A DNA stretch of 64,000 nt from the NCBI GenBank assembly GCA_000155435.1, contig DS990261.1, positions 1,139,366 to 1,203,365 of the forward strand, read 5' to 3'. Below are positions 1-64,000 of this stretch, in pieces (the stretch's first letter is position 1; every line of letters begins with the position of its first letter). Under the pieces are notes generated by a model. The model ran no database searches. It was given only the letters and a program-made list of their open reading frames with translations, and was not told the DNA's origin. The position numbers and the translations under genes are program-made. Source of the DNA: Clostridiales bacterium 1_7_47FAA. GTDB lineage: Bacteria > Bacillota > Clostridia > Lachnospirales > Lachnospiraceae.

Positions 1-3494
<3,494 letters not shown>

Positions 3495-3508
3495 GGAGGT
3501 GGGACATC

Positions 3509-4996
3509 ATGGGAAAGATGACAGGATTTTTAGATTATGAACGGGAAGTAAGCGCTGAAGAAGCTGCCAGGGACAGGATAAAAAACTGGAATGAGTTCCA
3601 TATTCCCTTAAGCGAGGAGGAACAGAGGAAACAGGGCGCGCGGTGTATGGAATGCGGCGTTCCCTTCTGCCAGTCTGGCGTCATGATGAAGGGGATGGTA
3701 AGCGGATGCCCGCTTAACAACCTGATTCCTGAGTGGAATGACCTGGTCTATACAGGCAACTGGCAGGAGGCATTTAACAGGCTTAAAAAGACCAACAGTT
3801 TCCCGGAATTCACGTCCAGGGTCTGCCCGGCCCCCTGCGAAGCCGCCTGTACCTGTGGCCTGAACGGGGAGCCGGTGACGGTAAAGGAAAATGAACGGGC
3901 CATCATTGAGAAGGCCTACGATATGGGGTATGCCCTGCCAAAGCCGCCCTCCATCCGCACCGGTAAGAAGGTTGCTGTGATCGGCTCCGGTCCGGCCGGG
4001 CTGGCAGCTGCCGACCAGCTGAATAAAAGGGGCCACTCGGTGACCGTGTTTGAACGCAGCGACCGGGTGGGAGGCCTTATGATGTATGGAATCCCCAATA
4101 TGAAGCTGGAAAAATGGGTGATTGAGCGCAAGGTGGAGGTGATGAGGGCGGAAGGCATTACCTTCATCACCGGGGCAAATGTGGGAAAGAATTATAAGGT
4201 GAACCGGATCATGAAGGAATATGACCGTGTCATCCTGGCCTGCGGGGCATCCAATCCCAGGGATATTGACGTGCCGGGAAGGGACGCCCAGGGGATTTAT
4301 TATGCGGTGGACTTCCTGAAGGCTACCACCAGGAGCCTCATGGATTCACACCTGGAGGACGGGAACTATATCACGGCCAGGGATAAGCATGTGGTTGTCA
4401 TCGGCGGCGGGGACACGGGCAATGACTGTGTGGGTACCTCCATCCGCCACGGCTGCGCATCCGTGACCCAGCTGGAAATGATGCCAAAGCCCCCTGTGAA
4501 AAGGGCGGATGACAACACATGGCCGGAGTGGCCCAAGGTCCTTAAGACTGATTACGGACAGGAAGAGGCAATCTGTGTGTTCGGCGATGACCCAAGGGTT
4601 TACCAGACAACGGTGAAGGAGTTTGTGAAGGATGCAGAGGGCCGGGTGTGCAAGGCTGTTATCTGTGACCTTGTGCCGAGAAAGGATGAGGGGAGCGGCC
4701 GTACCTTCATGGCGCCGGTGGATGGCAGCGAGCGGGAAATCCCTGCGGACCTGGTGCTTATCGCTGCCGGGTTCCTGGGAAGCGAGACATATGTGGCGGA
4801 CGCATTTGGCGTGGAGCTGGATGGGCGTTCCAATGTGGCTGTGAAAGACGGTTCTTACCAGACCAATGTGGACCGGGTGTTTGCGGCGGGCGACATGCAC
4901 CGGGGCCAGTCCCTGGTGGTATGGGCCATCAGGGAAGGGCGCGAGGTGGCGAAGGCCGTGGATAAGAGCCTGATGGGGTATTCCAACCTGGCTTAG
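3509..4996 (+). CDS. gltD: Glutamate synthase small subunit (GltD)
   Basis: Supplies electrons from NAD(P)H through FAD and Fe-S clusters to GltB. The 495-residue protein has an N-terminal Fe-S domain with Cys46, Cys49, Cys54 and Cys67, then Cys106, Cys110, Cys114 and Cys116. An FAD-binding GSGPAG motif follows at about residues 159-164, then a second Rossmann motif ([12 protein letters not shown]) for the pyridine nucleotide and the typical C-terminal [16 protein letters not shown] stretch. Length matches the family. The ATG at 3509 is preceded by aaggaggtggg. The stop codon (4994-4996) coincides with the left end of a 166-bp repeat element, so the 3' boundary may have been shaped by that insertion. 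Confidence 0.96.
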
Positions 4997-5158
4997 GGTG
5001 TGTTTGGAAATTGCTTTCCGTCAGCTGTGCGTCTCACTTTGTGGGAGATTTGGCACAAATGAAGGGCGCATAGCGGGCTATGTAACCTGAATTTGGGCCA
5101 AATATGCCGCGAAGTGGGGCACGCAGATGGCGGGACTGGATTTTAAAACACGCCCTGG
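4993..5158. mobile_element. 166-bp MITE-like repeat, copy A (after gltD)
   Basis: Seen directly: the reverse complement of this stretch aligns without gaps over all 166 bases with 60969-61134, at roughly two-thirds identity by eye. Long conserved blocks include CTTCGCGGCATAT and ACGGAAAGCAATTT. The ends are imperfect inverted repeats (left AGGGTGTGTTTGGAAAT, right as reverse complement AGGGCGTGTTTTAAAAT). There is no coding potential. It starts at the gltD stop codon. This is likely a non-autonomous element or other repeated structural element; no transposase is seen in the window. Confidence 0.75.
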
Positions 5159-5197
5159 GACGTGGCCCTGACAGTGGTATTCAGATGAATTGGTTGG

Positions 5198-5266
5198 CGC
5201 CCGGCGGCGGGGATTATCTGCGTCATGGAAATGGCGGGGATGGTTCCTTGCCGCCGGGCGTTTTCC
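5198..5266 (+). terminator. Possible gltBD terminator (long-loop stem)
   Basis: An 11-bp GC-only stem, CGCCCGGCGGC (5198-5208) with GCCGCCGGGCG (5250-5260), is followed immediately by TTTT. The loop of about 41 bases is unusually long, so this may be a terminator or a repeat-derived hairpin. Confidence 0.5.
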
Positions 5267-5322
5267 TGTCCGATATCCTTTGTCCGGTATCCTTTGTCCG
5301 GTATCTTCTCATCCGGTATCCA
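5267..5322. repeat. 14-bp degenerate tandem repeat, about 4 units
   Basis: Units of the form TGTCCGGTATCCTT follow one another at 5267, 5281, 5295 and 5309, the last degenerate. They are non-coding and lie directly after the presumed gltBD terminator. Confidence 0.75.
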
Positions 5323-5328
5323 GTGAAT

Positions 5329-5357
5329 CCGGGGTTCTTAATATCCCCGGCTTTTCA
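5329..5357 (+). terminator. Rho-independent-type hairpin before the first lacI gene
   Basis: Stem CCGGGG (5329-5334) and CCCCGG (5345-5350) with a 10-base loop, followed by CTTTTC. The short T-run makes it a moderate call. Confidence 0.5.
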
Positions 5358-5423
5358 TTCTGTCATATGCAGGGAAGAACGGCTGCCCTGACAGATGTTC
5401 CGGCGCGGGCGCGGGAACTTGAC

Positions 5424-5451
5424 TTGACATGTCTTGAAACCGCATTATAAT
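5424..5451 (+). promoter_or_regulatory. Sigma-A-type promoter of the first LacI regulator
   Basis: TTGACA at 5424-5429 and TATAAT at 5446-5451 with 16-bp spacing, about 50 bp ahead of the ATG at 5501. Both boxes match consensus exactly. Confidence 0.8.
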
Positions 5452-5500
5452 TAATAGGAGAAAGTAAAGTACGCTGAGTGTGTAGGAATGTGAGGGAAGT

Positions 5501-6499
5501 ATGGAAGGCAATAAACGGGTATCCATTATAGATGTGGCAAAAAAGGCAGGGGTTTCCATAGCAACTGTCTCAAGGGTCATTAACAGGAACGGTGGGTATT
5601 CCAAGGAGACGGAGGAGCGGGTCAGGAGGACCATAGAGGAATGCGGCTTTACTCCCAACGTCAATGCCATTGGTCTGAGGACCAACCGCAGCAACAGCAT
5701 AGGCGTGATTGTGCCTGATATTACCAATGAGTTTTTTGCCAGGATCATACGGGAACTGGATGCATTCCTGCTCAGCAGGCGCTATTCCCTCCTGGTGTGC
5801 AATTCCAATGAGGATTATATGCTGGAGAACATGCATATTAAGGGTCTGGCGGAAAAGCATGTGGACGGGATCATATATATATCCGGTCAGAATGAAATCA
5901 AGAAGATGAATGAGATTAAGGGCCTGCCCATCGTGTATATAGACAGAGCGCCTAAGAATGCGGAGGTGCTGATCCTGTCGGATAATGAGACCGGGGGATA
6001 CCTGGCGGGCCGTGAACTGATACAGAAGGGATGCAGGCGGATCCTGTTCCTGAGGGATATCCGTTACGCCTCCACTGTGCGCAGCCGTAAGGAAGGATTT
6101 GTGAGGGCGCTTCAGGAAAAGGGAATGGCCTTCAGCGAAGAGCTGGAGATGAGCTGTTTCCCTGAATATGCAGAGGCCAGGGTTGTGCTGGAACGGCTTC
6201 TCAAGGAAAAGGGATGCTTTTTTGACGGCATATTCGCAACCAATGACATGATGGCCCTGGCCTGTGTCAATGTCCTGACGGAGAATCAGATTAAGGTGCC
6301 GGGCCAGGTTAAGGTGGTGGGGTTTGATAACATTTCCCTGACCCAGTTCACAAGCCCCCAGATAACCACGGTTGCCCAGGACACAAAGGAGCTGGCCATC
6401 CATGCGGCGGATACCATTTTGAAGATGATAGAGGATGAGGAGATAAAGCAGAAGAGGACAATCATACCGGTCAGGCTGGTTGTGAGGGAAACAACCTGA
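5501..6499 (+). CDS. LacI-family transcriptional regulator 1 (als locus)
   Basis: Sugar-responsive DNA-binding repressor of 332 residues. The N-terminal helix-turn-helix (IIDVAKKAGVSIATVSRVIN, residues about 8-27) is followed by the hinge and a periplasmic-binding-protein-like effector domain. It is strikingly similar along its whole length to the next gene (shared segments such as IIYISGQNEIKK and LRTN), so the pair arose by tandem duplication. It has its own consensus promoter and is followed by a strong terminator, so it is probably transcribed alone. The neighbouring allose-type genes suggest it senses allose or a phosphorylated derivative (inference). It could act on a different operator set from its twin. 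Confidence 0.9.
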   Translation: MEGNKRVSIIDVAKKAGVSIATVSRVINRNGGYSKETEERVRRTIEECGFTPNVNAIGLRTNRSNSIGVIVPDITNEFFARIIRELDAFLLSRRYSLLVCNSNEDYMLENMHIKGLAEKHVDGIIYISGQNEIKKMNEIKGLPIVYIDRAPKNAEVLILSDNETGGYLAGRELIQKGCRRILFLRDIRYASTVRSRKEGFVRALQEKGMAFSEELEMSCFPEYAEARVVLERLLKEKGCFFDGIFATNDMMALACVNVLTENQIKVPGQVKVVGFDNISLTQFTSPQITTVAQDTKELAIHAADTILKMIEDEEIKQKRTIIPVRLVVRETT

Positions 6500-6504
6500 C
6501 GGAA

Positions 6505-6575
6505 GTGCGGCAGGGACAAGGCGGCAGGGACATAGCGGTTGGGACAAGGTAGCTGGGATATGGCGGCTAGGAAAT
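6505..6575. repeat. Degenerate tandem repeat after lacI-1 stop
   Basis: About four or five imperfect units of 13-16 bases, of the form gcggcagggacaa, occupy the bases directly after the stop codon. Non-coding. Confidence 0.55.
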
Positions 6576-6590
6576 AGTGGTGAGTACTGG

Positions 6591-6626
6591 AAAACCTTTT
6601 CATTACGGTGAAAGGGTTTTTTATTT
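6591..6626 (+). terminator. Terminator after lacI-1
   Basis: A 12-bp stem (6591-6602 with 6609-6620, one G-T pair) with a 6-base loop runs into TTTTTTATTTT. It separates the two lacI genes transcriptionally. Confidence 0.85.
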
Positions 6627-6648
6627 TACGTAAAGAGTAAACGTTTAC
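6625..6648. promoter_or_regulatory. Two upstream LacI-type operator candidates
   Basis: Two palindromes sit side by side: TTTACGTAAA (6625-6634) and GTAAACGTTTAC (6637-6648). Both share the GTAAA/TTTAC half-sites of the two sites nearer the promoter, about 90 bp downstream, which suggests repressor looping (inference). Confidence 0.65.
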
Positions 6649-6720
6649 CAATTATAATATAAAATATGCACAAAAAATATAGTAAAAAATCGTTAAAATA
6701 GCAGAAATAAACATTTATAC

Positions 6721-6790
6721 TTGACTTTTTATACGTAAAGGTTTACTATACAGTCACGAGATACGAAAACCTTTACGTAAAGCAAGGAGG
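6721..6790 (+). promoter_or_regulatory. Promoter and two operators of lacI-2 / als operon
   Basis: The -35 TTGACT (6721-6726) and -10 TACTAT (6744-6749) have 17-bp spacing. The palindrome GTAAAGGTTTAC (6735-6746) covers the spacer and -10. A second palindrome, CTTTACGTAAAG (6771-6782), lies just before the ribosome site aaggagg (6784-6790). This geometry fits autorepression by the LacI protein encoded next, and repression of the operon behind it. Confidence 0.75.
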
Positions 6791-6796
6791 CCTGCC

Positions 6797-7795
6797 ATGG
6801 ATGGTAATGCGAAGCTCTCTATTGTGGACGTGGCAAAACGTGCAGGGGTTTCAACCGCAACGGTTTCACGGGTCATCAACCATAACGGGGGATACTCCAG
6901 GGAGACGGAAGAAAAGGTGCGCCGGACCATTGAGGAGTGCGGGTTCACCCCCAATGCCAATGCCATTGGCTTAAGGACCAACAAGAGCAGATGCATCGGG
7001 GTGATTGTGCCGGATGTGACCAATGAGTTTTTTGCCAAGATCATCCAGGAGCTGGATTTCTATCTGCTGAAGCATGGGTATTCTCTTCTGATCTGCAATT
7101 CCAATGAGGATTATGAGCTGGAAAACATGCACATCAAGGGGCTGATAGAAAAACACATTGACGGGATTGTATACATATCAGGACAGAATGAAATCAAGAA
7201 CATCAATGAAATCAAGCATATACCCGTGGTCTACATTGACCGCGCCCCGCTCAATGCCAGGATGCTGATCCTGTCGGATAACCAGGAGGGAGGCTACCTG
7301 GCCACTAAGGAGATGATTGACAAGGGCTGCAGACGGATCCTCCTGCTTCGGGACGTCCGGTGCGCCTCGACCATCCGGTACCGCAAAGAGGGATACATAA
7401 GGGCTTTGAAAGAAAACGGCATCCCCTACAGGGAGGAACTGGAGGTCAGCTGCTTCCCGGATTATGCGGAGGCAAGGAAGGTGATGGATCGGCTGGTCCG
7501 CTCCGGCGGCTGTTACTTTGACGGCATATTTGCCACCAATGACATGATGGCCCTGGCCTGTATCAATGTGCTGATGGAAGCAGGGATTAAGATACCGGAG
7601 CAGGTTAAGGTGGTGGGATATGACAATGTTTCCGTCACCAGGTTCACCAGCCCTCAGATAACCACCATTACACAGGATACGAGACAGATGGCAATTGCGG
7701 CCGGCAGGACCATACTGAGGATGATACAGAAAAAGGAAATCAGCGAGAAGCGGACCATCATCCCGGTGAAGCTGGAGGTGAGGGGGACTACCTGA
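6797..7795 (+). CDS. LacI-family transcriptional regulator 2 (als operon repressor)
   Basis: 332 residues, with N-terminal helix-turn-helix IVDVAKRAGVSTATVSRVIN and a sugar-binding C-terminal domain; a close paralog of the preceding gene. The ATG at 6797 follows aaggagg. No terminator is visible before alsA, 84 bases downstream, where only a short AGTCCG/CGGACT stem lies, so it is probably co-transcribed with the allose genes. The cluster of four GTAAA-n-TTTAC palindromes upstream makes autoregulation likely. Family assignment is firm; the effector is inferred from context. Confidence 0.92.
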   Translation: MDGNAKLSIVDVAKRAGVSTATVSRVINHNGGYSRETEEKVRRTIEECGFTPNANAIGLRTNKSRCIGVIVPDVTNEFFAKIIQELDFYLLKHGYSLLICNSNEDYELENMHIKGLIEKHIDGIVYISGQNEIKNINEIKHIPVVYIDRAPLNARMLILSDNQEGGYLATKEMIDKGCRRILLLRDVRCASTIRYRKEGYIRALKENGIPYREELEVSCFPDYAEARKVMDRLVRSGGCYFDGIFATNDMMALACINVLMEAGIKIPEQVKVVGYDNVSVTRFTSPQITTITQDTRQMAIAAGRTILRMIQKKEISEKRTIIPVKLEVRGTT

Positions 7796-7879
7796 TAGTC
7801 CGTGTGCGGACTGCCGGTACTGGTCTATCAACCGGTTCTGCGGTTCCCGGTACAACATAAGGGGAAAAGAGGAGGATTT

Positions 7880-9400
7880 ATGGAGACATTAGTAAAAATG
7901 GAAGGTGTCACGAAGGTGTTTCCCGGAGTCAGGGCCTTGGATAACATTTCGTTTGAAATCAAGGCAGGAGAGGTGCATGTGCTCATGGGGGAAAACGGGG
8001 CAGGGAAATCCACCCTGATGAAGATACTTAGCGGCGTATACCAGCCCACCTCAGGTAAGATTACGGTAAAGGGAAAGGAATTCACACACCTGACCCCGAA
8101 GGATTCCTATGAATGCGGCATCAGCATCATCTACCAGGAACTGAGCGTCATCAATGAGCTGTCCATCCTGGAGAACCTGTTTGTGGGAAAGCTGCCCACC
8201 AGGCGGGTGGGAGGCATCCGGGTGGTGGACTATAAGGGGATGACGGGCAGGGCCCAGGAGGTCCTTGACAAGGTGGGGTTAAAACGCAGGCCCAGCCAGC
8301 TGGTGGAGGAAATCAGCATATCCGAAAAGCAGCAGTGCGAGATTGCCAAGGCCCTCATATCCAATGCGGACGTCATCATCATGGATGAACCGACCTCTTC
8401 CCTGACAACTTCTGAGACAGCCCACCTGTTCGATATCATCCGCCAGCTGAAGGCAGAGGGCAAGGGAATTGTGTATATATCCCATAAGATGGATGAGATT
8501 AAGGAAATCGGCGATGTGATTACCGTGCTTAAGGACGGCACCTATGTGGGGACCAGGAATGTCAAGGAGATAACGCTGGATGATGTGATAAAGATGATGG
8601 TGGGACGCGAGATCAAGGGGACCTACCACAATGAGGAGATAGAGGATTTCAGCAAAGAGCCGGTCATCTTTGAAGCCAGGAACATCAACCGGAAGGACGG
8701 CAAGGTGCGGGATGTGTCCTTTCAGGTGAGGAAGGGCGAGATTGTGGGCTTTGCAGGACTTGTGGGGGCAGGGCGCAGCGAGCTTATGAACGCCCTGTTC
8801 GGGGCTGAACCAAAGCTTTCGGGACAGGTTTTCATCGGGGGCCGGGAGGTGACCATACGCTCGCCTTATGAGGCCATCAAGAACGGGCTGGCCATGGTGA
8901 CGGAAAACCGCAGGGAGACGGGCTTCCTGAATAATTTCAGCATCAAACAGAACATTTCCATTGTCCCCTTCCTCAAGACATCCAGGGGAAACGGGTTGAT
9001 CGGACTGCTGGATAACAAGGCGGAAGAAGAATATGCGGCAAAACAGAAAACGGACATGAACATCAAGTGCCGTGACGTGGAGCAGAACATAACGGAACTG
9101 TCAGGAGGCAACCAGCAGAAGGTAATACTGGGGAAATGGATGGCGGCTGAATCCAGCGTCATTATCTTTGATGAACCCACAAAGGGGATTGACGTTGGAA
9201 GCAAAAGCGAGATATACGTGCTGATGCGCAGGCTGGCCAGCCAGGGAAAGGGAGTCATCATGGTGTCCTCGGAGATGCCGGAGCTGCTGTCCGTATGCGA
9301 TACCATCTGTGTGTTCAGGGACGGCGAGATACGCATGACCTACGCGGTCAGGGAAGCAACAGAAGAAAAAATATTGAAATCATCAACCGGTGAAGAGTGA
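7880..9400 (+). CDS. alsA: Allose/ribose-type ABC transporter ATP-binding protein (AlsA-like)
   Basis: Twin-cassette ATPase (506 residues) that powers monosaccharide import at the inner face of the membrane. The first cassette has Walker A GENGAGKST (residues 37-45) and Walker B IIMDEPTSSL. The second has the degenerate AGLVGAGRSE loop, the signature ELSGGNQQK and Walker B IIFDEPTKGID, as in RbsA/AlsA/MglA. The start at 7880 is chosen because gaggagg lies 6 bases upstream; the frame is open further upstream without a ribosome site. The permease follows, and the downstream AlsE, AlsK and AlsB homologs argue for D-allose as substrate. Confidence 0.9.
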   Translation: METLVKMEGVTKVFPGVRALDNISFEIKAGEVHVLMGENGAGKSTLMKILSGVYQPTSGKITVKGKEFTHLTPKDSYECGISIIYQELSVINELSILENLFVGKLPTRRVGGIRVVDYKGMTGRAQEVLDKVGLKRRPSQLVEEISISEKQQCEIAKALISNADVIIMDEPTSSLTTSETAHLFDIIRQLKAEGKGIVYISHKMDEIKEIGDVITVLKDGTYVGTRNVKEITLDDVIKMMVGREIKGTYHNEEIEDFSKEPVIFEARNINRKDGKVRDVSFQVRKGEIVGFAGLVGAGRSELMNALFGAEPKLSGQVFIGGREVTIRSPYEAIKNGLAMVTENRRETGFLNNFSIKQNISIVPFLKTSRGNGLIGLLDNKAEEEYAAKQKTDMNIKCRDVEQNITELSGGNQQKVILGKWMAAESSVIIFDEPTKGIDVGSKSEIYVLMRRLASQGKGVIMVSSEMPELLSVCDTICVFRDGEIRMTYAVREATEEKILKSSTGEE

Positions 9401-9417
9401 TCAGGAGGGGAAGAACC

Positions 9418-10386
9418 ATGAATAATCAGACGGAAGTAAAGACAAAACCAAGTTTCGGGGTGCTTTGGCAGAAATACGGCACCATGGGCATATTCCTGCT
9501 GCTGCTGGCAGTGCTTACCATTGCAAAGCCGTCCAGCATCTTCAACCCTGACAGTATCCCGCAGATACTGAAGCAGAGCGCGGTGAACATCCTGCTGGCC
9601 CTGGGCGAATTCTTTGCCATCCTCATTGCAGGTATCGACCTGTCCGTGGGCGCGGTTGCAGGGCTGGTGGGGATGCTGACAGCCATGCTGATGGTGAACG
9701 GGATTCCGGTAATCCCAGCGCTCCTGCTGGGAATCCTCATTGGCACCATGATCGGTTTCTGTAATGGGATGCTGGTGAATAAGACAGGGCTTCATCCCTT
9801 CATCATCACACTGGGCACCCAGTCCATATTCCAGGGCCTGATGCTGGTCATCTCGGATTCCAGGAACATTTACGGGTTCCCGGCATCCTTTACAAAGACC
9901 ATGAGTGCCAGCATCCTCTACATACCGGTGCCTGTCATCATTGCCTTAATCGTGGCAGCCGTCTGCGCCTTCTTTACCACAAAGTGCAAGGCTGGCCGCA
10001 ATATATACGCCCTTGGAGGTAATATGGAGGCGGCCTGGTACTCAGGCGTCAATGTGAATCTTCACAGGCTTCTGGTGTTCATGATTTCCGGAACCTGTTC
10101 CGGTATTGCCGGAATCGTGCTTCTGGGCCGTGTGGGCGCTGCGGCACCCACCGCGGGAACCGGATACGAGACATACGCCATTGCGGCAACCATTATCGGC
10201 GGCACCAGCTTCATGGGCGGCAAGGGTAAGATACTGGGGGTTGTGATCGGGGGCATGATTATCGGTATCATCAACTATGGCATGACGGCCCTGATGATTC
10301 CCAGCAGTTACCAGAAGATAGTGATGGGCGCCCTGATCATCATCTCGGTTGCCATTGACCATTTTGTTGCCAAGGCAAAGAACTAA
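9418..10386 (+). CDS. alsC: Allose/ribose-type ABC transporter permease (AlsC-like)
   Basis: Membrane subunit of the sugar importer, 322 residues, with eight or more hydrophobic segments. It carries the RbsC/AlsC-family stretches LIAGIDLSVGAVAGLVG near residue 70 and TGYETYAIAATIIGGTSFMGG near residue 250. The ATG at 9418 follows tcaggagggg. The alternative GTG at 9397 overlaps the alsA stop and lacks a ribosome site. A single permease gene implies a homodimer, as in the ribose system. It is tightly spaced after alsA and before alsE. Confidence 0.9.
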   Translation: MNNQTEVKTKPSFGVLWQKYGTMGIFLLLLAVLTIAKPSSIFNPDSIPQILKQSAVNILLALGEFFAILIAGIDLSVGAVAGLVGMLTAMLMVNGIPVIPALLLGILIGTMIGFCNGMLVNKTGLHPFIITLGTQSIFQGLMLVISDSRNIYGFPASFTKTMSASILYIPVPVIIALIVAAVCAFFTTKCKAGRNIYALGGNMEAAWYSGVNVNLHRLLVFMISGTCSGIAGIVLLGRVGAAAPTAGTGYETYAIAATIIGGTSFMGGKGKILGVVIGGMIIGIINYGMTALMIPSSYQKIVMGALIIISVAIDHFVAKAKN

Positions 10387-10402
10387 ACAGGAGGACAAGA
10401 TT

Positions 10403-11080
10403 ATGAAACCAATGTTTAACCCTTCCCTGATGTGCATGGACCTGCTTAACATCAAGGAACAGCTTCAGATACTGAATACAAGGGCTGATTTCTACCATGT
10501 GGATATCATGGACGGCCATTATGTAAAGAACATCACATTGTCACCGGATTTCTGCAAGGCCATCCGCCCTGTGTGTGAGATTCCCCTGGACTGCCACCTG
10601 ATGGTGACGACGCCTGATGATTTTATTGAACCGCTGGCAAAGGCAGGAGTGGGTTACATATGTCCTCACGCAGAAACCATTAACGCGGACGCGTTCCGCA
10701 TCGTGAATAAGATCCACTCCCTTGGATGCAAGGTGGGGGTTGTCTTAAACCCGGCTACCCCGGTGTCCTATATCCAGCATTATATCCACCTGCTGGACAA
10801 AGTAACGGTCATGACCGTGGATCCCGGCTTTGCCGGACAGCCGTTCATCCGTGAGATGCTGGACAAAATCAGTGAGCTGAAGGCCCTGAAGGAGGAAAAA
10901 GGGTACGGCTACCTCATTGAAGTGGACGGCTCCTGCAATGAAAGGACCTTCGGGGACCTGGCAAAGGCGGGGACGGAAGTATTTATCGTTGGCACATCCG
11001 GGCTTTTCAACCTGGATAAGGACCTGGCAGCTGCCTGGGATAAGATGATGGATAATTTTAATAAAGCTGTGGATCGGTAA
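10403..11080 (+). CDS. alsE: D-allulose-6-phosphate 3-epimerase (AlsE)
   Basis: Converts allulose-6-phosphate to fructose-6-phosphate. The 225-residue TIM barrel belongs to the ribulose-phosphate 3-epimerase family. It follows the E. coli AlsE pattern rather than Rpe: the N-terminus PSLMCMDLL, FYHVDIMDGHYVKNITLSP, LDCHLMVT, VMTVDPGFAGQPFI and EVDGSCNERT. The metal and catalytic Asp/His residues sit in the DIMDGH, CHLM and VDPG motifs. The ATG at 10403 follows aggaggac. It lies between the permease and an AlsK-like kinase, completing the allose route with rpiB. Confidence 0.9.
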   Translation: MKPMFNPSLMCMDLLNIKEQLQILNTRADFYHVDIMDGHYVKNITLSPDFCKAIRPVCEIPLDCHLMVTTPDDFIEPLAKAGVGYICPHAETINADAFRIVNKIHSLGCKVGVVLNPATPVSYIQHYIHLLDKVTVMTVDPGFAGQPFIREMLDKISELKALKEEKGYGYLIEVDGSCNERTFGDLAKAGTEVFIVGTSGLFNLDKDLAAAWDKMMDNFNKAVDR

Positions 11081-11092
11081 GGTGGGGACATT

Positions 11093-12004
11093 ATGGGACA
11101 GGTAATAGGAATTGACATCGGAGGGACGAATCTCCGTCTTGGCTGTGTGTCGGCAGACGGGCAGCTGGAGCATTTTGAAAGGAAATCAAGCGCCCCCATG
11201 CTAAAGGAAGGCGCGGTGGATGTCCTGCGCGGGGAAATCGGGGACTACATGGAACGGCATTTCCTCAACGGCTGTATAGACGCTGTCTCAGTTGGGGTCC
11301 CGTCTGCGGTCAGCAAGGACAAAAGCTTTGTGTATTCCACACCCAACCTGAAGGGGCTTGAGAATATCGACCTTGGGCATCTTCTGGAGGAAAAACTGGG
11401 AATCAGGGTGTTCGTGGACAGGGATGTGAATTATCTTCTGTGCCATGACATCAAGAAATACAACCTGGACCCGGAGCGGGATAAGACCATACTGGGCATG
11501 TATCTCGGAACCGGATTCGGCAATGCAATCTATGTCAACGGACGTTTCCACGCAGGGAAGAACGGGGTTGCGGGGGAGCTGGGACATATCCCGTTCTTCC
11601 ATCTGAAGGAAACATGCCCCTGCGGAAATGTGGGCTGCGTGGAACTGCGCTGCTCCGGCGCCCATCTGCAGAGGATACGCAACCAGTATTATCCGGACAC
11701 GGAAATCGGGGACATTTTCACAAAACATGGGGATGAGCCGGCCATACTTGAGTTTGTGGAGGGGCTGGCATACCCGATCAGCACGGAAGTGACCATCCTG
11801 GACCCGGATTATGTGGTCATGGGGGGCGGCGTCATGATCATGAAGGATTTCCCCATGGAATATCTGATTGAGCAGGTGAAAAAAAGGACGCGCCATCCAT
11901 ATCCGTCGGAGAACCTGGAATTCATATTCCCGGAGCACACCCAGACAAGCGGGGTGGCCGGAGGCGGACTGGCTGCATTTGACGCCATGAAGCGGCGGCG
12001 TTAA
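11093..12004 (+). CDS. alsK: ROK-family D-allose kinase (AlsK-like)
   Basis: Probably phosphorylates D-allose to allose-6-phosphate in the cytoplasm. The 303 residues carry the ATP-binding N-terminus GIDIGGTNLR, the catalytic Asp region FVDRDVN (Asp111) and LGTGFGNAIYVNG. The intact ROK zinc motif comprises His165 plus CPCGNVGC (Cys175, Cys177, Cys182). VSKDK near residue 73, followed by STPNL, and the overall pattern match E. coli AlsK. It starts 12 bases after alsE. Kinase function is secure; sugar specificity rests on neighbours and on recognition of the AlsK pattern. Confidence 0.85.
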   Translation: MGQVIGIDIGGTNLRLGCVSADGQLEHFERKSSAPMLKEGAVDVLRGEIGDYMERHFLNGCIDAVSVGVPSAVSKDKSFVYSTPNLKGLENIDLGHLLEEKLGIRVFVDRDVNYLLCHDIKKYNLDPERDKTILGMYLGTGFGNAIYVNGRFHAGKNGVAGELGHIPFFHLKETCPCGNVGCVELRCSGAHLQRIRNQYYPDTEIGDIFTKHGDEPAILEFVEGLAYPISTEVTILDPDYVVMGGGVMIMKDFPMEYLIEQVKKRTRHPYPSENLEFIFPEHTQTSGVAGGGLAAFDAMKRRR

Positions 12005-12113
12005 AGGTTTTAAGACAGTGAAAACAGCAAATCCACGTCTGTGCAGGAGGCTGGTACTGCTTCCATGCAAGGACGGGAAAATAAAAAAACATATGTATAA
12101 AGGAGAGGTAAAA

Positions 12114-13184
12114 ATGAAGAAAAGAATGTTAGCAGTAGCACTTTCAGTGGTAATGGCAGTAGGCCTGTCAGCATGCACATCAGGCGGGAATGCCACCACG
12201 GCTGCCCCGGAGGCCAAGACGGAGGCGGCAAAAACAGAGGAAGCCAAGACAGAGGAGGCCAAGACGGAAGCGGAGGCCAAGGAAGCCGCGGCAGGTGTCA
12301 GCGATAAGAAGTATGCGGTCATCTTAAAGACCCAGGCCACCGACTTCTGGGTAAAGATGTGGAAGGGCGTGGAGGCGGAAACCGCTGTAAAGGGCGTGAA
12401 GGTGGATCTGTATTCCGCCCAGAGCGAGGATGACCTGGAGGGACAGCTTACCATCCTGGAGAGCTGTATCCAGCAGGGATATGACGGAATCGCCATTGCC
12501 CCCCTCTCAGGCGTGAACGTGCTGCCTGGTATCGGGGAAGCGACGGCAAAGGGCATCACCATCGTGGATGTGGATGAGAAGTTTGACGAGACAGAGCTGG
12601 CAAACCAGGGCGGCGCATGCGTGGCATTCGTTGCAACGGATAATGTGGCGGTAGGAGCCAAGGGCGCACAGTACATTGTTGATACGGCAGGCGAGGGCGC
12701 AAAGGTGGCTATCATCGAGGGTAAGTCAGGCAACCAGTCTTCCGAGGACAGGACCCAGGGGGCAAAGCAGGCATTTACAGATGGCAAGATGGATATCATC
12801 AGCAGCCAGGCGGCTGACTGGGACCGCCAGAAGGCCATGGATATCGCCTCCACCCTGATTCAGCAGAACCCTGACTTAAAAGGCATCTACTGCTGTAACG
12901 ACGGCATGGCACTTGGCGCTGTACAGGCTGTCATCAATGCCAACAAGCTTGGGGAAATCATGATTGTGGGTACGGACGGCGATGCGGAAGCAGTGTCCTC
13001 CATTGCCAACAATGAGCTCAGCGCCACGGTTGCACAGGACCCGGCTCAGATTGGCGCAACCAGCCTGGATCTTCTGATTGAGGCGGTTGAAAGCGGTAAG
13101 AAGGGTGAGGTTGGGACATTCCCGGAAAAGACACCGGTGGAGTCTGTTCTGGTTACTGCTGAAAATGCAGCTGATTTCCAATAA
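12114..13184 (+). CDS. alsB: Allose-type sugar-binding lipoprotein (AlsB-like)
   Basis: Extracellular binding protein that delivers sugar to AlsAC. The 356 residues begin with a lipoprotein signal ending VGLSAC (lipidated Cys21). A low-complexity Ala/Lys/Glu/Thr linker follows (about residues 32-60, repeated AKTEEAKTEE units), then a two-lobed binding domain. YAVILKTQATDFWVKMWKG, TDNVAVGAKGAQ and QAADWDRQKAMD track E. coli AlsB closely. The ATG at 12114 follows aaaggagagg. A stable hairpin just after the stop may protect the mRNA and raise expression of this gene relative to rpiB. Confidence 0.9.
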   Translation: MKKRMLAVALSVVMAVGLSACTSGGNATTAAPEAKTEAAKTEEAKTEEAKTEAEAKEAAAGVSDKKYAVILKTQATDFWVKMWKGVEAETAVKGVKVDLYSAQSEDDLEGQLTILESCIQQGYDGIAIAPLSGVNVLPGIGEATAKGITIVDVDEKFDETELANQGGACVAFVATDNVAVGAKGAQYIVDTAGEGAKVAIIEGKSGNQSSEDRTQGAKQAFTDGKMDIISSQAADWDRQKAMDIASTLIQQNPDLKGIYCCNDGMALGAVQAVINANKLGEIMIVGTDGDAEAVSSIANNELSATVAQDPAQIGATSLDLLIEAVESGKKGEVGTFPEKTPVESVLVTAENAADFQ

Positions 13185-13197
13185 TGATGTGAGACTG

Positions 13198-13227
13198 GCA
13201 GGGCTGCAGTGGTAACTGCGGCCCTGC
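13198..13227 (+). promoter_or_regulatory. Intercistronic hairpin alsB-rpiB
   Basis: A 12-bp stem (13198-13209 with 13216-13227, one G-T pair) with a 6-base loop and no T-run. Its position behind a binding-protein gene is typical of an mRNA-stabilising or partial-termination structure (inference). Confidence 0.6.
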
Positions 13228-13269
13228 GCGTATGTACGGACCGAATGGACAGAGGATAGGAGACAGGAT

Positions 13270-13734
13270 ATGAGAGTTGGATTTGGTAATGACCATGTTG
13301 CAATTGAACTTAAAAACATATTGATGGGACATCTTAGGGAAAAGGGATATGAATGCATTGATTTCGGCCCCACGGACCCGGCGGACAAGGTGAACTATCC
13401 GGAGCCCGGACGCCTGGTGGCGGAAGCGCTCATGCGGGGGGAGATAGACAAGGGAGTATTGATCTGCGGTACGGGAATCGGTATTTCCCTGGCAGCCAAC
13501 AAGGTGCCCGGCATCCGCGCGGCCGTGTGCTCCGAGCCTTATTCCGCAAAGCTTACGGTGGAGCACAACAACGCCAATATCATAGCCATGGGCGCAAGGG
13601 TGGTTGGACCTGAACTGGCTAAGATGATTGTGGACGAATTCTTTGGCGCTGAATTTGAAGGCGGAAGACATGCGGTGCGCGTGGACATGATATCTGAAAT
13701 CGAAGCGAAATATGGGGCGAAGTGGCATGAATAG
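13270..13734 (+). CDS. rpiB: RpiB-type sugar-phosphate isomerase (allose-6-P / ribose-5-P)
   Basis: 154-residue aldose-ketose isomerase of the RpiB/LacA family. The active-site Cys is in VLICGTGIGIS, the phosphate and substrate motif is CSEPYSAKLTVEHNNAN, and MGARVVGPELA follows. In this operon it would isomerise allose-6-phosphate to allulose-6-phosphate for AlsE, an activity known for E. coli RpiB, where the gene also neighbours the als genes. It may also use ribose-5-phosphate. The ATG at 13270 follows taggagacagg. The stop overlaps the start of the next gene by 8 bases. Confidence 0.9.
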   Translation: MRVGFGNDHVAIELKNILMGHLREKGYECIDFGPTDPADKVNYPEPGRLVAEALMRGEIDKGVLICGTGIGISLAANKVPGIRAAVCSEPYSAKLTVEHNNANIIAMGARVVGPELAKMIVDEFFGAEFEGGRHAVRVDMISEIEAKYGAKWHE

Positions 13735-14671
13735 GCTGGTGGGCGTTGAAATCGGCGGCACAAAGCAGCAGATTGCGGTAGGCACGGCCCAGGGGGAAAT
13801 CCTGGACAGGCGGACGGTCAGGCTGGGGGATAAGACCAGCGCCGGGGATATCCTTATGTGGCTGAAGGACAATATCCTGGAAATCCAGGAGCGGTGGGAA
13901 ATCGGCGGAATCGGCGTGGGGTTCGGCGGCCCGCTGGAGTTTAAGACGGGCCGGGTCCTGTGTTCCCTTCAGGTGCCGGGCTGGATGGATTTCAGGCTGA
14001 AGGAGTGGTTTGAGGAACAGTTCGGGGTGCCTGCCGTCATTGTCAATGACACGGTCCTGGGCGGGATTGGGGAGCTGGTTCTTGGCAATGGCGCAGGGAG
14101 CAGCCGCTTTTTCTATACCAACATAGGCACCGGGATTGGAGGCGGCCTGTATCTGGACGGCAGATACTATGACGGCTGCGGATACGGTGCCTGTTATCTG
14201 GGCAATACATGGGTTCCTGACTGGAGGGACAGCAGGCCGGGGGCAATGACAAGGCTGGAGCTTATCTGCTCCGGGAAAAGCATTGAGAAGCGGCTGAACA
14301 CGCCGGGATATGTGGCAGGGGAATCCTGCCTGGAACCAGGGAACGGGTGGGTGTCCTGCGCGGACCTGGCAGAGGGGGCAGGGGCAGGGGATTTGTTCTG
14401 CTGCCAGGAACTGGACCGGATTGCACGGACGTTTTCCCTGGGGCTGGCCAATGTGCTGGCAATTGCCGCGCCTGACCGGATTGTTGTGGGCGGAGGCGTG
14501 GCCAAGATGGGGGACCTCCTGTTTTCACGCATCCGCAGGTATACAAAGGAGTATGCCTTTGTGGCCGATGCCGGACATTATGGGATTGTGGAAAGCAGGC
14601 TCATGGATGATGCCGTTCTGGCCGGGGGCCTCCTGACGGCAGGGAATCCCGGGCTGGCGCAGTGGGGATGA
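13727..14671 (+). CDS. Atypical ROK-family protein lacking the zinc motif
   Basis: 314 residues in the ROK sugar-kinase fold: N-terminal GVEIGGTKQQ, catalytic-region VNDTVLGG (Asp108), YTNIGTGIGGGLYLDG and C-terminal IVVGGGVAKMG. The expected CxCGxxGC zinc-binding loop is absent. In its place residues 156-181 read YLGNTWVPDWRDSRPGAMTR and then ELIC. It therefore differs from AlsK earlier in the operon and could be a kinase for another sugar, a divergent glucokinase-type enzyme, or a sensor. The start at 13727 overlaps the rpiB stop (translational coupling); an ATG at 13712 is the alternative. The family is clear, the substrate is not. Confidence 0.8.
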   Translation: MNRLVGVEIGGTKQQIAVGTAQGEILDRRTVRLGDKTSAGDILMWLKDNILEIQERWEIGGIGVGFGGPLEFKTGRVLCSLQVPGWMDFRLKEWFEEQFGVPAVIVNDTVLGGIGELVLGNGAGSSRFFYTNIGTGIGGGLYLDGRYYDGCGYGACYLGNTWVPDWRDSRPGAMTRLELICSGKSIEKRLNTPGYVAGESCLEPGNGWVSCADLAEGAGAGDLFCCQELDRIARTFSLGLANVLAIAAPDRIVVGGGVAKMGDLLFSRIRRYTKEYAFVADAGHYGIVESRLMDDAVLAGGLLTAGNPGLAQWG

Positions 14672-14686
14672 AACCGGAAGCGCTGT

Positions 14687-14714
14687 ATGCGCCGCACATC
14701 ATGCTGCGGCGCAT
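14687..14714 (+). terminator. Strong hairpin closing the als operon
   Basis: A perfect 10-bp stem ATGCGCCGCA / TGCGGCGCAT with an 8-base loop lies 16 bases after the ROK stop. No T-run follows, so it may be a processing or transcription-end structure. I see nothing else in 14715-14940 beyond AT-rich sequence. Confidence 0.55.
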
Positions 14715-14945
14715 GTGCCTGCATATAGTCTATATCAAGACTCTATTCAACGCAGGCCATTTATGTTAATATATGTTCACTGAAGGGGCTGCCCTTATCA
14801 ATTAAATCTGGATATCTGTCTGCATTGTTTTTCTTATTTCTGTTTATCATTCCTACATATCATTCCACATTTCATGTTTTATGGAGTATCATCATCAAGC
14901 GTCATTCCATGTCATCATATCTGCCTATCTGTAAGGAGGAATATC

Positions 14946-15830
14946 GTGAACCATCCTGCCGCGTACCTGCCTGATCCGTATCTCAAAACCCTGGCGGACA
15001 GCGATTGCCCGCTGGACATTTCCCTGACCAATGATTTTGCCTTCAAGAAAACATTCCGTAACAAAAAAGCACTTACCGGACTGTTAAGCTGTCTTCTGGA
15101 TATCCCAGCCGGACAGATTACGGATATTGGGTTTCCCGACACGTTCCTTCACGGGGACTATGTGGAGGACCATGAGGGAATCCTGGATATCCGGCTGGTC
15201 CTGAATCATCGGAAGCATATTAATATAGAAATCCAGATGCATACCTATCCGTTCTGGGAAGAGCGCTCCCTGTTTTACCTGGCAAAGATGTATACGGAAG
15301 ATTTTTGTAAGGGCGAGGATTACTCATCCCTTAAGGAATGCATACATATCAGCATACTAGGTTTTGATTTAAAACAGGAGGGGAGGCTTTTCAGCGTAAT
15401 CCGGCTCATGGACGACAGGAACTGCCGTGTTTACAGTAGTAAACTGAGCCTTCGTGTGCTATACTTAAAGCAGATAGAAAATGCCACTGAGGAAGAAAAG
15501 CAGACAGATGTCTACAAGTGGGCCAGGTTGATATCGGTCCGCGGCTGGGAGGAGTTGAAGCGGATGGCAGGGAGTGATGAATATATGAACGCGGCTGTGG
15601 AGGAGATGGAGAGGATTAACGCCGATAAGGAGTTAAGGTACTGGTATCTGATGCGGGAGAAGGCGGCCAGTGATGAGACTACGATACGGAACTATTATAT
15701 TCAAAAAGGAGAACAGAGGGTAAACCGGCTGATACAGATCCTGCTTGAAAACTGCCGTTCCGATGATATAGGCAGAATGATTCATGATAAAGGACTTCAG
15801 GAAAAATTATTTGATGAATTCGGTTTATGA
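14946..15830 (+). CDS. Rpn-family recombination-promoting nuclease / putative transposase
   Basis: 294 residues of the PD-(D/E)XK nuclease 'transposase' family (Rpn). Recognisable parts are DISLTNDFAFKKTFRNKKAL near the N-terminus, the nuclease core ILDIRLVLNHRKHINIEIQM (Asp... Glu-x-Gln) near residue 85, and RSLFYLAKMYTEDF. Rpn proteins are DNA endonucleases known from RecA-independent recombination; many copies occur in gut Clostridia. The GTG start at 14946 is chosen because taaggaggaat lies directly upstream. It is a single gene with its own terminator. No inverted repeats flank it, so it does not look like a classical insertion sequence. Confidence 0.75.
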   Translation: MNHPAAYLPDPYLKTLADSDCPLDISLTNDFAFKKTFRNKKALTGLLSCLLDIPAGQITDIGFPDTFLHGDYVEDHEGILDIRLVLNHRKHINIEIQMHTYPFWEERSLFYLAKMYTEDFCKGEDYSSLKECIHISILGFDLKQEGRLFSVIRLMDDRNCRVYSSKLSLRVLYLKQIENATEEEKQTDVYKWARLISVRGWEELKRMAGSDEYMNAAVEEMERINADKELRYWYLMREKAASDETTIRNYYIQKGEQRVNRLIQILLENCRSDDIGRMIHDKGLQEKLFDEFGL

Positions 15831-15848
15831 CAATAACAGACCCCAAGA

Positions 15849-15887
15849 CAGCTTTTCATGAAAAGGCTCATGAGGAGCTGTTTTTTT
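15849..15887 (+). terminator. Terminator after the Rpn gene
   Basis: Stem CAGCTTTTCATGA with TCATGAGGAGCTG around a short loop, followed by TTTTTTT. Canonical rho-independent layout. Confidence 0.85.
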
Positions 15888-15989
15888 GATAAATGCCACA
15901 TCAGGTTTTATTTGACGGAAATAGGCAAAAACTGTATAATTGAGTAAGAATTTGGAAAACTGCGGTTGGCTGCGGTGCGGGAGAGGGCT

Positions 15990-16481
15990 ATGGTTGCATT
16001 AAAAGTAGAAGATGTCAGGTCATTTACATCCAAGCTGTTTGTAAAAGAGGACTTTGACCGGTTTCTTGTAAAGGAAATCAACATTATCACTTATAACAGT
16101 TTTACGATTGACGGTCATGTCAGACAGGGATATTATACCCAGGAGGAGCTGGAGGAGAACCGGATTGAGGATTTTTCTTCCTGGAAAATGTTAAAGCCTC
16201 TCTGCTTTTCCCTGATTAAAGGAAAAAAACTTCCCGGAAGCTTCCATATCGTGTTATCCCTTGCCCCACGGGATGTGGAAAAGTTTGCATCCTCCCTGGG
16301 CACGGGAATAGATGGCAGCCAGATTCAGGGATTGTATCTGAATATCCGTTACGAAGACGGAGCATTATATTGTATAACGGGAACTTTGCTGAACTTTTTT
16401 ACCCTGGACAAGACACTGGAAACAGAGTGGGATAATGCGGTAAAGGCCTTTATGCGTTCCCATGAGATAGTGTGCACTTGA
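15990..16481 (+). CDS. DUF5721-family protein
   Basis: 163-residue cytoplasmic protein without signal or membrane segments. Its sequence ([55 protein letters not shown]) matches what I recall of DUF5721, a Lachnospiraceae family of unknown function often found beside an rpoD-type gene. It starts at ATG 15990 behind gagagg and ends 37 bases before the sigma-factor gene, so the two are likely co-transcribed. The association hints at a transcription-related or housekeeping role, but no function can be assigned. Confidence 0.7.
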
Positions 16482-16518
16482 GGTAAGGCAGGTCCCATAT
16501 GAGGGGGGAGGGCAACGT

Positions 16519-17748
16519 ATGGATAAAATGGAATTGTCTCGTAAGCTGGAACAGCTGGCTGCATTGGCCGCATCCAGGGAAAACCGCCTGGAGATGACGG
16601 AGGTGCTGGATGCATTTAAGGAACTTCAGGTGACGCCGGAGGAGATGGAGGACGTTTACCGCAAGCTGGAACGGAAAGGCGTCCAAATCCAGGTGCCGGA
16701 GGAGGGGGAGGAAACCCTGCCTGACAGCGACCTGATCCTGGAGGATGACCTGGCCCTGGAGGACGGGGGGATGGTCAAGGAGGACTTCCGCTGGAAGTTC
16801 AGGGACAGTGATTCGGATGATTTGGATGAGGGCGGTTTAGGGGGCCTTGGAGGCAGTGAGGAAAGCGGGGAGGAGGAACTGGATGAATACCGGTCAGAGC
16901 GGATCCTGGACGGGGTTTCCACCGCTGACCCGATTCGGGAATATCTGAAGGAAATCGGATCCATTTCCCTTCTGACCCCGGAAGAAGAGACGGACCTGGC
17001 AAGGCGCAAGTCCGAGGGGGACGCAGAGGCGGGACGGCAGCTGGTAGAGGCCAACCTGCGTCTGGTGGTGAGCATTGCAAAGCGGTATACGGGACGTGGA
17101 ATGGGCTTTTTAGATCTGGTCCAGGAGGGCAACCTGGGACTTATGAAGGCAGTGGAGAAGTTTGATTATTCCAAGGGATACCGTCTCAGCACCTACGCAA
17201 CCTGGTGGGTGAAACAGTCCATTACCAGGTCCCTGGCAGACCAGTCCAGGACCATACGGCTTCCGGTCCATATGGTTGAGGCGGTGAATAAAATCCGGAG
17301 GGCCCAGCGCAGTCTCTCCGTAAGGCTGGGACGGGAACCATCCACGGAGGAAATCGCAGAAGAAGTAGGAATGCCGGAAAAGCGGGTTACGGAGCTGATA
17401 CAGGCATCCGGGGACACGGTATCCCTGGAGACTCCGGTGGGAGATGAGGAGGGCTCCAACCTGGGGGATTTTGTGGCGGATGATGCCAATGCCTCCACGG
17501 AAGACAAGGCGGAGAGCTTCCTGCTTCGGGAAGAGATTGACGCCATGCTGCAGGGGCTTAATCCAAGGGAACGGGAGGTCATCATCCTGCGGTTCGGACT
17601 GGAGACAGGCCATCCCCTTACGCTGGAGGAGGTGGGCCGGCGCTTTAACGTGACCAGGGAGAGGATCCGCCAGATAGAGACAGCGGCCTTAAGGAAGCTG
17701 CGCAACCCGTCCAAGAGCAGGAAAATCAGGGATTTCCTGCCGGGATGA
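16519..17748 (+). CDS. rpoD: RNA polymerase sigma factor, RpoD/SigA group
   Basis: Directs RNA polymerase to promoters. The 409-residue protein has a short region 1.1-like N-terminus, then a very acidic Gly/Ser/Glu-rich linker at about residues 58-122. Region 1.2 ([12 protein letters not shown]) follows, then region 2 ([38 protein letters not shown]), region 3, and region 4 with [17 protein letters not shown]. It is complete. The primary rpoD usually lies behind dnaG, which is absent here. With the extended acidic linker, this may be a second group 1/2 sigma factor rather than the main one (inference). The ATG at 16519 follows gaggggggagg. Confidence 0.85.
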
Positions 17749-17879
17749 CAGGGGAAAAGGTGTAAAATTGAGCTTTGATATGATGATTGAAAACTAAATA
17801 TTTGGACATCTAGACCAATTGTCCTCTGTCCTGGCCCAACTATATAAAGATTTGGTAGACATCAATACATGAAAACCTG

Positions 17880-17908
17880 TTGTTTATCATTTTTTATAAG
17901 AGTATAAT
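17880..17908 (+). promoter_or_regulatory. Promoter of the secreted esterase gene
   Basis: TTGTTT (17880-17885) and a perfect TATAAT (17903-17908) with 17-bp spacing, in AT-rich DNA 51 bases before the ATG. Confidence 0.55.
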
Positions 17909-17958
17909 TATTTGTAGGGTTTTTGTATTGAAAATTTATAAAAGATGGAGGGATAAGA

Positions 17959-18747
17959 ATGAAAAGGCAATTCAAAATTGCTGTGATATCATTAGCCATA
18001 ACTATGCTGATGGGATTTACAGCGTATGCAGAGGGAGATGCACCAAATGGATTACAGTCTGCCACAAAGGCCAGTATATCAAAAGAAGGGACTAAAACGA
18101 GTCAAGAAACTAATTTCAAATACCTGTTCTTTACACCTGAAAATGCTACAGAAAATATGCCATTGATTGTTTATCTTCATGGGGCGGGTACTCGTGGCAC
18201 AGACCTTAATGAACTTCTGAAAAAGGATGTGTTTGCCCAATATCTATCCAATGCAGGAAAGAGTAATGTGCCAGCCTATGTATTAATGCCTCAATGTGAC
18301 GGGACACAATGGGAAAAGTACAACACGTCTATTTTAGAGCTGATTGAATCTACAGTCATGGAATATAAAATAGATAGGAATCGGATTAGTCTTATGGGGC
18401 TGAGTATGGGGGGAGATTATGTAATCCAAATTGTTTCTGAACATCCGGATCTTTTTTCATGTATCATGCCAATTGTTCCCTTTAGCCCTGCAAATCCATA
18501 TGCAAAATTCGAAGATAGTCAGGTAAACACGCTGAAAAACATACCAATCATGTTTGTCTATGGAAGTCTTGACAGTGGAAAGTCAACATCAGATACTGTT
18601 ATACAGAAAATTAATGATGCTGGTGGTAAAGTGGAAATCGTTGAGGTGCCTGAAGCGGATCACAAGGTGATTAGTGAGACATTATTCCAAAATGGTAAAA
18701 GCGATCCATACAGTCTTGTTAATTGGCTGTTATCGAAAAGTAAATAG
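17959..18747 (+). CDS. Secreted alpha/beta-hydrolase (esterase-like)
   Basis: 262 residues with an N-terminal signal peptide (cleavage probably after AYA, near residue 24), so exported. The alpha/beta-hydrolase fold shows oxyanion motif HGAG (75-78), nucleophile elbow GLSMGG (Ser149), acid Asp205 in YGSLDS and base His235 in EADHKV. It resembles PHB-depolymerase or phospholipase/carboxylesterase-type putative esterases; the substrate is unknown. Codon use and GC are clearly lower than in the flanking genes, and an integrase remnant follows directly, so horizontal acquisition is likely. The ATG at 17959 follows gatggagg. Confidence 0.75.
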   Translation: MKRQFKIAVISLAITMLMGFTAYAEGDAPNGLQSATKASISKEGTKTSQETNFKYLFFTPENATENMPLIVYLHGAGTRGTDLNELLKKDVFAQYLSNAGKSNVPAYVLMPQCDGTQWEKYNTSILELIESTVMEYKIDRNRISLMGLSMGGDYVIQIVSEHPDLFSCIMPIVPFSPANPYAKFEDSQVNTLKNIPIMFVYGSLDSGKSTSDTVIQKINDAGGKVEIVEVPEADHKVISETLFQNGKSDPYSLVNWLLSKSK

Positions 18748-18762
18748 TTGATAGAAATATAA

Positions 18763-18984
18763 ATGAGCGAGCTTACACCTCTTTCTCCTGCTAATGTGAA
18801 TTCTATATTGGTCAATATTGTCAATGCATATAATAAGGCGGAAAGAACAAATGCGGAAAAAGAAAAGAGGGATGCTTGCTTGTTATCCCACATTTCTTCC
18901 CATATACTGAGGCATATCGCTTGTACACGTATTTACTATACCGAAAAATGTAGGAAATACAAAGGAATTTCGATAAGAAAGTAA
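18763..18984 (+). pseudogene. Tyrosine recombinase (integrase) fragment
   Basis: A 73-codon frame whose first 55 or so residues match the C-terminal half of Tn916/phage-type tyrosine integrases: PLSPANVNSILVNIVNAYNK, then HISSHILRHIACTRI, corresponding to the catalytic H-x-L-R-H box. The usual LRHT reads LRHI. The continuation with the GH and Tyr motifs is missing; unrelated residues follow until the stop. Both the N-terminal domain and the catalytic tyrosine are absent, so it is a dead remnant. It marks the former edge of an integrated element that probably brought the AT-rich esterase gene. Confidence 0.75.
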
Positions 18985-18989
18985 AGTTA

Positions 18990-19016
18990 TTAGCACTCAA
19001 TAAAAATGAGTGCTAA
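18990..19016. promoter_or_regulatory. CIRCE operator (HrcA site) upstream of htpG
   Basis: TTAGCACTC, nine bases, GAGTGCTAA: an exact match to the CIRCE inverted repeat bound by the HrcA heat-shock repressor. It ends 7 bases before the -35 box of htpG. Confidence 0.95.
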
Positions 19017-19023
19017 TTTTTTA

Positions 19024-19052
19024 TTGACATTTTCCCCTGCAGGTACTAAAAT
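19024..19052 (+). promoter_or_regulatory. htpG promoter
   Basis: TTGACA (19024-19029) and TAAAAT (19047-19052) with 17-bp spacing, directly downstream of CIRCE. Confidence 0.8.
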
Positions 19053-19120
19053 GTAGTTTGTGAGTAAACATGTAAATTTAAGAAGAAACACAATGATAGA
19101 AAGAAAGAGGCGGATACGAG

Positions 19121-21133
19121 ATGGCAAAGAAAGGCAGTTTATCAATTACAAGCGAGAACATTTTCCCGGTAATCAAGAAATGGCTGTATTCTGACCATGA
19201 TATTTTTTACAGGGAACTTATCAGCAATGGTTCTGATGCGATTACCAAGCTTAAGAAGCTGGAGCTGATGGGGGAATATGAGAGACCCGAGGATGTGGAG
19301 TACAAGATCCAGGTAAGTGTTAACCCGACGGACAAGACCATTAAGATTACGGATAACGGTCTGGGCATGACTGAGGATGAGATTGACAAGTATATTAACC
19401 AGATTGCGTTTTCCGGTGTCCAGGACTTCATGGAGAAGTATAAGGACAAGGCAAATGAGGACCAGATCATCGGCCATTTTGGTCTGGGCTTCTATTCCGC
19501 GTTCATGGTTTCAGACAAGGTGTCCATTGACTCCCTTTCCTACGCAAAGGATGCAAAGCCCGTGCACTGGGAATCAGAGGGCGGCATTGAGTACGAGATG
19601 GGCGAAGGGGACAAGGCTGAGGTGGGTACCACCATCACCCTTTACCTCAATGAGGACAGCACCGAGTTCTGTAATGAATACAGGGCAAGGGAAGTGATTG
19701 AAAAGTACTGTGCGTTCATGCCGGTGAATATCTTCCTGGACAATGAGACAGCAGAACCTCAGTATGAGACCATTGAGAAGGATGAGCTTAAGGACAAGGA
19801 TACGGTTGTGGAGACCGTGATTGAGCCGGCAAAGACCGAGGAGAAGGAGAATGAGGACGGCACCAAGGAAACCGTTGAGATAGAGCCTTCCAGGGAAAAA
19901 TATAAGATCTTAAAGCGCCCGGTGGCGTTAAATGATACAAATCCGCTGTGGAACAAGCATCCCAATGAGTGCAGCGAGGACGATTATAAGGATTTCTACC
20001 GCAAGGTATTCAGGGATTACAAGGAACCGCTGTTCTGGATTCACCTGAACATGGATTATCCGTTCAACTTAAAGGGAATCCTGTATTTCCCCAAGATTAA
20101 CATGGAATATGACAGCCTGGAGGGAACCATCAAGCTTTACAACAGCCAGGTATTCATTGCGGACAATATAAAGGAAGTGATTCCTGAGTTCCTGATGCTG
20201 TTAAAGGGCGTCATCGACTGTCCGGACCTGCCCCTTAACGTATCCAGAAGCGCGCTGCAGAACGATGGTTTTGTAAAGAAGATTTCTGATTACATCACCA
20301 AGAAGGTGGCTGACAAGCTTTCCGGCATGTGCAAGACGGACCGCGAGAACTATGAGAAGTACTGGGATGATATCGCGCCATTCATCAAGTTCGGTTATAT
20401 CAAGGATGAAAAGTTCTCTGAGAAAATGGGGGATTATATCCTTTATAAGAATCTGGAGGGCAAATACCTTACCCTTCAGGACTGCCTGGATGAGAACAAG
20501 GAAAAGCATGAGAATACGGTGTTCTATGTGACCAATGAAAAGGAACAGAGCCAGTATATCAACATGTTTAAGGAGGAAGGCATTGACGCTGTCATCATGC
20601 CTGCTGCCATTGACAATCCTTTCATCAGCCATGTGGAACAGAAGAAGGAAGGGCTTAAGTTCCTGCGCATTGATACGGACCTGAACGCTGCGTTCAAGGA
20701 AGAGGTCAAGGAGGATGACGAAGAATTCAAGAAGACTTCCGATGAACTGACGGAACTGTTTAAGAAAGCCCTTGGCAATGACAAGCTGGACATCAAGGTA
20801 GAAAAGATGAAGAACGCAGGCGTGGCTTCCATGATTACCGTGTCCGAGGAAACCCGCCGTATGCAGGATATGATGAAGATGTACAGCATGGGAGGCATGG
20901 ACATGGGCATGTTCGGCGGCACGGGAGAGACACTGGTGCTCAACGCCAACCATCCCCTGGTACAGTATGTGCTGAACAACAAGGAAGGCGAAAACACAGG
21001 TAAGATCTGCGAGCAGCTTTATGACCTGGCAAGTCTGGGCCACGGGCCGCTGGCGCCGGAGCGTATGACTAAATTCGTGAACCGCAGCAATGAAATCATG
21101 CTGATCATGGCTGGGGAGAAGAAAGAATCATGA
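19121..21133 (+). CDS. htpG: Chaperone HtpG (Hsp90)
   Basis: ATP-dependent Hsp90 chaperone of the cytoplasm, 670 residues. The N-terminal GHKL ATPase domain shows ELISNGSDAITKLKKLE, DNGLGMTEDE and GHFGLGFYSAFMVSDKV. An acidic linker (around residues 215-260), the middle domain with LPLNVSRSALQ and the C-terminal dimerisation domain follow. A Met/Gly-rich patch (MYSMGGMDMGMFGG) lies near residue 590. The gene is monocistronic, between its CIRCE-controlled promoter and a strong terminator. HrcA control of htpG differs from B. subtilis, where htpG is not a CIRCE gene. Identity is certain. Confidence 0.97.
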   Translation: MAKKGSLSITSENIFPVIKKWLYSDHDIFYRELISNGSDAITKLKKLELMGEYERPEDVEYKIQVSVNPTDKTIKITDNGLGMTEDEIDKYINQIAFSGVQDFMEKYKDKANEDQIIGHFGLGFYSAFMVSDKVSIDSLSYAKDAKPVHWESEGGIEYEMGEGDKAEVGTTITLYLNEDSTEFCNEYRAREVIEKYCAFMPVNIFLDNETAEPQYETIEKDELKDKDTVVETVIEPAKTEEKENEDGTKETVEIEPSREKYKILKRPVALNDTNPLWNKHPNECSEDDYKDFYRKVFRDYKEPLFWIHLNMDYPFNLKGILYFPKINMEYDSLEGTIKLYNSQVFIADNIKEVIPEFLMLLKGVIDCPDLPLNVSRSALQNDGFVKKISDYITKKVADKLSGMCKTDRENYEKYWDDIAPFIKFGYIKDEKFSEKMGDYILYKNLEGKYLTLQDCLDENKEKHENTVFYVTNEKEQSQYINMFKEEGIDAVIMPAAIDNPFISHVEQKKEGLKFLRIDTDLNAAFKEEVKEDDEEFKKTSDELTELFKKALGNDKLDIKVEKMKNAGVASMITVSEETRRMQDMMKMYSMGGMDMGMFGGTGETLVLNANHPLVQYVLNNKEGENTGKICEQLYDLASLGHGPLAPERMTKFVNRSNEIMLIMAGEKKES

Positions 21134-21188
21134 TTATGGGATTTCGGCTGAACCGGTAATCTTAGCAAATGTAATATAGATGACATAA

Positions 21189-21243
21189 CAGGAATGCCTG
21201 TAGGTCCGGACCGCTGTCCGGAACCTCAGGCATTCCTGTTTTA
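21189..21243. terminator. Bidirectional terminator between htpG and a sigma-54 activator
   Basis: A 12-bp stem (21189-21200 with 21227-21238) holds a second inner stem (GGTCCGGAC / GTCCGGA) and is followed by TTTT. It serves two convergent genes. Confidence 0.85.
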
Positions 21244-21266
21244 TGGTGAGGAGGATCTGGCCTGCA

Positions 21267-22229
21267 TCATATATCCTTTAGCCTATGGTTCAGGGCTGCC
21301 CGGTCCATGCCAAGGATCCGCGCAGCCTCATCCATATCCTGCGTATGACGCAGGACCTCCGTGATATACGTTTTTTCAAACTCGGCAACCGCCTGTTTTA
21401 AGGACTTGAACTCCGGTTCCTGGGATATCCGGGGGGCCGGGCTGTGGGAAAAACGGTAGTTCTCTTTCAGAAGGGGACCTGTTATCTCGGACGCATCCTC
21501 CAGTACGTAAAGCTTTTCCATGAAATTCTGTATCTCCCGGATATTGCCCAGCCACTCCTGATCCATCAGGAAGTCCATGGCTTCCGGTGAAAATGTTTTC
21601 TGGCAGCCATAAATCTGTCCGAACCGCAGGGAAAGGTATTCTATCAGGGCGCGTATGTCCTGCCTGCGTCTGGATAAGGGAGGGATATCAAAGGACACCA
21701 CGTTGAGGCGGTAATATAAATCCAGCCGGAAGTCCCCGGCCTTTATCATCTTGGGAAGGCTGCGGTTGGTGGCGGCAATGATGCGGATGTTGACGGATGT
21801 GTCCTCAGTGGAACCGATGCTCCTCATGCTGTGCTCCTGGACCACCTGAAGAAGTTTTGTCTGTAAATCCAGGTCCAGCTCGCCGATTTCATCCAGGAAC
21901 AAGGTTCCTCCTGCTGCCTGGGCAACCAGCCCCTGGCGGCCGGAACCGCTGCTTCCGGTAAACGCGCCTGACTCGTAGCCGAAGAACTCGGATTCAAACA
22001 GTTCAGACGGGATGGCGCTGCAGTTAATGTGGATGAAGGGCGCCCCGGCCCTGGGGCTGTGGCGGTGGATGAACTTTGCAAGGCAGTCCTTCCCGGTGCC
22101 GGAAGCGCCTGTAATCAGTATGTTGGCGTCAGTGGGGGCGATGCTCAGCGCATCGGAATACAGCTTTACCATGCTGCTGTCCCTGGCCACAATCCCCTCA
22201 TTTAAAAGAATGTCACTAAAATGTTCCAT
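21267..22229 (-). CDS. Sigma-54-dependent activator without sensor domain
   Basis: A 320-residue bacterial enhancer-binding protein that would remodel sigma-54 RNA polymerase using ATP. The AAA+ core has Walker A GASGTGKD, the sigma-54-contact loop ESGAFTG, Walker B GGTLFLDEIGELD and an arginine-finger region. A Fis-type helix-turn-helix ends the protein (AARILGMDRAALNHRLKDI). Only about 20 residues precede the AAA+ domain, so there is no PAS, GAF or receiver input. It is either constitutive or controlled by another protein, possibly the PAS-bearing paralog next to it. A partial copy of the 166-bp repeat lies just upstream of its start. Confidence 0.9.
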   Translation of the reverse strand: MEHFSDILLNEGIVARDSSMVKLYSDALSIAPTDANILITGASGTGKDCLAKFIHRHSPRAGAPFIHINCSAIPSELFESEFFGYESGAFTGSSGSGRQGLVAQAAGGTLFLDEIGELDLDLQTKLLQVVQEHSMRSIGSTEDTSVNIRIIAATNRSLPKMIKAGDFRLDLYYRLNVVSFDIPPLSRRRQDIRALIEYLSLRFGQIYGCQKTFSPEAMDFLMDQEWLGNIREIQNFMEKLYVLEDASEITGPLLKENYRFSHSPAPRISQEPEFKSLKQAVAEFEKTYITEVLRHTQDMDEAARILGMDRAALNHRLKDI

Positions 22230-22249
22230 ATCGGTATCTTACCTCGGCT

Positions 22250-22302
22250 GTTGCCCCCTGGGATGTGCAGATGGCGGAAATGAATTTTCAAACACGTCCT
22301 GG
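22250..22302. mobile_element. Partial end of the 166-bp repeat family, copy B
   Basis: The last 35-40 bases (GCAGATGGCGG, then ATTTTCAAACACG and TCCTGG) match the right end of the copy at 4993-5158. Further upstream the similarity fades. It lies between the two activator genes. Confidence 0.6.
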
Positions 22303-22346
22303 CGCCATCGTGTCAGTGCAGGGCATTTCCATGTTTTATGTGTGTT

Positions 22347-23756
22347 TTAAATGCCGTATTTCTTGCGCTTTTTGGAAAGTGTGGAAATATCCACCCCCAT
22401 GGCTTCCGCTGCCGCGGTGGTGGTCTTGTGGCGTTTCAGGGCTTCACAGATCAGACGTTTTTCCAAAAGGACGGTGGCATCCTTCAGGTTCAGGTCCGGG
22501 GAATCCAGGTCTGAAATCATTCCAAGAATGCTTTCCCCTCCCGGTACCGTAAGGGAGGATGGAAGCTCTGCAGGGGTAATCACGTCATTGGTGCCGATTA
22601 CCACCAGGCTTTCGATTATGTGCATCAGTTCCCGGATATTGCCCGGCCAGTCATGGCGCATAAGGACATCCATGGCGGAAGCGCCCATGGTTTTGTGGGT
22701 GGAGTATTTTTTGTTGAAGCGGTTCAGGAATGCATTTACTAAAAGGGGGATTTCCACTGTCCGCTCACGCAGCGGCGGAATCTCCACTGTCACAACGTTC
22801 AGCCTGTAATATAAATCCAGACGGAATTGTCCGTCCTTAACCATCTGTTCCAGATTGCGGTTGGTGGCGGCGATGATGCGGATATCCAAAGGCACGGTCC
22901 TGGCCGACCCGATACGCCGTACGCTCCGCTCCTGGACCACCTGTAAGAGCTTTGCCTGTATGTCAAGGCCAAGCTCACCGATTTCATCTAAGAACAGGGT
23001 GCCGCCGTCGGCCAGTTCAATAAGGCCGGTCTTACCGGTCTTGGATGCACCTGTAAATGCTCCGGCCTCGTATCCGAACAGCTCGCTTTCAAACAGGCTT
23101 TTTGGAATGGCCCCAAGGTTAACATGGATGAAATTCCTGTTTTTACGGTTGCTGATGGAGTGGATGAATTTGGCATACACATCCTTGCCCACCCCGGACT
23201 CGCCCAGGATCATCACCGAGGTGGTGACTGAGGCAAGCCTGGTGGCTATTTTATAAATCTGCTTCATCCGTATATCTGAGACAATGATATCCTTGGATAA
23301 AAGGGAGGAGGTCAGCAGTTCATTCAACTGGGATTCCAGGGCCAGGTTCCTGGCATTTAACTGGTTTAGCTCGGACTGCATGCGGATGGATTCGCTGCAG
23401 TTGGTGACAGAGTAAATCAGGTACCTGATAACACCGCCGCTGTCCCGCACAGGGGTCAGGGTCGTGGCAATGAAGTCCTCATTGGGATAGGTTACGATGT
23501 CGGTAAGCTCCTCGCCTGTTTCCAGCACCTGGTCCGCCATTACGGGACCGGACAAAGTGACCAGGTTCCTGCGGGATATGATCCGTATATCCTGGCCGAT
23601 AAAATCTTTTACGTTAAAGCCCGCCATGGCGCTGTAGTAATCATTGCCCCATAATATCATACCCTTTGCGTCCGCAATGATGATTCCCAGCTTGCAATGG
23701 TCTAAAAGGCAGTACAATGTCTGAATATCAAGTTCTTTTGTTTCACTGTTCTCCAC
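22347..23756 (-). CDS. PAS-domain sigma-54-dependent activator
   Basis: Enhancer-binding protein of 469 residues. An N-terminal PAS sensor (about residues 15-120, GIIIADAKGMILWGNDYYSAM) precedes a short coiled linker. The AAA+ domain follows with Walker A GESGVGKD, the sigma-54 loop EAGAFTG, Walker B GGTLFLDEIGELG, and a Fis-type helix-turn-helix at the end. The GTG at 23756 is preferred because ggag lies 7 bases ahead; a frame from 23783 exists without a ribosome site. It is divergent from the acyl-CoA operon and is its most likely activator, sensing a small molecule through PAS. Confidence 0.9.
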   Translation of the reverse strand: MENSETKELDIQTLYCLLDHCKLGIIIADAKGMILWGNDYYSAMAGFNVKDFIGQDIRIISRRNLVTLSGPVMADQVLETGEELTDIVTYPNEDFIATTLTPVRDSGGVIRYLIYSVTNCSESIRMQSELNQLNARNLALESQLNELLTSSLLSKDIIVSDIRMKQIYKIATRLASVTTSVMILGESGVGKDVYAKFIHSISNRKNRNFIHVNLGAIPKSLFESELFGYEAGAFTGASKTGKTGLIELADGGTLFLDEIGELGLDIQAKLLQVVQERSVRRIGSARTVPLDIRIIAATNRNLEQMVKDGQFRLDLYYRLNVVTVEIPPLRERTVEIPLLVNAFLNRFNKKYSTHKTMGASAMDVLMRHDWPGNIRELMHIIESLVVIGTNDVITPAELPSSLTVPGGESILGMISDLDSPDLNLKDATVLLEKRLICEALKRHKTTTAAAEAMGVDISTLSKKRKKYGI

Positions 23757-24275
23757 GGTCAATCTCCATTCTCTTATCATCACTGATGGTAACCCGATTA
23801 AGCAATGCCCTGTTCAGCGGCCAGCTCCTGTTATTAAGAATAGAACATCATTAATTTTTTGTCAAACACTGTTTGGATGATTATTCCTGACAACGATAAA
23901 AACAAGAATGATATTTGTGCAATGTGTCGGTGCCTGATCTTGAAAAAAATCATAATCCATGTTAAAAACATAGCAGGAATTTTGAAAAAAATCAACATCT
24001 TAGTTGATTTATTTTTTCCGACAATAGTTTTAATTCAAGCAAAAAAATAAATAATATTTTTTTTGTTTTTTATTATCACTGTATTTACAAGGTATTTTCT
24101 ACATTTCTTTTGTCTGTTCCCTCTTTTTATCAGGGCAAAAAAGCCGATATCCAAAAAAACAGGAAAGAAAATTGCTATATATCAGGGCAGAGGGTAAAAA
24201 AATAACACCAGAGTCATTTCAACCATGGATTGTTAATTTTTTTACAAATCAAAGACTTATTTTAAGGAGGGGCTT
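23757..24275. promoter_or_regulatory. AT-rich control region of the acyl-CoA operon
   Basis: About 520 bases without a gene, far more AT-rich than the surroundings. It holds the inverted repeats CAAAC/GTTTG (about 23863-23875) and ATCAAC/GTTGAT (23991-24008), which are candidate enhancer sites. The latter is about 150 bp ahead of a putative sigma-54 promoter, the usual distance. The repeated word ATCAGGGCA is also visible twice. Roles are inferred. Confidence 0.5.
24161..24176 (+). promoter_or_regulatory. Candidate sigma-54 (-24/-12) promoter
   Basis: AGGAAAGAAAATTGCT has the invariant GG, ten bases, GC and a full TTGCT -12 element. The -24 half matches TGGCAC only in part. It lies 100 bases before the acyl-CoA dehydrogenase start, and two activator genes are adjacent, which supports it. 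Confidence 0.5.
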
Positions 24276-25427
24276 ATGAACAAATATTTTTTAACTGAGG
24301 ACCAGCTGATGATTCAGGAACTGGCAAAAAAGTTTGCTGACGAGGTAGTGGCGGCAACGGTAACGGAACTGGACGAGAAGCATGAATTCCCCATGGCAGA
24401 GGTGAAACAGTGCGCGGAGATGGGCTTTTTAGGGGTCTGTGTGCCGGAAGAGTACGGCGGCGCAGGACTGGACCATTTAAGTGACGTCCTGGTCATGGAA
24501 CAGCTTGCGCGCCATTCCTCTTCCCTGGCCTCCATCATCGATGCCCATGCATCCCTTGGAAGCATGCCTATCCTCATGGCGGGTTCTGAAGAGCAGAAAC
24601 AGAAATATCTGGCTCCGGCAGCAACCGGGGAGACACTGTGCGCCTTTGCACTGACCGAACCGCAGTCAGGTTCTGATGCGGCCCAGATCCGTACGACCGC
24701 TGTCCTGGACGGGGATGAGTGGGTAATCAACGGCTCCAAGGCATTCATCACCAACAGTACATATGCATCCACATTCCTGGTGGCTGCAAAAACAGATCTG
24801 GAGGCAAAGGGTAGCCGCGGTATTTCCATTTTCATTGTTCCTGCAGGCCTTCCGGGATTTGAGGTGGGCAAGCCTGAGGAGAAGATGAGTAACCGCAGTT
24901 CCTATTCCTGTCCATTGTCCTTTACCGATGTGCGCATCCCGAAGGAGAACCTGGTAGGTGAGCTGAACCGCGGGTTCCCAATCTTCATGAAGTGTGTGGA
25001 TGACGGCCGTGTGGCAATCTCCGCAGTGGCGGTGGGCATGGCACAGGGAGTCCTGGAGCGCGCGGCCAAATATTCCAAGGAGCGTGTGACCTTTGGCCAT
25101 CCCATCTGTGAGAACCAGGCCATTGCGTTCAAGCTGGCCGAGATGGCAACTGAGATTGAGGTGGCAAGGGCCATGCTGTACAACACGGCACGCATGAGCG
25201 ACAACGGGGTTCCCTTCAGCAAGGAAGCAACCATGTGTAAGATGTTCTGCTCCGAGATGTGCGTAAGGGTATGTGATATGGGCCTTCAGATCATGGGCGG
25301 CTATGGCCTGTGCAATGAGTATGAGGTGGAGCGTTTCTACCGGGATGCAAAGCTTCTGACCATTGGGGAAGGGACGTCTGAAATCTGCCGCATGGTGGTC
25401 GGAAGGCATGTGCTGAAAGAATACTAA
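24276..25427 (+). CDS. Short-chain acyl-CoA dehydrogenase
   Basis: FAD enzyme that oxidises acyl-CoA to 2-enoyl-CoA, or runs in reverse, exchanging electrons with EtfAB. 383 residues, standard length. FAD and substrate motifs ALTEPQSGSDA (about 126-136) and AFITNSTYA are present, and the C-terminal RDAKLLTIGEGTSEICR carries the catalytic Glu365. First gene of a long operon, with ribosome site aaggagg. EtfB and EtfA lie nine and ten genes downstream. Sequence alone does not settle the acyl chain or whether the complex bifurcates electrons. Confidence 0.92.
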   Translation: MNKYFLTEDQLMIQELAKKFADEVVAATVTELDEKHEFPMAEVKQCAEMGFLGVCVPEEYGGAGLDHLSDVLVMEQLARHSSSLASIIDAHASLGSMPILMAGSEEQKQKYLAPAATGETLCAFALTEPQSGSDAAQIRTTAVLDGDEWVINGSKAFITNSTYASTFLVAAKTDLEAKGSRGISIFIVPAGLPGFEVGKPEEKMSNRSSYSCPLSFTDVRIPKENLVGELNRGFPIFMKCVDDGRVAISAVAVGMAQGVLERAAKYSKERVTFGHPICENQAIAFKLAEMATEIEVARAMLYNTARMSDNGVPFSKEATMCKMFCSEMCVRVCDMGLQIMGGYGLCNEYEVERFYRDAKLLTIGEGTSEICRMVVGRHVLKEY

Positions 25428-25471
25428 AAATCAATAACCGGACAGGATCCGGGATACAGGAGGGGTTTTAG

Positions 25472-25939
25472 ATGAAACGTTCATTTTTGTACCTGAGTGA
25501 GTTCCATGTGGGTGATACGTTCACCACGCTGTCAAGAACCGTCACGGAGACGGATGTGGTGCTGTTTGCAGGGATAACGGGGGATAACAACCCAATCCAC
25601 ACGGACAGGACTTATGCGGAAAGCCTGCCGTTTAAGAGCAGGATTGCCCATGGCCTTCTGGGCGCAGGCATTGCCACCGGCCTGTGGGGCCGTATGGGCC
25701 TGGTGGACGGTTCCGCCATTGCGGCGCTGAGCACGGAGTGGAAGTTCGTAGGCGCCATCAAGATAGGGGATACCATCCACTGTGAGGTGGAGGTGCTGGA
25801 AGCCAAGCAATCCAAATCCAAGCCGGACAGGGGCGTGCTGAATATCCAGTATACCATCCTGAACCAGGACAATCAGGTCTGCCAGGTGGGAAGCATGGCA
25901 ACCATGCTGTACTGGGCGCCGCCAAAAGAAAAGGAATGA
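25472..25939 (+). CDS. MaoC-like enoyl-CoA hydratase/dehydratase
   Basis: 155-residue hot-dog-fold protein of the MaoC / (R)-specific enoyl-CoA hydratase family. The hydratase motif FAGITGDNNPIHTDRTYAES supplies the catalytic Asp and His (about residues 36-44). It would interconvert (R)-3-hydroxyacyl-CoA and 2-enoyl-CoA, linking the dehydrogenase before it to the SDR behind it. The ATG at 25472 follows caggagggg; the gap to the SDR gene is 13 bases. It is short, single-domain, and complete. Confidence 0.88.
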   Translation: MKRSFLYLSEFHVGDTFTTLSRTVTETDVVLFAGITGDNNPIHTDRTYAESLPFKSRIAHGLLGAGIATGLWGRMGLVDGSAIAALSTEWKFVGAIKIGDTIHCEVEVLEAKQSKSKPDRGVLNIQYTILNQDNQVCQVGSMATMLYWAPPKEKE

Positions 25940-25952
25940 GGAGGAATTACAT

Positions 25953-26705
25953 ATGGAAATCAGAAGATATGATGATAAAATCGCGGTTGTAACAGGCGCT
26001 GCCAATGGAATCGGGCTTAGCATGGTAAAGCGGCTGGTGGAAGAGGGGGCCAGGGTGGCTGCCCTGGATATTGATACCGAAACAATGGAAAAGGAATATG
26101 CGGGACAGGAGGAAGACATTTTTAAGGTTTACTGTGACGTATCGGAAAAAAAGAGCGTGGACGAGGCCATCGCAAAGGTGTTAGGGCACTATGGAAGGAT
26201 TGATGTGCTGTTCAGCAATGCGGGAATCATCGGGCGCCAGAGCCTTCTGGATACAACCGAGGAGACATGGCGCAAGGTAATTGATATCAACTTAAACGGC
26301 ATGTTCTTCGTGAACCAGGCAGTGCTGCGCTCCATGGTGGAAAAAGGAATAAAAGGAGCAGTGGTCAATACCAGCTCCATTGCCTCCGCAACCGTATCCA
26401 CCAACACAGGCGCCTACAGCGCCAGCAAGGGAGGTGTTACCCAGTTTACCAAATGGGCTGCCCTTGAGATGGCGCCTCACGGAATCCGCGTCAATGCAAT
26501 CGGGCCGGGAACCAGCGTTACCAGGATAACCGAGGGCACGCGTTTTAACCCGGAGAGGAATGAGAAATTCCTGCGCAATATACCTATGGGCCGGTATGGG
26601 GAGCCTGAGGAGGCAGCGGCGGCAGCCCTGTATCTGGGCAGCGAGGATGCCAGCTACATCACTGGCGTCACATTGCTGGAGGACGGCGGGTTCTCACTAT
26701 TCTAG
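25953..26705 (+). CDS. SDR-family oxidoreductase (3-hydroxyacyl/hydroxy acid type)
   Basis: 250-residue short-chain dehydrogenase with a complete active site: cofactor motif TGAANGIG (14-21), NAG near residue 90, Ser141/Ser142, Tyr155 and Lys159 in YSASK. Acidic residues at the end of the second strand (ALDID, 37-41) favour NAD(H). In this operon it could oxidise a 3-hydroxyacyl-CoA or a free hydroxy acid, or reduce a 3-oxo group. It resembles 3-oxoacyl-reductase and 3-hydroxybutyrate dehydrogenase types alike, so the substrate is left open. Ribosome site gaggagg. Confidence 0.88.
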   Translation: MEIRRYDDKIAVVTGAANGIGLSMVKRLVEEGARVAALDIDTETMEKEYAGQEEDIFKVYCDVSEKKSVDEAIAKVLGHYGRIDVLFSNAGIIGRQSLLDTTEETWRKVIDINLNGMFFVNQAVLRSMVEKGIKGAVVNTSSIASATVSTNTGAYSASKGGVTQFTKWAALEMAPHGIRVNAIGPGTSVTRITEGTRFNPERNEKFLRNIPMGRYGEPEEAAAAALYLGSEDASYITGVTLLEDGGFSLF

Positions 26706-26719
26706 GGAAAGGTTGAGAT

Positions 26720-28024
26720 ATGGATATGAGTTGGAAAGAAAAATATGCAGATAAGATTTATACGGCGGCAGAAGCGGTCTCCCATGTTAAATCAGGGGAA
26801 AAGATTATCTTTGGGGACTGGGTCAGCGAGCCGCCCGCATTGGTGGAAGCGCTGGTAAACCGGGCGGATGAACTTAAGGGAGTGGAAATCATACACGGAA
26901 TGAGCCCGGGACCCAATGCTTATGTGGCTCCGGAATACGAGGGTATTTTCCATCACACGTCCCTGTTCATCGGACCTAAGACCAGGAAAGCCTATGCGGA
27001 GAAACGGATTGATTACATCGGCGGCACTACCTTCAGCCGCTGGCCGGACCTGTTCGCAAAGAACCCGGACTTAAATCCACACTGGGCGTTCATCCAGGTT
27101 TCAGAACCGGATGAGGAGGGGATGTGCAGCTTTGGCAATGCGTGCTGCTTCTCAGAACCTGCCGCCAGGACAGCGGACCGCATCATTGCGCAGATTAATC
27201 CCAAGATGCCTACGCTGGGGGGCAAGAAGATTTCCCTGGATAAGATTGATTATATTGTACCGGCTGAATCCGGTCTTTATACCATAGGAAGGGCGGAGAT
27301 AGACGCCAAGACCCAGACCATTGCCGATTATGTGGCGGAACTGGTGGAGGACGGGGCTACCATCCAGCTGGGGATCGGGGCATTGCCGGATGCCATTGCA
27401 AGGAATCTGATGGGCAAGAAGGATTTGGGCGTACACTCTGAGACGCTGACCGAAGCCATGATGGAACTGGTGCAGGCCGGGGTCATCAACAACAGTAAAA
27501 AGACCCTGAACCCGGGCATATGCATAGGCGCCCAGGCAGCCGGTTCCGAGAAGTTCTATGAGTTCATTGACCACCATCCGCTGTTTGCCGTATATCCGGT
27601 GGATTACGTCAACGACCCATATGTGGTGGGGCAGAACTATAAGCAGACCTCCATCAACTCCTGCATGGAGGTGGACCTGAAAGGACAGGTGAATTCCGAG
27701 ACCGTGGGCGGACGCCAGTACAGCGGCATCGGCGGACAGCTGGACCACGTGCGGGGCGCCCAGCTGTCAGAGGGCGGCAAGTCCATCCTGGCCCTTAACT
27801 CCACGGCCAGGCAGGACACTATTTCCAAAATCGTGCCATATTTTGCGCCGGGGAACGTAACCACCATATCCAGGTATGATGTCCACTACATCGTGACGGA
27901 ATATGGCGTTGCGGACCTTAAGTACAAAACAGAGCGCCAGAGGGCCCTTGCCCTTATATCCATCGCCCATCCCAAGTTCCGCGACGAGCTTAAGTTTAAG
28001 GCAGCGGAAATGGGAATTCTGTAA
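26720..28024 (+). CDS. Acetyl-CoA hydrolase/CoA-transferase family protein
   Basis: 434-residue class I-type CoA-transferase, closest in pattern to 4-hydroxybutyrate and butyryl-CoA:acetate CoA-transferases. The catalytic glutamate lies in VNSETVGG; SGIGGQLDHVRGAQLSEGGKS and IVTEYGVADLK are family hallmarks. GLGIG-type CoA contacts appear as QLGIGALPDA. It would activate the incoming acid with CoA from acetyl-CoA or another thioester, or release the end product as free acid. It starts 14 bases after the SDR stop. Confidence 0.88.
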   Translation: MDMSWKEKYADKIYTAAEAVSHVKSGEKIIFGDWVSEPPALVEALVNRADELKGVEIIHGMSPGPNAYVAPEYEGIFHHTSLFIGPKTRKAYAEKRIDYIGGTTFSRWPDLFAKNPDLNPHWAFIQVSEPDEEGMCSFGNACCFSEPAARTADRIIAQINPKMPTLGGKKISLDKIDYIVPAESGLYTIGRAEIDAKTQTIADYVAELVEDGATIQLGIGALPDAIARNLMGKKDLGVHSETLTEAMMELVQAGVINNSKKTLNPGICIGAQAAGSEKFYEFIDHHPLFAVYPVDYVNDPYVVGQNYKQTSINSCMEVDLKGQVNSETVGGRQYSGIGGQLDHVRGAQLSEGGKSILALNSTARQDTISKIVPYFAPGNVTTISRYDVHYIVTEYGVADLKYKTERQRALALISIAHPKFRDELKFKAAEMGIL

Positions 28025-28038
28025 TTAGGAGATGTGCA

Positions 28039-29253
28039 ATGACCATAACAAAACAAAAGAACAGGCGTATCATCCTGGGCGCGCTGTTTGTCAATGCATT
28101 CTGCTGCGGAGGCGTGTATGCGTGGAGCGTGTTCTCCGGTTCCCTGGCAGAGTACCGTAACTGGGACTACGGCCAGGTGACGCTGGCATATTCGCTGATG
28201 TCGCTGATGCTCTCGTTTTTCGGGATTGCGGGCGGCAAGATACTGGACCGGTTCGGGCCTAAAAAGCTGATGCTTGCGGCCAGCGTCATGTGGGGCGGAG
28301 GGTGGTTCCTGACAGGATGCGTGGGACAGCTCTGGCAGCTCTATCTGGTGTTTGGCATCATGACGGCAGTGGGGTCCGGCCTGGCGTACAATCCCAGCAT
28401 CACCACGGCGGTCCGGTGGTATCCGGACAAAAAGGGCTTTGCCTCAGGGCTTATAACGGGAGCCACGGGCCTGTCCTCGCTGGTGGTTGCCCCGGTGGCG
28501 AATATGCTGTTGGAGCGGTATAATGTATCCGTGGCATTCCGGATCGTGGGAGCTGCGTTCCTGCTCCTCATGTTCTGCGCAAGCCTTTTGACGGATACAC
28601 CTGAACCTGGATGGGCGCCAGAAGGCTGTGACGCCGGGGGAAAGACATCGGGCGCCAGCACGGTAAAGGATTTCACATGGAAGGAAATGTTTGGGGACAG
28701 GCGTTTTTACCTGATATGGCTGGCATTTTTAGGAGGCTGTGTGTCCGGCCTTATGCTGATTGGACACGCATCCACCATCGGAAAAGAGGTTGCCGGCATA
28801 AGCAGCGGCGAAGCAGCGCTCCTGGTGGGAATCATGGCAGTGGCCAATTTCCTGGGACGTATGCTGATGGGCGCCCTGTCCGATAAGATCGGCCGCTACC
28901 AGACAATCCTCATATCCCTGGCAGCCAGTACCGTGGGAATGGTCGTATTGTCCCAGGCAAAGGGATTCGGGATATTCGTAACAGCGCTTATCCTGCTGTG
29001 CGTCTGCTTTGGCGGCGTGCTGAGCGTGTTCCCCAATATCGTGTCTGAGAACTTCGGGCTTAAGAACATGGGAATCAATTACGGAATCGTGTTCACTGCC
29101 TATGGAATCGCAGCCCTGATTGGTCCCATGACGGCATCCGCGGTCAAGAATTCCAGCGGTTCCTATAACATGGCATTCATCATAGCGGGGATATTTGCGG
29201 CGGCGGCATTTGTGCTGGTATTCGTAATCTATCGTATGGCTAAGAAAAAGTAA
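28039..29253 (+). CDS. MFS transporter, OFA (oxalate/formate antiporter) family
   Basis: 404-residue inner-membrane transporter with about 12 helices. FCCGGVYAWSVFSG at the N-terminus and GKILDRFGPKKLM in the first cytoplasmic loop are typical of the OFA branch of the major facilitator superfamily, which exchanges small mono- and dicarboxylates. Its place inside the CoA operon points to import of the acid substrate or export of its product. Ribosome site aggag, 14 bases after the CoA-transferase stop. The actual substrate is not predictable. Confidence 0.85.
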   Translation: MTITKQKNRRIILGALFVNAFCCGGVYAWSVFSGSLAEYRNWDYGQVTLAYSLMSLMLSFFGIAGGKILDRFGPKKLMLAASVMWGGGWFLTGCVGQLWQLYLVFGIMTAVGSGLAYNPSITTAVRWYPDKKGFASGLITGATGLSSLVVAPVANMLLERYNVSVAFRIVGAAFLLLMFCASLLTDTPEPGWAPEGCDAGGKTSGASTVKDFTWKEMFGDRRFYLIWLAFLGGCVSGLMLIGHASTIGKEVAGISSGEAALLVGIMAVANFLGRMLMGALSDKIGRYQTILISLAASTVGMVVLSQAKGFGIFVTALILLCVCFGGVLSVFPNIVSENFGLKNMGINYGIVFTAYGIAALIGPMTASAVKNSSGSYNMAFIIAGIFAAAAFVLVFVIYRMAKKK

Positions 29254-29315
29254 GGAAAGTCCGCGGTGATGATAGTTGTGGATGAGTACTGTAAAATAGC
29301 AGAGGGAGAAATAAT

Positions 29316-30587
29316 ATGGGTGTATTGTTAGCGTTTGCTCTTCTTGTAATATTAATGTATAAAAAGGTTCCGATTCTTGTTGCGGCGCCGGTGTGCGCGG
29401 CATTGATGGCGCTTCTGTCCGGGCTTAATGTGTTAAGTACGCTGACCGGGGATTATATGGATGCCATGGTCGGATTTATCAAATCTTACTTCATACTGTT
29501 CTTAATATGTGCGATTTTCGGACGTATCATGGACGTATCCGGCGCAGCGTATTCCATTGGCAACTGGCTGGGATCCCGGCTGGGGGCGAGATATGCAATC
29601 TGGGGCGTAAGCGTTGCAGCCTTTGTGCTGACCTATGGCGGCGTATCCTGTTTCGTGCTTGTATTCGCAATCTATCCGATTGCATTGGTGCTGTTCAAGG
29701 AAGCGAACATCAGCCGTAAGCTGATTCCAGGGGCAATTGCGGCAGGGGCATTTACCGCCCCCAATATTTTATGGGGTTCACCTGGACTTTGTAATGTCAT
29801 CCCTACTACATACCTGGGCACCACGGTTAAGGCAGCTCCCCTTGTAAGCGTTATCTGCTCCATTTTCTTCTATCTCAGCGCCAATGCCTACCTGATTTAT
29901 GAGAACAGGCGTATGCAGAAAAAGGGAGAGTGCTTCATACCGACAGAGAAGATTTCTAAGCTTTTAAAGGAAAGTGCTGAGAAGAAGGCCATCAACCCGG
30001 TTGTAGGCCTGGTCCCCATTGCAGTTATCATCATTGTCCTGAACGGGTTCAACATGGATGTGAATATCGCCATGTTATGCGGCGTGATTGCAGGCTATAT
30101 CCTGTTTTGGAAAAATATCAATGACAAGATGGACACCCTGGTGGTGGGCGCCCAGAACGCAATCGGCTCCATCATGAACACATCAACGGCTGTTGGTATC
30201 GGCGGTGTGGCGAAGATTACATCAACATTTACCAGCCTGGTGAACTGGGTATCCAACTTCAGCGGATCACCGCTGGTTTCCTGGGCAGTGGCAGTAACCG
30301 TCATATCCGGCGCCTGCGGTTCCGGTTCGGGAGGCGTGGCACTGGCATGTTCCACACTGGCAGATAAGTATCTGGCCATGGGTGTTAATCCTGAAATCCT
30401 GCACCGTATTGCAAGCTGTGCATGTATCGTCCTGGACTCCCTGCCGTGGAATGGTGTAATGATTACAACCATGGCGGCCTGTGACCTGACCCATAAGGAA
30501 GCATATAAGCACCTGTTCATGATTACGGTTGTGCTGGCCTTTGTTAACCTTTGCCTGTGTGTTGGCCTTGGCCTTATGTTGTATTAA
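29316..30587 (+). CDS. GntP-family permease (gluconate/hydroxybutyrate type)
   Basis: 423-residue membrane protein with 11-12 hydrophobic segments. It has the GntP/ion-transporter pattern: N-terminal VLLAFALLVILMYKKVP, LTYGGVSCFVLVFAIYP, and the C-terminal half GACGSGSGGVALACSTLA with CIVLDSLPWNG. Relatives move gluconate, beta-hydroxybutyrate and other hydroxy acids with protons or cations. Together with MaoC and the SDR this favours a hydroxycarboxylate as substrate (inference). It is the second transporter in the operon. Ribosome site agagggag. Confidence 0.82.
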   Translation: MGVLLAFALLVILMYKKVPILVAAPVCAALMALLSGLNVLSTLTGDYMDAMVGFIKSYFILFLICAIFGRIMDVSGAAYSIGNWLGSRLGARYAIWGVSVAAFVLTYGGVSCFVLVFAIYPIALVLFKEANISRKLIPGAIAAGAFTAPNILWGSPGLCNVIPTTYLGTTVKAAPLVSVICSIFFYLSANAYLIYENRRMQKKGECFIPTEKISKLLKESAEKKAINPVVGLVPIAVIIIVLNGFNMDVNIAMLCGVIAGYILFWKNINDKMDTLVVGAQNAIGSIMNTSTAVGIGGVAKITSTFTSLVNWVSNFSGSPLVSWAVAVTVISGACGSGSGGVALACSTLADKYLAMGVNPEILHRIASCACIVLDSLPWNGVMITTMAACDLTHKEAYKHLFMITVVLAFVNLCLCVGLGLMLY

Positions 30588-30619
30588 TCATAAAAATACC
30601 TTTCAAAAAGGAAGATGAC

Positions 30620-32278
30620 ATGAAAGCTTTAGAGGAACGCCGGAAGGACCTGCTGGCCCGTTTTCCTGTATGGAAGAAAATGACGCTTTACCAAGGTCTG
30701 GCGTCAAAGGCGGCCGAAGGTCCGGAGCGTGTGTTTTTACTGGAAGAGGGAAGGGAATTTACCTACGGGGAAGTCCTTGGGGAAGCGGACCGCATAAGCG
30801 CGGCCTTATGGTCCATGGGACTTACAAAGGGCGGCTGTGTGGCCGTTGCCCTGAGTAACCGGATTGAATTTGTCACGGTCACATTTGCCCTGGCGAAAGC
30901 CGGGGCAGTGAAGGTGCCTGTGAACCGCAATGCAAGCCTGAGGGAACTGGAGTATATCCTGGAACAGACCGGGGCCAGGTTCCTGATTACGGAAAGACCT
31001 GTGGAGGCTGAAGATAAGTCTGCCTGTCCCGGATTGTGCCATATCATCTGCCTGGATGGCACCGCAGGGGCGGACGGACGGTACCTTTCATGGGAGGAAT
31101 TTCTGGAAAAGGGGAAGGCCCCGGTCATGGAGATGCCCTGGCCGGATGCGGACAGCATTTCCGACATCATTTATACTTCGGGAAGCACAGGGCGGCCGAA
31201 AGGAGTGATGCTTTCACATGACATGCTGTGGCGCAGCGCATTTGCCAGCTGCGTGAACAGGGGATATGAGACGGGGCGCAGGATATATGTACCCCTTCCC
31301 CTGTTCCATGTATACGGTTATGTGGAAGGGCTGCTGGCGGCAATCCTGGTAGGCGGGAGCATCCTGATCACCAGAGGCAAATTTGACGTGAAAAAGGCAC
31401 TGGATGCCATGGAACGCTGCGGTGCCAATGATATCTTAAGCGTGCCGTCCATCATGATGAAACTGCTCCAATATCCTGAGCTGGGACAATACCCGCTGAA
31501 GGAACTCCACGCAGTCTACTGTTCCGCCTCCATCTGTCCAAGATGGGTATGGAAGGCGATACGGGAAAGACTCAGGGTACAGGAAGTGATCACGGGATAC
31601 GGGATGACCGAGGTGTGCGGGGCATCCATGCAGACAGATCCTGATGATGATGATGAGGTCCTGGCCGGACGTGTTGGGAAAATCCTCTATGGAGGCCCGG
31701 CAGGGGATGAGCGCCTGAATGGAAATATAATCGAGTACAAGGTGATTGACGAAAACGGTGAGGAACTGCCTTTAGGAGGCTGCGGCCAGCTGCTGTGCAG
31801 GGGACCGATCGTGACCAGGGGATATTACCGGGACGGGGAGGCAACTGCCCTGGCCGTGGATCAGGAAGGATGGCTGAAAACAGGGGATGTGGGGTATTTT
31901 GATGAAAAGGGGTACCTCAAGTTCCTGGGCCGCTGCAATGATATGTATAAGATTAACGGGGAAAATGTCTCGCCCCAGTACCTGGATAAAATCATATCCA
32001 AGTGTGAACACGTGGTAACGGTGGAGACGGTAGGCGTGCCGGATGAGAAGCTGGGGTATATCGGCGCTGCGTTCGTGGATGCGGACAACCCGGACCAGGA
32101 GACAAAGGAATCCATTGTGGATTACTGTAAAGCCAACCTGGCGCCATACCAGGTGCCCAGATATTTTTTCTTTACGGACAGCTGTACCTGGCCTCACACA
32201 ACCACTGGCAAGGTACAGAAATTCAAGCTTCGGGAGATTGCAAGGAAACGGATGGAGGAAGAGGATGGCCAGGTTTGA
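30620..32278 (+). CDS. Acyl-CoA ligase (AMP-binding, ANL superfamily)
   Basis: 552 residues. It activates a carboxylic acid as an acyl-adenylate, then as a CoA thioester. P-loop YTSGSTGRPKG, the A5 motif GYGMTEVCG, KTGDVGYFDEKGYL and the hinge GRCNDMYKINGENVSP are all present. The catalytic Lys stretch TTTGKVQKFKL sits near the C-terminus, so the enzyme is complete. The ATG at 30620 follows aaaaggaag. The last 14 bases overlap the next gene, suggesting coupled translation. Having both a ligase and a CoA-transferase suggests two entry routes or activation of two different acids. Confidence 0.9.
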   Translation: MKALEERRKDLLARFPVWKKMTLYQGLASKAAEGPERVFLLEEGREFTYGEVLGEADRISAALWSMGLTKGGCVAVALSNRIEFVTVTFALAKAGAVKVPVNRNASLRELEYILEQTGARFLITERPVEAEDKSACPGLCHIICLDGTAGADGRYLSWEEFLEKGKAPVMEMPWPDADSISDIIYTSGSTGRPKGVMLSHDMLWRSAFASCVNRGYETGRRIYVPLPLFHVYGYVEGLLAAILVGGSILITRGKFDVKKALDAMERCGANDILSVPSIMMKLLQYPELGQYPLKELHAVYCSASICPRWVWKAIRERLRVQEVITGYGMTEVCGASMQTDPDDDDEVLAGRVGKILYGGPAGDERLNGNIIEYKVIDENGEELPLGGCGQLLCRGPIVTRGYYRDGEATALAVDQEGWLKTGDVGYFDEKGYLKFLGRCNDMYKINGENVSPQYLDKIISKCEHVVTVETVGVPDEKLGYIGAAFVDADNPDQETKESIVDYCKANLAPYQVPRYFFFTDSCTWPHTTTGKVQKFKLREIARKRMEEEDGQV

Positions 32279-33221
32279 ACATGTGGCGGGCAACACGGGC
32301 TGCCTGAGTCTTAAGGGAAACTGTATCCCTGTGTACTGCATGACCGAAAAGGAATGGATCATCATGGATTCCGGCTCACGCTTTGACCGGGATGAGTTAA
32401 TCCATTATCTGAAGGAACATACAATCAATATAAAAGCAGTGCTCACCAGCCATGCCCATTATGACCATGTGGGGAACCATGCCGTGCTTCAGGAAATGTT
32501 CGGATGTGAATGTGTCATGACGGCCTTTGACGCAGGGGCGCTCCATGACACGGTGGCCTTAAAATCCTGTTTTTATTCCTGCACGGAAACGGAAATCAGG
32601 AAGAATTTCTCTGATATGGTGTGCAGGGCTGACAGGCTGATAGAAGATGGGGCAAAGGAAATCCTGGTGTCCGGCGTCCGGTTTAAGGTAATTGGGCTAC
32701 CGGGCCATGCGGCCAGCCAGGTGGGGTTCGTGACGCCGGATCAGGTGGCGTATCTGGGCGACTGCCTGCTGGGACCTTCTGAGGCCCGGCAGGAAAAGGT
32801 AATCTATATGCTCAACTGGAAGACAGCCCTTGATACCATGAGGATGGCGGCAGGGCGTTTTGACGGCTCTCCCTGCATCCTGTCCCATTATGGGATATAC
32901 AGAGATATGAAGCCTGTGCTGGAAGCCAATATCCAGGCATTTGAAGAGATGGAAGGGCGCATCCGGGATATCATGCCGGAGGAGTTTTATCTGGAGGACA
33001 TGGTGAAAGGACTGATAGGGCATATGGGAATCCTGGTAAAGAGCCTGCCCAAAGCCCGGCTCATGGAGCGGGTAGTGCGTTCCATCCTGGAATATATGGC
33101 TGAGACAGGCGGACTGGATATAGGGATAAAGGACGGTGTGATTGTATATACCTGCGGCGGTCAATCCCATGTGTCCGGCCAATCCCGGCCCCATGTGTCC
33201 GGCAATACCCGGACACACTAA
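32265..33221 (+). CDS. MBL-fold metallo-hydrolase
   Basis: 318-residue metallo-beta-lactamase-fold hydrolase with the metal-binding motif TSHAHYDHVGNH (about residues 62-73), a later His in GLPGHAASQVG and an Asp in YLGDCLLG. Its overlap with the CoA ligase gene suggests a linked role such as thioester or lactone hydrolysis (inference). The C-terminal 17 residues (HVSGQSRPHVSGNTRTH) are encoded by two direct copies of a 24-base unit and look like a repeat-derived tail rather than part of the fold. The ATG at 32265 lies behind gaggaagag. Confidence 0.82.
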   Translation: MARFEHVAGNTGCLSLKGNCIPVYCMTEKEWIIMDSGSRFDRDELIHYLKEHTINIKAVLTSHAHYDHVGNHAVLQEMFGCECVMTAFDAGALHDTVALKSCFYSCTETEIRKNFSDMVCRADRLIEDGAKEILVSGVRFKVIGLPGHAASQVGFVTPDQVAYLGDCLLGPSEARQEKVIYMLNWKTALDTMRMAAGRFDGSPCILSHYGIYRDMKPVLEANIQAFEEMEGRIRDIMPEEFYLEDMVKGLIGHMGILVKSLPKARLMERVVRSILEYMAETGGLDIGIKDGVIVYTCGGQSHVSGQSRPHVSGNTRTH

Positions 33222-33250
33222 CAACAATGAAAATAAGAGGTGGATGATAT

Positions 33251-34054
33251 ATGAATATATTAGTTTGTATCAAACAGGTACCGGATACAACCGAAATTAA
33301 AATCGATCCGGTAACCAATACATTGATCCGTGCAGGCGTTCCAAGCATCGTCAATCCCTTTGACGCATATGCGCTGGAGATTGCCGCCCGGATTAAGGAT
33401 GTGACACCGGGAACAAAGATAACGCTTTTGTCCATGGGACCGGAGCAGGCCAAGGCGGCTTTAAAGGAGTGCCTGGCCGTGGGCGGTGACAAGGCGTACC
33501 TGGTCAGCGACAGGGCCTTTGGCGGAGCCGATACCCTGGCCACCAGCTATACCCTTAAGACAGCCATTGAAAAGCTGGAGGAGACAGAAGGTAAATTCGA
33601 TATCATTTTCTGCGGCAAACAGGCCATTGACGGCGATACGGCCCAGGTCGGACCTGAGATTGCGGAGCATCTTGATTATCCCCAGGTCACCTACGCGGTG
33701 GAAGCCAGGGTGGAAGGCGGGGAGGTCCTGGTAAAACGTGAGACAGGGGACGGCTTCGAGGTGCTGGCAGCCAGCATGCCGTGTGTTGTCACGGTTACAA
33801 AGCCCTACTTTGACCCAAGGTTCCCTACCATCAAGTCCAAGCTGGCAGCAGGGCGTGCGCAGATACCGACCCTGACAGCGGACGACCTGCCTGTGGACAG
33901 GGAAAGCATCGGTTTAAAAGGTTCCCCTACCAAGGTTAAGAAAAGCTTTACTCCTCCCCAGAAGCAGGGTGGGATCAAGATTTCTGAGGACAGCAGCGAG
34001 GCATCGGCCAGGAAGTTATTCGCCATGTTAAGCGATGCAAATATCATTGGATAG
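33251..34054 (+). CDS. etfB: Electron transfer flavoprotein beta subunit
   Basis: 267 residues, the small subunit of the Etf heterodimer that carries electrons to or from the acyl-CoA dehydrogenase. N-terminal MNILVCIKQVPDTTEIKID, the nucleotide-binding stretch CGKQAIDGDTAQVGPEIAEHL (about 117-137) and VTKPYFDPRFPTIKSKLAA are canonical. It is followed after 14 bases by etfA. Clostridial EtfAB pairs often bifurcate electrons between NADH, ferredoxin and the dehydrogenase; that is possible here but not shown. Confidence 0.95.
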   Translation: MNILVCIKQVPDTTEIKIDPVTNTLIRAGVPSIVNPFDAYALEIAARIKDVTPGTKITLLSMGPEQAKAALKECLAVGGDKAYLVSDRAFGGADTLATSYTLKTAIEKLEETEGKFDIIFCGKQAIDGDTAQVGPEIAEHLDYPQVTYAVEARVEGGEVLVKRETGDGFEVLAASMPCVVTVTKPYFDPRFPTIKSKLAAGRAQIPTLTADDLPVDRESIGLKGSPTKVKKSFTPPQKQGGIKISEDSSEASARKLFAMLSDANIIG

Positions 34055-34068
34055 AGGGAGGAACCGAC

Positions 34069-35076
34069 ATGGAGGCTAAGAATAAGGATTTATGGGTATT
34101 TATAGAAACGGATGAGGAAGGAAAGGCCAGGAACGTGGGCCTGGAGCTTCTGAATCCGGGAAGGCGCCTGGCTGATAAGCAGGGCGGGGAACTGATAGGC
34201 GTGGTAATCGGATGCGGCATCGGGGAGGCTGTGAAGGCAGCCGTTGCATACGGGGCTGACAAGGTAATCGCCGTGGACGGGGAAGAATATAAACATTACA
34301 CCACCGACGCTTACACGGACGCGGTCTGCGCCCTGGTTGAAAAATACGGGCCTACCACCATGCTGATCGGCGCAACCAATGAGGGCCGGGACATGGGGCC
34401 GCGTATTTCCTGCCGTCTGAGGACAGGACTGACAGCGGACTGTACGGGCCTTGATATTGATGAGGAGAGCGGCAACATGGCATGGACACGTCCTGCCTTT
34501 GGAGGAAACCTGATGGCAACCATCCTCTGCCCCAACCACCGCCCACAGATCGGCACGGTCCGTCCGGGCGTGTTCAAAAAGGGTGAAAGGGATGATGCAA
34601 GGCAGGCAGAGGTCATCCATGAGGATATCCACATCACGGCTGACAGGATACGCACCCGCCTGGTGGAGGTCATCCATGAGATGGGGGCTGAGAACGTGGA
34701 TCTGGAGGGCGCTGAAATCATCGTGTCCGGCGGCCGCGGGGTTGGAGGGCCTGAAGGCTTTGCACCCTTAAAGGAACTGGCTGACCTGGTAGGCGGTGTT
34801 GTGGGGGCGTCCCGCGCCGCAGTGGATTCCGGCTGGATTGCCCATGCCCATCAGGTGGGACAGACCGGCAAGACCGTTGGACCCAAGGTGTATATTGCCT
34901 GCGGCATATCCGGGGCCATACAGCACGTGGCGGGAATGAGCGGTTCCGGCACCATCATAGCAATCAACAAGGATCCGGAAGCCCCAATCTTTCATATTGC
35001 TGATTACAGCGTGGTAGGGGATTTAAAGCTGGTAATCCCCGTACTGATCCAGGAAATCAAGAAGAGCCGCGCTTAG
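34069..35076 (+). CDS. etfA: Electron transfer flavoprotein alpha subunit
   Basis: 335-residue large Etf subunit. The C-terminal FAD domain shows [44 protein letters not shown] and [17 protein letters not shown]. No extra N-terminal ferredoxin domain is present, unlike some clostridial EtfA. Its partner is the preceding etfB, and the electron acceptor or donor is presumably the acyl-CoA dehydrogenase at the head of the operon. The ATG at 34069 follows gagggaggaacc. Confidence 0.95.
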
Positions 35077-35097
35077 ACGAAAGGAAGTCATTTCCCT

Positions 35098-37023
35098 ATG
35101 TATGAATGTTTATTTGAAGAAAACCACATTGGCACCATGAAGCTGAAGAACCGCCTGATCGTGCCGGCCATGTCCACCCGTTTTGTGGGGGAGGACGGCA
35201 GGGCCACGGAGCAGTTCATTGCCTACCATGAAACCAGGGCAAAGGGCGGCTGGGCGCTAATCATTACGGAGGATTTCCTGATTGACGAGGGAGTGGGCGT
35301 TAAGAAGGAACTGCCGGGACTTTGGGATGACGGGCAGATTGAAGGTTATAAGAAGTGCACGGACCGGATCCACGCTGCAGGCGGGAAAATCTGCGCCCAG
35401 ATTTACCATGCGGGAAGGAATACGCACAGCGGCATCACAGGCATCCATAACGTGGGTCCGTCCCCCATCTGCGACCCTTCCAACCGGGAGGTGCCCCATG
35501 AACTGACGGTTGGGGAAATTAAGGCCATTGAGGAAAAATTCGCGGATGCGGCGCTGCGGGCCAGGAAGGCCGGATTTGACGCAGTGGAGCTTCACGGCGC
35601 CCATGGATACCTGATTGCCCAGTTCCTGTCCCCGTTCTCCAACCGGAGGGTGGATGAGTACGGAGGCACGCTGGAGAACCGTGCCAGGTTTGCAGTGGAG
35701 ACAGTGAAGGCGGTAAAGGAAAGGGCGGGATGGGATTATCCTGTGCTGCTGCGGATTTCAGCCACGGAGTTCATTGACCAGGGCATGAATGTGGAGCAGG
35801 CAAAGGCCATCTGCCGGCTGGTGGAACAGGCCGGGGCGGATGCCATCAATTGTTCCCAGTCAGGGCCGGCCACATTTTACAATACGGTTCCCAGCTTCTA
35901 TGTGCAAAGCGGCGCGTTTGTGGAACTGGCAGATGAGATAAGGAAGGTTGTGGGCATCCCGGTTGCAACGGTGGGGAGGATTAACAGCCCGCAGCTGGCG
36001 GAGGAGGTAATCCTGTCCGGCAAGGCAGACCTGGTGGCTATGGGGCGGGCTTCCGTGGCAGACCCGTACCTGCCCGCTAAGCTCCAATCAGGGGATACGC
36101 AGTCCATACTCACCTGCATCGGATGCTGCCAGGGATGCCTTGGGAGCACGTTAAGGAAAAAGACACTTACCTGCCTTGTGAATCCATTTGCAGGCAAGGA
36201 AACCACATATTCGCCGGAGGACAGGGCAGGACATATTAAGAAGATAGTGGTTGCCGGAGGCGGCATCAGCGGCTGTGAGGCAGCCATTGTGGCGGCCATG
36301 CGGGGCCATCAGGTAATCCTGGCGGAGCGGGAAGCACGGCTGGGAGGCCAGTGGATTGCGGCCGGCATCCCATGCAGCAAGGCGGATTTTCCTTCCTTTG
36401 TGAGCTGGCAGAAGCATATGCTTTTACGCCTGGGAGTGACCGTGCTTCTGAACCAGGAAGCGGACCGGGAGTTCCTTCTTAAGACGGCGCCGGATCTGGT
36501 GCTTGACGCAACGGGAAGCACGCCTGTGATGGTGCCTGTTCCCGGAATCGAAACCGCGGGAACTGCATTTGCCCAGGAAGTCCTTACAGGGAAGAAACCG
36601 TTCGGCAATCATCCGCTGATCATAGGCGGAGGGCTTGCGGGTGCGGAAACCGCGGAGTTCATCGCAGGCTATCAGGTTCCGGTGGAGCTGGTGGAGATGC
36701 GGGAGGCCATTGCCATTGACTGCGAGCCTGGCCCGAAGTATTTCCTTCTGAAGGCATTGAGGGAGCTGGGCGTGTCCATGTACACCATGACAACCGTGAA
36801 GCGGGTGGAAGGAACAACCGTTGTCCTGGAAAAGGATGGCAGGGAAATGCGTGTGGAAGGCATTGACCAGATCATCCTGGCAGCGGGGATGCGTCCATCA
36901 CAGGGACTTAGGGAAATGCTGGCTGATACGGGGCTGGAGGTAAGGCCCATCGGGGATGCGGCCTCGGTGAAAAACGGGTTTTCCAATGTGCAGGAGGCAT
37001 TTGCGGCTGCCTGTGATATCTGA
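35098..37023 (+). CDS. FMN/4Fe-4S/FAD enoate or 2,4-dienoyl-CoA reductase-like flavoprotein
   Basis: 641-residue member of the old-yellow-enzyme/2,4-dienoyl-CoA reductase family, which also holds clostridial 2-enoate reductases and bile-acid BaiCD/BaiH. The N-terminal FMN barrel (to about 330) contains LHGAHGYLIAQFLSPFSNRR. The Fe-S cysteines are in CIGCCQGCL and LTCLVNP. An FAD motif GGGISGCEAA and an NAD(P)H motif GGGLAGAETAEF follow. It would reduce a C=C bond of an enoate or enoyl-CoA with NAD(P)H. It starts 21 bases after etfA and belongs to the same transcript. Which substrate it uses is open. Confidence 0.88.
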   Translation: MYECLFEENHIGTMKLKNRLIVPAMSTRFVGEDGRATEQFIAYHETRAKGGWALIITEDFLIDEGVGVKKELPGLWDDGQIEGYKKCTDRIHAAGGKICAQIYHAGRNTHSGITGIHNVGPSPICDPSNREVPHELTVGEIKAIEEKFADAALRARKAGFDAVELHGAHGYLIAQFLSPFSNRRVDEYGGTLENRARFAVETVKAVKERAGWDYPVLLRISATEFIDQGMNVEQAKAICRLVEQAGADAINCSQSGPATFYNTVPSFYVQSGAFVELADEIRKVVGIPVATVGRINSPQLAEEVILSGKADLVAMGRASVADPYLPAKLQSGDTQSILTCIGCCQGCLGSTLRKKTLTCLVNPFAGKETTYSPEDRAGHIKKIVVAGGGISGCEAAIVAAMRGHQVILAEREARLGGQWIAAGIPCSKADFPSFVSWQKHMLLRLGVTVLLNQEADREFLLKTAPDLVLDATGSTPVMVPVPGIETAGTAFAQEVLTGKKPFGNHPLIIGGGLAGAETAEFIAGYQVPVELVEMREAIAIDCEPGPKYFLLKALRELGVSMYTMTTVKRVEGTTVVLEKDGREMRVEGIDQIILAAGMRPSQGLREMLADTGLEVRPIGDAASVKNGFSNVQEAFAAACDI

Positions 37024-37053
37024 ACCTGCCGGATGGCAGTTGCCCATTGAGGC

Positions 37054-37204
37054 CCGTTGTGCGGCATGGGTTCCGTTGTGCGGCATAGGTTCCGGTGTGC
37101 GGCGTGGGTTCCGGTGTGCGGCATGGGTTCCGGTGTGCAGCATAGGTTCCGGTGTACGGCATGGTTCCGGTGTACGGCATGGGTTCCGGTGTATGGCATG
37201 AATT
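37054..37204. repeat. 19-bp tandem repeat, eight units, before rpoN
   Basis: Consecutive units of the form CCGGTGTGCGGCATGGGTT start at 37054, 37073, 37092, 37111, 37130, 37149 (18 bases), 37167 and 37186, with 1-5 changes each. It begins about 30 bases after the reductase stop and ends 40 bases before the rpoN start. The array reads as an open frame on both strands only because of its composition. It has no unique spacers, so it is not CRISPR. Confidence 0.9.
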
Positions 37205-37244
37205 CCTGTGGATATGGCTTCCGTTAATAAGAGGAGGGGATTGC

Positions 37245-38621
37245 GTGGAAAATGGTCTGGTCATGAGCCAGGAACTGAAACAGAAGCAGACGCTGTCCGC
37301 GTACCAGTACCAGTCCCTTCATATCCTTCATCTGGGCAATGCCCAGGTAGGCGAACTGCTGAAAAAAGAATATCTGGAGAATCCCTTCATTGAACAGAGG
37401 GAGGGGTTCTCGGGAGAAGAGTACCAGTGGCTGGAATATTATAAGGCCAATGTAAAGGAAAGCAGGCCAATTCCAGGGAATGGCAGCGGACCGGAAGCCG
37501 GGGATGCGGACGGGGACAATGGAAAGGAGTATGGTACATCCGGGTGCGACTGGAGGATGGATATCAAGGAACAGCTTTATGATGGCCGCACACCGGAGAA
37601 CCGGCGGCGCCTGTTGGAACAGATGATCCTTCTTCTGGATGACCATGGCTTCCTGGCCTTTTCTGAGCGGGAAGGAAGCAGGCTGTTAAAGATACCGGTC
37701 AGGCAGTACCGCGTTCTCAGGAAACAGCTGATGGAGCTGGAGCCTGAGGGAATCGGATGCGTTTCCATGGGAGAGTATTTCCTGTTCCAGCTTATGAAAA
37801 AAGGAATCCATGTGCCGGACGCCTTCCGGGATCTCTGCATGAACCATCTGGAAGATATAACAGAGATGACCTTTGTCCAGATTGCGCATATGATCCACGC
37901 CTCCTTTCAGGAGGTCAAGCGGTGGGTACGGGTCCTGGGTACGCTTAAGCCGTATCCAATCCGGGATTCCGGGGAAGGCTGCGCTGTGGAAACCGTGATT
38001 CCCGACATTTTAATCGTACCCAGGGGCGGTGGACTGGAGGTCAGGGTAAATGATTATTATATGCGCCAGTACTGTGTCAGCGATTTTTACCGCAGGACCA
38101 TGAAGGATGAGGATAATGAAGAACTGCAGGAATATATGGACAGGAAGCTATTGAGGGCCAGGCAGATATATCTGGCAGTGAGCAGGCGCAACCGGACCAT
38201 CTGCAGGATGGGGGAGTACCTGCTGAGGGTCCAGGGCAGCTTTTTCAGAGGCGGATTCCTTACCGGGATGACATATAAGATGTTTGCGGATGAACTGGAA
38301 GTCCATGAATCCACGGTATGCCGCATTGTCTCCAACAAATATGTGTCATGTCCCCAGGGCATCCTGCCCCTTAAGTATTTCTTCAGCAAGGGCGTGGACG
38401 TGGTGGATGGTCAGGGCCGCGTCACAGGCACCATGGGGAAATCCAGTGTCAGGGAACTGATTGCATTCCTCATTGAAAAGGAACCGGGAGACAGGCCCTA
38501 CAGTGACGGGAAGCTGGCTGATATGCTGAAAAAGGAATATGGCCTGAGGATTTCCAGGAGGACCGTTTCAAATTACCGGGAGGAAGCCGGGATACGGAGC
38601 GTGTATGAGCGGAAGGTGTAG
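37245..38621 (+). CDS. rpoN: RNA polymerase sigma-54 factor (RpoN)
   Basis: 458-residue sigma-54, needed by the enhancer-binding proteins encoded at 21.3-23.8 kb. The Gln-rich activator-interaction region I is at the N-terminus (QELKQKQTLSAYQYQSLHIL, LKKEYLENPFIEQ). The core-binding region and the DNA-binding domain follow, with the RpoN box SRRTVSNYRE near the C-terminus. The GTG at 37245 follows gaggaggggattgc; an ATG at 37263 is the alternative. Its position as last gene of the acyl-CoA run suggests the locus carries its own sigma factor. A strong terminator follows. Confidence 0.93.
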   Translation: MENGLVMSQELKQKQTLSAYQYQSLHILHLGNAQVGELLKKEYLENPFIEQREGFSGEEYQWLEYYKANVKESRPIPGNGSGPEAGDADGDNGKEYGTSGCDWRMDIKEQLYDGRTPENRRRLLEQMILLLDDHGFLAFSEREGSRLLKIPVRQYRVLRKQLMELEPEGIGCVSMGEYFLFQLMKKGIHVPDAFRDLCMNHLEDITEMTFVQIAHMIHASFQEVKRWVRVLGTLKPYPIRDSGEGCAVETVIPDILIVPRGGGLEVRVNDYYMRQYCVSDFYRRTMKDEDNEELQEYMDRKLLRARQIYLAVSRRNRTICRMGEYLLRVQGSFFRGGFLTGMTYKMFADELEVHESTVCRIVSNKYVSCPQGILPLKYFFSKGVDVVDGQGRVTGTMGKSSVRELIAFLIEKEPGDRPYSDGKLADMLKKEYGLRISRRTVSNYREEAGIRSVYERKV

Positions 38622-38635
38622 GGAAGGATAGAAGG

Positions 38636-38670
38636 GCGGGAAAAACTGGTTTATGGTTTTCCCGCTTTTT
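38636..38670 (+). terminator. Terminator after rpoN
   Basis: Stem GCGGGAAAA(A)C with GTTTTCCCGC followed by TTTTT; a strong rho-independent signal closing the sigma-54 locus. Confidence 0.9.
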
Positions 38671-38714
38671 GCGTGGGCTGATTTTGGGTGGAGCATATGC
38701 CATATAAGATATCC

Positions 38715-38743
38715 TTGACATTATATTATCCGCATGAGAAAAT
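38715..38743 (+). promoter_or_regulatory. Promoter of the PhzF-like gene
   Basis: TTGACA (38715-38720), 17-bp spacer, GAAAAT (38738-38743). The -35 is exact, the -10 weak. Confidence 0.5.
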
Positions 38744-38824
38744 GATGAAATGTGAAAAAGGATAGGCGGACCCCGGATTATCACAGACATCCATGAGAAC
38801 CGGGCCGTGGGAGAGGATATGATT

Positions 38825-39679
38825 ATGAACGTAAATGTTTATGTTGCAAGTGCATTCAGTAAAGATGATATGGGCGGAAACCGCGCAGGCGTGGTGCTTG
38901 CGGGGCCGGATCTGAATGAGGAGGAAAAAACCGGGATAGCATATCAGTTAGGGTATCCGGAGACAGCCTTTGTGTCGGAGTCAGGGCGTGCTGACCTGAA
39001 ACTGGAATATTTTACACCCACAGGGGAAGTCCCCTTGTGCGGTCATGCAACCGTGGGCACGTTTGTTGTGCTGAGGCATTTACATATGTTAGATAAGCCG
39101 TGTTACACCATCGAGACGAAATCAGGCATCCTGCGGGTCACTGCCGGTGAGGACGGCCTGATTCTCATGGAACAGAATGCCCCGCGTTTTTATGAAACGC
39201 TGGATAAGGTTGATTTACAAAGGTGCTTCTGTCCGGACATCATTGCGGATGACATGCCTGTCCAGATTGTCTCTACCGGATTAAAGGATATACTGGTCCC
39301 CATAAGCAGTCCGGCGGCTTTAGGGGATATGATCCCTGATTTTGCGGAGGTTTCCAGGCTGAGCCGGGAAAAGGACTGCGTGGGTGTCCATGCCTTTTCG
39401 CTTATGAAGGAGGCGGGGGAGTTGACCGCGGTATGCAGGAATTTTGCCCCTCTCTATGGAATCAATGAGGAATCCGCAACCGGCACCTCCAACTGTGCCC
39501 TGGCCTGCTACCTGTACCAATACGGTTTGAGGCAGTCCCGGTATGTGTTTGAACAAGGACATAATTTAAACAGCATTTCCAGGATATATGTCCATGTGGA
39601 AGGTGACAGCCATGCTGTCTCAGGAGTCCGTGTGGGCGGATACGGATATGTGGATGGCAGGAAGAACGTTGAGGTTTAG
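38825..39679 (+). CDS. PhzF-family epimerase/isomerase
   Basis: 284-residue protein with the two-lobed diaminopimelate-epimerase-like fold of the PhzF family. The family catalytic Glu falls at Glu46 in YPETAFVSES; GEVPLCGHATVGTF and ESATGTSNCALACYL are further hallmarks. These proteins isomerise or hydrolyse small metabolites; most have no known substrate. The ATG at 38825 is placed 8 bases behind gagagg; a GTG at 38807 and an ATG at 38819 are also in frame. It is a single gene, convergent with an AraC regulator. Confidence 0.85.
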   Translation: MNVNVYVASAFSKDDMGGNRAGVVLAGPDLNEEEKTGIAYQLGYPETAFVSESGRADLKLEYFTPTGEVPLCGHATVGTFVVLRHLHMLDKPCYTIETKSGILRVTAGEDGLILMEQNAPRFYETLDKVDLQRCFCPDIIADDMPVQIVSTGLKDILVPISSPAALGDMIPDFAEVSRLSREKDCVGVHAFSLMKEAGELTAVCRNFAPLYGINEESATGTSNCALACYLYQYGLRQSRYVFEQGHNLNSISRIYVHVEGDSHAVSGVRVGGYGYVDGRKNVEV

Positions 39680-39696
39680 GGACAACGGCGGAATCC

Positions 39697-40566
39697 CTAT
39701 ATAATAGGAAGCCAATATTCAATCAGGCTTTTCCCATCCGCGTCCATCTCCTCGCCATATCGTGCGAAATCATATGGCGCATGCCCGTTCAGACGGCAGG
39801 TGGACTGTGGAAACCATGTCTTGTAGATATAATCTGCCACCGGCTGTAAGCTGTCCGTGCTCCTGGCCCTGAAACGGAAGATGACATATTTTCCGGCAGG
39901 AAGTTCCTTTGCCTCCATTCCCGGGGGAAGCCTGCCGGGCTGAGTCTGTTCTGATGCGGCATAGTAGTCAAAGGCAGGCTGTCTGTCCGCATCCGCATCC
40001 CATTTCGTGTAATCATTAAGGCCAACCAGGAAATCAGGATCCTTCCGATTGGGGATTGTGTGCTTTGCGGCGTGGAGCCTGCGCCAGCACTGTCCTATGA
40101 CAAAGAAGCCAAGGCGTGTGTTTTTCTTATATCCAGCCAGGTATATGGGGCCGCTTTCCATTGTGCGTATATCCATTATCCTGTCTCCCCTCAGTGCATC
40201 TGTCCCGTCTGCGGTAAACTTAAGCTGCAGGGGATGGAAGTCCCCCTTTTTCCTGAATGCCCTGGGAGTGGTTCTGAACAGCGCCCTGAACCCCACTGTA
40301 AAAGCTTGCTGGCTGCCATACCCTGCGGACAGGGCAATGTCCATGACAGGCCGGTCCGTGAACACCAGCTGCCTTGCAGCCTCGGTCAGCCGCCGCCTCT
40401 GGATATAGGTGTGCAGGGAAAGCCCGGTAATGGATGTGAACATCCGGCTAAGATGGTATCTGGAATACCCGGCTTGCCGGGAAATGCTTTCTGCGTCCAG
40501 CCTGTCCTCCAGATGGCTGTCAATGTAATCAACCACTTCCTGGATGATCTGTATATTCGTTTTCAT
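39697..40566 (-). CDS. AraC-family regulator with GyrI-like effector domain
   Basis: 289 residues. The AraC double helix-turn-helix comes first (ESISRQAGYSRYHLSRMFTSI; SGYGSQQAF-type segment near residue 82), then a C-terminal GyrI-like/effector-binding domain (about 125-289) with MEAKELPAGKYVIFRFRA and YDFARYGEEMDADG. This order is that of Rob/BmrR-like multidrug or small-molecule responders. Its target is not evident: it is convergent with phzF and divergent, across an AT-rich gap, from the YbhB-like gene. Confidence 0.85.
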   Translation of the reverse strand: MKTNIQIIQEVVDYIDSHLEDRLDAESISRQAGYSRYHLSRMFTSITGLSLHTYIQRRRLTEAARQLVFTDRPVMDIALSAGYGSQQAFTVGFRALFRTTPRAFRKKGDFHPLQLKFTADGTDALRGDRIMDIRTMESGPIYLAGYKKNTRLGFFVIGQCWRRLHAAKHTIPNRKDPDFLVGLNDYTKWDADADRQPAFDYYAASEQTQPGRLPPGMEAKELPAGKYVIFRFRARSTDSLQPVADYIYKTWFPQSTCRLNGHAPYDFARYGEEMDADGKSLIEYWLPII

Positions 40567-40944
40567 ACTTCATCCTCCTGTATGATTCGATGATATTATT
40601 ATAATACATCCGGAATGGTTATGTTTCACATTTTGTGCTGGGTCTGTCATATCCTTACCCTTTCAACCTTATCAGGCTCATTCGATACGATATAATAAAA
40701 AATAGTTATTTTTTTAGCCGGTTACGTCTTTTCTATAAGCTGAAAACCGCATGGTTACTGGGTTTCTTGTAAAATGGGCATATGTGTAAAGCGACAAAAT
40801 AGTTCACAATCGGTGCCCGGATATACAAAAAGAGTTATGGACAGTAACATGAAGTTATGATACAAAATGAACTGTTTGACATTTCCGCACGCTGATATTA
40901 GAATGGAAATGGTTAAGTTGTGTAGCATTTGAGAGGGAAAGCGA
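40567..40944 (+). promoter_or_regulatory. AT-rich divergent region with a promoter at 40876-40904
   Basis: 378 bases without a gene. TTGACA (40876-40881), 17 bases, TAGAAT (40899-40904) form a good promoter for the YbhB-like gene. The reverse strand near 40590-40610 has an AT-rich stretch that could serve the AraC gene. I see no other clear structure. From here to about 41.8 kb base composition is lower in GC than the flanks. Confidence 0.65.
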
Positions 40945-41406
40945 ATGGATTATTTAATGATTACATCTCCCTGTTTTGAACACGGGGGGATGATTCCAAA
41001 AGAGTATACCGGATATGGAGCGGACGGATCACCCGAATTGGTGTTGACTGGTTTAAGCAAAGATGCTGTATCTATCGCAATTATTATGAATGATATGGAC
41101 CATCCAATACCAGCCTATAATCATTGGGTCATCTGGAATATTCCCGCCATATCTGTAATCCCAGGGAATATCCATCATGGGGAACAAGTGAGCTCTTTAG
41201 GTGGTGCCGTGCAAGGACTTGGCTATGGAAAACACCGGTATCGAGGACCAAAGCCGCCATTTCAGTGGTCACATATGTATCACTTCAATGTGTTTGTGCT
41301 GGACTGTTTTCTTGATTTGCCCAGTACCTCCAGGAAAAAGGATTTAATGGAAGCTATGCAAGGGCACATTTTGCAGCAAGCTGTTTTAGCAGGGCACTAT
41401 AGATGA
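40945..41406 (+). CDS. YbhB/YbcL-family (PEBP / Raf-kinase-inhibitor-like) protein
   Basis: 153-residue phosphatidylethanolamine-binding-protein homolog. The ligand pocket motifs are visible as IIMNDMDHPI (about 47-56) and NHWVIWNIP (about 59-67), with GPKPPFQWSHMYHF later. The bacterial function is poorly known. No signal peptide is seen. Codon use is AT-richer than in neighbouring genes and it sits at the edge of an accessory island, followed within a few bases by the first of two related repeats. It looks like cargo of a mobile or recombined segment (inference). Confidence 0.85.
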   Translation: MDYLMITSPCFEHGGMIPKEYTGYGADGSPELVLTGLSKDAVSIAIIMNDMDHPIPAYNHWVIWNIPAISVIPGNIHHGEQVSSLGGAVQGLGYGKHRYRGPKPPFQWSHMYHFNVFVLDCFLDLPSTSRKKDLMEAMQGHILQQAVLAGHYR

Positions 41407-41450
41407 TGTGCGCCTTATTGGGTAAGAGTGCCTTCGTCGGATAAGGCGAA
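41403..41450. repeat. Hairpin repeat DR1 (CGCCTTATTGG type)
   Basis: CGCCTTATTGGGTAAG (from 41411) pairs at its end with ATAAGGCG (41441-41448). A related repeat lies exactly 400 bases downstream; together they bracket one small AT-rich gene. Confidence 0.6.
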
Positions 41451-41483
41451 CGACAGAATTTTGTAATAAACGGAGGTTTTGCA

Positions 41484-41798
41484 TTGAAAAAAACAACGAA
41501 GTCTTTTATCTTTTGGTGTCTAATCATATCTGTTTTCGAGATTTTTATGCACCAAATCGGACAAGATTCAAAAAGCATTGTACTCATTAGATTTAACCCA
41601 TTACTGAATATAATCGCTGACTCCCAAGGCCCATTATATAGTTTAATGGACTCTGGTTTGCAAGTGCCATGTAATACGATTACTGGCCAAATATCTATCT
41701 ATTGGTATATTGGCTTAGTTTTAACTTTTTTGCTTTATGGTATTGTCTTAGATGGAATAAAAATGCTATTTCGCAAAATTACCCACAAAGACAAATAG
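41484..41798 (+). CDS. Small membrane protein of unknown function
   Basis: 104 residues with two hydrophobic segments, at about residues 8-25 (IFWCLIISVFEIFM) and 73-95 (YWYIGLVLTFLLYGIVLDG), and a basic C-terminus (KMLFRKITHKDK). I do not recognise a family. The gene is AT-rich, has a ribosome site (cggagg), and is bracketed by the two CGCCTTATTGG repeats, so gene plus repeat forms a cassette-like unit of 400 bp. It is likely expressed only if a promoter upstream reads through; none is evident next to it. Confidence 0.5.
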   Translation: MKKTTKSFIFWCLIISVFEIFMHQIGQDSKSIVLIRFNPLLNIIADSQGPLYSLMDSGLQVPCNTITGQISIYWYIGLVLTFLLYGIVLDGIKMLFRKITHKDK

Positions 41799-41802
41799 AT
41801 TG

Positions 41803-41849
41803 ACGTAGTACGCCTTATTGGTATAAGGCACCCCAATCCCCCGATAAGG
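41803..41849. repeat. Hairpin repeat DR2 (CGCCTTATTGG type)
   Basis: CGCCTTATTGGTATAAGG (from 41811) and a further CCGATAAGG copy the arrangement of DR1, including the preceding GA-rich bases. The inner CCTTAT/ATAAGG forms a tight hairpin. Confidence 0.6.
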
Positions 41850-42170
41850 GCCGCTTTCGCTGCCTTGCTAAACGCTCCGCCTGTGGAGCGGCTACTCGCC
41901 CTTGCGGGCGCTGAAAGACGTTAAACCTTACCGCCTGGGAAAAAGGTGTGTCTCTCATATTTGAAAGCGTCCGGAGGATGCGTAGCCGCCCCGTAAGGGC
42001 GGTGAAAAGGGCCGTCGCTGGCGGTTCTTTTCTGGTTTTGGGGTCCGGTCCCCAACAAGCGTTTTGCAGGAGTGCATATACTCCTGCCCTGCTTGCCACG
42101 ATTGTTTTGTATGGGATTGGTACATCGGCCACGCATGGAAATAGCCCAGGCATGTGACGGCGCCAATCTC
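41850..42170. mobile_element. Stem-loop-rich non-coding segment, likely mobile-element remnant
   Basis: Within 320 bases there are at least five short perfect stems: CGCTCC/GGAGCG, CGCCC/GGGCG, CCGCCC/GGGCGG, GGGG/CCCC around 42040 and GCAGGAGT/ACTCCTGC. Such runs are known to me from transfer-origin and leader regions of mobilizable elements of gut Firmicutes. Short open frames here have no protein-like features. No relaxase gene is present, so any element is degraded. Confidence 0.45.
42066..42090. other. oriT/nic-like site
   Basis: The perfect inverted repeat GCAGGAGT / ACTCCTGC (42066-42073, 42080-42087) is followed by CCTGC. The string ACTCCTGCC resembles the nic consensus of MOBP relaxases (YATCCTG/Y) and has the hairpin immediately upstream, as in known transfer origins. 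Inference only. Confidence 0.35.
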
Positions 42171-42529
42171 ACGTCAGGGAGGTCATGCGGAACGATAGAA
42201 GCATGTTTTCGGGGATTCAGGATTAATCATACAGGCCCCTCGGTTAGGCACCCGCAAAGGCCGTCCTGCCTCTTGCGGTTTCGGGATAAGTATGGTATAC
42301 TATGCACATCAGCAGGTCGGACAAGGGCGTGCTGATTTTATATTTCGTGGTGCCCAACTTTACAAAACCATGTAATGCCCATTTCATGTGGGTTTGCGGG
42401 GCCTGACCATGGAACAATCTGTCATCTTATGGCGACTGAAATAGCTATACAGGCAATGAAAAATATCAATGGAACCACAAAAAACAATCTGGAAAATAAG
42501 ACGGATATACAGCGAAAGGGGGAACGGCC
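42171..42529. other. Non-coding gap with a possible short transcript
   Basis: About 360 bases. A promoter-like TTGCGG, 17 bases, TATACT ends near 42300. A CAGCA/TGCTG stem followed by ATTTTAT lies about 10 bases on, which would give only a very short RNA. Otherwise I see nothing beyond the ribosome site gaaaggggg for the next gene. Confidence 0.4.
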
Positions 42530-42790
42530 ATGATTACGGTTTTTAACAGGAAAGAACTTCTTGTCACCTATTCCATGGAGCTTCAGTCCAAGGCCAGGAG
42601 CGCCCTTGAAGGGTGCGGGATTGACTATATTGTGGACACGGGCGGCACTGCCGCGCGCAATATAGGTTCAGGGCCGATTGGGGTGGACCGGTTGGGAAGC
42701 AATCCCTCCTGCTCATGTGAATATAAGATATATGTGAACAGAAAGGATTATGAAAAGGCCCAGGCGGCATTGGCCGGTAAACTGAAATAG
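42530..42790 (+). CDS. Small conserved-looking protein of unknown function
   Basis: 86 residues, soluble, no signal. The pattern VTYSMELQSKARSALEGCGIDYIV followed by CSCEYKIYVNRKDYEKAQAAL is reminiscent of DUF2007-type small proteins, in which a short alpha/beta unit ends with 'V...DYEKA..'. That resemblance is weak. The ribosome site gaaaggggg stands right before the ATG. It is convergent with the EcsC gene, with only 8 bases between the stops. Confidence 0.6.
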   Translation: MITVFNRKELLVTYSMELQSKARSALEGCGIDYIVDTGGTAARNIGSGPIGVDRLGSNPSCSCEYKIYVNRKDYEKAQAALAGKLK

Positions 42791-42798
42791 GGTGGATA

Positions 42799-43602
42799 CT
42801 ATCTACAGATACGTTCCAGGAAACGGCGCTTGTATTTCATTTCCGCGTAATCCGTGATTTTCTTCATATACACCGCGTCATACATTCCGCCAATCACCCC
42901 TGCAACCGGGATTCCCTGGAGAAACTTCATATATAAGAGTTCATGGGAGAGTGCTTCTGCTGTCAGACGTATCTCTTCCTTTTTATCCAGTCCGGCAAAG
43001 GCCTGGTCAGGGGAAAGGGATACGGATCCTGTAATCATCCGGTTCAGTCCTTCATCAGCCATGATCCGTTCTTCCCCTGATAAAAGGGGGGTGCGGATTA
43101 ACCGTAGGATAAAACACTGCTCGCCGGCCGTATCATAGGTGAAGCCATAGCTGAGGGCAAGTTCGTAGATTGCCTTCAGGATCATTCCCGTGAACAGGGG
43201 AATATCGGGCAGCCCGATGCCAAGGACGCCAAGCCCCATACCGCTGGCGCCGGATGCCAGGAGGTTGACGGCCTTGCTGTTTTTGGCATTTTTTGAAAAT
43301 GCCTTCAGGTTTTTCCTGCTTTCTTTCAGGCCCACGGCGTAAGCGTTGACCTTGTAAGCCATCTCGCGGTTTTCTTTGTGGTATGTTTTCTCTATGACGC
43401 CGGTTCCCTTTTCAAACACCAGTTCAAATGCCTTACAGAATGCCAGGTCAAGGGTAGAGGACAGTCTGTCAGGCACAAACCGTTCCAGCTGCCGGTTTAG
43501 GACGGGCTGTCTTTCTTTTCCTGCGCCCAGGAGGAAGCGGTCCTCCTGCTTCTTAAGCGCGGCCCACTCTGCCTCACGGGCCGGTTTCCTTCTGAATCTC
43601 AT
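42799..43602 (-). CDS. EcsC-family protein
   Basis: 267 residues. Amphipathic and hydrophobic Gly-rich centre (LLASGASGMGLGVLGIGLPDIPLFTG, split here as the stretch at about residues 115-140), with FTYDTAGEQCFILRLI and IPVAGVIGGMYDAVYMKKI toward the end, as in EcsC-domain proteins. The family takes its name from the third gene of the Bacillus ecs ABC-transporter operon and its biochemical role is unclear. No transporter genes accompany it here. The ATG at 43602 is followed by a strongly basic N-terminus (MRFRRKPAREAEW). Confidence 0.8.
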   Translation of the reverse strand: MRFRRKPAREAEWAALKKQEDRFLLGAGKERQPVLNRQLERFVPDRLSSTLDLAFCKAFELVFEKGTGVIEKTYHKENREMAYKVNAYAVGLKESRKNLKAFSKNAKNSKAVNLLASGASGMGLGVLGIGLPDIPLFTGMILKAIYELALSYGFTYDTAGEQCFILRLIRTPLLSGEERIMADEGLNRMITGSVSLSPDQAFAGLDKKEEIRLTAEALSHELLYMKFLQGIPVAGVIGGMYDAVYMKKITDYAEMKYKRRFLERICR

Positions 43603-43721
43603 GCTATCACCTCTGCTTTTCTGGTTAAATCCAAATCATTCCTGCTGTCTGATATGATACCACAAAAATCCGTGAATGGGAAACAGATGGGAAACTGTTA
43701 AAACTATTATGGATATTATGC

Positions 43722-43750
43722 TTGACAGACACATGAGAAGCCGTTATAAT
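43722..43750 (+). promoter_or_regulatory. Promoter of the MarR-MATE operon
   Basis: Exact TTGACA (43722-43727), 17 bases, exact TATAAT (43745-43750). The palindrome GTTGCAAC and a TTGCA/TGCAA pair lie just downstream (about 43759-43782), a plausible MarR operator. Confidence 0.8.
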
Positions 43751-43814
43751 GGTTGATTGTTGCAACTGTTGTATAATGCAATTAATTACACGTAATCATG
43801 AACCGGGAGGAAGC

Positions 43815-44264
43815 ATGAACCAGTATATAGGAATATACCGCCGTTGTGAGCTATTATATATACGGACTGAGTTGGAAAAGTATGGGCTTCAGCCTCTGGA
43901 GGGGAAAATCCTTATTTTTTTGCGCAAGGGATGCTGTACCCAGGAGGATGTATGTATCCATTTTGACATGGATAAGGGCAGGATTGCCAGGAACCTGTCG
44001 GAACTGGAGGAGAAGGGGCTGGTCTGCCGGGTTGTGAATGAAAATAATAAACGGCAGAAGCTGGTAAGCCTGACCTTGCAGGGGAATCAGATCCTGTCTG
44101 AGATAGACAGGATTTTTGAAAAATGGGATGCTGTCTGCTTTTCCGGTTTTACGGAGGAAGAACGCTGTCTGTACCAGGATTTTGTCAAGCGCATTGCTGA
44201 AAACGCCATGGAATACAGACACAATCAAATCATTCAGAGGGAAGGAAGTACATATGATAAATAA
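43815..44264 (+). CDS. MarR-family transcriptional regulator
   Basis: 149-residue winged-helix regulator. The recognition region is TQEDVCIHFDMDKGRIARNLSELEEKGLVCR (positions about 42-72), followed by the wing ENNKRQKLVSLTLQGNQIL. The ATG at 43815 follows gggagg; upstream in-frame codons have no ribosome site. It overlaps the MATE gene by 11 bases, so it probably controls efflux through autorepression at the palindromes downstream of its promoter. Ligand unknown. Confidence 0.88.
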   Translation: MNQYIGIYRRCELLYIRTELEKYGLQPLEGKILIFLRKGCCTQEDVCIHFDMDKGRIARNLSELEEKGLVCRVVNENNKRQKLVSLTLQGNQILSEIDRIFEKWDAVCFSGFTEEERCLYQDFVKRIAENAMEYRHNQIIQREGSTYDK

Positions 44265-45609
44265 CCTGACAGAGGGGAAACCTTTAAAACTACTGTTTTT
44301 CTTTGCAATTCCCATGGTGGTGGGAAACCTGTTCCAGCAGCTTTACAACATGGTGGATTCCATGGTGGTGGGCCGGTTCGTGGGCGAGGACGCCCTGGCC
44401 GCGGTCGGCTCATCCTTTCCGGTGGTGTTCCTTTCTGTGGCTGTGGCGGCCGGACTTTCCATGGGATGTACCGTTGTCATCTCCCAGTTCTTCGGAGCCG
44501 GGAAAATCAGGGAAATGAAGGTGACGGTGTCAACCGCCCTCATATCCCTGGGAGTAATCGGACTTATCATCATGGGCATCGGGGAACTGTCCTCCTTTCC
44601 GCTGCTTAAGCTTTTGGGAACGGACCCGGATATCATGGCGGATTCCCTGTCGTACCTGAGGATTTATTTTGGCGGTGCAGTGTTCCTTTTCCTGTATAAT
44701 TCCCTGAACGGTATCTATAACGCCCTGGGTGACAGCCAGACCCCGTTAAAATTCCTGATGGTGTCGGCCCTGACCAACATTGTCCTGGACCTGCTGTTTG
44801 TCATTAAGTTCAATATGGGGGTGGCCGGGGTGGCTTGGGCAACCCTGATTGCACAGGGGCTGTGCGCATTCATCTCATTTTTCGTGCTGGTTGGCCGGCT
44901 TCGGAGGATGGAGGATGAGCCTTGCGCCCGGGGAAGGGATTTTGCCTTTTTTGACATGGATGCCGCAAGAAGGATTGCAAAGGTAGGGGTGCCCTCCATG
45001 CTACAGCAGTCCATTGTCTCTGTCAGCATGATGATGATGCAGGGCCTGGTCAATTCTTACGGAAAAGTATTTGTGGCAGGTTACACGGCAGCCACTAAGA
45101 TTGATACCCTGGCCATGCTGCCGAACATGAACTTTTCTAACGCAATGTCCAGTTATACGGCCCAGAACATCGGGGCAGGGAAGGTGGACCGGGTAAAGCA
45201 AGGGTATAAATCCTGCATGTTCATGGTTTTCATATTCTCTGTAATCATCACCCTGCTCATCTACCTGTTCGGACCCCAGCTTCTGGGACTGTTCCTGAAG
45301 CAGGGCTCCGAGGGCAGCGCCATGAGTTACGGCCTTAAATATATGAAGACCGTATCCGTGTTCTATCTGCTGATGGGCGCACTGTTTGTGGGCAACGGCC
45401 TGCTGCGCGGGGCAGGGGACATGGGGGCGTTCATGCTCAGCTCCGTCGTCAACCTGTTTGCGCGCGTGGCAATCGCTTACCTGCTTGCACACTACATAGG
45501 CGCCAGCGCTATCTGGTGGTCCATTCCTACGGGATGGGCAATTGGATTCATATTCTCCCATCTGAGGGTTAAGAGCGGGAGATGGATGTCCAAACGGCTG
45601 GTGGATTAA
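44254..45609 (+). CDS. MATE-family efflux transporter
   Basis: 451-residue multidrug/toxin extrusion protein with 12 predicted helices. The MATE pattern is clear: PMVVGNLFQQLYNMVDSMVVG, VGEDALAAVGSS, GCTVVISQFFGAGK, and in the second half MNFSNAMSSYTAQNIGAGK. It exports cationic compounds using a Na+ or H+ gradient. It is translated from an ATG that overlaps the end of the marR gene, the common regulator-pump pairing. The ribosome site gaaggaag lies inside marR. Confidence 0.92.
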   Translation: MINNLTEGKPLKLLFFFAIPMVVGNLFQQLYNMVDSMVVGRFVGEDALAAVGSSFPVVFLSVAVAAGLSMGCTVVISQFFGAGKIREMKVTVSTALISLGVIGLIIMGIGELSSFPLLKLLGTDPDIMADSLSYLRIYFGGAVFLFLYNSLNGIYNALGDSQTPLKFLMVSALTNIVLDLLFVIKFNMGVAGVAWATLIAQGLCAFISFFVLVGRLRRMEDEPCARGRDFAFFDMDAARRIAKVGVPSMLQQSIVSVSMMMMQGLVNSYGKVFVAGYTAATKIDTLAMLPNMNFSNAMSSYTAQNIGAGKVDRVKQGYKSCMFMVFIFSVIITLLIYLFGPQLLGLFLKQGSEGSAMSYGLKYMKTVSVFYLLMGALFVGNGLLRGAGDMGAFMLSSVVNLFARVAIAYLLAHYIGASAIWWSIPTGWAIGFIFSHLRVKSGRWMSKRLVD

Positions 45610-45748
45610 CCGGGAAATGATGCTCAGATGACTGGTGGATTAACCGGAATTTGGGCAGGCCGTCCTTAACTGCGCGGTGGATACATTTCCGTATTAGGAC
45701 TGCCTGTTGCTGCATATAATTCAATAAATACAGGCTCAGGAGCGCGCT

Positions 45749-46927
45749 TTGGATATATATGTGGTAAAACAGGGAGACAGTGTGGATTCCATTGCAAAAT
45801 CATACAATATTCCTACAGAAACATTATTATGGGACAATCAGATAGAGTACCCATACCGCCTGGCCGTTGGCCAGGCTCTTTATATTTCTGACGGTAATAC
45901 GGTGGAGGGGAGGAAACTGCTCTATACCAGCGGATATGCGTATCCGTTCATCAACGAGGAGGTCCTGGAGGAAAACCTGCCGTATCTGGATGGGCTGAAG
46001 GTATTTTCCTATGGCTTTACCCTGGAGGGGGAATTGATCCCGCCCATCAGCGATGACGCGTGGATGATAGGGCGGGCGCAGCAATGGGGGACGCGGCCCA
46101 TCCTGACACTGACACCCCTGGGGGAAGACGGGCATTTTAATAATAATCTGGTATCGGCCCTGGTGCGCAGCCACGAGCTGCAGCAGCGGATCATATGGGA
46201 ACTGGGCAGGACCATGCAGGATAAAGGCTTTGGCGGTCTGGACATCGACTTTGAGTATGTGCTGGCCGATGACAGGGAGGGGTTCGCCGCATTTGTGGGC
46301 CTGGCCACCAGGGTCATGAACCTGTTTGGGTATCCGGTCAGCGTTGCCCTGGCCCCCAAGACCTCGGCCGAGCAGAGGGGACTTTTGTATGAGGGGATTG
46401 ATTACGCCCTTTTGGGGTCGGCTGCCAACCGTGCCATGCTGATGACCTATGAGTGGGGATACAGCCAGGGCCCGCCCATGGCCGTGGCTCCCATCAACAT
46501 GGTGAGGCGGGTGGTGGATTATGCGGTCACCGCCATTCCAAGGGATAAGCTGAGCCTGGGCATACCTAACTATGGATATGACTGGGCCCTTCCCTATGAG
46601 CGGGGCGTGACCAGGGCCAAAACCATCAACAACCATGAGGCGGTGCAGCTTGCCATTGATTTCGGCGTGGATATCCGGTTTGATGAGACTGCCATGTCAC
46701 CCTACTTCCGGTACTGGCAGTATGGAGTCCAGCATGAGGTGTGGTTTGAGGATGTGAGGAGCATCAAGGCCAAGTTCGACCTTATCAGGGAATATGGGCT
46801 GTCAGGGGCCGGATACTGGCAGCTGATGAGCCTTTTCAGGGCCAACTGGCTGATGCTGAACGAGATGTTCTACATTGAAAGGGAGTGGCCTGTGATGGAA
46901 CGGCTGGATGGGGCAGATGGAACGTAA
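45749..46927 (+). CDS. LysM-GH18 glycosidase (YaaH/SleL-like spore cortex hydrolase)
   Basis: 392 residues. One N-terminal LysM domain (about 3-46, IYVVKQGDSVDSIAKSYNIP) precedes a family 18 glycosidase domain whose catalytic motif FGGLDIDFEYV holds Glu169. No signal peptide, as in YaaH/SleL spore-associated N-acetylglucosaminidases, which usually carry two LysM units. It probably acts on spore cortex peptidoglycan during sporulation or germination. The start appears to be TTG at 45749 behind caggag; no nearby ATG fits. The substrate-binding stretch MLMTYEWGYSQGPP is intact. Confidence 0.85.
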   Translation: MDIYVVKQGDSVDSIAKSYNIPTETLLWDNQIEYPYRLAVGQALYISDGNTVEGRKLLYTSGYAYPFINEEVLEENLPYLDGLKVFSYGFTLEGELIPPISDDAWMIGRAQQWGTRPILTLTPLGEDGHFNNNLVSALVRSHELQQRIIWELGRTMQDKGFGGLDIDFEYVLADDREGFAAFVGLATRVMNLFGYPVSVALAPKTSAEQRGLLYEGIDYALLGSAANRAMLMTYEWGYSQGPPMAVAPINMVRRVVDYAVTAIPRDKLSLGIPNYGYDWALPYERGVTRAKTINNHEAVQLAIDFGVDIRFDETAMSPYFRYWQYGVQHEVWFEDVRSIKAKFDLIREYGLSGAGYWQLMSLFRANWLMLNEMFYIEREWPVMERLDGADGT

Positions 46928-47042
46928 GGATATTGCGGCAGATATGGGAGGTGGGGAAACCGCATTGTCTTGCTGAATCCTTTCATTGTGGTATAATAGA
47001 CCAATACAGATTGATAGGATGGATGACACGGCAGGAGGGCAT

Positions 47043-47822
47043 ATGGGAATGAAGATTGACGCGGCAAAGGTGATGGAACTGGTAAGGACGGTCAAACCAC
47101 TGTTCCTGGACCATGAGCAGGCAGCCAGGATTGAGGTAAAAGGTCTGGCTGATTTTGTGACCCAGGTGGATTTTAAGGTGCAGGAGATGATTCAGGACGG
47201 GCTTATGCAGCTGTATCCGGATATCCAGTTCATGGGCGAGGAAAAGGATAACAGCGACATTGATTTTACCGGGCCAGTGTGGATCCTGGACCCTGTGGAC
47301 GGAACCACCAACCTGATACATGACTACAGGAACAGCGCATTATCCCTTGCGTTTTGTGACAACCGGCAGCTGGAACTGGGAATCATTTACCAGCCCTATA
47401 CCGATGAGATGTTCCATGCCGTCCGGGGAGGCGGGGCGTGGCTTAACGGCAGGCCCATCCATGTGAGCCGGGTGGATACCATGGAGCGGAGCCTGATAGC
47501 CATTGGCACAAGCCCTTATGACCATGGGCTGGCGGACAGGAATTTCAGGGATTTCAAAGAGGTGTTCCTGCGCTGCTCCGATATCAGGAGGAATGGCTCC
47601 GCGGCCCTTGAACTTGCCCATGTGGCCTGCGGCCGTACGGATGCATATTTTGAGCAGGTGCTACGGCCCTGGGATTTTGCGGCGGGAATGCTGCTGGTGC
47701 AGGAGGCAGGGGGAACCGTGACGGATTATGATGGGGAACCGCTGGATGTTTCAACGCCGTGCCAGGTGGCGGCGGCCAATGGCCTGATTGGGGAGGAACT
47801 GCTTGCAATCCTGGGGAAGTGA
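47043..47822 (+). CDS. Inositol monophosphatase family protein
   Basis: 259-residue Mg-dependent phosphatase of the IMPase/SuhB/CysQ superfamily. The metal-binding motifs are MGEEKDN, WILDPVDGTTNL and LRPWDFAAGMLLVQEAGG. It may dephosphorylate inositol phosphate, fructose bisphosphate, 3'-phosphoadenosine phosphate or histidinol phosphate; sequence and context do not decide. The ATG at 47043 follows gcaggagggc, and MKIDAAKV from 47049 is possible. A degenerate tandem repeat and a bidirectional terminator follow. Confidence 0.88.
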   Translation: MGMKIDAAKVMELVRTVKPLFLDHEQAARIEVKGLADFVTQVDFKVQEMIQDGLMQLYPDIQFMGEEKDNSDIDFTGPVWILDPVDGTTNLIHDYRNSALSLAFCDNRQLELGIIYQPYTDEMFHAVRGGGAWLNGRPIHVSRVDTMERSLIAIGTSPYDHGLADRNFRDFKEVFLRCSDIRRNGSAALELAHVACGRTDAYFEQVLRPWDFAAGMLLVQEAGGTVTDYDGEPLDVSTPCQVAAANGLIGEELLAILGK

Positions 47823-47827
47823 TAGGA

Positions 47828-47876
47828 CAGACGATAAGATGATAAGAGAATAGGATGAAAAGAGAATAAGATGATA
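47828..47876. repeat. A-rich degenerate tandem repeat after the phosphatase gene
   Basis: The words gataagat, gataagagaatagg, gaaaagagaataag and gatgata follow each other; units are about 16-19 bases and imperfect. Confidence 0.5.
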
Positions 47877-47884
47877 TAATCAGA

Positions 47885-47916
47885 AGACATGCCAGGCTTA
47901 CTTCCAGGGCATGTCT
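47885..47916. terminator. Bidirectional terminator, phosphatase / luxR-type gene
   Basis: AGACATGCC (47885-47893) pairs with GGCATGTCT (47908-47916) across a 14-base loop. The stem overlaps the last codons of the minus-strand regulator and is followed by TTCTGAT on the plus strand. Confidence 0.6.
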
Positions 47917-49028
47917 TTCTGATATTCAAAATAAACCCTCAGGAGCTGGCTGCGCTTGGTCACATTTACCTTCTGGAAAATGTTGTGCACATGGGTCTTG
48001 ACCGTACCGATGGAGATGAACAGCGCGTCGCTGATTTCCTGGTTGTTTTTATCCGTGAGAAGAATCCTCAGGATATCCTGCTCCCGGGAGGTGAGCTGGT
48101 AGTGGCTGGCAAAATGAAGGAATACGGTGTTGCTGTCCGGCCCATCCGGCTGGATTTGCCCCTTGCTGTCAGCCTGTCCCTGCGTTCTGCCATCCGGGAG
48201 GGTGGAGGTGGGCGTCCCGTCCTTCGTCATCACCTGCGTCCCATCCTCCGTCATCACCTGCGCCCCGTCATCCATCATGGCTGTCCTCCCGGTATCCGCT
48301 GCGGGAGCCGTGCTTCCGGCCATGTCCGGGGCCTGGATTTTAATGAGCGGACCCTGCAGCTGCCGGGTCAGGTATGCAAGGGCATACACTGAATACAGGA
48401 TGCTCATCATGTCCTCAGAGAGGCTGCGGTTGTTGATTTTGACCATGATATCCGAGTAGACGTCAAAGGAAAAGATGACGATGGTGTCTTCAGCCAGTAT
48501 CAGTAGGGAAAAAACAGCGGTGATCCAGAGCAGGCTTTTATAGGCATGCATTTCCCTGTCCAGCTCCCCGGGATGCATTTTCAGGTACAGCAGTCCGGAA
48601 ACGCTCAGATACAAGGTAAAGAGCTGGGCCGGAAGATAGTAGAGCCATACCTTGAACGCGCCGTATCCCGCGGTGGGGATGAACAGGAGGCTGAGTCCTA
48701 AAAGCACCAGCGCGGCTGTATCCCGGTTCTTTGGGCGCCGGGAAAGCACCTGATGCTGGATGGAAACCAGGCAGAAGGAGGTTACCAGGAAAATCAGTGT
48801 CTTAAAGGCAGGCGCGCTCATGAACTGCAGGTCATAGCGGACAGAGAACCCGTCTAAGAATTCAGTCATGTAGATAATGATGTTGTCAAATATATAAAAA
48901 AGGAAGAGAACGGCGGTTGCGGCAGTCAACGGCCTTTTTTTGTGCCTGTAATTAATGATGCAGAAGGTAAGAACCACTGTATAAAGAACGATAAGGAAAA
49001 TGTTGTAAATGAAAATCAGTATATCCAT
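47898..49028 (-). CDS. Membrane-bound LuxR-type regulator, AguR-like
   Basis: 376 residues. About seven N-terminal membrane helices (residues 1-215) join a charged, repetitive linker (MTEDGTQ, MTKDGTP units, about 245-300) to a LuxR helix-turn-helix (LTSREQDILRILLTDKNNQEISDALFISIGTVKTHVHNIFQK). AguR of Lactococcus and Streptococcus mutans, known to be a membrane-embedded LuxR-type activator of the agmatine operon, has this build. Divergent placement beside ptcA-aguD-aguA-arcC fits that role. The ATG at 49028 follows agaggagg; an upstream ATG at 49046 is less likely. Activation by agmatine is inferred. Confidence 0.8.
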   Translation of the reverse strand: MDILIFIYNIFLIVLYTVVLTFCIINYRHKKRPLTAATAVLFLFYIFDNIIIYMTEFLDGFSVRYDLQFMSAPAFKTLIFLVTSFCLVSIQHQVLSRRPKNRDTAALVLLGLSLLFIPTAGYGAFKVWLYYLPAQLFTLYLSVSGLLYLKMHPGELDREMHAYKSLLWITAVFSLLILAEDTIVIFSFDVYSDIMVKINNRSLSEDMMSILYSVYALAYLTRQLQGPLIKIQAPDMAGSTAPAADTGRTAMMDDGAQVMTEDGTQVMTKDGTPTSTLPDGRTQGQADSKGQIQPDGPDSNTVFLHFASHYQLTSREQDILRILLTDKNNQEISDALFISIGTVKTHVHNIFQKVNVTKRSQLLRVYFEYQKDMPWK

Positions 49029-49349
49029 GAAATCCTCCTCTGACATGCTGCTGTATCCGGCAGTTAAAATATATCAAAAAACAGAGGATTTAGCAAATTG
49101 TTTCTTTGGATGAATTGAAAGAAAGTTGTGCATTATGCATAAAAAGTTTAGGAAAGTTTAGTTGGTTTATGATGAAAGTATGAATAAAATCATCCTTTTT
49201 CATGAGGGAAAAGGAAGGGGTCATATATCTGCGAATCCATCCCGGGGATGATTTTAAACCCTGTCCCAGGGCGCTATGATGATATCACAAGGCGCCGGAC
49301 ACAAGAAGCCTTAGGACGCACCTGTTTGTGATTCATAAATACGCTTATG

Positions 49350-49379
49350 ATCCATAACAGGATTCGCATCCATAACAGG
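49350..49379 (+). promoter_or_regulatory. Direct repeat in the aguR-ptcA intergenic region
   Basis: ATCCATAACAGG occurs at 49350-49361 and again at 49368-49379, 18 bases centre to centre, preceded by the related ATTCATAAAT. It lies about 55 bases before ptcA and is the best candidate for the regulator's binding site. The rest of the 400-base gap (49029-49433) shows only AT-rich sequence and an imperfect GGCGC-type stem near 49270-49295. Confidence 0.5.
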
Positions 49380-49433
49380 CTTCACCTCCGGACGTAGGAA
49401 AAACAAAAAACATATTATTAGGAGGAAATGAAC

Positions 49434-50450
49434 ATGTCAGTAAAGGATTTCATCGACACAAACGAATTTACCAAGGAGGAGCTGATGGACATCATCAATC
49501 TTTCATTAAAGATTAAGAGGTGCATCAAGGCCGGTTACTATCCACAATTATTAAAGAACAGATCCCTGGGCATGATTTTCCAGCAGTCATCCACCAGGAC
49601 AAGGGTTTCCTTTGAGACAGCCATGGAGCAGTTAGGCGGCCATGCGCAGTACCTGGCGCCGGGACAGATCCAGTTAGGAGGACACGAGACAATCGAAGAC
49701 ACAAGCGCTGTGCTGTCCCGTCTGGTAGATATCCTCATGGCACGTGTGGACCGCCATAAGAGTGTGGCAGACCTGGCTAAGAACGCAACCATCCCGGTTA
49801 TCAACGGCATGTCTGATTATAACCACCCGACCCAGGAAATGGGCGATCTGTGCACCATGATTGAGCATTTACCGGCAGGTAAGAAATTAGAGGATTGCAA
49901 GGTAGTATTCGTAGGCGATGCCACCCAGGTATGCGCTTCCTTAATGTTCATCACCACCAAGATGGGAATGAATTTTGTACACTTTGGACCGGAAGGCTAT
50001 CAGTTAAATGAAAACCACAGGGCAATCGCAGAGGCAAACTGCAAGGTGAGCGGCGGTACCTTCCTGGTTACGGATAATGAAGATGAAGCCCTTAAGGATG
50101 CGGATTTCGTGTACACAGATGTATGGTACGGCCTGTATGACGCAGAGCTTTCCGAGGAAGAGAGGATGGCTATCTTCTATCCTAAATACCAGGTGACCCC
50201 TGCCATGATGGCCAAGGCCGCGCCCCATGTGAAATTCATGCACTGTCTGCCTGCCTCCAGAGGGGAAGAGGTTGTGGATGAAGTAATCGACGCAGGTTAT
50301 TCCATTGTGTTTGACGAGGCTGAGAACCGCCTGACCGCCATGAGGGGACTGCTTGTATACTTCCTGGGACAGGCTGAGAAAAAAGCGGACGAAGAGGAAA
50401 AAGCAAAGGCAAAGGCTGACCTGGAAGTATTCTTAAAAAAGGCGCTGTAA
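49434..50450 (+). CDS. ptcA: Putrescine carbamoyltransferase
   Basis: Phosphorolyses N-carbamoylputrescine to putrescine and carbamoyl phosphate. The 338 residues show the carbamoyl-phosphate motif [20 protein letters not shown] (about 51-70), [21 protein letters not shown] and [11 protein letters not shown]. The pattern is that of Enterococcus faecalis putrescine carbamoyltransferase rather than ornithine carbamoyltransferase, including the charged C-terminal helix. The ATG at 49434 is 9 bases behind aggagg; an ATG at 49428 is also in frame. First gene of the agmatine operon. Confidence 0.93.
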
Positions 50451-50476
50451 TTTAGCATGAAAAGGGGGCAAGACAC

Positions 50477-51883
50477 ATGGCTGAAACACACGGAAAGAAA
50501 AAATTTAAATTGACAGATGCAATCCTGTCCGTTATCTGCGTCGTATTCGTGGCAGAGGCAGCGGCGCCGGTGGCTGCAATCGGAAACTCCCAGTATTTCT
50601 GGTGGATTTTCCTCATGCTTACCTTCCTGCTGCCCTATGGGCTGATTGCCTCGGAGCTGGGCACCACCTATGATGGGGAAGGCGGCCTGTATGACTGGGT
50701 GAGAAAGGCCTTTGGCGCCAAATGGGGAACCCGGGTTTCCTGGTATTACTGGATTAACTTCCCGTTGTGGATGGCATCCCTGGCAGTTATGTGCCCGGAA
50801 ATGCTCAGTATCATCATCGGACATCCCATTGGGGTTATTCCCTCATTAATCATTGAACTGGCATTTATCTGGGCGATTGTGGCTATCAGCTTTTTCCCTG
50901 TGTGCGACAGCGTGTGGATCCTCAACGGCGCTGCCCTGATTAAGGTGCTGCTGGCTGTGATTGTAGGCGGACTTGGCATATACGGGGCAGTGACCCATGG
51001 GGTGGCCAACGAGTACACGGCGGCCTCCCTGATGCCCAGCTTTGACGCGAAAAGCCTGTCCTTCATATCCGTCATCCTGTTTAATTTCCTGGGGTTCGAG
51101 GTGGTGTGTACCTTTGCAAACGATATGGAGAATCCCAAAAAACAGATTCCCCAGGCCATTGTTTCTGGCGGCCTTGTGATTGCGGCAATCTACATATTCT
51201 CTGCCTTTGGGATTGGCGTGGCCATCCCTACCGCTGAGGTCAGCACCAGCAGCGGCCTTATTGATAGCCTTCAGCTGCTGACCGGTAAGACCGGCGGGCT
51301 TTTCATCTCCATCATGGCAGTCATGTTCGTGCTCACGCTGTTCGGCAATATGATTTCCTGGTCCCTGGGCGTGAACAATGTGGCCAGCTATGCGGCTGAA
51401 CAGGGTGATATGCCGAAGGTATTTGCCAGAAAGAGCGTTAAGAACGGTATGCCGGTGGGGGCTGCCGTGATGAACGGCATTGTGGCCAGCGTGGTCGTGG
51501 TCATTGCGCCCATCCTGCCCAACCAGGATCTGTTCTGGAGCTTCTTTGCACTGAACCTTGTAATGTTCCTGCTGGCATACCTGCCCGTATTCCCGGCGTT
51601 CCTGAAGCTGCGGGCCATTGACCCGGAAACGGAGCGGCCCTTTAAGGTGGGGGGAAGCAGGGCATTCTTAAAGGTGCTGGCAGCCCTTCCCATGATCATG
51701 ATAGTCATATCCCTGGTATTCATTGCAGTGCCCATGAGCTTTGACGCCCAGACATTAAATGAAGTGCTGCCCATTACCATTGGATCCGTCGTGTTCATCG
51801 GCGTAGGGGAAATGCTGGCAGCCAAAAAGGGGAAAGGACTCAGGCCCGGCGGGGCTGCCATGGAAAAGGCGGCGCAGCTGTAA
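50477..51883 (+). CDS. aguD: Agmatine/putrescine antiporter (APC family)
   Basis: 468-residue amino acid-polyamine-organocation transporter with about 12 helices. It begins KKKFKLTDAILSVICVVFVAEAAAPVAAIGNSQ, closely matching enterococcal AguD, followed by EGGLYDWVRKAFGAKWGTRVSWYYWINFPLW (described here in parts). It would exchange external agmatine for internal putrescine, which keeps the pathway electrogenically favourable. It lies between ptcA and aguA. Ribosome site aaggggg. Confidence 0.9.
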   Translation: MAETHGKKKFKLTDAILSVICVVFVAEAAAPVAAIGNSQYFWWIFLMLTFLLPYGLIASELGTTYDGEGGLYDWVRKAFGAKWGTRVSWYYWINFPLWMASLAVMCPEMLSIIIGHPIGVIPSLIIELAFIWAIVAISFFPVCDSVWILNGAALIKVLLAVIVGGLGIYGAVTHGVANEYTAASLMPSFDAKSLSFISVILFNFLGFEVVCTFANDMENPKKQIPQAIVSGGLVIAAIYIFSAFGIGVAIPTAEVSTSSGLIDSLQLLTGKTGGLFISIMAVMFVLTLFGNMISWSLGVNNVASYAAEQGDMPKVFARKSVKNGMPVGAAVMNGIVASVVVVIAPILPNQDLFWSFFALNLVMFLLAYLPVFPAFLKLRAIDPETERPFKVGGSRAFLKVLAALPMIMIVISLVFIAVPMSFDAQTLNEVLPITIGSVVFIGVGEMLAAKKGKGLRPGGAAMEKAAQL

Positions 51884-51938
51884 GAAAACGTGAAATAAGG
51901 CATAAAAATAAAAACAAAATGAGAGGAAGGTATTTTAC

Positions 51939-53030
51939 ATGAAAACATATACAACTACCCCAAAACAGGACGGTTTCAGGATGCCGGGAGAATTTGAGCC
52001 GCATGAGGGCTGCTGGATTATCTGGCCCGAACGCCCGGATAACTGGAGACTGGGCGCCAAACCGGCCCAGAAGGTGTTTGTGGAGGTGGCAAAGGCCATC
52101 AGCCAGTTTGAGCCGGTGACCGTGTGCGTAAGCAATGCCCAGTATGACAATGCCAGGTCCCAGCTTCCTGAGGATGTGCGTGTGGTGGAAATGTCCACCG
52201 ACGACTCCTGGATCCGCGACTGCGGCCCCACCTTTGTGACCAACGGGTCTGAGGTCAGGGGCGTGGACTGGTCCTTTAACGCCTGGGGCGGACTGGTGGA
52301 CGGACTGTATTTCCCATGGGATAAGGACGACCATGTGGCCAGGAAGGTCTGCGACATTGAGCGCAAGGACAGATACCGTCTGGATGACTTTATCCTGGAA
52401 GGCGGCTCCATCCATGTGGACGGGGAAGGGACCCTGATTGTCACCGGGGAGTGCCTTTTAAGCGAGGGCAGGAACTCCCATCTCACAAAGGAAGAAATCG
52501 AACATGTGCTGAAGGAGTACCTGAATCTGGAGAAAATCATCTGGATTCCATATGGCATTTACAATGACGAGACAAACGGACATGTGGACAATATCATCCA
52601 CTACATTGCCCCGGGCGAGGTCATCCTTGCATGGACCGATGACAAGGAAGACCCTCAGTATGATATCTGCCAGAAAGCATACGCGGTGCTCAGCTCTGAG
52701 ACGGATGCAAAGGGACGCAGTCTTAAAATCCACAAGCTGATGCTTCCCAAGAACATCCTCATCACAAAGGAAGAGAGCGAGGGCGTGGACGCTGTGGACG
52801 GGACGCTTCCGCGTATGGAGGGCGACAGGCTGGCTGCTTCCTATGCAAACTTCTATATCGCCAACGGCGGCGTGGTATTCCCCATGTTCGGTGACGAGAA
52901 CGACGAGAAGGCCAGAAAGACGCTGGAAGAATGTTTCCCGGGCCGCAAGGTAGTCGGGCTTTACGCCAGGGAAATCCTGTTGGGCGGCGGCAACATCCAC
53001 TGTATTACACAGCAGCAGCCTAAGGCATGA
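51939..53030 (+). CDS. aguA: Agmatine deiminase
   Basis: Hydrolyses agmatine to N-carbamoylputrescine and ammonia. 363 residues in the guanidino-group-modifying fold, with [32 protein letters not shown] (catalytic His) and the nucleophile Cys355 in [11 protein letters not shown]. All catalytic residues are present and length is standard. Ribosome site gagaggaagg. The product feeds PtcA; the carbamoyl phosphate made there is used by ArcC downstream. Confidence 0.95.
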
Positions 53031-53082
53031 GCCATTGCGCACAGAGGATAGGGATGCCGGACTGGACGTAAGGACAGGTAAG

Positions 53083-53177
53083 GATAGCGGACAGGCAGAG
53101 ATGGCGGACAGGAAAGGATGGCTGACAGAAAAGGATGGCTGACAGAAAAGAATAGCTGACAGAAAAGAATAGCTGAC
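53083..53177. repeat. 17-bp tandem repeat between aguA and arcC
   Basis: Units of the form GGATGGCTGACAGAAAA recur about five or six times, most regular at 53117-53177 and increasingly degenerate upstream to about 53060. They fill nearly the whole gap between the two genes and end just before the arcC ribosome site. Confidence 0.8.
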
Positions 53178-53197
53178 AAAAAGGGAGAGGGTACATT

Positions 53198-54139
53198 ATG
53201 TCAAGAATCGTAATAGCCCTGGGCGGCAATGCCCTGGGCAATACGCCGAAGGAGCAGCAGGAGCGCATTGACAATGCGGCTCCGGCCCTTATCGGCCTCA
53301 TAAAACAGGGCCATGAAATCATCATCAGCCATGGCAACGGCCCCCAGGTGGGGATGATACGCCAGGCATTTGACACGGCCAGCGCGGTGGATGGGAAGGT
53401 TCCGGCCTTTGACCTGCCGGAGTGCACGGCCATGAGCCAGGGCTACATCGGATTCCACCTGCAGAAAGGGATTAAGAAGGAACTGCGAAGGGAAGGCATG
53501 CCGTGGCATGTGGCGACCGTGGTGACACAGATCGTGGTGGACAGGGAGGATCCTGCCTTCTTAAATCCAACCAAGCCAATTGGCAGTTTTTATTCAAAAG
53601 AAGAGGCTTTCAAGATGATGGAGGAAAATCCGGGCCTTTGCATGAAAGAGGATGCAGGCAGGGGATACCGGCAGATGGTGGCGTCCCCAAGGCCCATGGA
53701 TATCGCGGAAAGGGATTCCATCTTAAACCTCCTGGACCATGAGTTCATTGTCATTGCCTGCGGCGGAGGCGGGATTCCTGTGATCCTTAATGAGAACGGG
53801 GATTATGAAAGCGTGCCTGCCGTCATTGACAAGGACTTTGCGTCTGCCAAGCTGGCGGAACTGGTGGATGCGGATTACCTGTTCATCCTCACGGCGGTAG
53901 ACCGTGTGGCGGTCAATTACGGGAAACCCGGCCAGCGGGAACTGAAGGAAATCACGGTGGAGGAAGCTCAGGGATTATGCAGCCAGGGCCACTTTGCACC
54001 GGGCAGCATGCTTCCCAAGGTGGAGGCTGCCATGGAATTTGCACGCAGCAAAAAGGGCAGGAATGCGGTCATCGCATCCTTGGAAAAGGCACCGCTGGCC
54101 ATGATTGGGGAGAGCGGCACCAGGATAGCCCTTGGATGA
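53198..54139 (+). CDS. arcC: Carbamate kinase
   Basis: Makes ATP from carbamoyl phosphate and ADP, the energy-yielding end of agmatine fermentation. 313 residues with IVIALGGNALGNTPKEQQ, ISHGNGPQVGMI, VACGGGGIPV-type loop (here IACGGGGIPVI), VIDKDFASAKLAELVDAD and HFAPGSMLPKVEAA. Complete and standard in length. Preceded by a 17-bp tandem repeat array that separates it from aguA; ribosome site gggagaggg. Confidence 0.95.
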   Translation: MSRIVIALGGNALGNTPKEQQERIDNAAPALIGLIKQGHEIIISHGNGPQVGMIRQAFDTASAVDGKVPAFDLPECTAMSQGYIGFHLQKGIKKELRREGMPWHVATVVTQIVVDREDPAFLNPTKPIGSFYSKEEAFKMMEENPGLCMKEDAGRGYRQMVASPRPMDIAERDSILNLLDHEFIVIACGGGGIPVILNENGDYESVPAVIDKDFASAKLAELVDADYLFILTAVDRVAVNYGKPGQRELKEITVEEAQGLCSQGHFAPGSMLPKVEAAMEFARSKKGRNAVIASLEKAPLAMIGESGTRIALG

Positions 54140-54242
54140 TCAGATGGAGGATTTAGTGCTCAGATAAAGGCAGCCCTATATAGGGACAGCCCCATGGGAG
54201 ATGTGGGTAATCATATCGCAGCTGGGCTGTAAGGAAATCTGC

Positions 54243-54272
54243 TTGCCATGAACCACTGACTTATAGTATAAT
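54243..54272 (+). promoter_or_regulatory. Promoter of ddh
   Basis: TTGCCA (54243-54248), 18 bases, exact TATAAT (54267-54272), 39 bases before the ATG. Confidence 0.65.
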
Positions 54273-54310
54273 TTACAAAAATCAAATCCAATACAAAGGA
54301 GTGTTCTTAC

Positions 54311-55297
54311 ATGGCAATCAGAGTTGGAATTTTAGGATATGGTAATCTGGGAAGGGGTGTGGAATGCGCGGTTAAACACAATCCGGACATGGAACTGGCG
54401 GCTGTTTTTACAAGAAGGGATCCGCGCAGCCTGACCATCCTGACGGAGGGGGCAAAGGTTTTATCCGTGGATGATGCGCCTTCCATGAAGGATGATATCG
54501 ATGTGATGATTCTCTGCGGAGGCAGCGCCACGGACCTTCCGGGACAGACGCCGGACATGGCAAGGTATTTTAACGTCATTGACAGCTTTGACACCCATGC
54601 CAACATCCCACAGCACTACGACGCGGTTGACAAGGCTGCAAAGGAGGGCGGACATGTGGGAATCATTTCCGTGGGCTGGGATCCTGGCATGTTCTCCCTG
54701 AACCGCCTGTATGCCAACGCCATCCTGCCGGGCGGGAAGGATTATACCTTCTGGGGCAAGGGCGTGAGCCAGGGGCATTCGGATGCCATCCGCCGGATTG
54801 AAGGGGTAAAGGACGCCAGGCAGTACACCATACCGGTGGAGGACGCCCTTCAGGCAGTGAGAAGCGGGGCCGGGCCGGACCTTACCACCAGGCAGAAGCA
54901 TACCAGGGAATGCTTTGTGGTGGCAGAAGAGGGCGCTGATAAAAAGGCCATTGAAGAGGCAATCGTGACCATGCCCAATTATTTTGCCGACTATGACACA
55001 ACCGTCCATTTCATATCGGAAGAAGAGCTGATGCGAGACCATGCCGGGATTCCCCATGGCGGATTTGTCATCCGCACGGGAAGGACGGGCTGGGAGGATG
55101 AACACAGCCATGTGGTTGAGTACAGCCTGAAGCTGGATTCCAATCCGGAGTTCACCGCATCCGTCATAACCGCATATGCCAGGGCCGCGTACAGGCTGAG
55201 CCGTGAAGGGCAGACTGGCTGCAGGACCGTATTCGACATTGCGCCTGCATATCTTAGCGCCCAGGACGGGGCTGAACTGAGGAAACATCTGCTGTAA
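54311..55297 (+). CDS. ddh: Meso-diaminopimelate dehydrogenase
   Basis: NADPH-dependent reductive amination of tetrahydrodipicolinate to meso-diaminopimelate, a one-step branch of lysine and peptidoglycan synthesis. 328 residues with the Rossmann motif GILGYGNLGRGVE (6-18), FTRRDP, SFDTHANIPQHYDAVD and SVGWDPGMFSLNRLYANA. It is complete. Transcribed alone from its own promoter. Ribosome site aaaggag. Confidence 0.93.
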   Translation: MAIRVGILGYGNLGRGVECAVKHNPDMELAAVFTRRDPRSLTILTEGAKVLSVDDAPSMKDDIDVMILCGGSATDLPGQTPDMARYFNVIDSFDTHANIPQHYDAVDKAAKEGGHVGIISVGWDPGMFSLNRLYANAILPGGKDYTFWGKGVSQGHSDAIRRIEGVKDARQYTIPVEDALQAVRSGAGPDLTTRQKHTRECFVVAEEGADKKAIEEAIVTMPNYFADYDTTVHFISEEELMRDHAGIPHGGFVIRTGRTGWEDEHSHVVEYSLKLDSNPEFTASVITAYARAAYRLSREGQTGCRTVFDIAPAYLSAQDGAELRKHLL

Positions 55298-55423
55298 ATG
55301 CAGACAGGACTTTATCATGCACCAATCCCTCCCATTCCTCATACCATAATACAAACGGATATGGGGATTGGATGACATCCATTCCCGCCATCCGTATCTA
55401 TTGCACTGCATATATTGCTACAG

Positions 55424-55553
55424 TACAATCTGATCAGGCCTTAAAGTGGATGGAACGGAACATCCATGGAGGAGCCGGGCCGCTTTAGCGGCAGCAGGTA
55501 GGAAACACCTGCGGGACAGTCGTTTACTCGTATTGTCCCGCAGGTGTTTTTTT
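55424..55553 (+). ncRNA. NiCo (czcD-motif) riboswitch with expression-platform terminator
   Basis: The order of conserved blocks fits the NiCo aptamer: CTGATCAGG, a variable stem (GGATG...CATCC), GGAGCCGGGCCGC, a short TTTA loop, GCGGCAGCAGG, a CAGGT/ACCTG stem and GGGACAG (to 55520). An intrinsic terminator overlaps the last stem (55505-55517 with 55535-55547, then TTTTTTT), so metal binding should prevent termination. The next gene is a cation efflux transporter, the standard target. Confidence 0.88.
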
Positions 55554-55592
55554 ATTATCCGGGCCGTGTACTGTTTTATGGGAGGGAAAGCT

Positions 55593-56573
55593 ATGACAGG
55601 AACTGAGTTCACAGGGGAACGCCTGATAGGGAAATGCCGTTCAGGGAAATTTCATATAGGAGGGCACAACCATACAATAAACCACGGACCGGGCGGGCAT
55701 AAAGATACCGCCATGCACGTCTCAAGGGTCAGCATTGCAGTGAACATGGTCCTGACAGCCGGAAAGCTGGCAGCCGGGATCCTGGGCCACTCCCACGCCA
55801 TGATATCGGATGCAGTCCATTCCGCGTCGGATGTGTTCAGCACCTTCATCGTGATGGCAGGGGTTACCATGTCTGCCAAACAGTCGGATAAGGAACATCC
55901 CTATGGGCATGAACGGCTGGAGTGCGTGGCGGCGCTGTTCCTTGCCTTCATCCTTTGTGCCACGGGGCTGGGAATCGGCTTTGGCGCGGTAAGGGAAGTG
56001 ATATCAGGGGAAGTGAAGGATGCGGCCATACCAGGGCTTATGGCCCTGATGGCAGCCATTGTCTCCATCGTGGTAAAGGAGTGGATGTACCGTTATACCA
56101 TAAAAGCAGCTGATTCCATACACTCCAGCGCCTTAAAGGCGGATGCATGGCATCACCGTTCCGACGCCCTGTCCTCGGTGGGGGCGTTTGCGGGCATATG
56201 CGGGGCGCGGATGGGGTTTGCCTTCATGGACCCGGCTGCCAGCATTGTAATCTGCCTATTCATCTGCAAGGCGTCCCTGGATGTGCTGCGGGACGCTCTG
56301 GACAAAATGGTGGATAAGGCCTGTGATGAGGAGACGGAAAAAGCCATAAAGGGAACTGTGCTCACATCCCCCGGGGTGGTGCGGATTGACGGCTTAAAGA
56401 CCCGGCTGTTCGGCCCCAGGATGTATGTGGATATCGAAATCGCGGTGGACCCTGACCTTAACCTGCAGCAGGCCCATGCCATTTCAAGGGAGGTACACGA
56501 TACGGTGGAGGAACAGTTCCCCCAGGTAAAACACTGCGCTGTCCAGGTCAATCCTTTTAACAGGGAAGGATAA
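55593..56573 (+). CDS. Cation diffusion facilitator (CzcD-like; probably Co/Ni efflux)
   Basis: 326-residue CDF-family antiporter exporting divalent metals. A His-rich N-terminus (HIGGHNHTINHGPGGHKD) precedes six helices. Metal-site motifs are HSHAMISDAVHSASD in helix 2 and ADAWHHRSDALSS in helix 5, and a cytoplasmic C-terminal domain follows. The NiCo riboswitch directly upstream argues for cobalt/nickel as physiological substrate. The ATG at 55593 follows gggaggg; the longer open frame upstream runs through the riboswitch and is not coding. Confidence 0.92.
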   Translation: MTGTEFTGERLIGKCRSGKFHIGGHNHTINHGPGGHKDTAMHVSRVSIAVNMVLTAGKLAAGILGHSHAMISDAVHSASDVFSTFIVMAGVTMSAKQSDKEHPYGHERLECVAALFLAFILCATGLGIGFGAVREVISGEVKDAAIPGLMALMAAIVSIVVKEWMYRYTIKAADSIHSSALKADAWHHRSDALSSVGAFAGICGARMGFAFMDPAASIVICLFICKASLDVLRDALDKMVDKACDEETEKAIKGTVLTSPGVVRIDGLKTRLFGPRMYVDIEIAVDPDLNLQQAHAISREVHDTVEEQFPQVKHCAVQVNPFNREG

Positions 56574-56698
56574 GGAAATCCAGGAAAAGGGATGGATTCT
56601 GTTTGACGGACAGACCGGAATTATCTATACTTAGAGCATATCTGAAAGACACTTGGAAAAACAGATTAAAAGTATGAAACAGGAGAATATGAAATACG

Positions 56699-58717
56699 AT
56701 GACAGAATGGAAAAAAACAATATGCCCTTATGACTGCCCCACCTCCTGCGGCCTGCTGGTGAAAACGGACGGAACCCGGATATTGGAGGTAAAAGGAGAC
56801 CCGGACCATCCTGCCTCCCATGGACTGATCTGCAGGAAAATGCACGGTTATGCGGATTCCATCCATTCCCCCAGCCGGATCCTCACGCCCATGAGGCGGG
56901 TAGGGGAAAAGGGGGAAGGCAGGTTTGTTCCTGTTTCCTGGGACGAAGCCATATCAGAGATAACCGGAAGGTGGAAGGAAATCCTCAGCCGGGACGGAGG
57001 GGATGCCATCCTTCCGTTTTACTATTCAGGGGTCATGAGCGTGATCCAGCGCAAATGCGGGGATGCCTTTTTCAACAGGATGGGGGCATGCTCCCTGGTC
57101 AAGACGCTTTGTTCCTCGGCCAAAGGCGCCGGATATGAGGCTGTCATGGGCCGCACCGGATGCCTGGACCCAAGGGAGCTTAAGCACAGCGATTTCCTGC
57201 TGGTCTGGGGCAGCAACATGAAAGCCACCAGGATCCAGTCCATGCCGGTACTGGACAGCGCAAGGAAGGCTGGGAAACGGGTGGTGCTGATTGAATCATG
57301 TGCAGAAGATATGGCGCCCTACTGCGATGGGACCATTCTTATACGGCCTGGTACGGACGGCGCCCTTGCACTGGCCATGATGCATGTGCTGGTGAGGGAA
57401 GGCCTGGCTGCTGAAGATTATCTTCGTGAATGGTCCTGCGGCTGGCCTGGGTTTAAGGAGACATTGCCCGCCTATACGCCTGTGTGGGCAGAGGGGATAA
57501 CCGGAATCCCGGCAGATGTGACAGAGGCACTGGCCATGGAATATGGACGGGCCTCCCGGCCCGCCATCATACTGGGAAGCGGTCCCTCCCGCTATGGGAA
57601 CGGCGGTATGACCGTGCGCCTGATTACCATACTCTCCGCCCTGACCGGGGCATGGGGCAGGCCGGGAGGCGGGCTGTGCGGATGCAATCCCGGTATCGGT
57701 CCCTGTGCGGACGATACCATTGTGACGCGGCCTGATTTCAGGACAAGGCAGGGCAGGAAGGTAAACATCAACCAGCTGGCCCAGGCGCTGAACGGGAGTC
57801 ATGGGCAGGACCCCATTCAAAGCCTTTATGTATATGGAAGCAATCCGGTGGGGTCGGTAAGCAGCCAGGCGGAAACAGTGAAGGGGCTTATGAGACAGGA
57901 CCTGTTCACGGTTGTCCATGAGCGGTTCATGACGGACACGGCCAGGTATGCGGATATCCTGCTGCCGGCCACATTTTCCGTGGAACAGCCGGACTGTTAT
58001 CTGGCCTATGGCTACTGTACCTTTGGTACGGCTTATAAAGTCCTGGAACCGGCGGGACAGTGCAGGAGCAACTGGAACACGTTCCGGCTTCTGGCCGGGG
58101 CAATGGGATATGAGGAAGCGTATTTTAAGAAGACTGAGGAAGGGATGGTGGAAGAACTGCTGGCCCATCCCGGACCAGGGCTTGCCAAAGCAACCGACAG
58201 GGAATGGGATATCCTGGAAAAAGGCGGCGTCATCTCCACGCCCTTTGCGGACCACATGGACTTTAAGACGGAGACAGGGAAAATCTTGATTGTGAACCCG
58301 GGCCAGCCTGAACCCATGCCGCGGTATACATCCGCCCACGGCGGGGAATACCCCCTGCGGCTCATTGCCGTACCCAGTGGATATACCCTCAATTCCATTT
58401 TCCTGGAACGGGAGGACCTGACCGGGAAACGCGGTCCCATGAAGCTGATGCTGCACCCTCTGGATGCGGCTGGGCGCAATATCGGGGATGGGGATAAGGT
58501 GATTGCATATAACGACCTGGCCCAGGTGGAATTTACGGCCAGCCTTACCCCCTGGGTGGCCAGGGGCGCGGCGGCTGTGGCCGGGGTATACGGTATGTCC
58601 CTGTCCGGATCCGGCCTGCTGGTCAACGCCCTTCACCACCAGCGCCTGTCCGATATAGGGGAAGCGACCACGTTAAATGACAATACCGTTGAGGTCCGTC
58701 CTGCATTTCATCATTAA
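56699..58717 (+). CDS. Molybdopterin-dependent oxidoreductase, catalytic subunit (orphan)
   Basis: 672-residue member of the DMSO-reductase/formate-dehydrogenase superfamily. An N-terminal 4Fe-4S site uses Cys9, Cys13, Cys17 and Cys45 (CPYDCPTSC...C). The pterin-binding domains follow, with DFLLVWGSN, the YVYGSNPVGS loop and the C-terminal cap with LHPLDAA. No twin-arginine signal, so cytoplasmic. No Fe-S partner, membrane anchor or cofactor gene lies beside it, so its electron partner is unknown. The start at 56699 is 13 bases from aggag; a 14-codon frame from 56689 overlaps it. Oxidised or reduced substrate not predictable. Confidence 0.85.
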   Translation: MTEWKKTICPYDCPTSCGLLVKTDGTRILEVKGDPDHPASHGLICRKMHGYADSIHSPSRILTPMRRVGEKGEGRFVPVSWDEAISEITGRWKEILSRDGGDAILPFYYSGVMSVIQRKCGDAFFNRMGACSLVKTLCSSAKGAGYEAVMGRTGCLDPRELKHSDFLLVWGSNMKATRIQSMPVLDSARKAGKRVVLIESCAEDMAPYCDGTILIRPGTDGALALAMMHVLVREGLAAEDYLREWSCGWPGFKETLPAYTPVWAEGITGIPADVTEALAMEYGRASRPAIILGSGPSRYGNGGMTVRLITILSALTGAWGRPGGGLCGCNPGIGPCADDTIVTRPDFRTRQGRKVNINQLAQALNGSHGQDPIQSLYVYGSNPVGSVSSQAETVKGLMRQDLFTVVHERFMTDTARYADILLPATFSVEQPDCYLAYGYCTFGTAYKVLEPAGQCRSNWNTFRLLAGAMGYEEAYFKKTEEGMVEELLAHPGPGLAKATDREWDILEKGGVISTPFADHMDFKTETGKILIVNPGQPEPMPRYTSAHGGEYPLRLIAVPSGYTLNSIFLEREDLTGKRGPMKLMLHPLDAAGRNIGDGDKVIAYNDLAQVEFTASLTPWVARGAAAVAGVYGMSLSGSGLLVNALHHQRLSDIGEATTLNDNTVEVRPAFHH

Positions 58718-58794
58718 ATGTATAAAATACCATTTTCAGGTACATACTGTTATTGGGTATAAGCCAAATGTCCACAATAAGGAGGTTAACATCT

Positions 58795-59001
58795 ATGGGA
58801 AATAAGGCTTTAGATTGTACAGCCCTGACAGTAAGCCTGATTGGGGCGATTAACTGGGGACTGGTTGGATTTTTTAACTTTAACCTGGTATCATGGATTT
58901 TCGGAAATGCTTCCTGGATTACCAGGGTCATTTATGCGCTGGTCGGGCTATGCGGACTGTATCTGATTACATTCTATTCACGTACAGGACAGGAAGCATA
59001 A
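58795..59001 (+). CDS. DUF378-family small membrane protein
   Basis: 68 residues with two membrane helices (LTVSLIGAINWGLVGFF and ITRVIYALVGLCGLYLI). The INWGLVGFFNFNLVSWIFG signature is that of DUF378, a short membrane protein family of unknown function that is common in Firmicutes. The ATG at 58795 follows aaggagg; a frame from 58753 lacks a ribosome site. It is followed by a terminator and is probably transcribed on its own. Confidence 0.85.
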   Translation: MGNKALDCTALTVSLIGAINWGLVGFFNFNLVSWIFGNASWITRVIYALVGLCGLYLITFYSRTGQEA

Positions 59002-59017
59002 CAGGATACAGTAAAGG

Positions 59018-59077
59018 CAGGAACCTGTGGGGAATCGGATTGCCAAGGCAGACCGGTGCATCCAGGTTCCTGTTTTC
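59018..59077. terminator. Terminator between the DUF378 gene and an AraC gene
   Basis: CAGGAACCTG (59018-59027) pairs with CAGGTTCCTG (59063-59072), followed by TTTTC. It separates convergent genes. Confidence 0.65.
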
Positions 59078-59089
59078 GTATGTTCCTAT

Positions 59090-59962
59090 TTATGGTACCG
59101 TATCCCCTCTGATTCCGTTTCGGTACTCCCTGGGTGAGAGTCCGGTCAGCTTCTTAAACACATCGCCAAAGTAGTTGCCGTCCGAAAACCCGCAGGCAAT
59201 TGCAATGGAAGTCACTGTCCCATCTGTGTTCCTCAGCAGGTCGGACGCCTTCTGCACCCGGATATAATTTACATATTCCTTAAAACAGAATCCGGTGGAT
59301 GCCCTGAACTTCCGGGAAAAATAAGTGGGGCTCATATTGGACATGGCAGCCATGGCATCCAGCGTCAGATGTTCCCTGTATTGGAGGTTGATATACCGGG
59401 CCGCCTTCACGATTGCCGCCTCCGAGTCATTGAGGGAGTCCTTTTCCTGCTGCGTATCCTGGCAGCGTCCTATGAGGACCAGGATTTGGAAGAGCAGGCT
59501 CTGCTGCTGTACGTGGGAATAGGCATCCTCCTGTCCGTTTTCGTGGGACAGATGGCTTAACAGGCCTTCTATCCCGGGACGCAGGGGCTGGGGGATGGCA
59601 ATACGGGGATTTAAGAAGACGCGCTCAAAGCCTTCCCGTCCGCAGGACGCATGGAAGGCATCGGCCTCCTCCTTGGTAAAATACATATCATACCGCTCAG
59701 CCTGCAGCCCTTCCTCATACAAGGCCCTGTGGATCTGAAGCGGCGGTATGATGACCGCATCACCTGGCTTCAGGTAATAAATATCCTGGTCAATGAACAT
59801 TCTGCACTGTCCGGAGAGCAGATAATATATCTCATAATAGGAATGGTAGTGGGGACGTTTCATGACATAGCTGGATGAACGGCGGATCCGGCTGATCTGG
59901 ATGCTGTTTTTAGCGGCCGGACCGTTTTTTGCAGCTGATATTCTGTGCGGATGAATGGCCAT
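59090..59962 (-). CDS. AraC-family regulator with cupin sensor domain
   Basis: 290 residues. The N-terminal cupin-like ligand domain (HYHSYYEIYYLLSGQCRMFI, PGDAVIIPPLQIH) is followed by a C-terminal double helix-turn-helix (LDAMAAMSNMSPTYFSRKFRAST; AIACGFSDGNYFGDVFKKLTG). This build is typical of sugar-responsive regulators. It is divergent from the Gfo/Idh genes, which are therefore its likely targets. The 180-base gap between them has no clear promoter motif that I would defend. Ribosome site (reverse) ggaggaat. Confidence 0.88.
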   Translation of the reverse strand: MAIHPHRISAAKNGPAAKNSIQISRIRRSSSYVMKRPHYHSYYEIYYLLSGQCRMFIDQDIYYLKPGDAVIIPPLQIHRALYEEGLQAERYDMYFTKEEADAFHASCGREGFERVFLNPRIAIPQPLRPGIEGLLSHLSHENGQEDAYSHVQQQSLLFQILVLIGRCQDTQQEKDSLNDSEAAIVKAARYINLQYREHLTLDAMAAMSNMSPTYFSRKFRASTGFCFKEYVNYIRVQKASDLLRNTDGTVTSIAIACGFSDGNYFGDVFKKLTGLSPREYRNGIRGDTVP

Positions 59963-60142
59963 CTGTGATTCCTCCCTGCTGATATGTTTCCCTCATCTGT
60001 CCGCCCCTCCATCCTGGCAGAGGGTGAAGGCAAAAAAACTGTAGTTAATCCTGAAAAACATATAAAATCCGTATTAATTGCTGTATTTTTGTTATATCAT
60101 AAGGTCACAAAACAGTAAAGTGAAATCATCTGAAACAACAGG

Positions 60143-61225
60143 ATGGACTCTGAAAAGAAATGGGGAATCAGTATGATGCGTTTGTTTAGATTAGGAGGGG
60201 ACACAGGGACCGGATCAGGGGCCAGGGAAGTATCAGGGGATGGGATCATGGATGCGGATAGGGTGCTGGCGGCAGTGCCGGCAGTGGATGCAGTGTATGT
60301 GAAGCATCCGGGACATCTTACGTTTCAGGGGGCCAGGCGGCTTTTGTCCGGGGGGATACATGTGATAATGGAAGGGATATCCGGCTTTGACCGGGCACAG
60401 GTACTGGAGTTACAGATGGAGGCCGATGATGCTGGCGTTGTCTACACAGAAGCCTTTAAGGCAGCAGCCAATCCCTGCCTTCACGGCCTTAAGGGGGAAA
60501 TGCACCGTCTTGGACGCATTAACCGCATGACATTCATGTCCTGCGCCCGTACGCCGCGTCATGAGTGCAGGGAAGAACCGGCGGATACGCTGCCTGCGCC
60601 AGACCTTGCCCATGGGGCGCTGGTGGAGCGGGGGGCCGACTGTATTTTCACCATGATTGCATGCTTTGGGATACCGGAACAGATTCAGGCAGATCCTGTT
60701 TTCTGTGAAAACGGCATGGACATTGCCGGAAGCGTGCAGGGCAGGTATGAGGGGAAAAGATGTAAAGGGGCGGAGGCCGAAATCCTCTATTCCCAGGTGT
60801 CCGCAAGCCATGTGCCCAGCCAGATCAGAGGGGAAAAAGGAAGCCTTGTCATACGCAGCATTGCAGATCCGTCGGAACTGTGTTTTTACGGCCGGGATGG
60901 GGAGAAGGAAGTGCTGGCCCTGCGCACATCTCCGGTCATTACGGATGAAGAAATCAGGACGTGGATTGCCAGGGCCTGTCTGGGAATTCATTCCCGTCAT
61001 CGGTATGTCCCGCTTCGCGGCATATCTGGCCCCAATCCGGTCAACGCAGCCCGCTGCGCCTCCCTCATCGGGACCGGATTCCCCACAAAGTGGAACGCAC
61101 GGCTTACGGAAAGCAATTTTCAGACGCGCCCTGGTCCAAAGTGCGGGGGCTGCTATGGGGAATGGCGCCAAAACGTGCTCATGACCCATGAGGTGATGGA
61201 CAGGATCCGTTCGCAGGTGTTATAA
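60143..61225 (+). CDS. Degenerate Gfo/Idh-type oxidoreductase carrying a repeat element
   Basis: A 360-codon frame related to the Gfo/Idh/MocA family but visibly eroded. The N-terminal Rossmann motif is replaced by RLGGDTGTGSGAREVSGDGI. The usual EKP reads VIMEGISGFD. Residues about 277-331 are encoded by a 166-bp repeat (60969-61134). A family-like tail (MTHEVMDRIRSQVL) follows. The matching intact paralog is at 62235. With no catalytic Lys-Pro and no clear cofactor motif it is unlikely to be a working dehydrogenase. Start 60143 or ATG 60173 (MMRLFRLGG). Probably a pseudogene in progress, yet without a stop codon. Confidence 0.6.
   Translation: MDSEKKWGISMMRLFRLGGDTGTGSGAREVSGDGIMDADRVLAAVPAVDAVYVKHPGHLTFQGARRLLSGGIHVIMEGISGFDRAQVLELQMEADDAGVVYTEAFKAAANPCLHGLKGEMHRLGRINRMTFMSCARTPRHECREEPADTLPAPDLAHGALVERGADCIFTMIACFGIPEQIQADPVFCENGMDIAGSVQGRYEGKRCKGAEAEILYSQVSASHVPSQIRGEKGSLVIRSIADPSELCFYGRDGEKEVLALRTSPVITDEEIRTWIARACLGIHSRHRYVPLRGISGPNPVNAARCASLIGTGFPTKWNARLTESNFQTRPGPKCGGCYGEWRQNVLMTHEVMDRIRSQVL
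60969..61134. mobile_element. 166-bp MITE-like repeat, copy C (inside a reading frame)
   Basis: It aligns end to end with the reverse complement of 4993-5158. Terminal inverted repeats are CCAGGGCCTGTCTGGGAATT at the left and, as reverse complement of the right end, CCAGGGCGCGTCTGAAAATT. It lies in the opposite orientation to copy A and keeps the host frame open over 55 codons. Confidence 0.75.
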
Positions 61226-61249
61226 TGAAAGTCAGTGCACCGGCGCTGG

Positions 61250-61285
61250 GGTGTGTTGGAAACTTTCTTTCCGCCGTGGGCACCA
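61250..61285. mobile_element. Partial end of the 166-bp repeat family, copy D
   Basis: GGGTGTGTTGGAAAC followed by TTTCTTTCCGCC matches the left 30 bases of copy A with one gap and a few changes; similarity stops before the next ribosome site. Confidence 0.5.
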
Positions 61286-61307
61286 GATCTATCAATGGAG
61301 GCGGGAT

Positions 61308-62201
61308 ATGAGGAAAGCGGCAAAAGCAAAGGGGATATTGGCACTTACGTTACTCTGTTCCCTGTTCCTGTGCATCACTGCATATGGTAACTGGAAGAAT
61401 GAAGGCGGCCAATGGCACTATTATGACAAAAACGGACAGATGGTGTGCAATGATTTCAAAAAGTCCGGCAATTCCATGTTCTATCTGGATGAAACCGGCA
61501 ATATCGCCAGGAACTGTGAGAAGGTAATCGGCAATTACCTGTACCGGTTTGATGCAGACGGGAAGTTCACGCGTTCCAGGCTGGGAGAGGACGGCCAGCC
61601 GGAGTACCTGGAAGGGGATTACGCCCTGAACCACCGCCAGCAGTACCTGAACAAAAAGGCCAACCCCTATAACGACAACCAGGTGGTACAGTGGTTTAAT
61701 GCCACCTACGCCATCCTGACAAAGCATAACAGCTGTAATATCCGGGCCTATGGCGGTGAACTGCTGCTGGCTGGCGTGGAGGGGGAGGACGATGGCAGCT
61801 CCGACAATTCAATAAAGGAAAGGAACAGGAAAATGCTGTCAAAAAGCTGGGGGGTCACTGACCGGGCCAGCGCGGACGCGGCCCTTCTGCGGCTGCTGGA
61901 GTCAGGCAGGGCCACCGGCTCGGCATGGGATTACAGCCGCGCCATGTCAAACCTGGGATTTTACTATCTGGCGGGGTATTATCCCATCACCGAATCCCTG
62001 GACCGTTCCCTGGAGGTTGCCAGAACCATACAGCAGACCTATGGCTCCTGGGATGAATTCATTGCCAGCTACCTGGCAGGATACCATGCCTGGGCCGGGG
62101 ATGAGGCGGAAAACAGGGATTTAATCTATGAGGGGCTGAAGGGAAGTGCGTTTAACCCCTATGCTGTGGACTGGAACCTGGAACTTAAGAAGACCTGGTA
62201 G
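61308..62201 (+). CDS. Secreted protein with cell-wall-binding-like repeats and DUF1266 domain
   Basis: 297 residues. Signal peptide at the N-terminus (hydrophobic ILALTLLCSLFLCITAYG, cleavage near residue 27). Two aromatic/Gly repeats of the choline/glucan-binding type follow (GGQWHYYDKNGQMVCNDFKK, NSMFYLDETGNIARN; residues about 33-70). The C-terminal half matches DUF1266 (SWGVTDRASADAALLRLL, AWDYSRAMSNLGFYYLAGYY), whose function is unknown. It is probably attached to the cell wall. The ATG at 61308 follows atggaggcggg. The upstream region contains a repeat-family end. Confidence 0.75.
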   Translation: MRKAAKAKGILALTLLCSLFLCITAYGNWKNEGGQWHYYDKNGQMVCNDFKKSGNSMFYLDETGNIARNCEKVIGNYLYRFDADGKFTRSRLGEDGQPEYLEGDYALNHRQQYLNKKANPYNDNQVVQWFNATYAILTKHNSCNIRAYGGELLLAGVEGEDDGSSDNSIKERNRKMLSKSWGVTDRASADAALLRLLESGRATGSAWDYSRAMSNLGFYYLAGYYPITESLDRSLEVARTIQQTYGSWDEFIASYLAGYHAWAGDEAENRDLIYEGLKGSAFNPYAVDWNLELKKTW

Positions 62202-62234
62202 ATATCATGAACCGGAATATGGAGGAAACAGAAT

Positions 62235-63215
62235 ATGAGATGGGGCATCATGGCAACTGGAACAATCGCTGCAAAATTTGCAGACACGGTGATGAAAATG
62301 GGAGGAGAAGAGCAGCTGACAGCCTGCGGCTCAAGATCCATGGAAAAGGCGGAGGAATTTGCAGGAAGGTACGGTATCCGGCATGCATATGATTCCTATG
62401 AGGCCCTTGCGGCGGACCCGGAGGTGGACGCTGTTTATGTTGCCACGCCCAACAACCTGCATTTTGACAATTGCAGGCTGTGCCTGGACGCGGGGAAACA
62501 CGTGCTTTGCGAAAAGCCTTTTACCACCAGCGCGGACGAGGCCAGAAGGCTGTTCGGCATGGCAAAGGAAAAGGGGCTGTTCATCATGGAGGCGTTCTGG
62601 ATCCGCCACCTTCCGCTCTTAAAGAAGATGCAGGAACTGATAAAAGAGGGCGTGATCGGGGACGTGGTCTATGCCAGAAGTGATTTTGGGTTTACCGCCC
62701 AGGGCGCCAGGAAGGACAGGAAGTTTGATTCCGCACTTGGGGGAGGCGCGCTTCTTGACATCGGGATCTATAACCTGGGATTCATGCACATGGTGATGGG
62801 GGATACGAAGCCTTCAGGCTTTACGTCCAGCTATCATATCAATGAGTATGGTACGGATGATTTCAGCTCCATCCTGTTGAATTATCCAGGAAACCGCACC
62901 GCATCCATAACCGCGTCCATAGGCATGGCAATGCCGAGGGAAGGGGTTGTGTACGGTACGTCCGGCTCCATCCGGCTGCCGGATTATCAGATGGCTGAGA
63001 AGCTGGTTGTATGCCCTTACGGCGGACAGCCCCAGGAAATCTGCATTCCCTTTGAAATCAATGGGTTTGAATATCAGATCCGGGAAGCCAGCCGGTGTGT
63101 GAAGGAAGGCATGTACACCAGCGATGTGCTGAAGGAAAAGGATACGCTGGCCGTATTGGAACTGATGGATGGAATACGGGCATCCTGGGGACTTAAGTTC
63201 AGCTGCGAATCATAA
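62235..63215 (+). CDS. Gfo/Idh/MocA-family oxidoreductase
   Basis: 326-residue NAD(P)-dependent dehydrogenase. The Rossmann motif is WGIMATGTIAAKFADT (3-18), the catalytic Lys is in LCEKPFTTSADEA, followed by FIMEAFWIRHLP and GGGALLDIGIYNLGF, where Tyr replaces the usual His, as in dimeric dihydrodiol dehydrogenase-type members. Substrates are probably sugars or polyols. The ATG at 62235 follows atggaggaaac. It is the intact counterpart of the degenerate gene at 60143 and may be controlled by the cupin-AraC protein at 59.1-60.0 kb. Confidence 0.9.
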   Translation: MRWGIMATGTIAAKFADTVMKMGGEEQLTACGSRSMEKAEEFAGRYGIRHAYDSYEALAADPEVDAVYVATPNNLHFDNCRLCLDAGKHVLCEKPFTTSADEARRLFGMAKEKGLFIMEAFWIRHLPLLKKMQELIKEGVIGDVVYARSDFGFTAQGARKDRKFDSALGGGALLDIGIYNLGFMHMVMGDTKPSGFTSSYHINEYGTDDFSSILLNYPGNRTASITASIGMAMPREGVVYGTSGSIRLPDYQMAEKLVVCPYGGQPQEICIPFEINGFEYQIREASRCVKEGMYTSDVLKEKDTLAVLELMDGIRASWGLKFSCES

Positions 63216-63246
63216 AGACTCAATAAGAAATAAGAAAATATTTCCG

Positions 63247-63306
63247 GCTTCCACCCTTGATTCTGAAATGTGGATTAATATAATTAAGGGTAGAAGCTGT
63301 ATTTTT
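63247..63306 (+). terminator. Terminator after the Gfo/Idh gene
   Basis: GCTTCCACCCTT (from 63247) pairs imperfectly with AAGGGTAGAAGC (to 63297), followed by TGTATTTTT. Confidence 0.65.
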
Positions 63307-63368
63307 GCCAAAAAATGCGCTAAAACTTTAGAAAAATCATGTAATTTTTACCATTTTCCGAAAAAACA

Positions 63369-63397
63369 TGGAAATTATTTTCCTGCGGTGTTATAAT
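63369..63397 (+). promoter_or_regulatory. Promoter of the OPT transporter gene
   Basis: Exact TATAAT at 63392-63397 with TGGAAA 17 bases upstream (63369-63374); 35 bases before the ATG. Confidence 0.55.
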
Positions 63398-63431
63398 AGG
63401 GCGATATTATATACAAAGGAGTGATAGTTAC

Positions 63432-64000
63432 ATGAAAGATGAAAATGGTTTTAAACCATTTATACCGGCAGATAAGGTGGTTCCGGAGATGACTGGGGTA
63501 TCCATTATCCTGGGTATACTCCTGGCAGTGCTGTTTGGCGCGGCCAACGCATACCTGGGGCTGCGGGTGGGCATGACCGTATCCGCGTCCATCCCTGCGG
63601 CAGTCATATCCATGGGAGTCATCCGTGTCATATTAAAGAGGGATTCCATCCTGGAAAACAATATGGTGCAGACCATTGGCTCGGCAGGCGAATCAGTGGC
63701 AGCCGGCGCAATCTTTACCCTGCCCGCCCTGTTCATGTGGATGAGCGAATGGGGTGAGGGGGCGCCGTCCCTGGTTGAGATTTCCCTGATAGCGCTGTGC
63801 GGCGGCGTCCTGGGCATACTGTTCATGATACCCCTGCGCCAGGCCCTGATTGTAAAAGAACATGGAACACTTCCGTATCCCGAAGGCACTGCCTGTGCCG
63901 AGGTGCTGATTGCAGGGGAACAGGGCGGTTCCAAAGCCGGTGTCGTATTTGCCGGAATGGGGATTGCCGCATTTTATAAGTTCATTGCGGACGGCCTGAA
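63432..64000 (+). CDS. OPT-family oligopeptide transporter, 3' partial
   Basis: The first 189 residues of a membrane transporter cut by the window end. It begins MKDENGFKPFIPADKVVPEMT, then hydrophobic helices with LFGAANAYLGLRVGMTVSASIPAAVIS, ENNMVQTIGSAGESVAAGAIFTLPAL and LPYPEGTACAEVL (given in parts), the pattern of prokaryotic OPT/YSL-type transporters. These import oligopeptides or metal chelates with protons. The ATG at 63432 follows aaaggagtg. The frame is open to the last base. Confidence 0.85.
   Translation, partial: MKDENGFKPFIPADKVVPEMTGVSIILGILLAVLFGAANAYLGLRVGMTVSASIPAAVISMGVIRVILKRDSILENNMVQTIGSAGESVAAGAIFTLPALFMWMSEWGEGAPSLVEISLIALCGGVLGILFMIPLRQALIVKEHGTLPYPEGTACAEVLIAGEQGGSKAGVVFAGMGIAAFYKFIADGL

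Follow-up and report, generated by a model that had tools for sequence, protein, structure and literature searches.

A conserved Enterocloster CoA-ester module that in one species ends in a second, divergent rpoN and lacks a canonical sigma-54 promoter in its control region

We analyzed a locus within a 64,000-nucleotide stretch of DNA (the window) in which two genes for sigma-54 activators, EBP2 and EBP1, lie on the minus strand, and an 11-gene CoA-ester operon followed by rpoN lies on the plus strand (Table 1). All are intact ORFs inside 21267-38621 and hairpins are present at both ends, which bears out the arrangement described in a sequence-only reading of the window, namely two activators, an 11-gene run and rpoN between terminators. 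Intergenic gaps among the eleven operon genes are at most 62 bp. The likely start of rpoN is the GTG at 37245, behind AGGAGGGG, the start at 37152 given by the ORF program being probably too early; this places rpoN 221 bp from the OYE gene. The 221-bp gap, with its tandem repeat, could conceal a separate rpoN promoter. Both activators carry the AAA domain (PF00158), the GAFTGA loop (GAFTGS in EBP2) and the C-terminal HTH of bEBPs, and the PAS-like region of EBP1 scored 26.4 bits against PF13426, slightly below the cut-off of 27. The two activator genes sit at the opposite end of the locus from rpoN, 13.4 kb away.

Table 1. Features of the locus (positions are those of the window).
Feature	Position	Strand	Basis or detail
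Bidirectional terminator hairpin, htpG/EBP2 interval	21187..21240	both	folding: -41.6 / -42.7 kcal/mol, z about -10
EBP2, sigma-54 activator without N-terminal sensor domain	21267..22229	-	AAA + Fis-type HTH, GAFTGS
EBP1, sigma-54 activator with PAS-like N-terminal region	22347..23783	-	GAFTGA
Divergent control region	23784..24275		without canonical -24/-12
Direct repeats TTGAAAAAAATCA	23940 and 23982		42 bp apart
Candidate non-consensus -24/-12 element CAGGAAAGAAAATTGCT	24160..24176	+	
Acyl-CoA dehydrogenase (ACAD)	24276..25427	+	nearest butyryl-CoA dehydrogenase/AcrC/CarC types
(R)-enoyl-CoA hydratase	25472..25939	+	MaoC-type
SDR dehydrogenase	25953..26705	+	
CoA-transferase	26720..28024	+	4-hydroxybutyrate/butyrate:acetate type
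MFS monocarboxylate transporter	28039..29253	+	L-lactate MFS/OxlT type
GntP-like permease	29316..30587	+	
Acyl-CoA ligase	30620..32278	+	AMP-forming
MBL-fold hydrolase	32265..33221	+	fold like PqsE + Burkholderia MBL proteins
EtfB	33251..34054	+	
EtfA	34069..35076	+	
OYE/2,4-dienoyl-CoA reductase (BaiCD-like) flavoenzyme	35098..37023	+	Cys cluster
19-bp tandem repeat, OYE-rpoN gap	37054..37200		7.8 copies
Second, divergent rpoN (sigma-54), last gene of run	37245..38621	+	Pfam domains, alignment, tree
Intrinsic terminator 3' of rpoN	38632..38669	+	folding: -18.3 kcal/mol, z -2.8

Fourteen proteins of the locus were scanned against NCBIfam, and among the matches listed only two passed curated cut-offs: the MFS protein (equivalog 'L-lactate MFS transporter', 398.8 versus a cut-off of 320) and the SDR protein (subfamily model named glucose 1-dehydrogenase, 229.7 versus 215). 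Neither match fixes the substrate, in agreement with the earlier statement that it is not evident from any gene. The acyl-CoA dehydrogenase failed the acryloyl-CoA reductase AcrC model NF042972 (420.4, cut-off 640), and the CarC structure 6fah was its sixth-best PDB match, CarC thus not being the nearest; the OYE-type protein likewise failed the BaiCD equivalog NF041087 (515.8, cut-off 825). No extra Pfam domain was found in EtfA (335 aa). In a fold search with the MBL protein, several of the top matches (Burkholderia MBL proteins, LACTB2 and also PqsE) covered the greater part of it, at identities of 11-18% and rmsd mostly 5-7 Å. On these weak matches a lactonase reading was dropped, and our guess from the modeled fold is that the protein may be a thioesterase. 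A single-sequence search of genome contigs returned no close relatives of the MBL protein, and an alignment-based search with it recovered sister operons. Ligase, CoA-transferase, acyl-CoA dehydrogenase and EtfBA occur in one gene run, as in a CoA loop of the caffeate-respiration type. The acid activated by the gene products is probably a monocarboxylate that is unsaturated or oxygenated, the ligase priming the cycle and the CoA-transferase recycling CoA. OYE, SDR, MaoC and ACAD/Etf steps would then reduce it, which would give the cell an electron sink and would probably involve flavin-based bifurcation; the product may be released by the CoA-transferase or the MBL-fold hydrolase. Shikimate or cyclohexanecarboxylate is a conceivable substrate. 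A literature search found no paper on this enzyme combination, which does not establish that none exists, and the pathway may or may not be the undescribed carboxylate route suggested by the sequence-only reading.

The genome holds two rpoN genes, the window copy and a genus copy on another contig, and is the only one of 17 same-genus genomes with two. The two copies are about 28% identical, and a recent duplication of the housekeeping rpoN was therefore rejected; the best identity of the window RpoN to any RpoN listed was 36%. Its activator-interacting (AID), core-binding and DNA-binding domains are all present, with Pfam scores above the cut-offs (PF00309, 36.3; PF04963, 90.9; PF04552, 131.0 bits), and it matched the NCBIfam equivalog TIGR02395 over its full length with 266.6 bits, a narrow miss of the 277.35 cut-off that is consistent with its divergence. 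The window RpoN is the only one of 57 aligned RpoN proteins in which Cys occurs in the HTH STVSR motif (S to C; C390) and in which Asn replaces the RpoN-box Lys (K to N; N474, both in the numbering of the 489-aa ORF). Most other HTH residues are conserved, and with the RpoN-box RR and YR intact, reading of the GG is probably kept as well. In the tree, its branch length was 2.51 compared to a median of 0.54. A structure prediction for the window RpoN made without an alignment reached a pLDDT of 36, too low for use.

A search for the gene set across genomes, which the sequence-only reading had proposed, found the same set in at least three others. In sister Enterocloster genomes the two-activator module lies divergent from the operon without rpoN, and an EBP2-like gene also stands in tandem at the sister loci L219 and L220; sister EBP1 proteins are 50-54% identical to the window EBP1. 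Genomes G016, G013 and G004 each gave one match to the RpoN N-terminal domain. The sister operons resemble the window locus in core pathway and kind of activator pair but work with the ordinary sigma factor and canonical promoters, near-perfect -24/-12 elements being found in both sisters with a readable promoter region, and they thus provide a matched comparison. As to the genomic site, htpG was found in 17/17 genus genomes, and one sister (G011, locus L207) retains a C-terminal EBP2 remnant between htpG and ecsC, because of which we regard the site as old in that genome and do not favor the view that the entire locus was inserted recently. The 13 other htpG neighborhoods retrieved showed no remnant of it.

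No canonical sigma-54 -24/-12 promoter for the window operon was found in its control region. When both strands of the divergent region were scanned from 23701 to 24275, the only GG-N10-GC was at 24160, where the -12 half is canonical (TTGCT) and the -24 half abnormal (AGGAAA), with departures from consensus at -26, -23 and -21 and none at -11 or -12. With a PWM built from sites preselected for high consensus score, 16 canonical sites at EBP loci and sisters scored 11.7-25.1 bits in leave-one-out tests (the two sisters 19.0 and 15.9), the best site in the window control region 7.2 bits, and site 24160 only 4.8. Shuffled control regions contained GG-N8-TTGCW in 5.4% of cases on this strand and in 12.2% when both strands were counted, so that site 24160 is not significant alone, and a score of at least 17 was reached in 9.8% to 21% of shuffles. 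The exact canonical pattern TTGGCAC did not discriminate genome-wide (9 matches versus 7 in the control), and EBP loci were therefore scanned instead; canonical -24/-12 promoters were found beside 9/13 other activator loci of this genome. The only words common to the window and sister control regions were A/T-rich ones, and the direct repeats are, as a guess, candidate activator sites. The promoter evidence is only suggestive. These comparisons show that a conserved Enterocloster module here carries a second, highly divergent rpoN as its 3'-terminal gene and is without a canonical sigma-54 promoter.

The missing promoter could also mean that a sigma-A promoter now drives the operon, the activators and rpoN being relics or acting elsewhere in the genome, and the truncated EBP2 in the sister shows that the locus can decay. 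However, both activators and rpoN are intact in the window, with their domains and GAFTG loops, and the lone sigma-70-like plus-strand site listed in the gap matches at 9/12 and lies about 360 bp from the first gene; we consider this explanation quite improbable. Alternatively, the second RpoN might be redundant, reading the promoters of the main copy, with a weak operon promoter served by either and the linkage reflecting transfer or retention of a convenient package. The conserved RpoN-box and HTH residues and the canonical -12 element of site 24160 are in keeping with this, and excerpts of published work report overlapping roles of two rpoN copies in other organisms. Against it stand the low identity to every RpoN listed, the unique changes in both DNA-reading parts, the very long branch and the absence of a canonical promoter precisely where the second rpoN occurs, and redundancy appears unlikely to us.

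Other second rpoN copies in Clostridia were mostly divergent and often adjoined an activator. An EBP lay within 6 kb of rpoN for 6/8 second copies and 15/51 others (p = 0.019), within 3 kb for 5/8 and 12/51 (p = 0.037), and within 9 kb for 6/8 and 19/51 (p = 0.061). The single acyl-CoA/Etf case was in G362, where an ECH-ACAD-EtfB-EtfA-MFS run lies divergently to an EBP that accompanies the second rpoN; in G111 the second rpoN comes third in a gene run that faces an EBP and follows a CAGGCAT-type site. In a post hoc comparison of few loci, in which two sites share locus L143, T at -26 of sites within 500 nt of an EBP was found in 21/25 of the others and in 1/5 at second-rpoN loci (1/6 with L145; p = 0.011 / 0.004). 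T was retained at L176, and no comparable site was found within 500 nt of the EBP at L087 or L169. The G111 RpoN has a canonical box and HTH, yet its sites also lack T, and residue and base changes are therefore not linked there. An exact-term literature search found no paper on two-rpoN cases in Firmicutes, a result that does not demonstrate their absence. The second RpoN might instead serve mainly promoters elsewhere, its position downstream of the operon being incidental, as the repeat-containing gap between OYE and rpoN and 11 genomic matches to AGGAAA-N5-TTGCW would allow. However, the reversed control gave 7 such matches, and a genome-wide regulon of AGGAAA-type sites was rejected as not clearly enriched; furthermore, second rpoN copies elsewhere tend to adjoin activators too, making this explanation highly improbable.

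We give about an even chance to the locus being a sigma-54 module that is dedicated to this pathway, amplifies itself and perhaps has an altered -24 specificity. In such a module the PAS-like region of EBP1 would sense substrate or redox state, and EBP1 and EBP2, perhaps as mixed hexamers, would bind upstream, possibly at the 23940/23982 repeats. Their target would be RNA polymerase with the local RpoN as its sigma factor, positioned at site 24160, which housekeeping sigma-54 would read poorly. Transcription would continue past OYE into rpoN, and induction would therefore yield more of the dedicated sigma, amplifying itself. The earlier interpretation is partly supported: its dedicated regulatory module gains support from a divergent second rpoN that is absent from the sister modules and from the lack of a canonical promoter, and the locus is putatively self-contained in its regulation. 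These findings suggest that a second, unusual sigma-54 gives the pathway a private on-switch, separate from the ordinary one of the cell. A broader idea, which we hold tentatively and think somewhat doubtful, is that in Clostridia a sigma-54 paralogue has more than once come to serve a single activator-operon module only. Here the sigma factor (K to N in the box, S to C in the HTH) and the -24 element (TGGCAC to AGGAAA) would have co-diverged into a naturally orthogonal circuit, self-amplifying because rpoN is its last gene. If true, a pathway with its own diverged sigma-54 would illustrate the splitting of sigma-54 networks into circuits insulated from one another. Anaerobes would thereby gain an orthogonal set of sigma-54, promoter and activator of natural origin, and an uncharacterized CoA pathway of gut Enterocloster would be linked to an inducer.

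The caffeate respiration operon carABCDE of Acetobacterium woodii, which reduces an enoate in a CoA loop, shares CoA synthetase, CoA-transferase and acyl-CoA dehydrogenase with EtfBA with the window operon, whereas OYE, MaoC, SDR, MBL and two permeases go beyond it. The bai operon for 7-dehydroxylation of bile acids has an OYE-type flavoenzyme, CoA ligase, SDR and MFS in common with the window, but here the OYE falls below the BaiCD cut-off, the CoA-transferase is of the 4-hydroxybutyrate type and ACAD/Etf is present. Sigma-54 is usually a single, shared factor. For Cereibacter (Rhodobacter) sphaeroides, excerpts of PMC11999139 and PMC3162934 describe RpoN1, RpoN2 and RpoN3 with the cognate bEBPs NifA, FleQ and AprX, and promoter differences at -11 in this species and at -12 in Bradyrhizobium. 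The likeness lies in several sigma-54 paralogues per cell, each with its own activator and gene set, and in small promoter differences that aid specificity. However, C. sphaeroides is an Alphaproteobacterium, whereas the window copy belongs to a gut member of the Lachnospiraceae, sits in a catabolic locus and has a putative sigma-activator pairing, and the candidate site differs in the -24 element rather than at -11. The multi-copy species named in the excerpt of PMC3162934 are proteobacterial only, 'and a few others', and neither this excerpt nor that of PMC12316311 names a case of a pathway-owned, diverged sigma-54 in this phylum. According to the latter, acyl-CoA dehydrogenase and transporter genes predicted to be under sigma-54 control are enriched in Clostridia, and a sigma-54 activator adjoining acyl-CoA genes is in itself ordinary for them. 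The sister operons fit this clostridial type as excerpted there (PMC12316311), whereas the window locus differs from it by its divergent rpoN.

We analyzed the genes and borders of the sigma-54 locus by ORF calling, Pfam scans and folding. Every gene class that the sequence-only reading had assigned to it was present (table), and the terminators proposed at its two ends correspond to a hairpin of -18.3 kcal/mol 3' of rpoN and a bidirectional hairpin near -42 kcal/mol beside htpG. The PAS-like region of the activator (enhancer-binding protein) EBP1 scored slightly below the Pfam cut-off (26.4 bits versus 27). The tandem repeat upstream of rpoN could be a length-variable control element; several of its units happen to hold GG-N10-GC on one strand or the other. 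About 3.5 kb from the locus lies a sigma-70 family gene; nine of the 14 htpG neighbourhoods taken from sister genomes contain a homologue.

Features of the sigma-54 locus and a neighbouring gene
Feature	Position	Strand	Description	Basis
Sigma-70 family gene	16519-17748		409 aa, regions 1.1 to 4	
EBP2	21267-22229	minus	AAA and Fis-type HTH, no sensor	ORFs, Pfam
EBP1	22347-23783	minus	PAS-like region, then AAA and HTH	ORFs, Pfam
Eleven-gene run, acyl-CoA dehydrogenase (ACAD) first, OYE-type flavoenzyme (OYE) last	24276-37023	plus	Divergent from EBPs	ORFs, Pfam
19-bp tandem repeat, 7.8 copies	37054-37200		Shortly upstream of rpoN	
rpoN	37245-38621	plus	GTG 37245 the probable start	ORF, Pfam

With the MBL-fold protein (MBL) as query, the operon was recovered in two sister genomes of the genus (G016 and G013), as a fragment in a third (G004), and in one further MAG (L090). 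The gene order in the sisters and L090 is SDR, CoA-transferase, (MFS in L090), GntP-like permease, ligase, ACAD, MaoC, EtfB, EtfA, MBL, OYE, whereas the window operon has ACAD and MaoC at its front. Compared with the window, ACAD and MaoC of these operons are 88-90% identical, EtfB/EtfA 73-82%, the CoA-transferase 74-76% and SDR 70-71%. MBL, ligase and permease reach only 44-49% (the short MBL piece of G004, 53%) and OYE 38-39%. This difference suggests that the core chemistry is common to these operons and that the substrate-facing parts differ. In G016 and G013, EBP1 is followed by an EBP2-like gene, divergent from the operon, and G004 has two EBP matches in tandem. Thus, of the gene set proposed earlier, the operon and activator pair recur together, but rpoN was not found in the examined flanks of the G016 and G013 operons, which argues that the two activators are part of the module, with rpoN an additional gene in the species of the window. 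At the chromosomal position of the window's locus, sister G011 holds a C-terminal EBP2 remnant between ecsC and htpG (L207:1968-2216; 58% over 84 residues).

Across its full 6.55 Mb in 107 contigs, the window's genome contains two matches to the RpoN N-terminal domain, one in the window and one on contig C107; the latter is, judged by score, the genus-type protein, and the two RpoN are 28% identical. When the window's genome was searched together with 97 relatives, 28 of the 98 had such a match; within the genus, 15 of 17 genomes had one or more, and a second was present in the window's genome alone. The best identity of the window RpoN to any match was 35% across 397 family genomes, 62 of them with a match. 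In a phylum search, 168 of 398 genomes had a match at E <= 1e-40, a threshold that would miss weaker second copies; among the matches listed, each genome other than the window's own had one, at 36% identity or less.

Published work assigns binding of the -24 element to the RpoN box and binding of the -12 element to the HTH region (PMC7175178, PMC5505868). We aligned 57 RpoN sequences taken from loci fetched for this analysis. The RpoN-box Lys position is K in 54 of them, A in two and N in the window alone; at the final Ser of the HTH motif STVSR, 53 have S, two have T, one has R and the window alone has C. The RpoN-box RR and YR occur in all 57 rows, a set pre-filtered for them (the filter removed 3 of 86 candidate ORFs, one of them with HR), and also in all 41 rows of an unfiltered alignment.

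The sister operons are preceded by TTGGCACGATTAATGCT in G016 and TTGGCACAATTAATGCT in G013. We also examined 13 other EBP loci of the window's genome, out of 21 PF00158 matches, leaving out the window's two and six weak ones. Sites scoring at least 20 of 21.5 were present at nine of these loci; L152, L158 and L160 showed no promoter site at the display threshold, and the best at L159 scored 18 at most. A matrix was built from sixteen sites scoring at least 19, all at those same nine loci. Under leave-one-out scoring these sites ranged from 11.7 to 25.1 bits, and the G016 and G013 promoters scored 19.0 and 15.9 bits. On the same scale the window's control region, between the EBP1 and ACAD genes, reached a maximum of 7.2 bits, at a site without its GC. 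The sole GG-N10-GC of the divergent region (23701-24275, both strands scanned) is CAGGAAAGAAAATTGCT at 24160, which scored 4.8 bits; it has a canonical -12 half and a -24 half that deviates at -26, -23 and -21. Shuffles contained GG-N8-TTGCW in 5.4% of cases on the same strand and 12.2% on both strands, so this site could be a chance occurrence. Therefore, we take the lack of a canonical -24/-12 promoter at the window operon as firm, and site 24160 as a tentative candidate for its replacement.

Profile searches for the sigma-54 DNA-binding domain showed that two RpoN per genome are rare. One survey covered 396 genomes, of which 75 had a match above the cut-off, some of these not RpoN; it found two near-complete domains in six genomes, the window's own (G000), G111, G191, G348, G362 and G853, with those of G348 each broken into two stretches, and partial second copies in G102 and G420; another survey (391 genomes, 110 over the cut-off) found G711 and G570, the latter's second copy being a short ORF, besides G000. 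Seven of eight second copies were taken into a tree, in which six had branch lengths of 1.75-3.97 versus a median of 0.54, and the seventh, L171, one of 1.46; their placement is unsure. Six of eight second copies had an EBP within 6 kb of rpoN, compared with 15 among the 51 other rpoN (p = 0.019); a 3-kb limit gave p = 0.037 and a 9-kb limit p = 0.061, with the window scored as a miss, its EBPs being 13.4 kb from rpoN. In G362, a genome of another lineage (L145:1999-10448), a second rpoN and an EBP are divergent from an enoyl-CoA hydratase, ACAD, EtfB, EtfA and MFS run, an arrangement strikingly similar to the window locus. In G111 (L143:2928-10045), the second rpoN is third in a run after permease and amidohydrolase genes, opposite a PAS-type EBP that two CAGGCAT-type sites flank on both sides, and the RpoN box and HTH are ordinary. 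The second rpoN of G191 and G348 adjoins a PTS-type activator. T at -26 near EBPs was seen at 1 of 5 (or 1 of 6) second-rpoN loci versus 21 of 25 elsewhere, a post hoc comparison of few loci that is suggestive of depletion; the second-rpoN locus L176 retains it.

The gene L182:9395-12343 encodes a PTS-type (PRD/EIIA) sigma-54 activator whose residues 1-51 match the C-terminal portion of the sigma-54 DNA-binding domain, which includes the RpoN box, at 32.6 bits and thus above the cut-off; this N-terminus was not seen in two other PTS-type activators scanned, L169 and L087. Several ORFs of 942-995 aa likewise gave hits in both surveys, around profile positions 98-160. An activator bearing the sigma factor's own -24 reader would merit attention.

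Among the matches listed for 14 proteins scanned, MFS and SDR alone passed an NCBIfam cut-off, and these do not fix the substrate. Together, the ligase, CoA-transferase and ACAD-EtfBA match the scheme of a CoA loop in which an enoyl-CoA is reduced. The solved structures closest to ACAD are acyl-CoA dehydrogenases from clostridia, for example the bifurcating enzymes 4l1f and 5ol2; the CoA-transferase is closest to 4-hydroxybutyrate CoA-transferases, and OYE, with its Cys cluster present, to 2,4-dienoyl-CoA reductase. The predicted MBL fold is confident (pLDDT 87) and resembles Burkholderia MBL proteins, LACTB2 and PqsE along most of its length. Because PqsE is a thioesterase, our guess is that MBL may be one too. 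Relatives of MBL at 25-29% identity occur in Oscillospiraceae and other Clostridia (L091-L096, L098-L100), and no other operon gene was matched near them save a 27% ligase match in L092.

Caffeate respiration is a CoA loop with enoyl-CoA reduction, and the window operon resembles it in having a ligase, a CoA-transferase and ACAD-EtfBA; however, CarC is only sixth among the solved structures nearest to the window ACAD. A study of 1,414 organisms reports more than one rpoN in about 5% of them, and in Clostridia an enrichment of acyl-CoA genes among predicted sigma-54 targets (PMC12316311). C. sphaeroides has specialised RpoN/bEBP pairs (PMC11999139). The window locus stands out in that a diverged rpoN lies inside a catabolic locus, with sister modules that have no rpoN and keep a standard promoter. 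The promoter differences reported between RpoN paralogues lie at -11, or at -12 in Bradyrhizobium (PMC3162934), whereas the window's candidate site differs at -26, -23 and -21.
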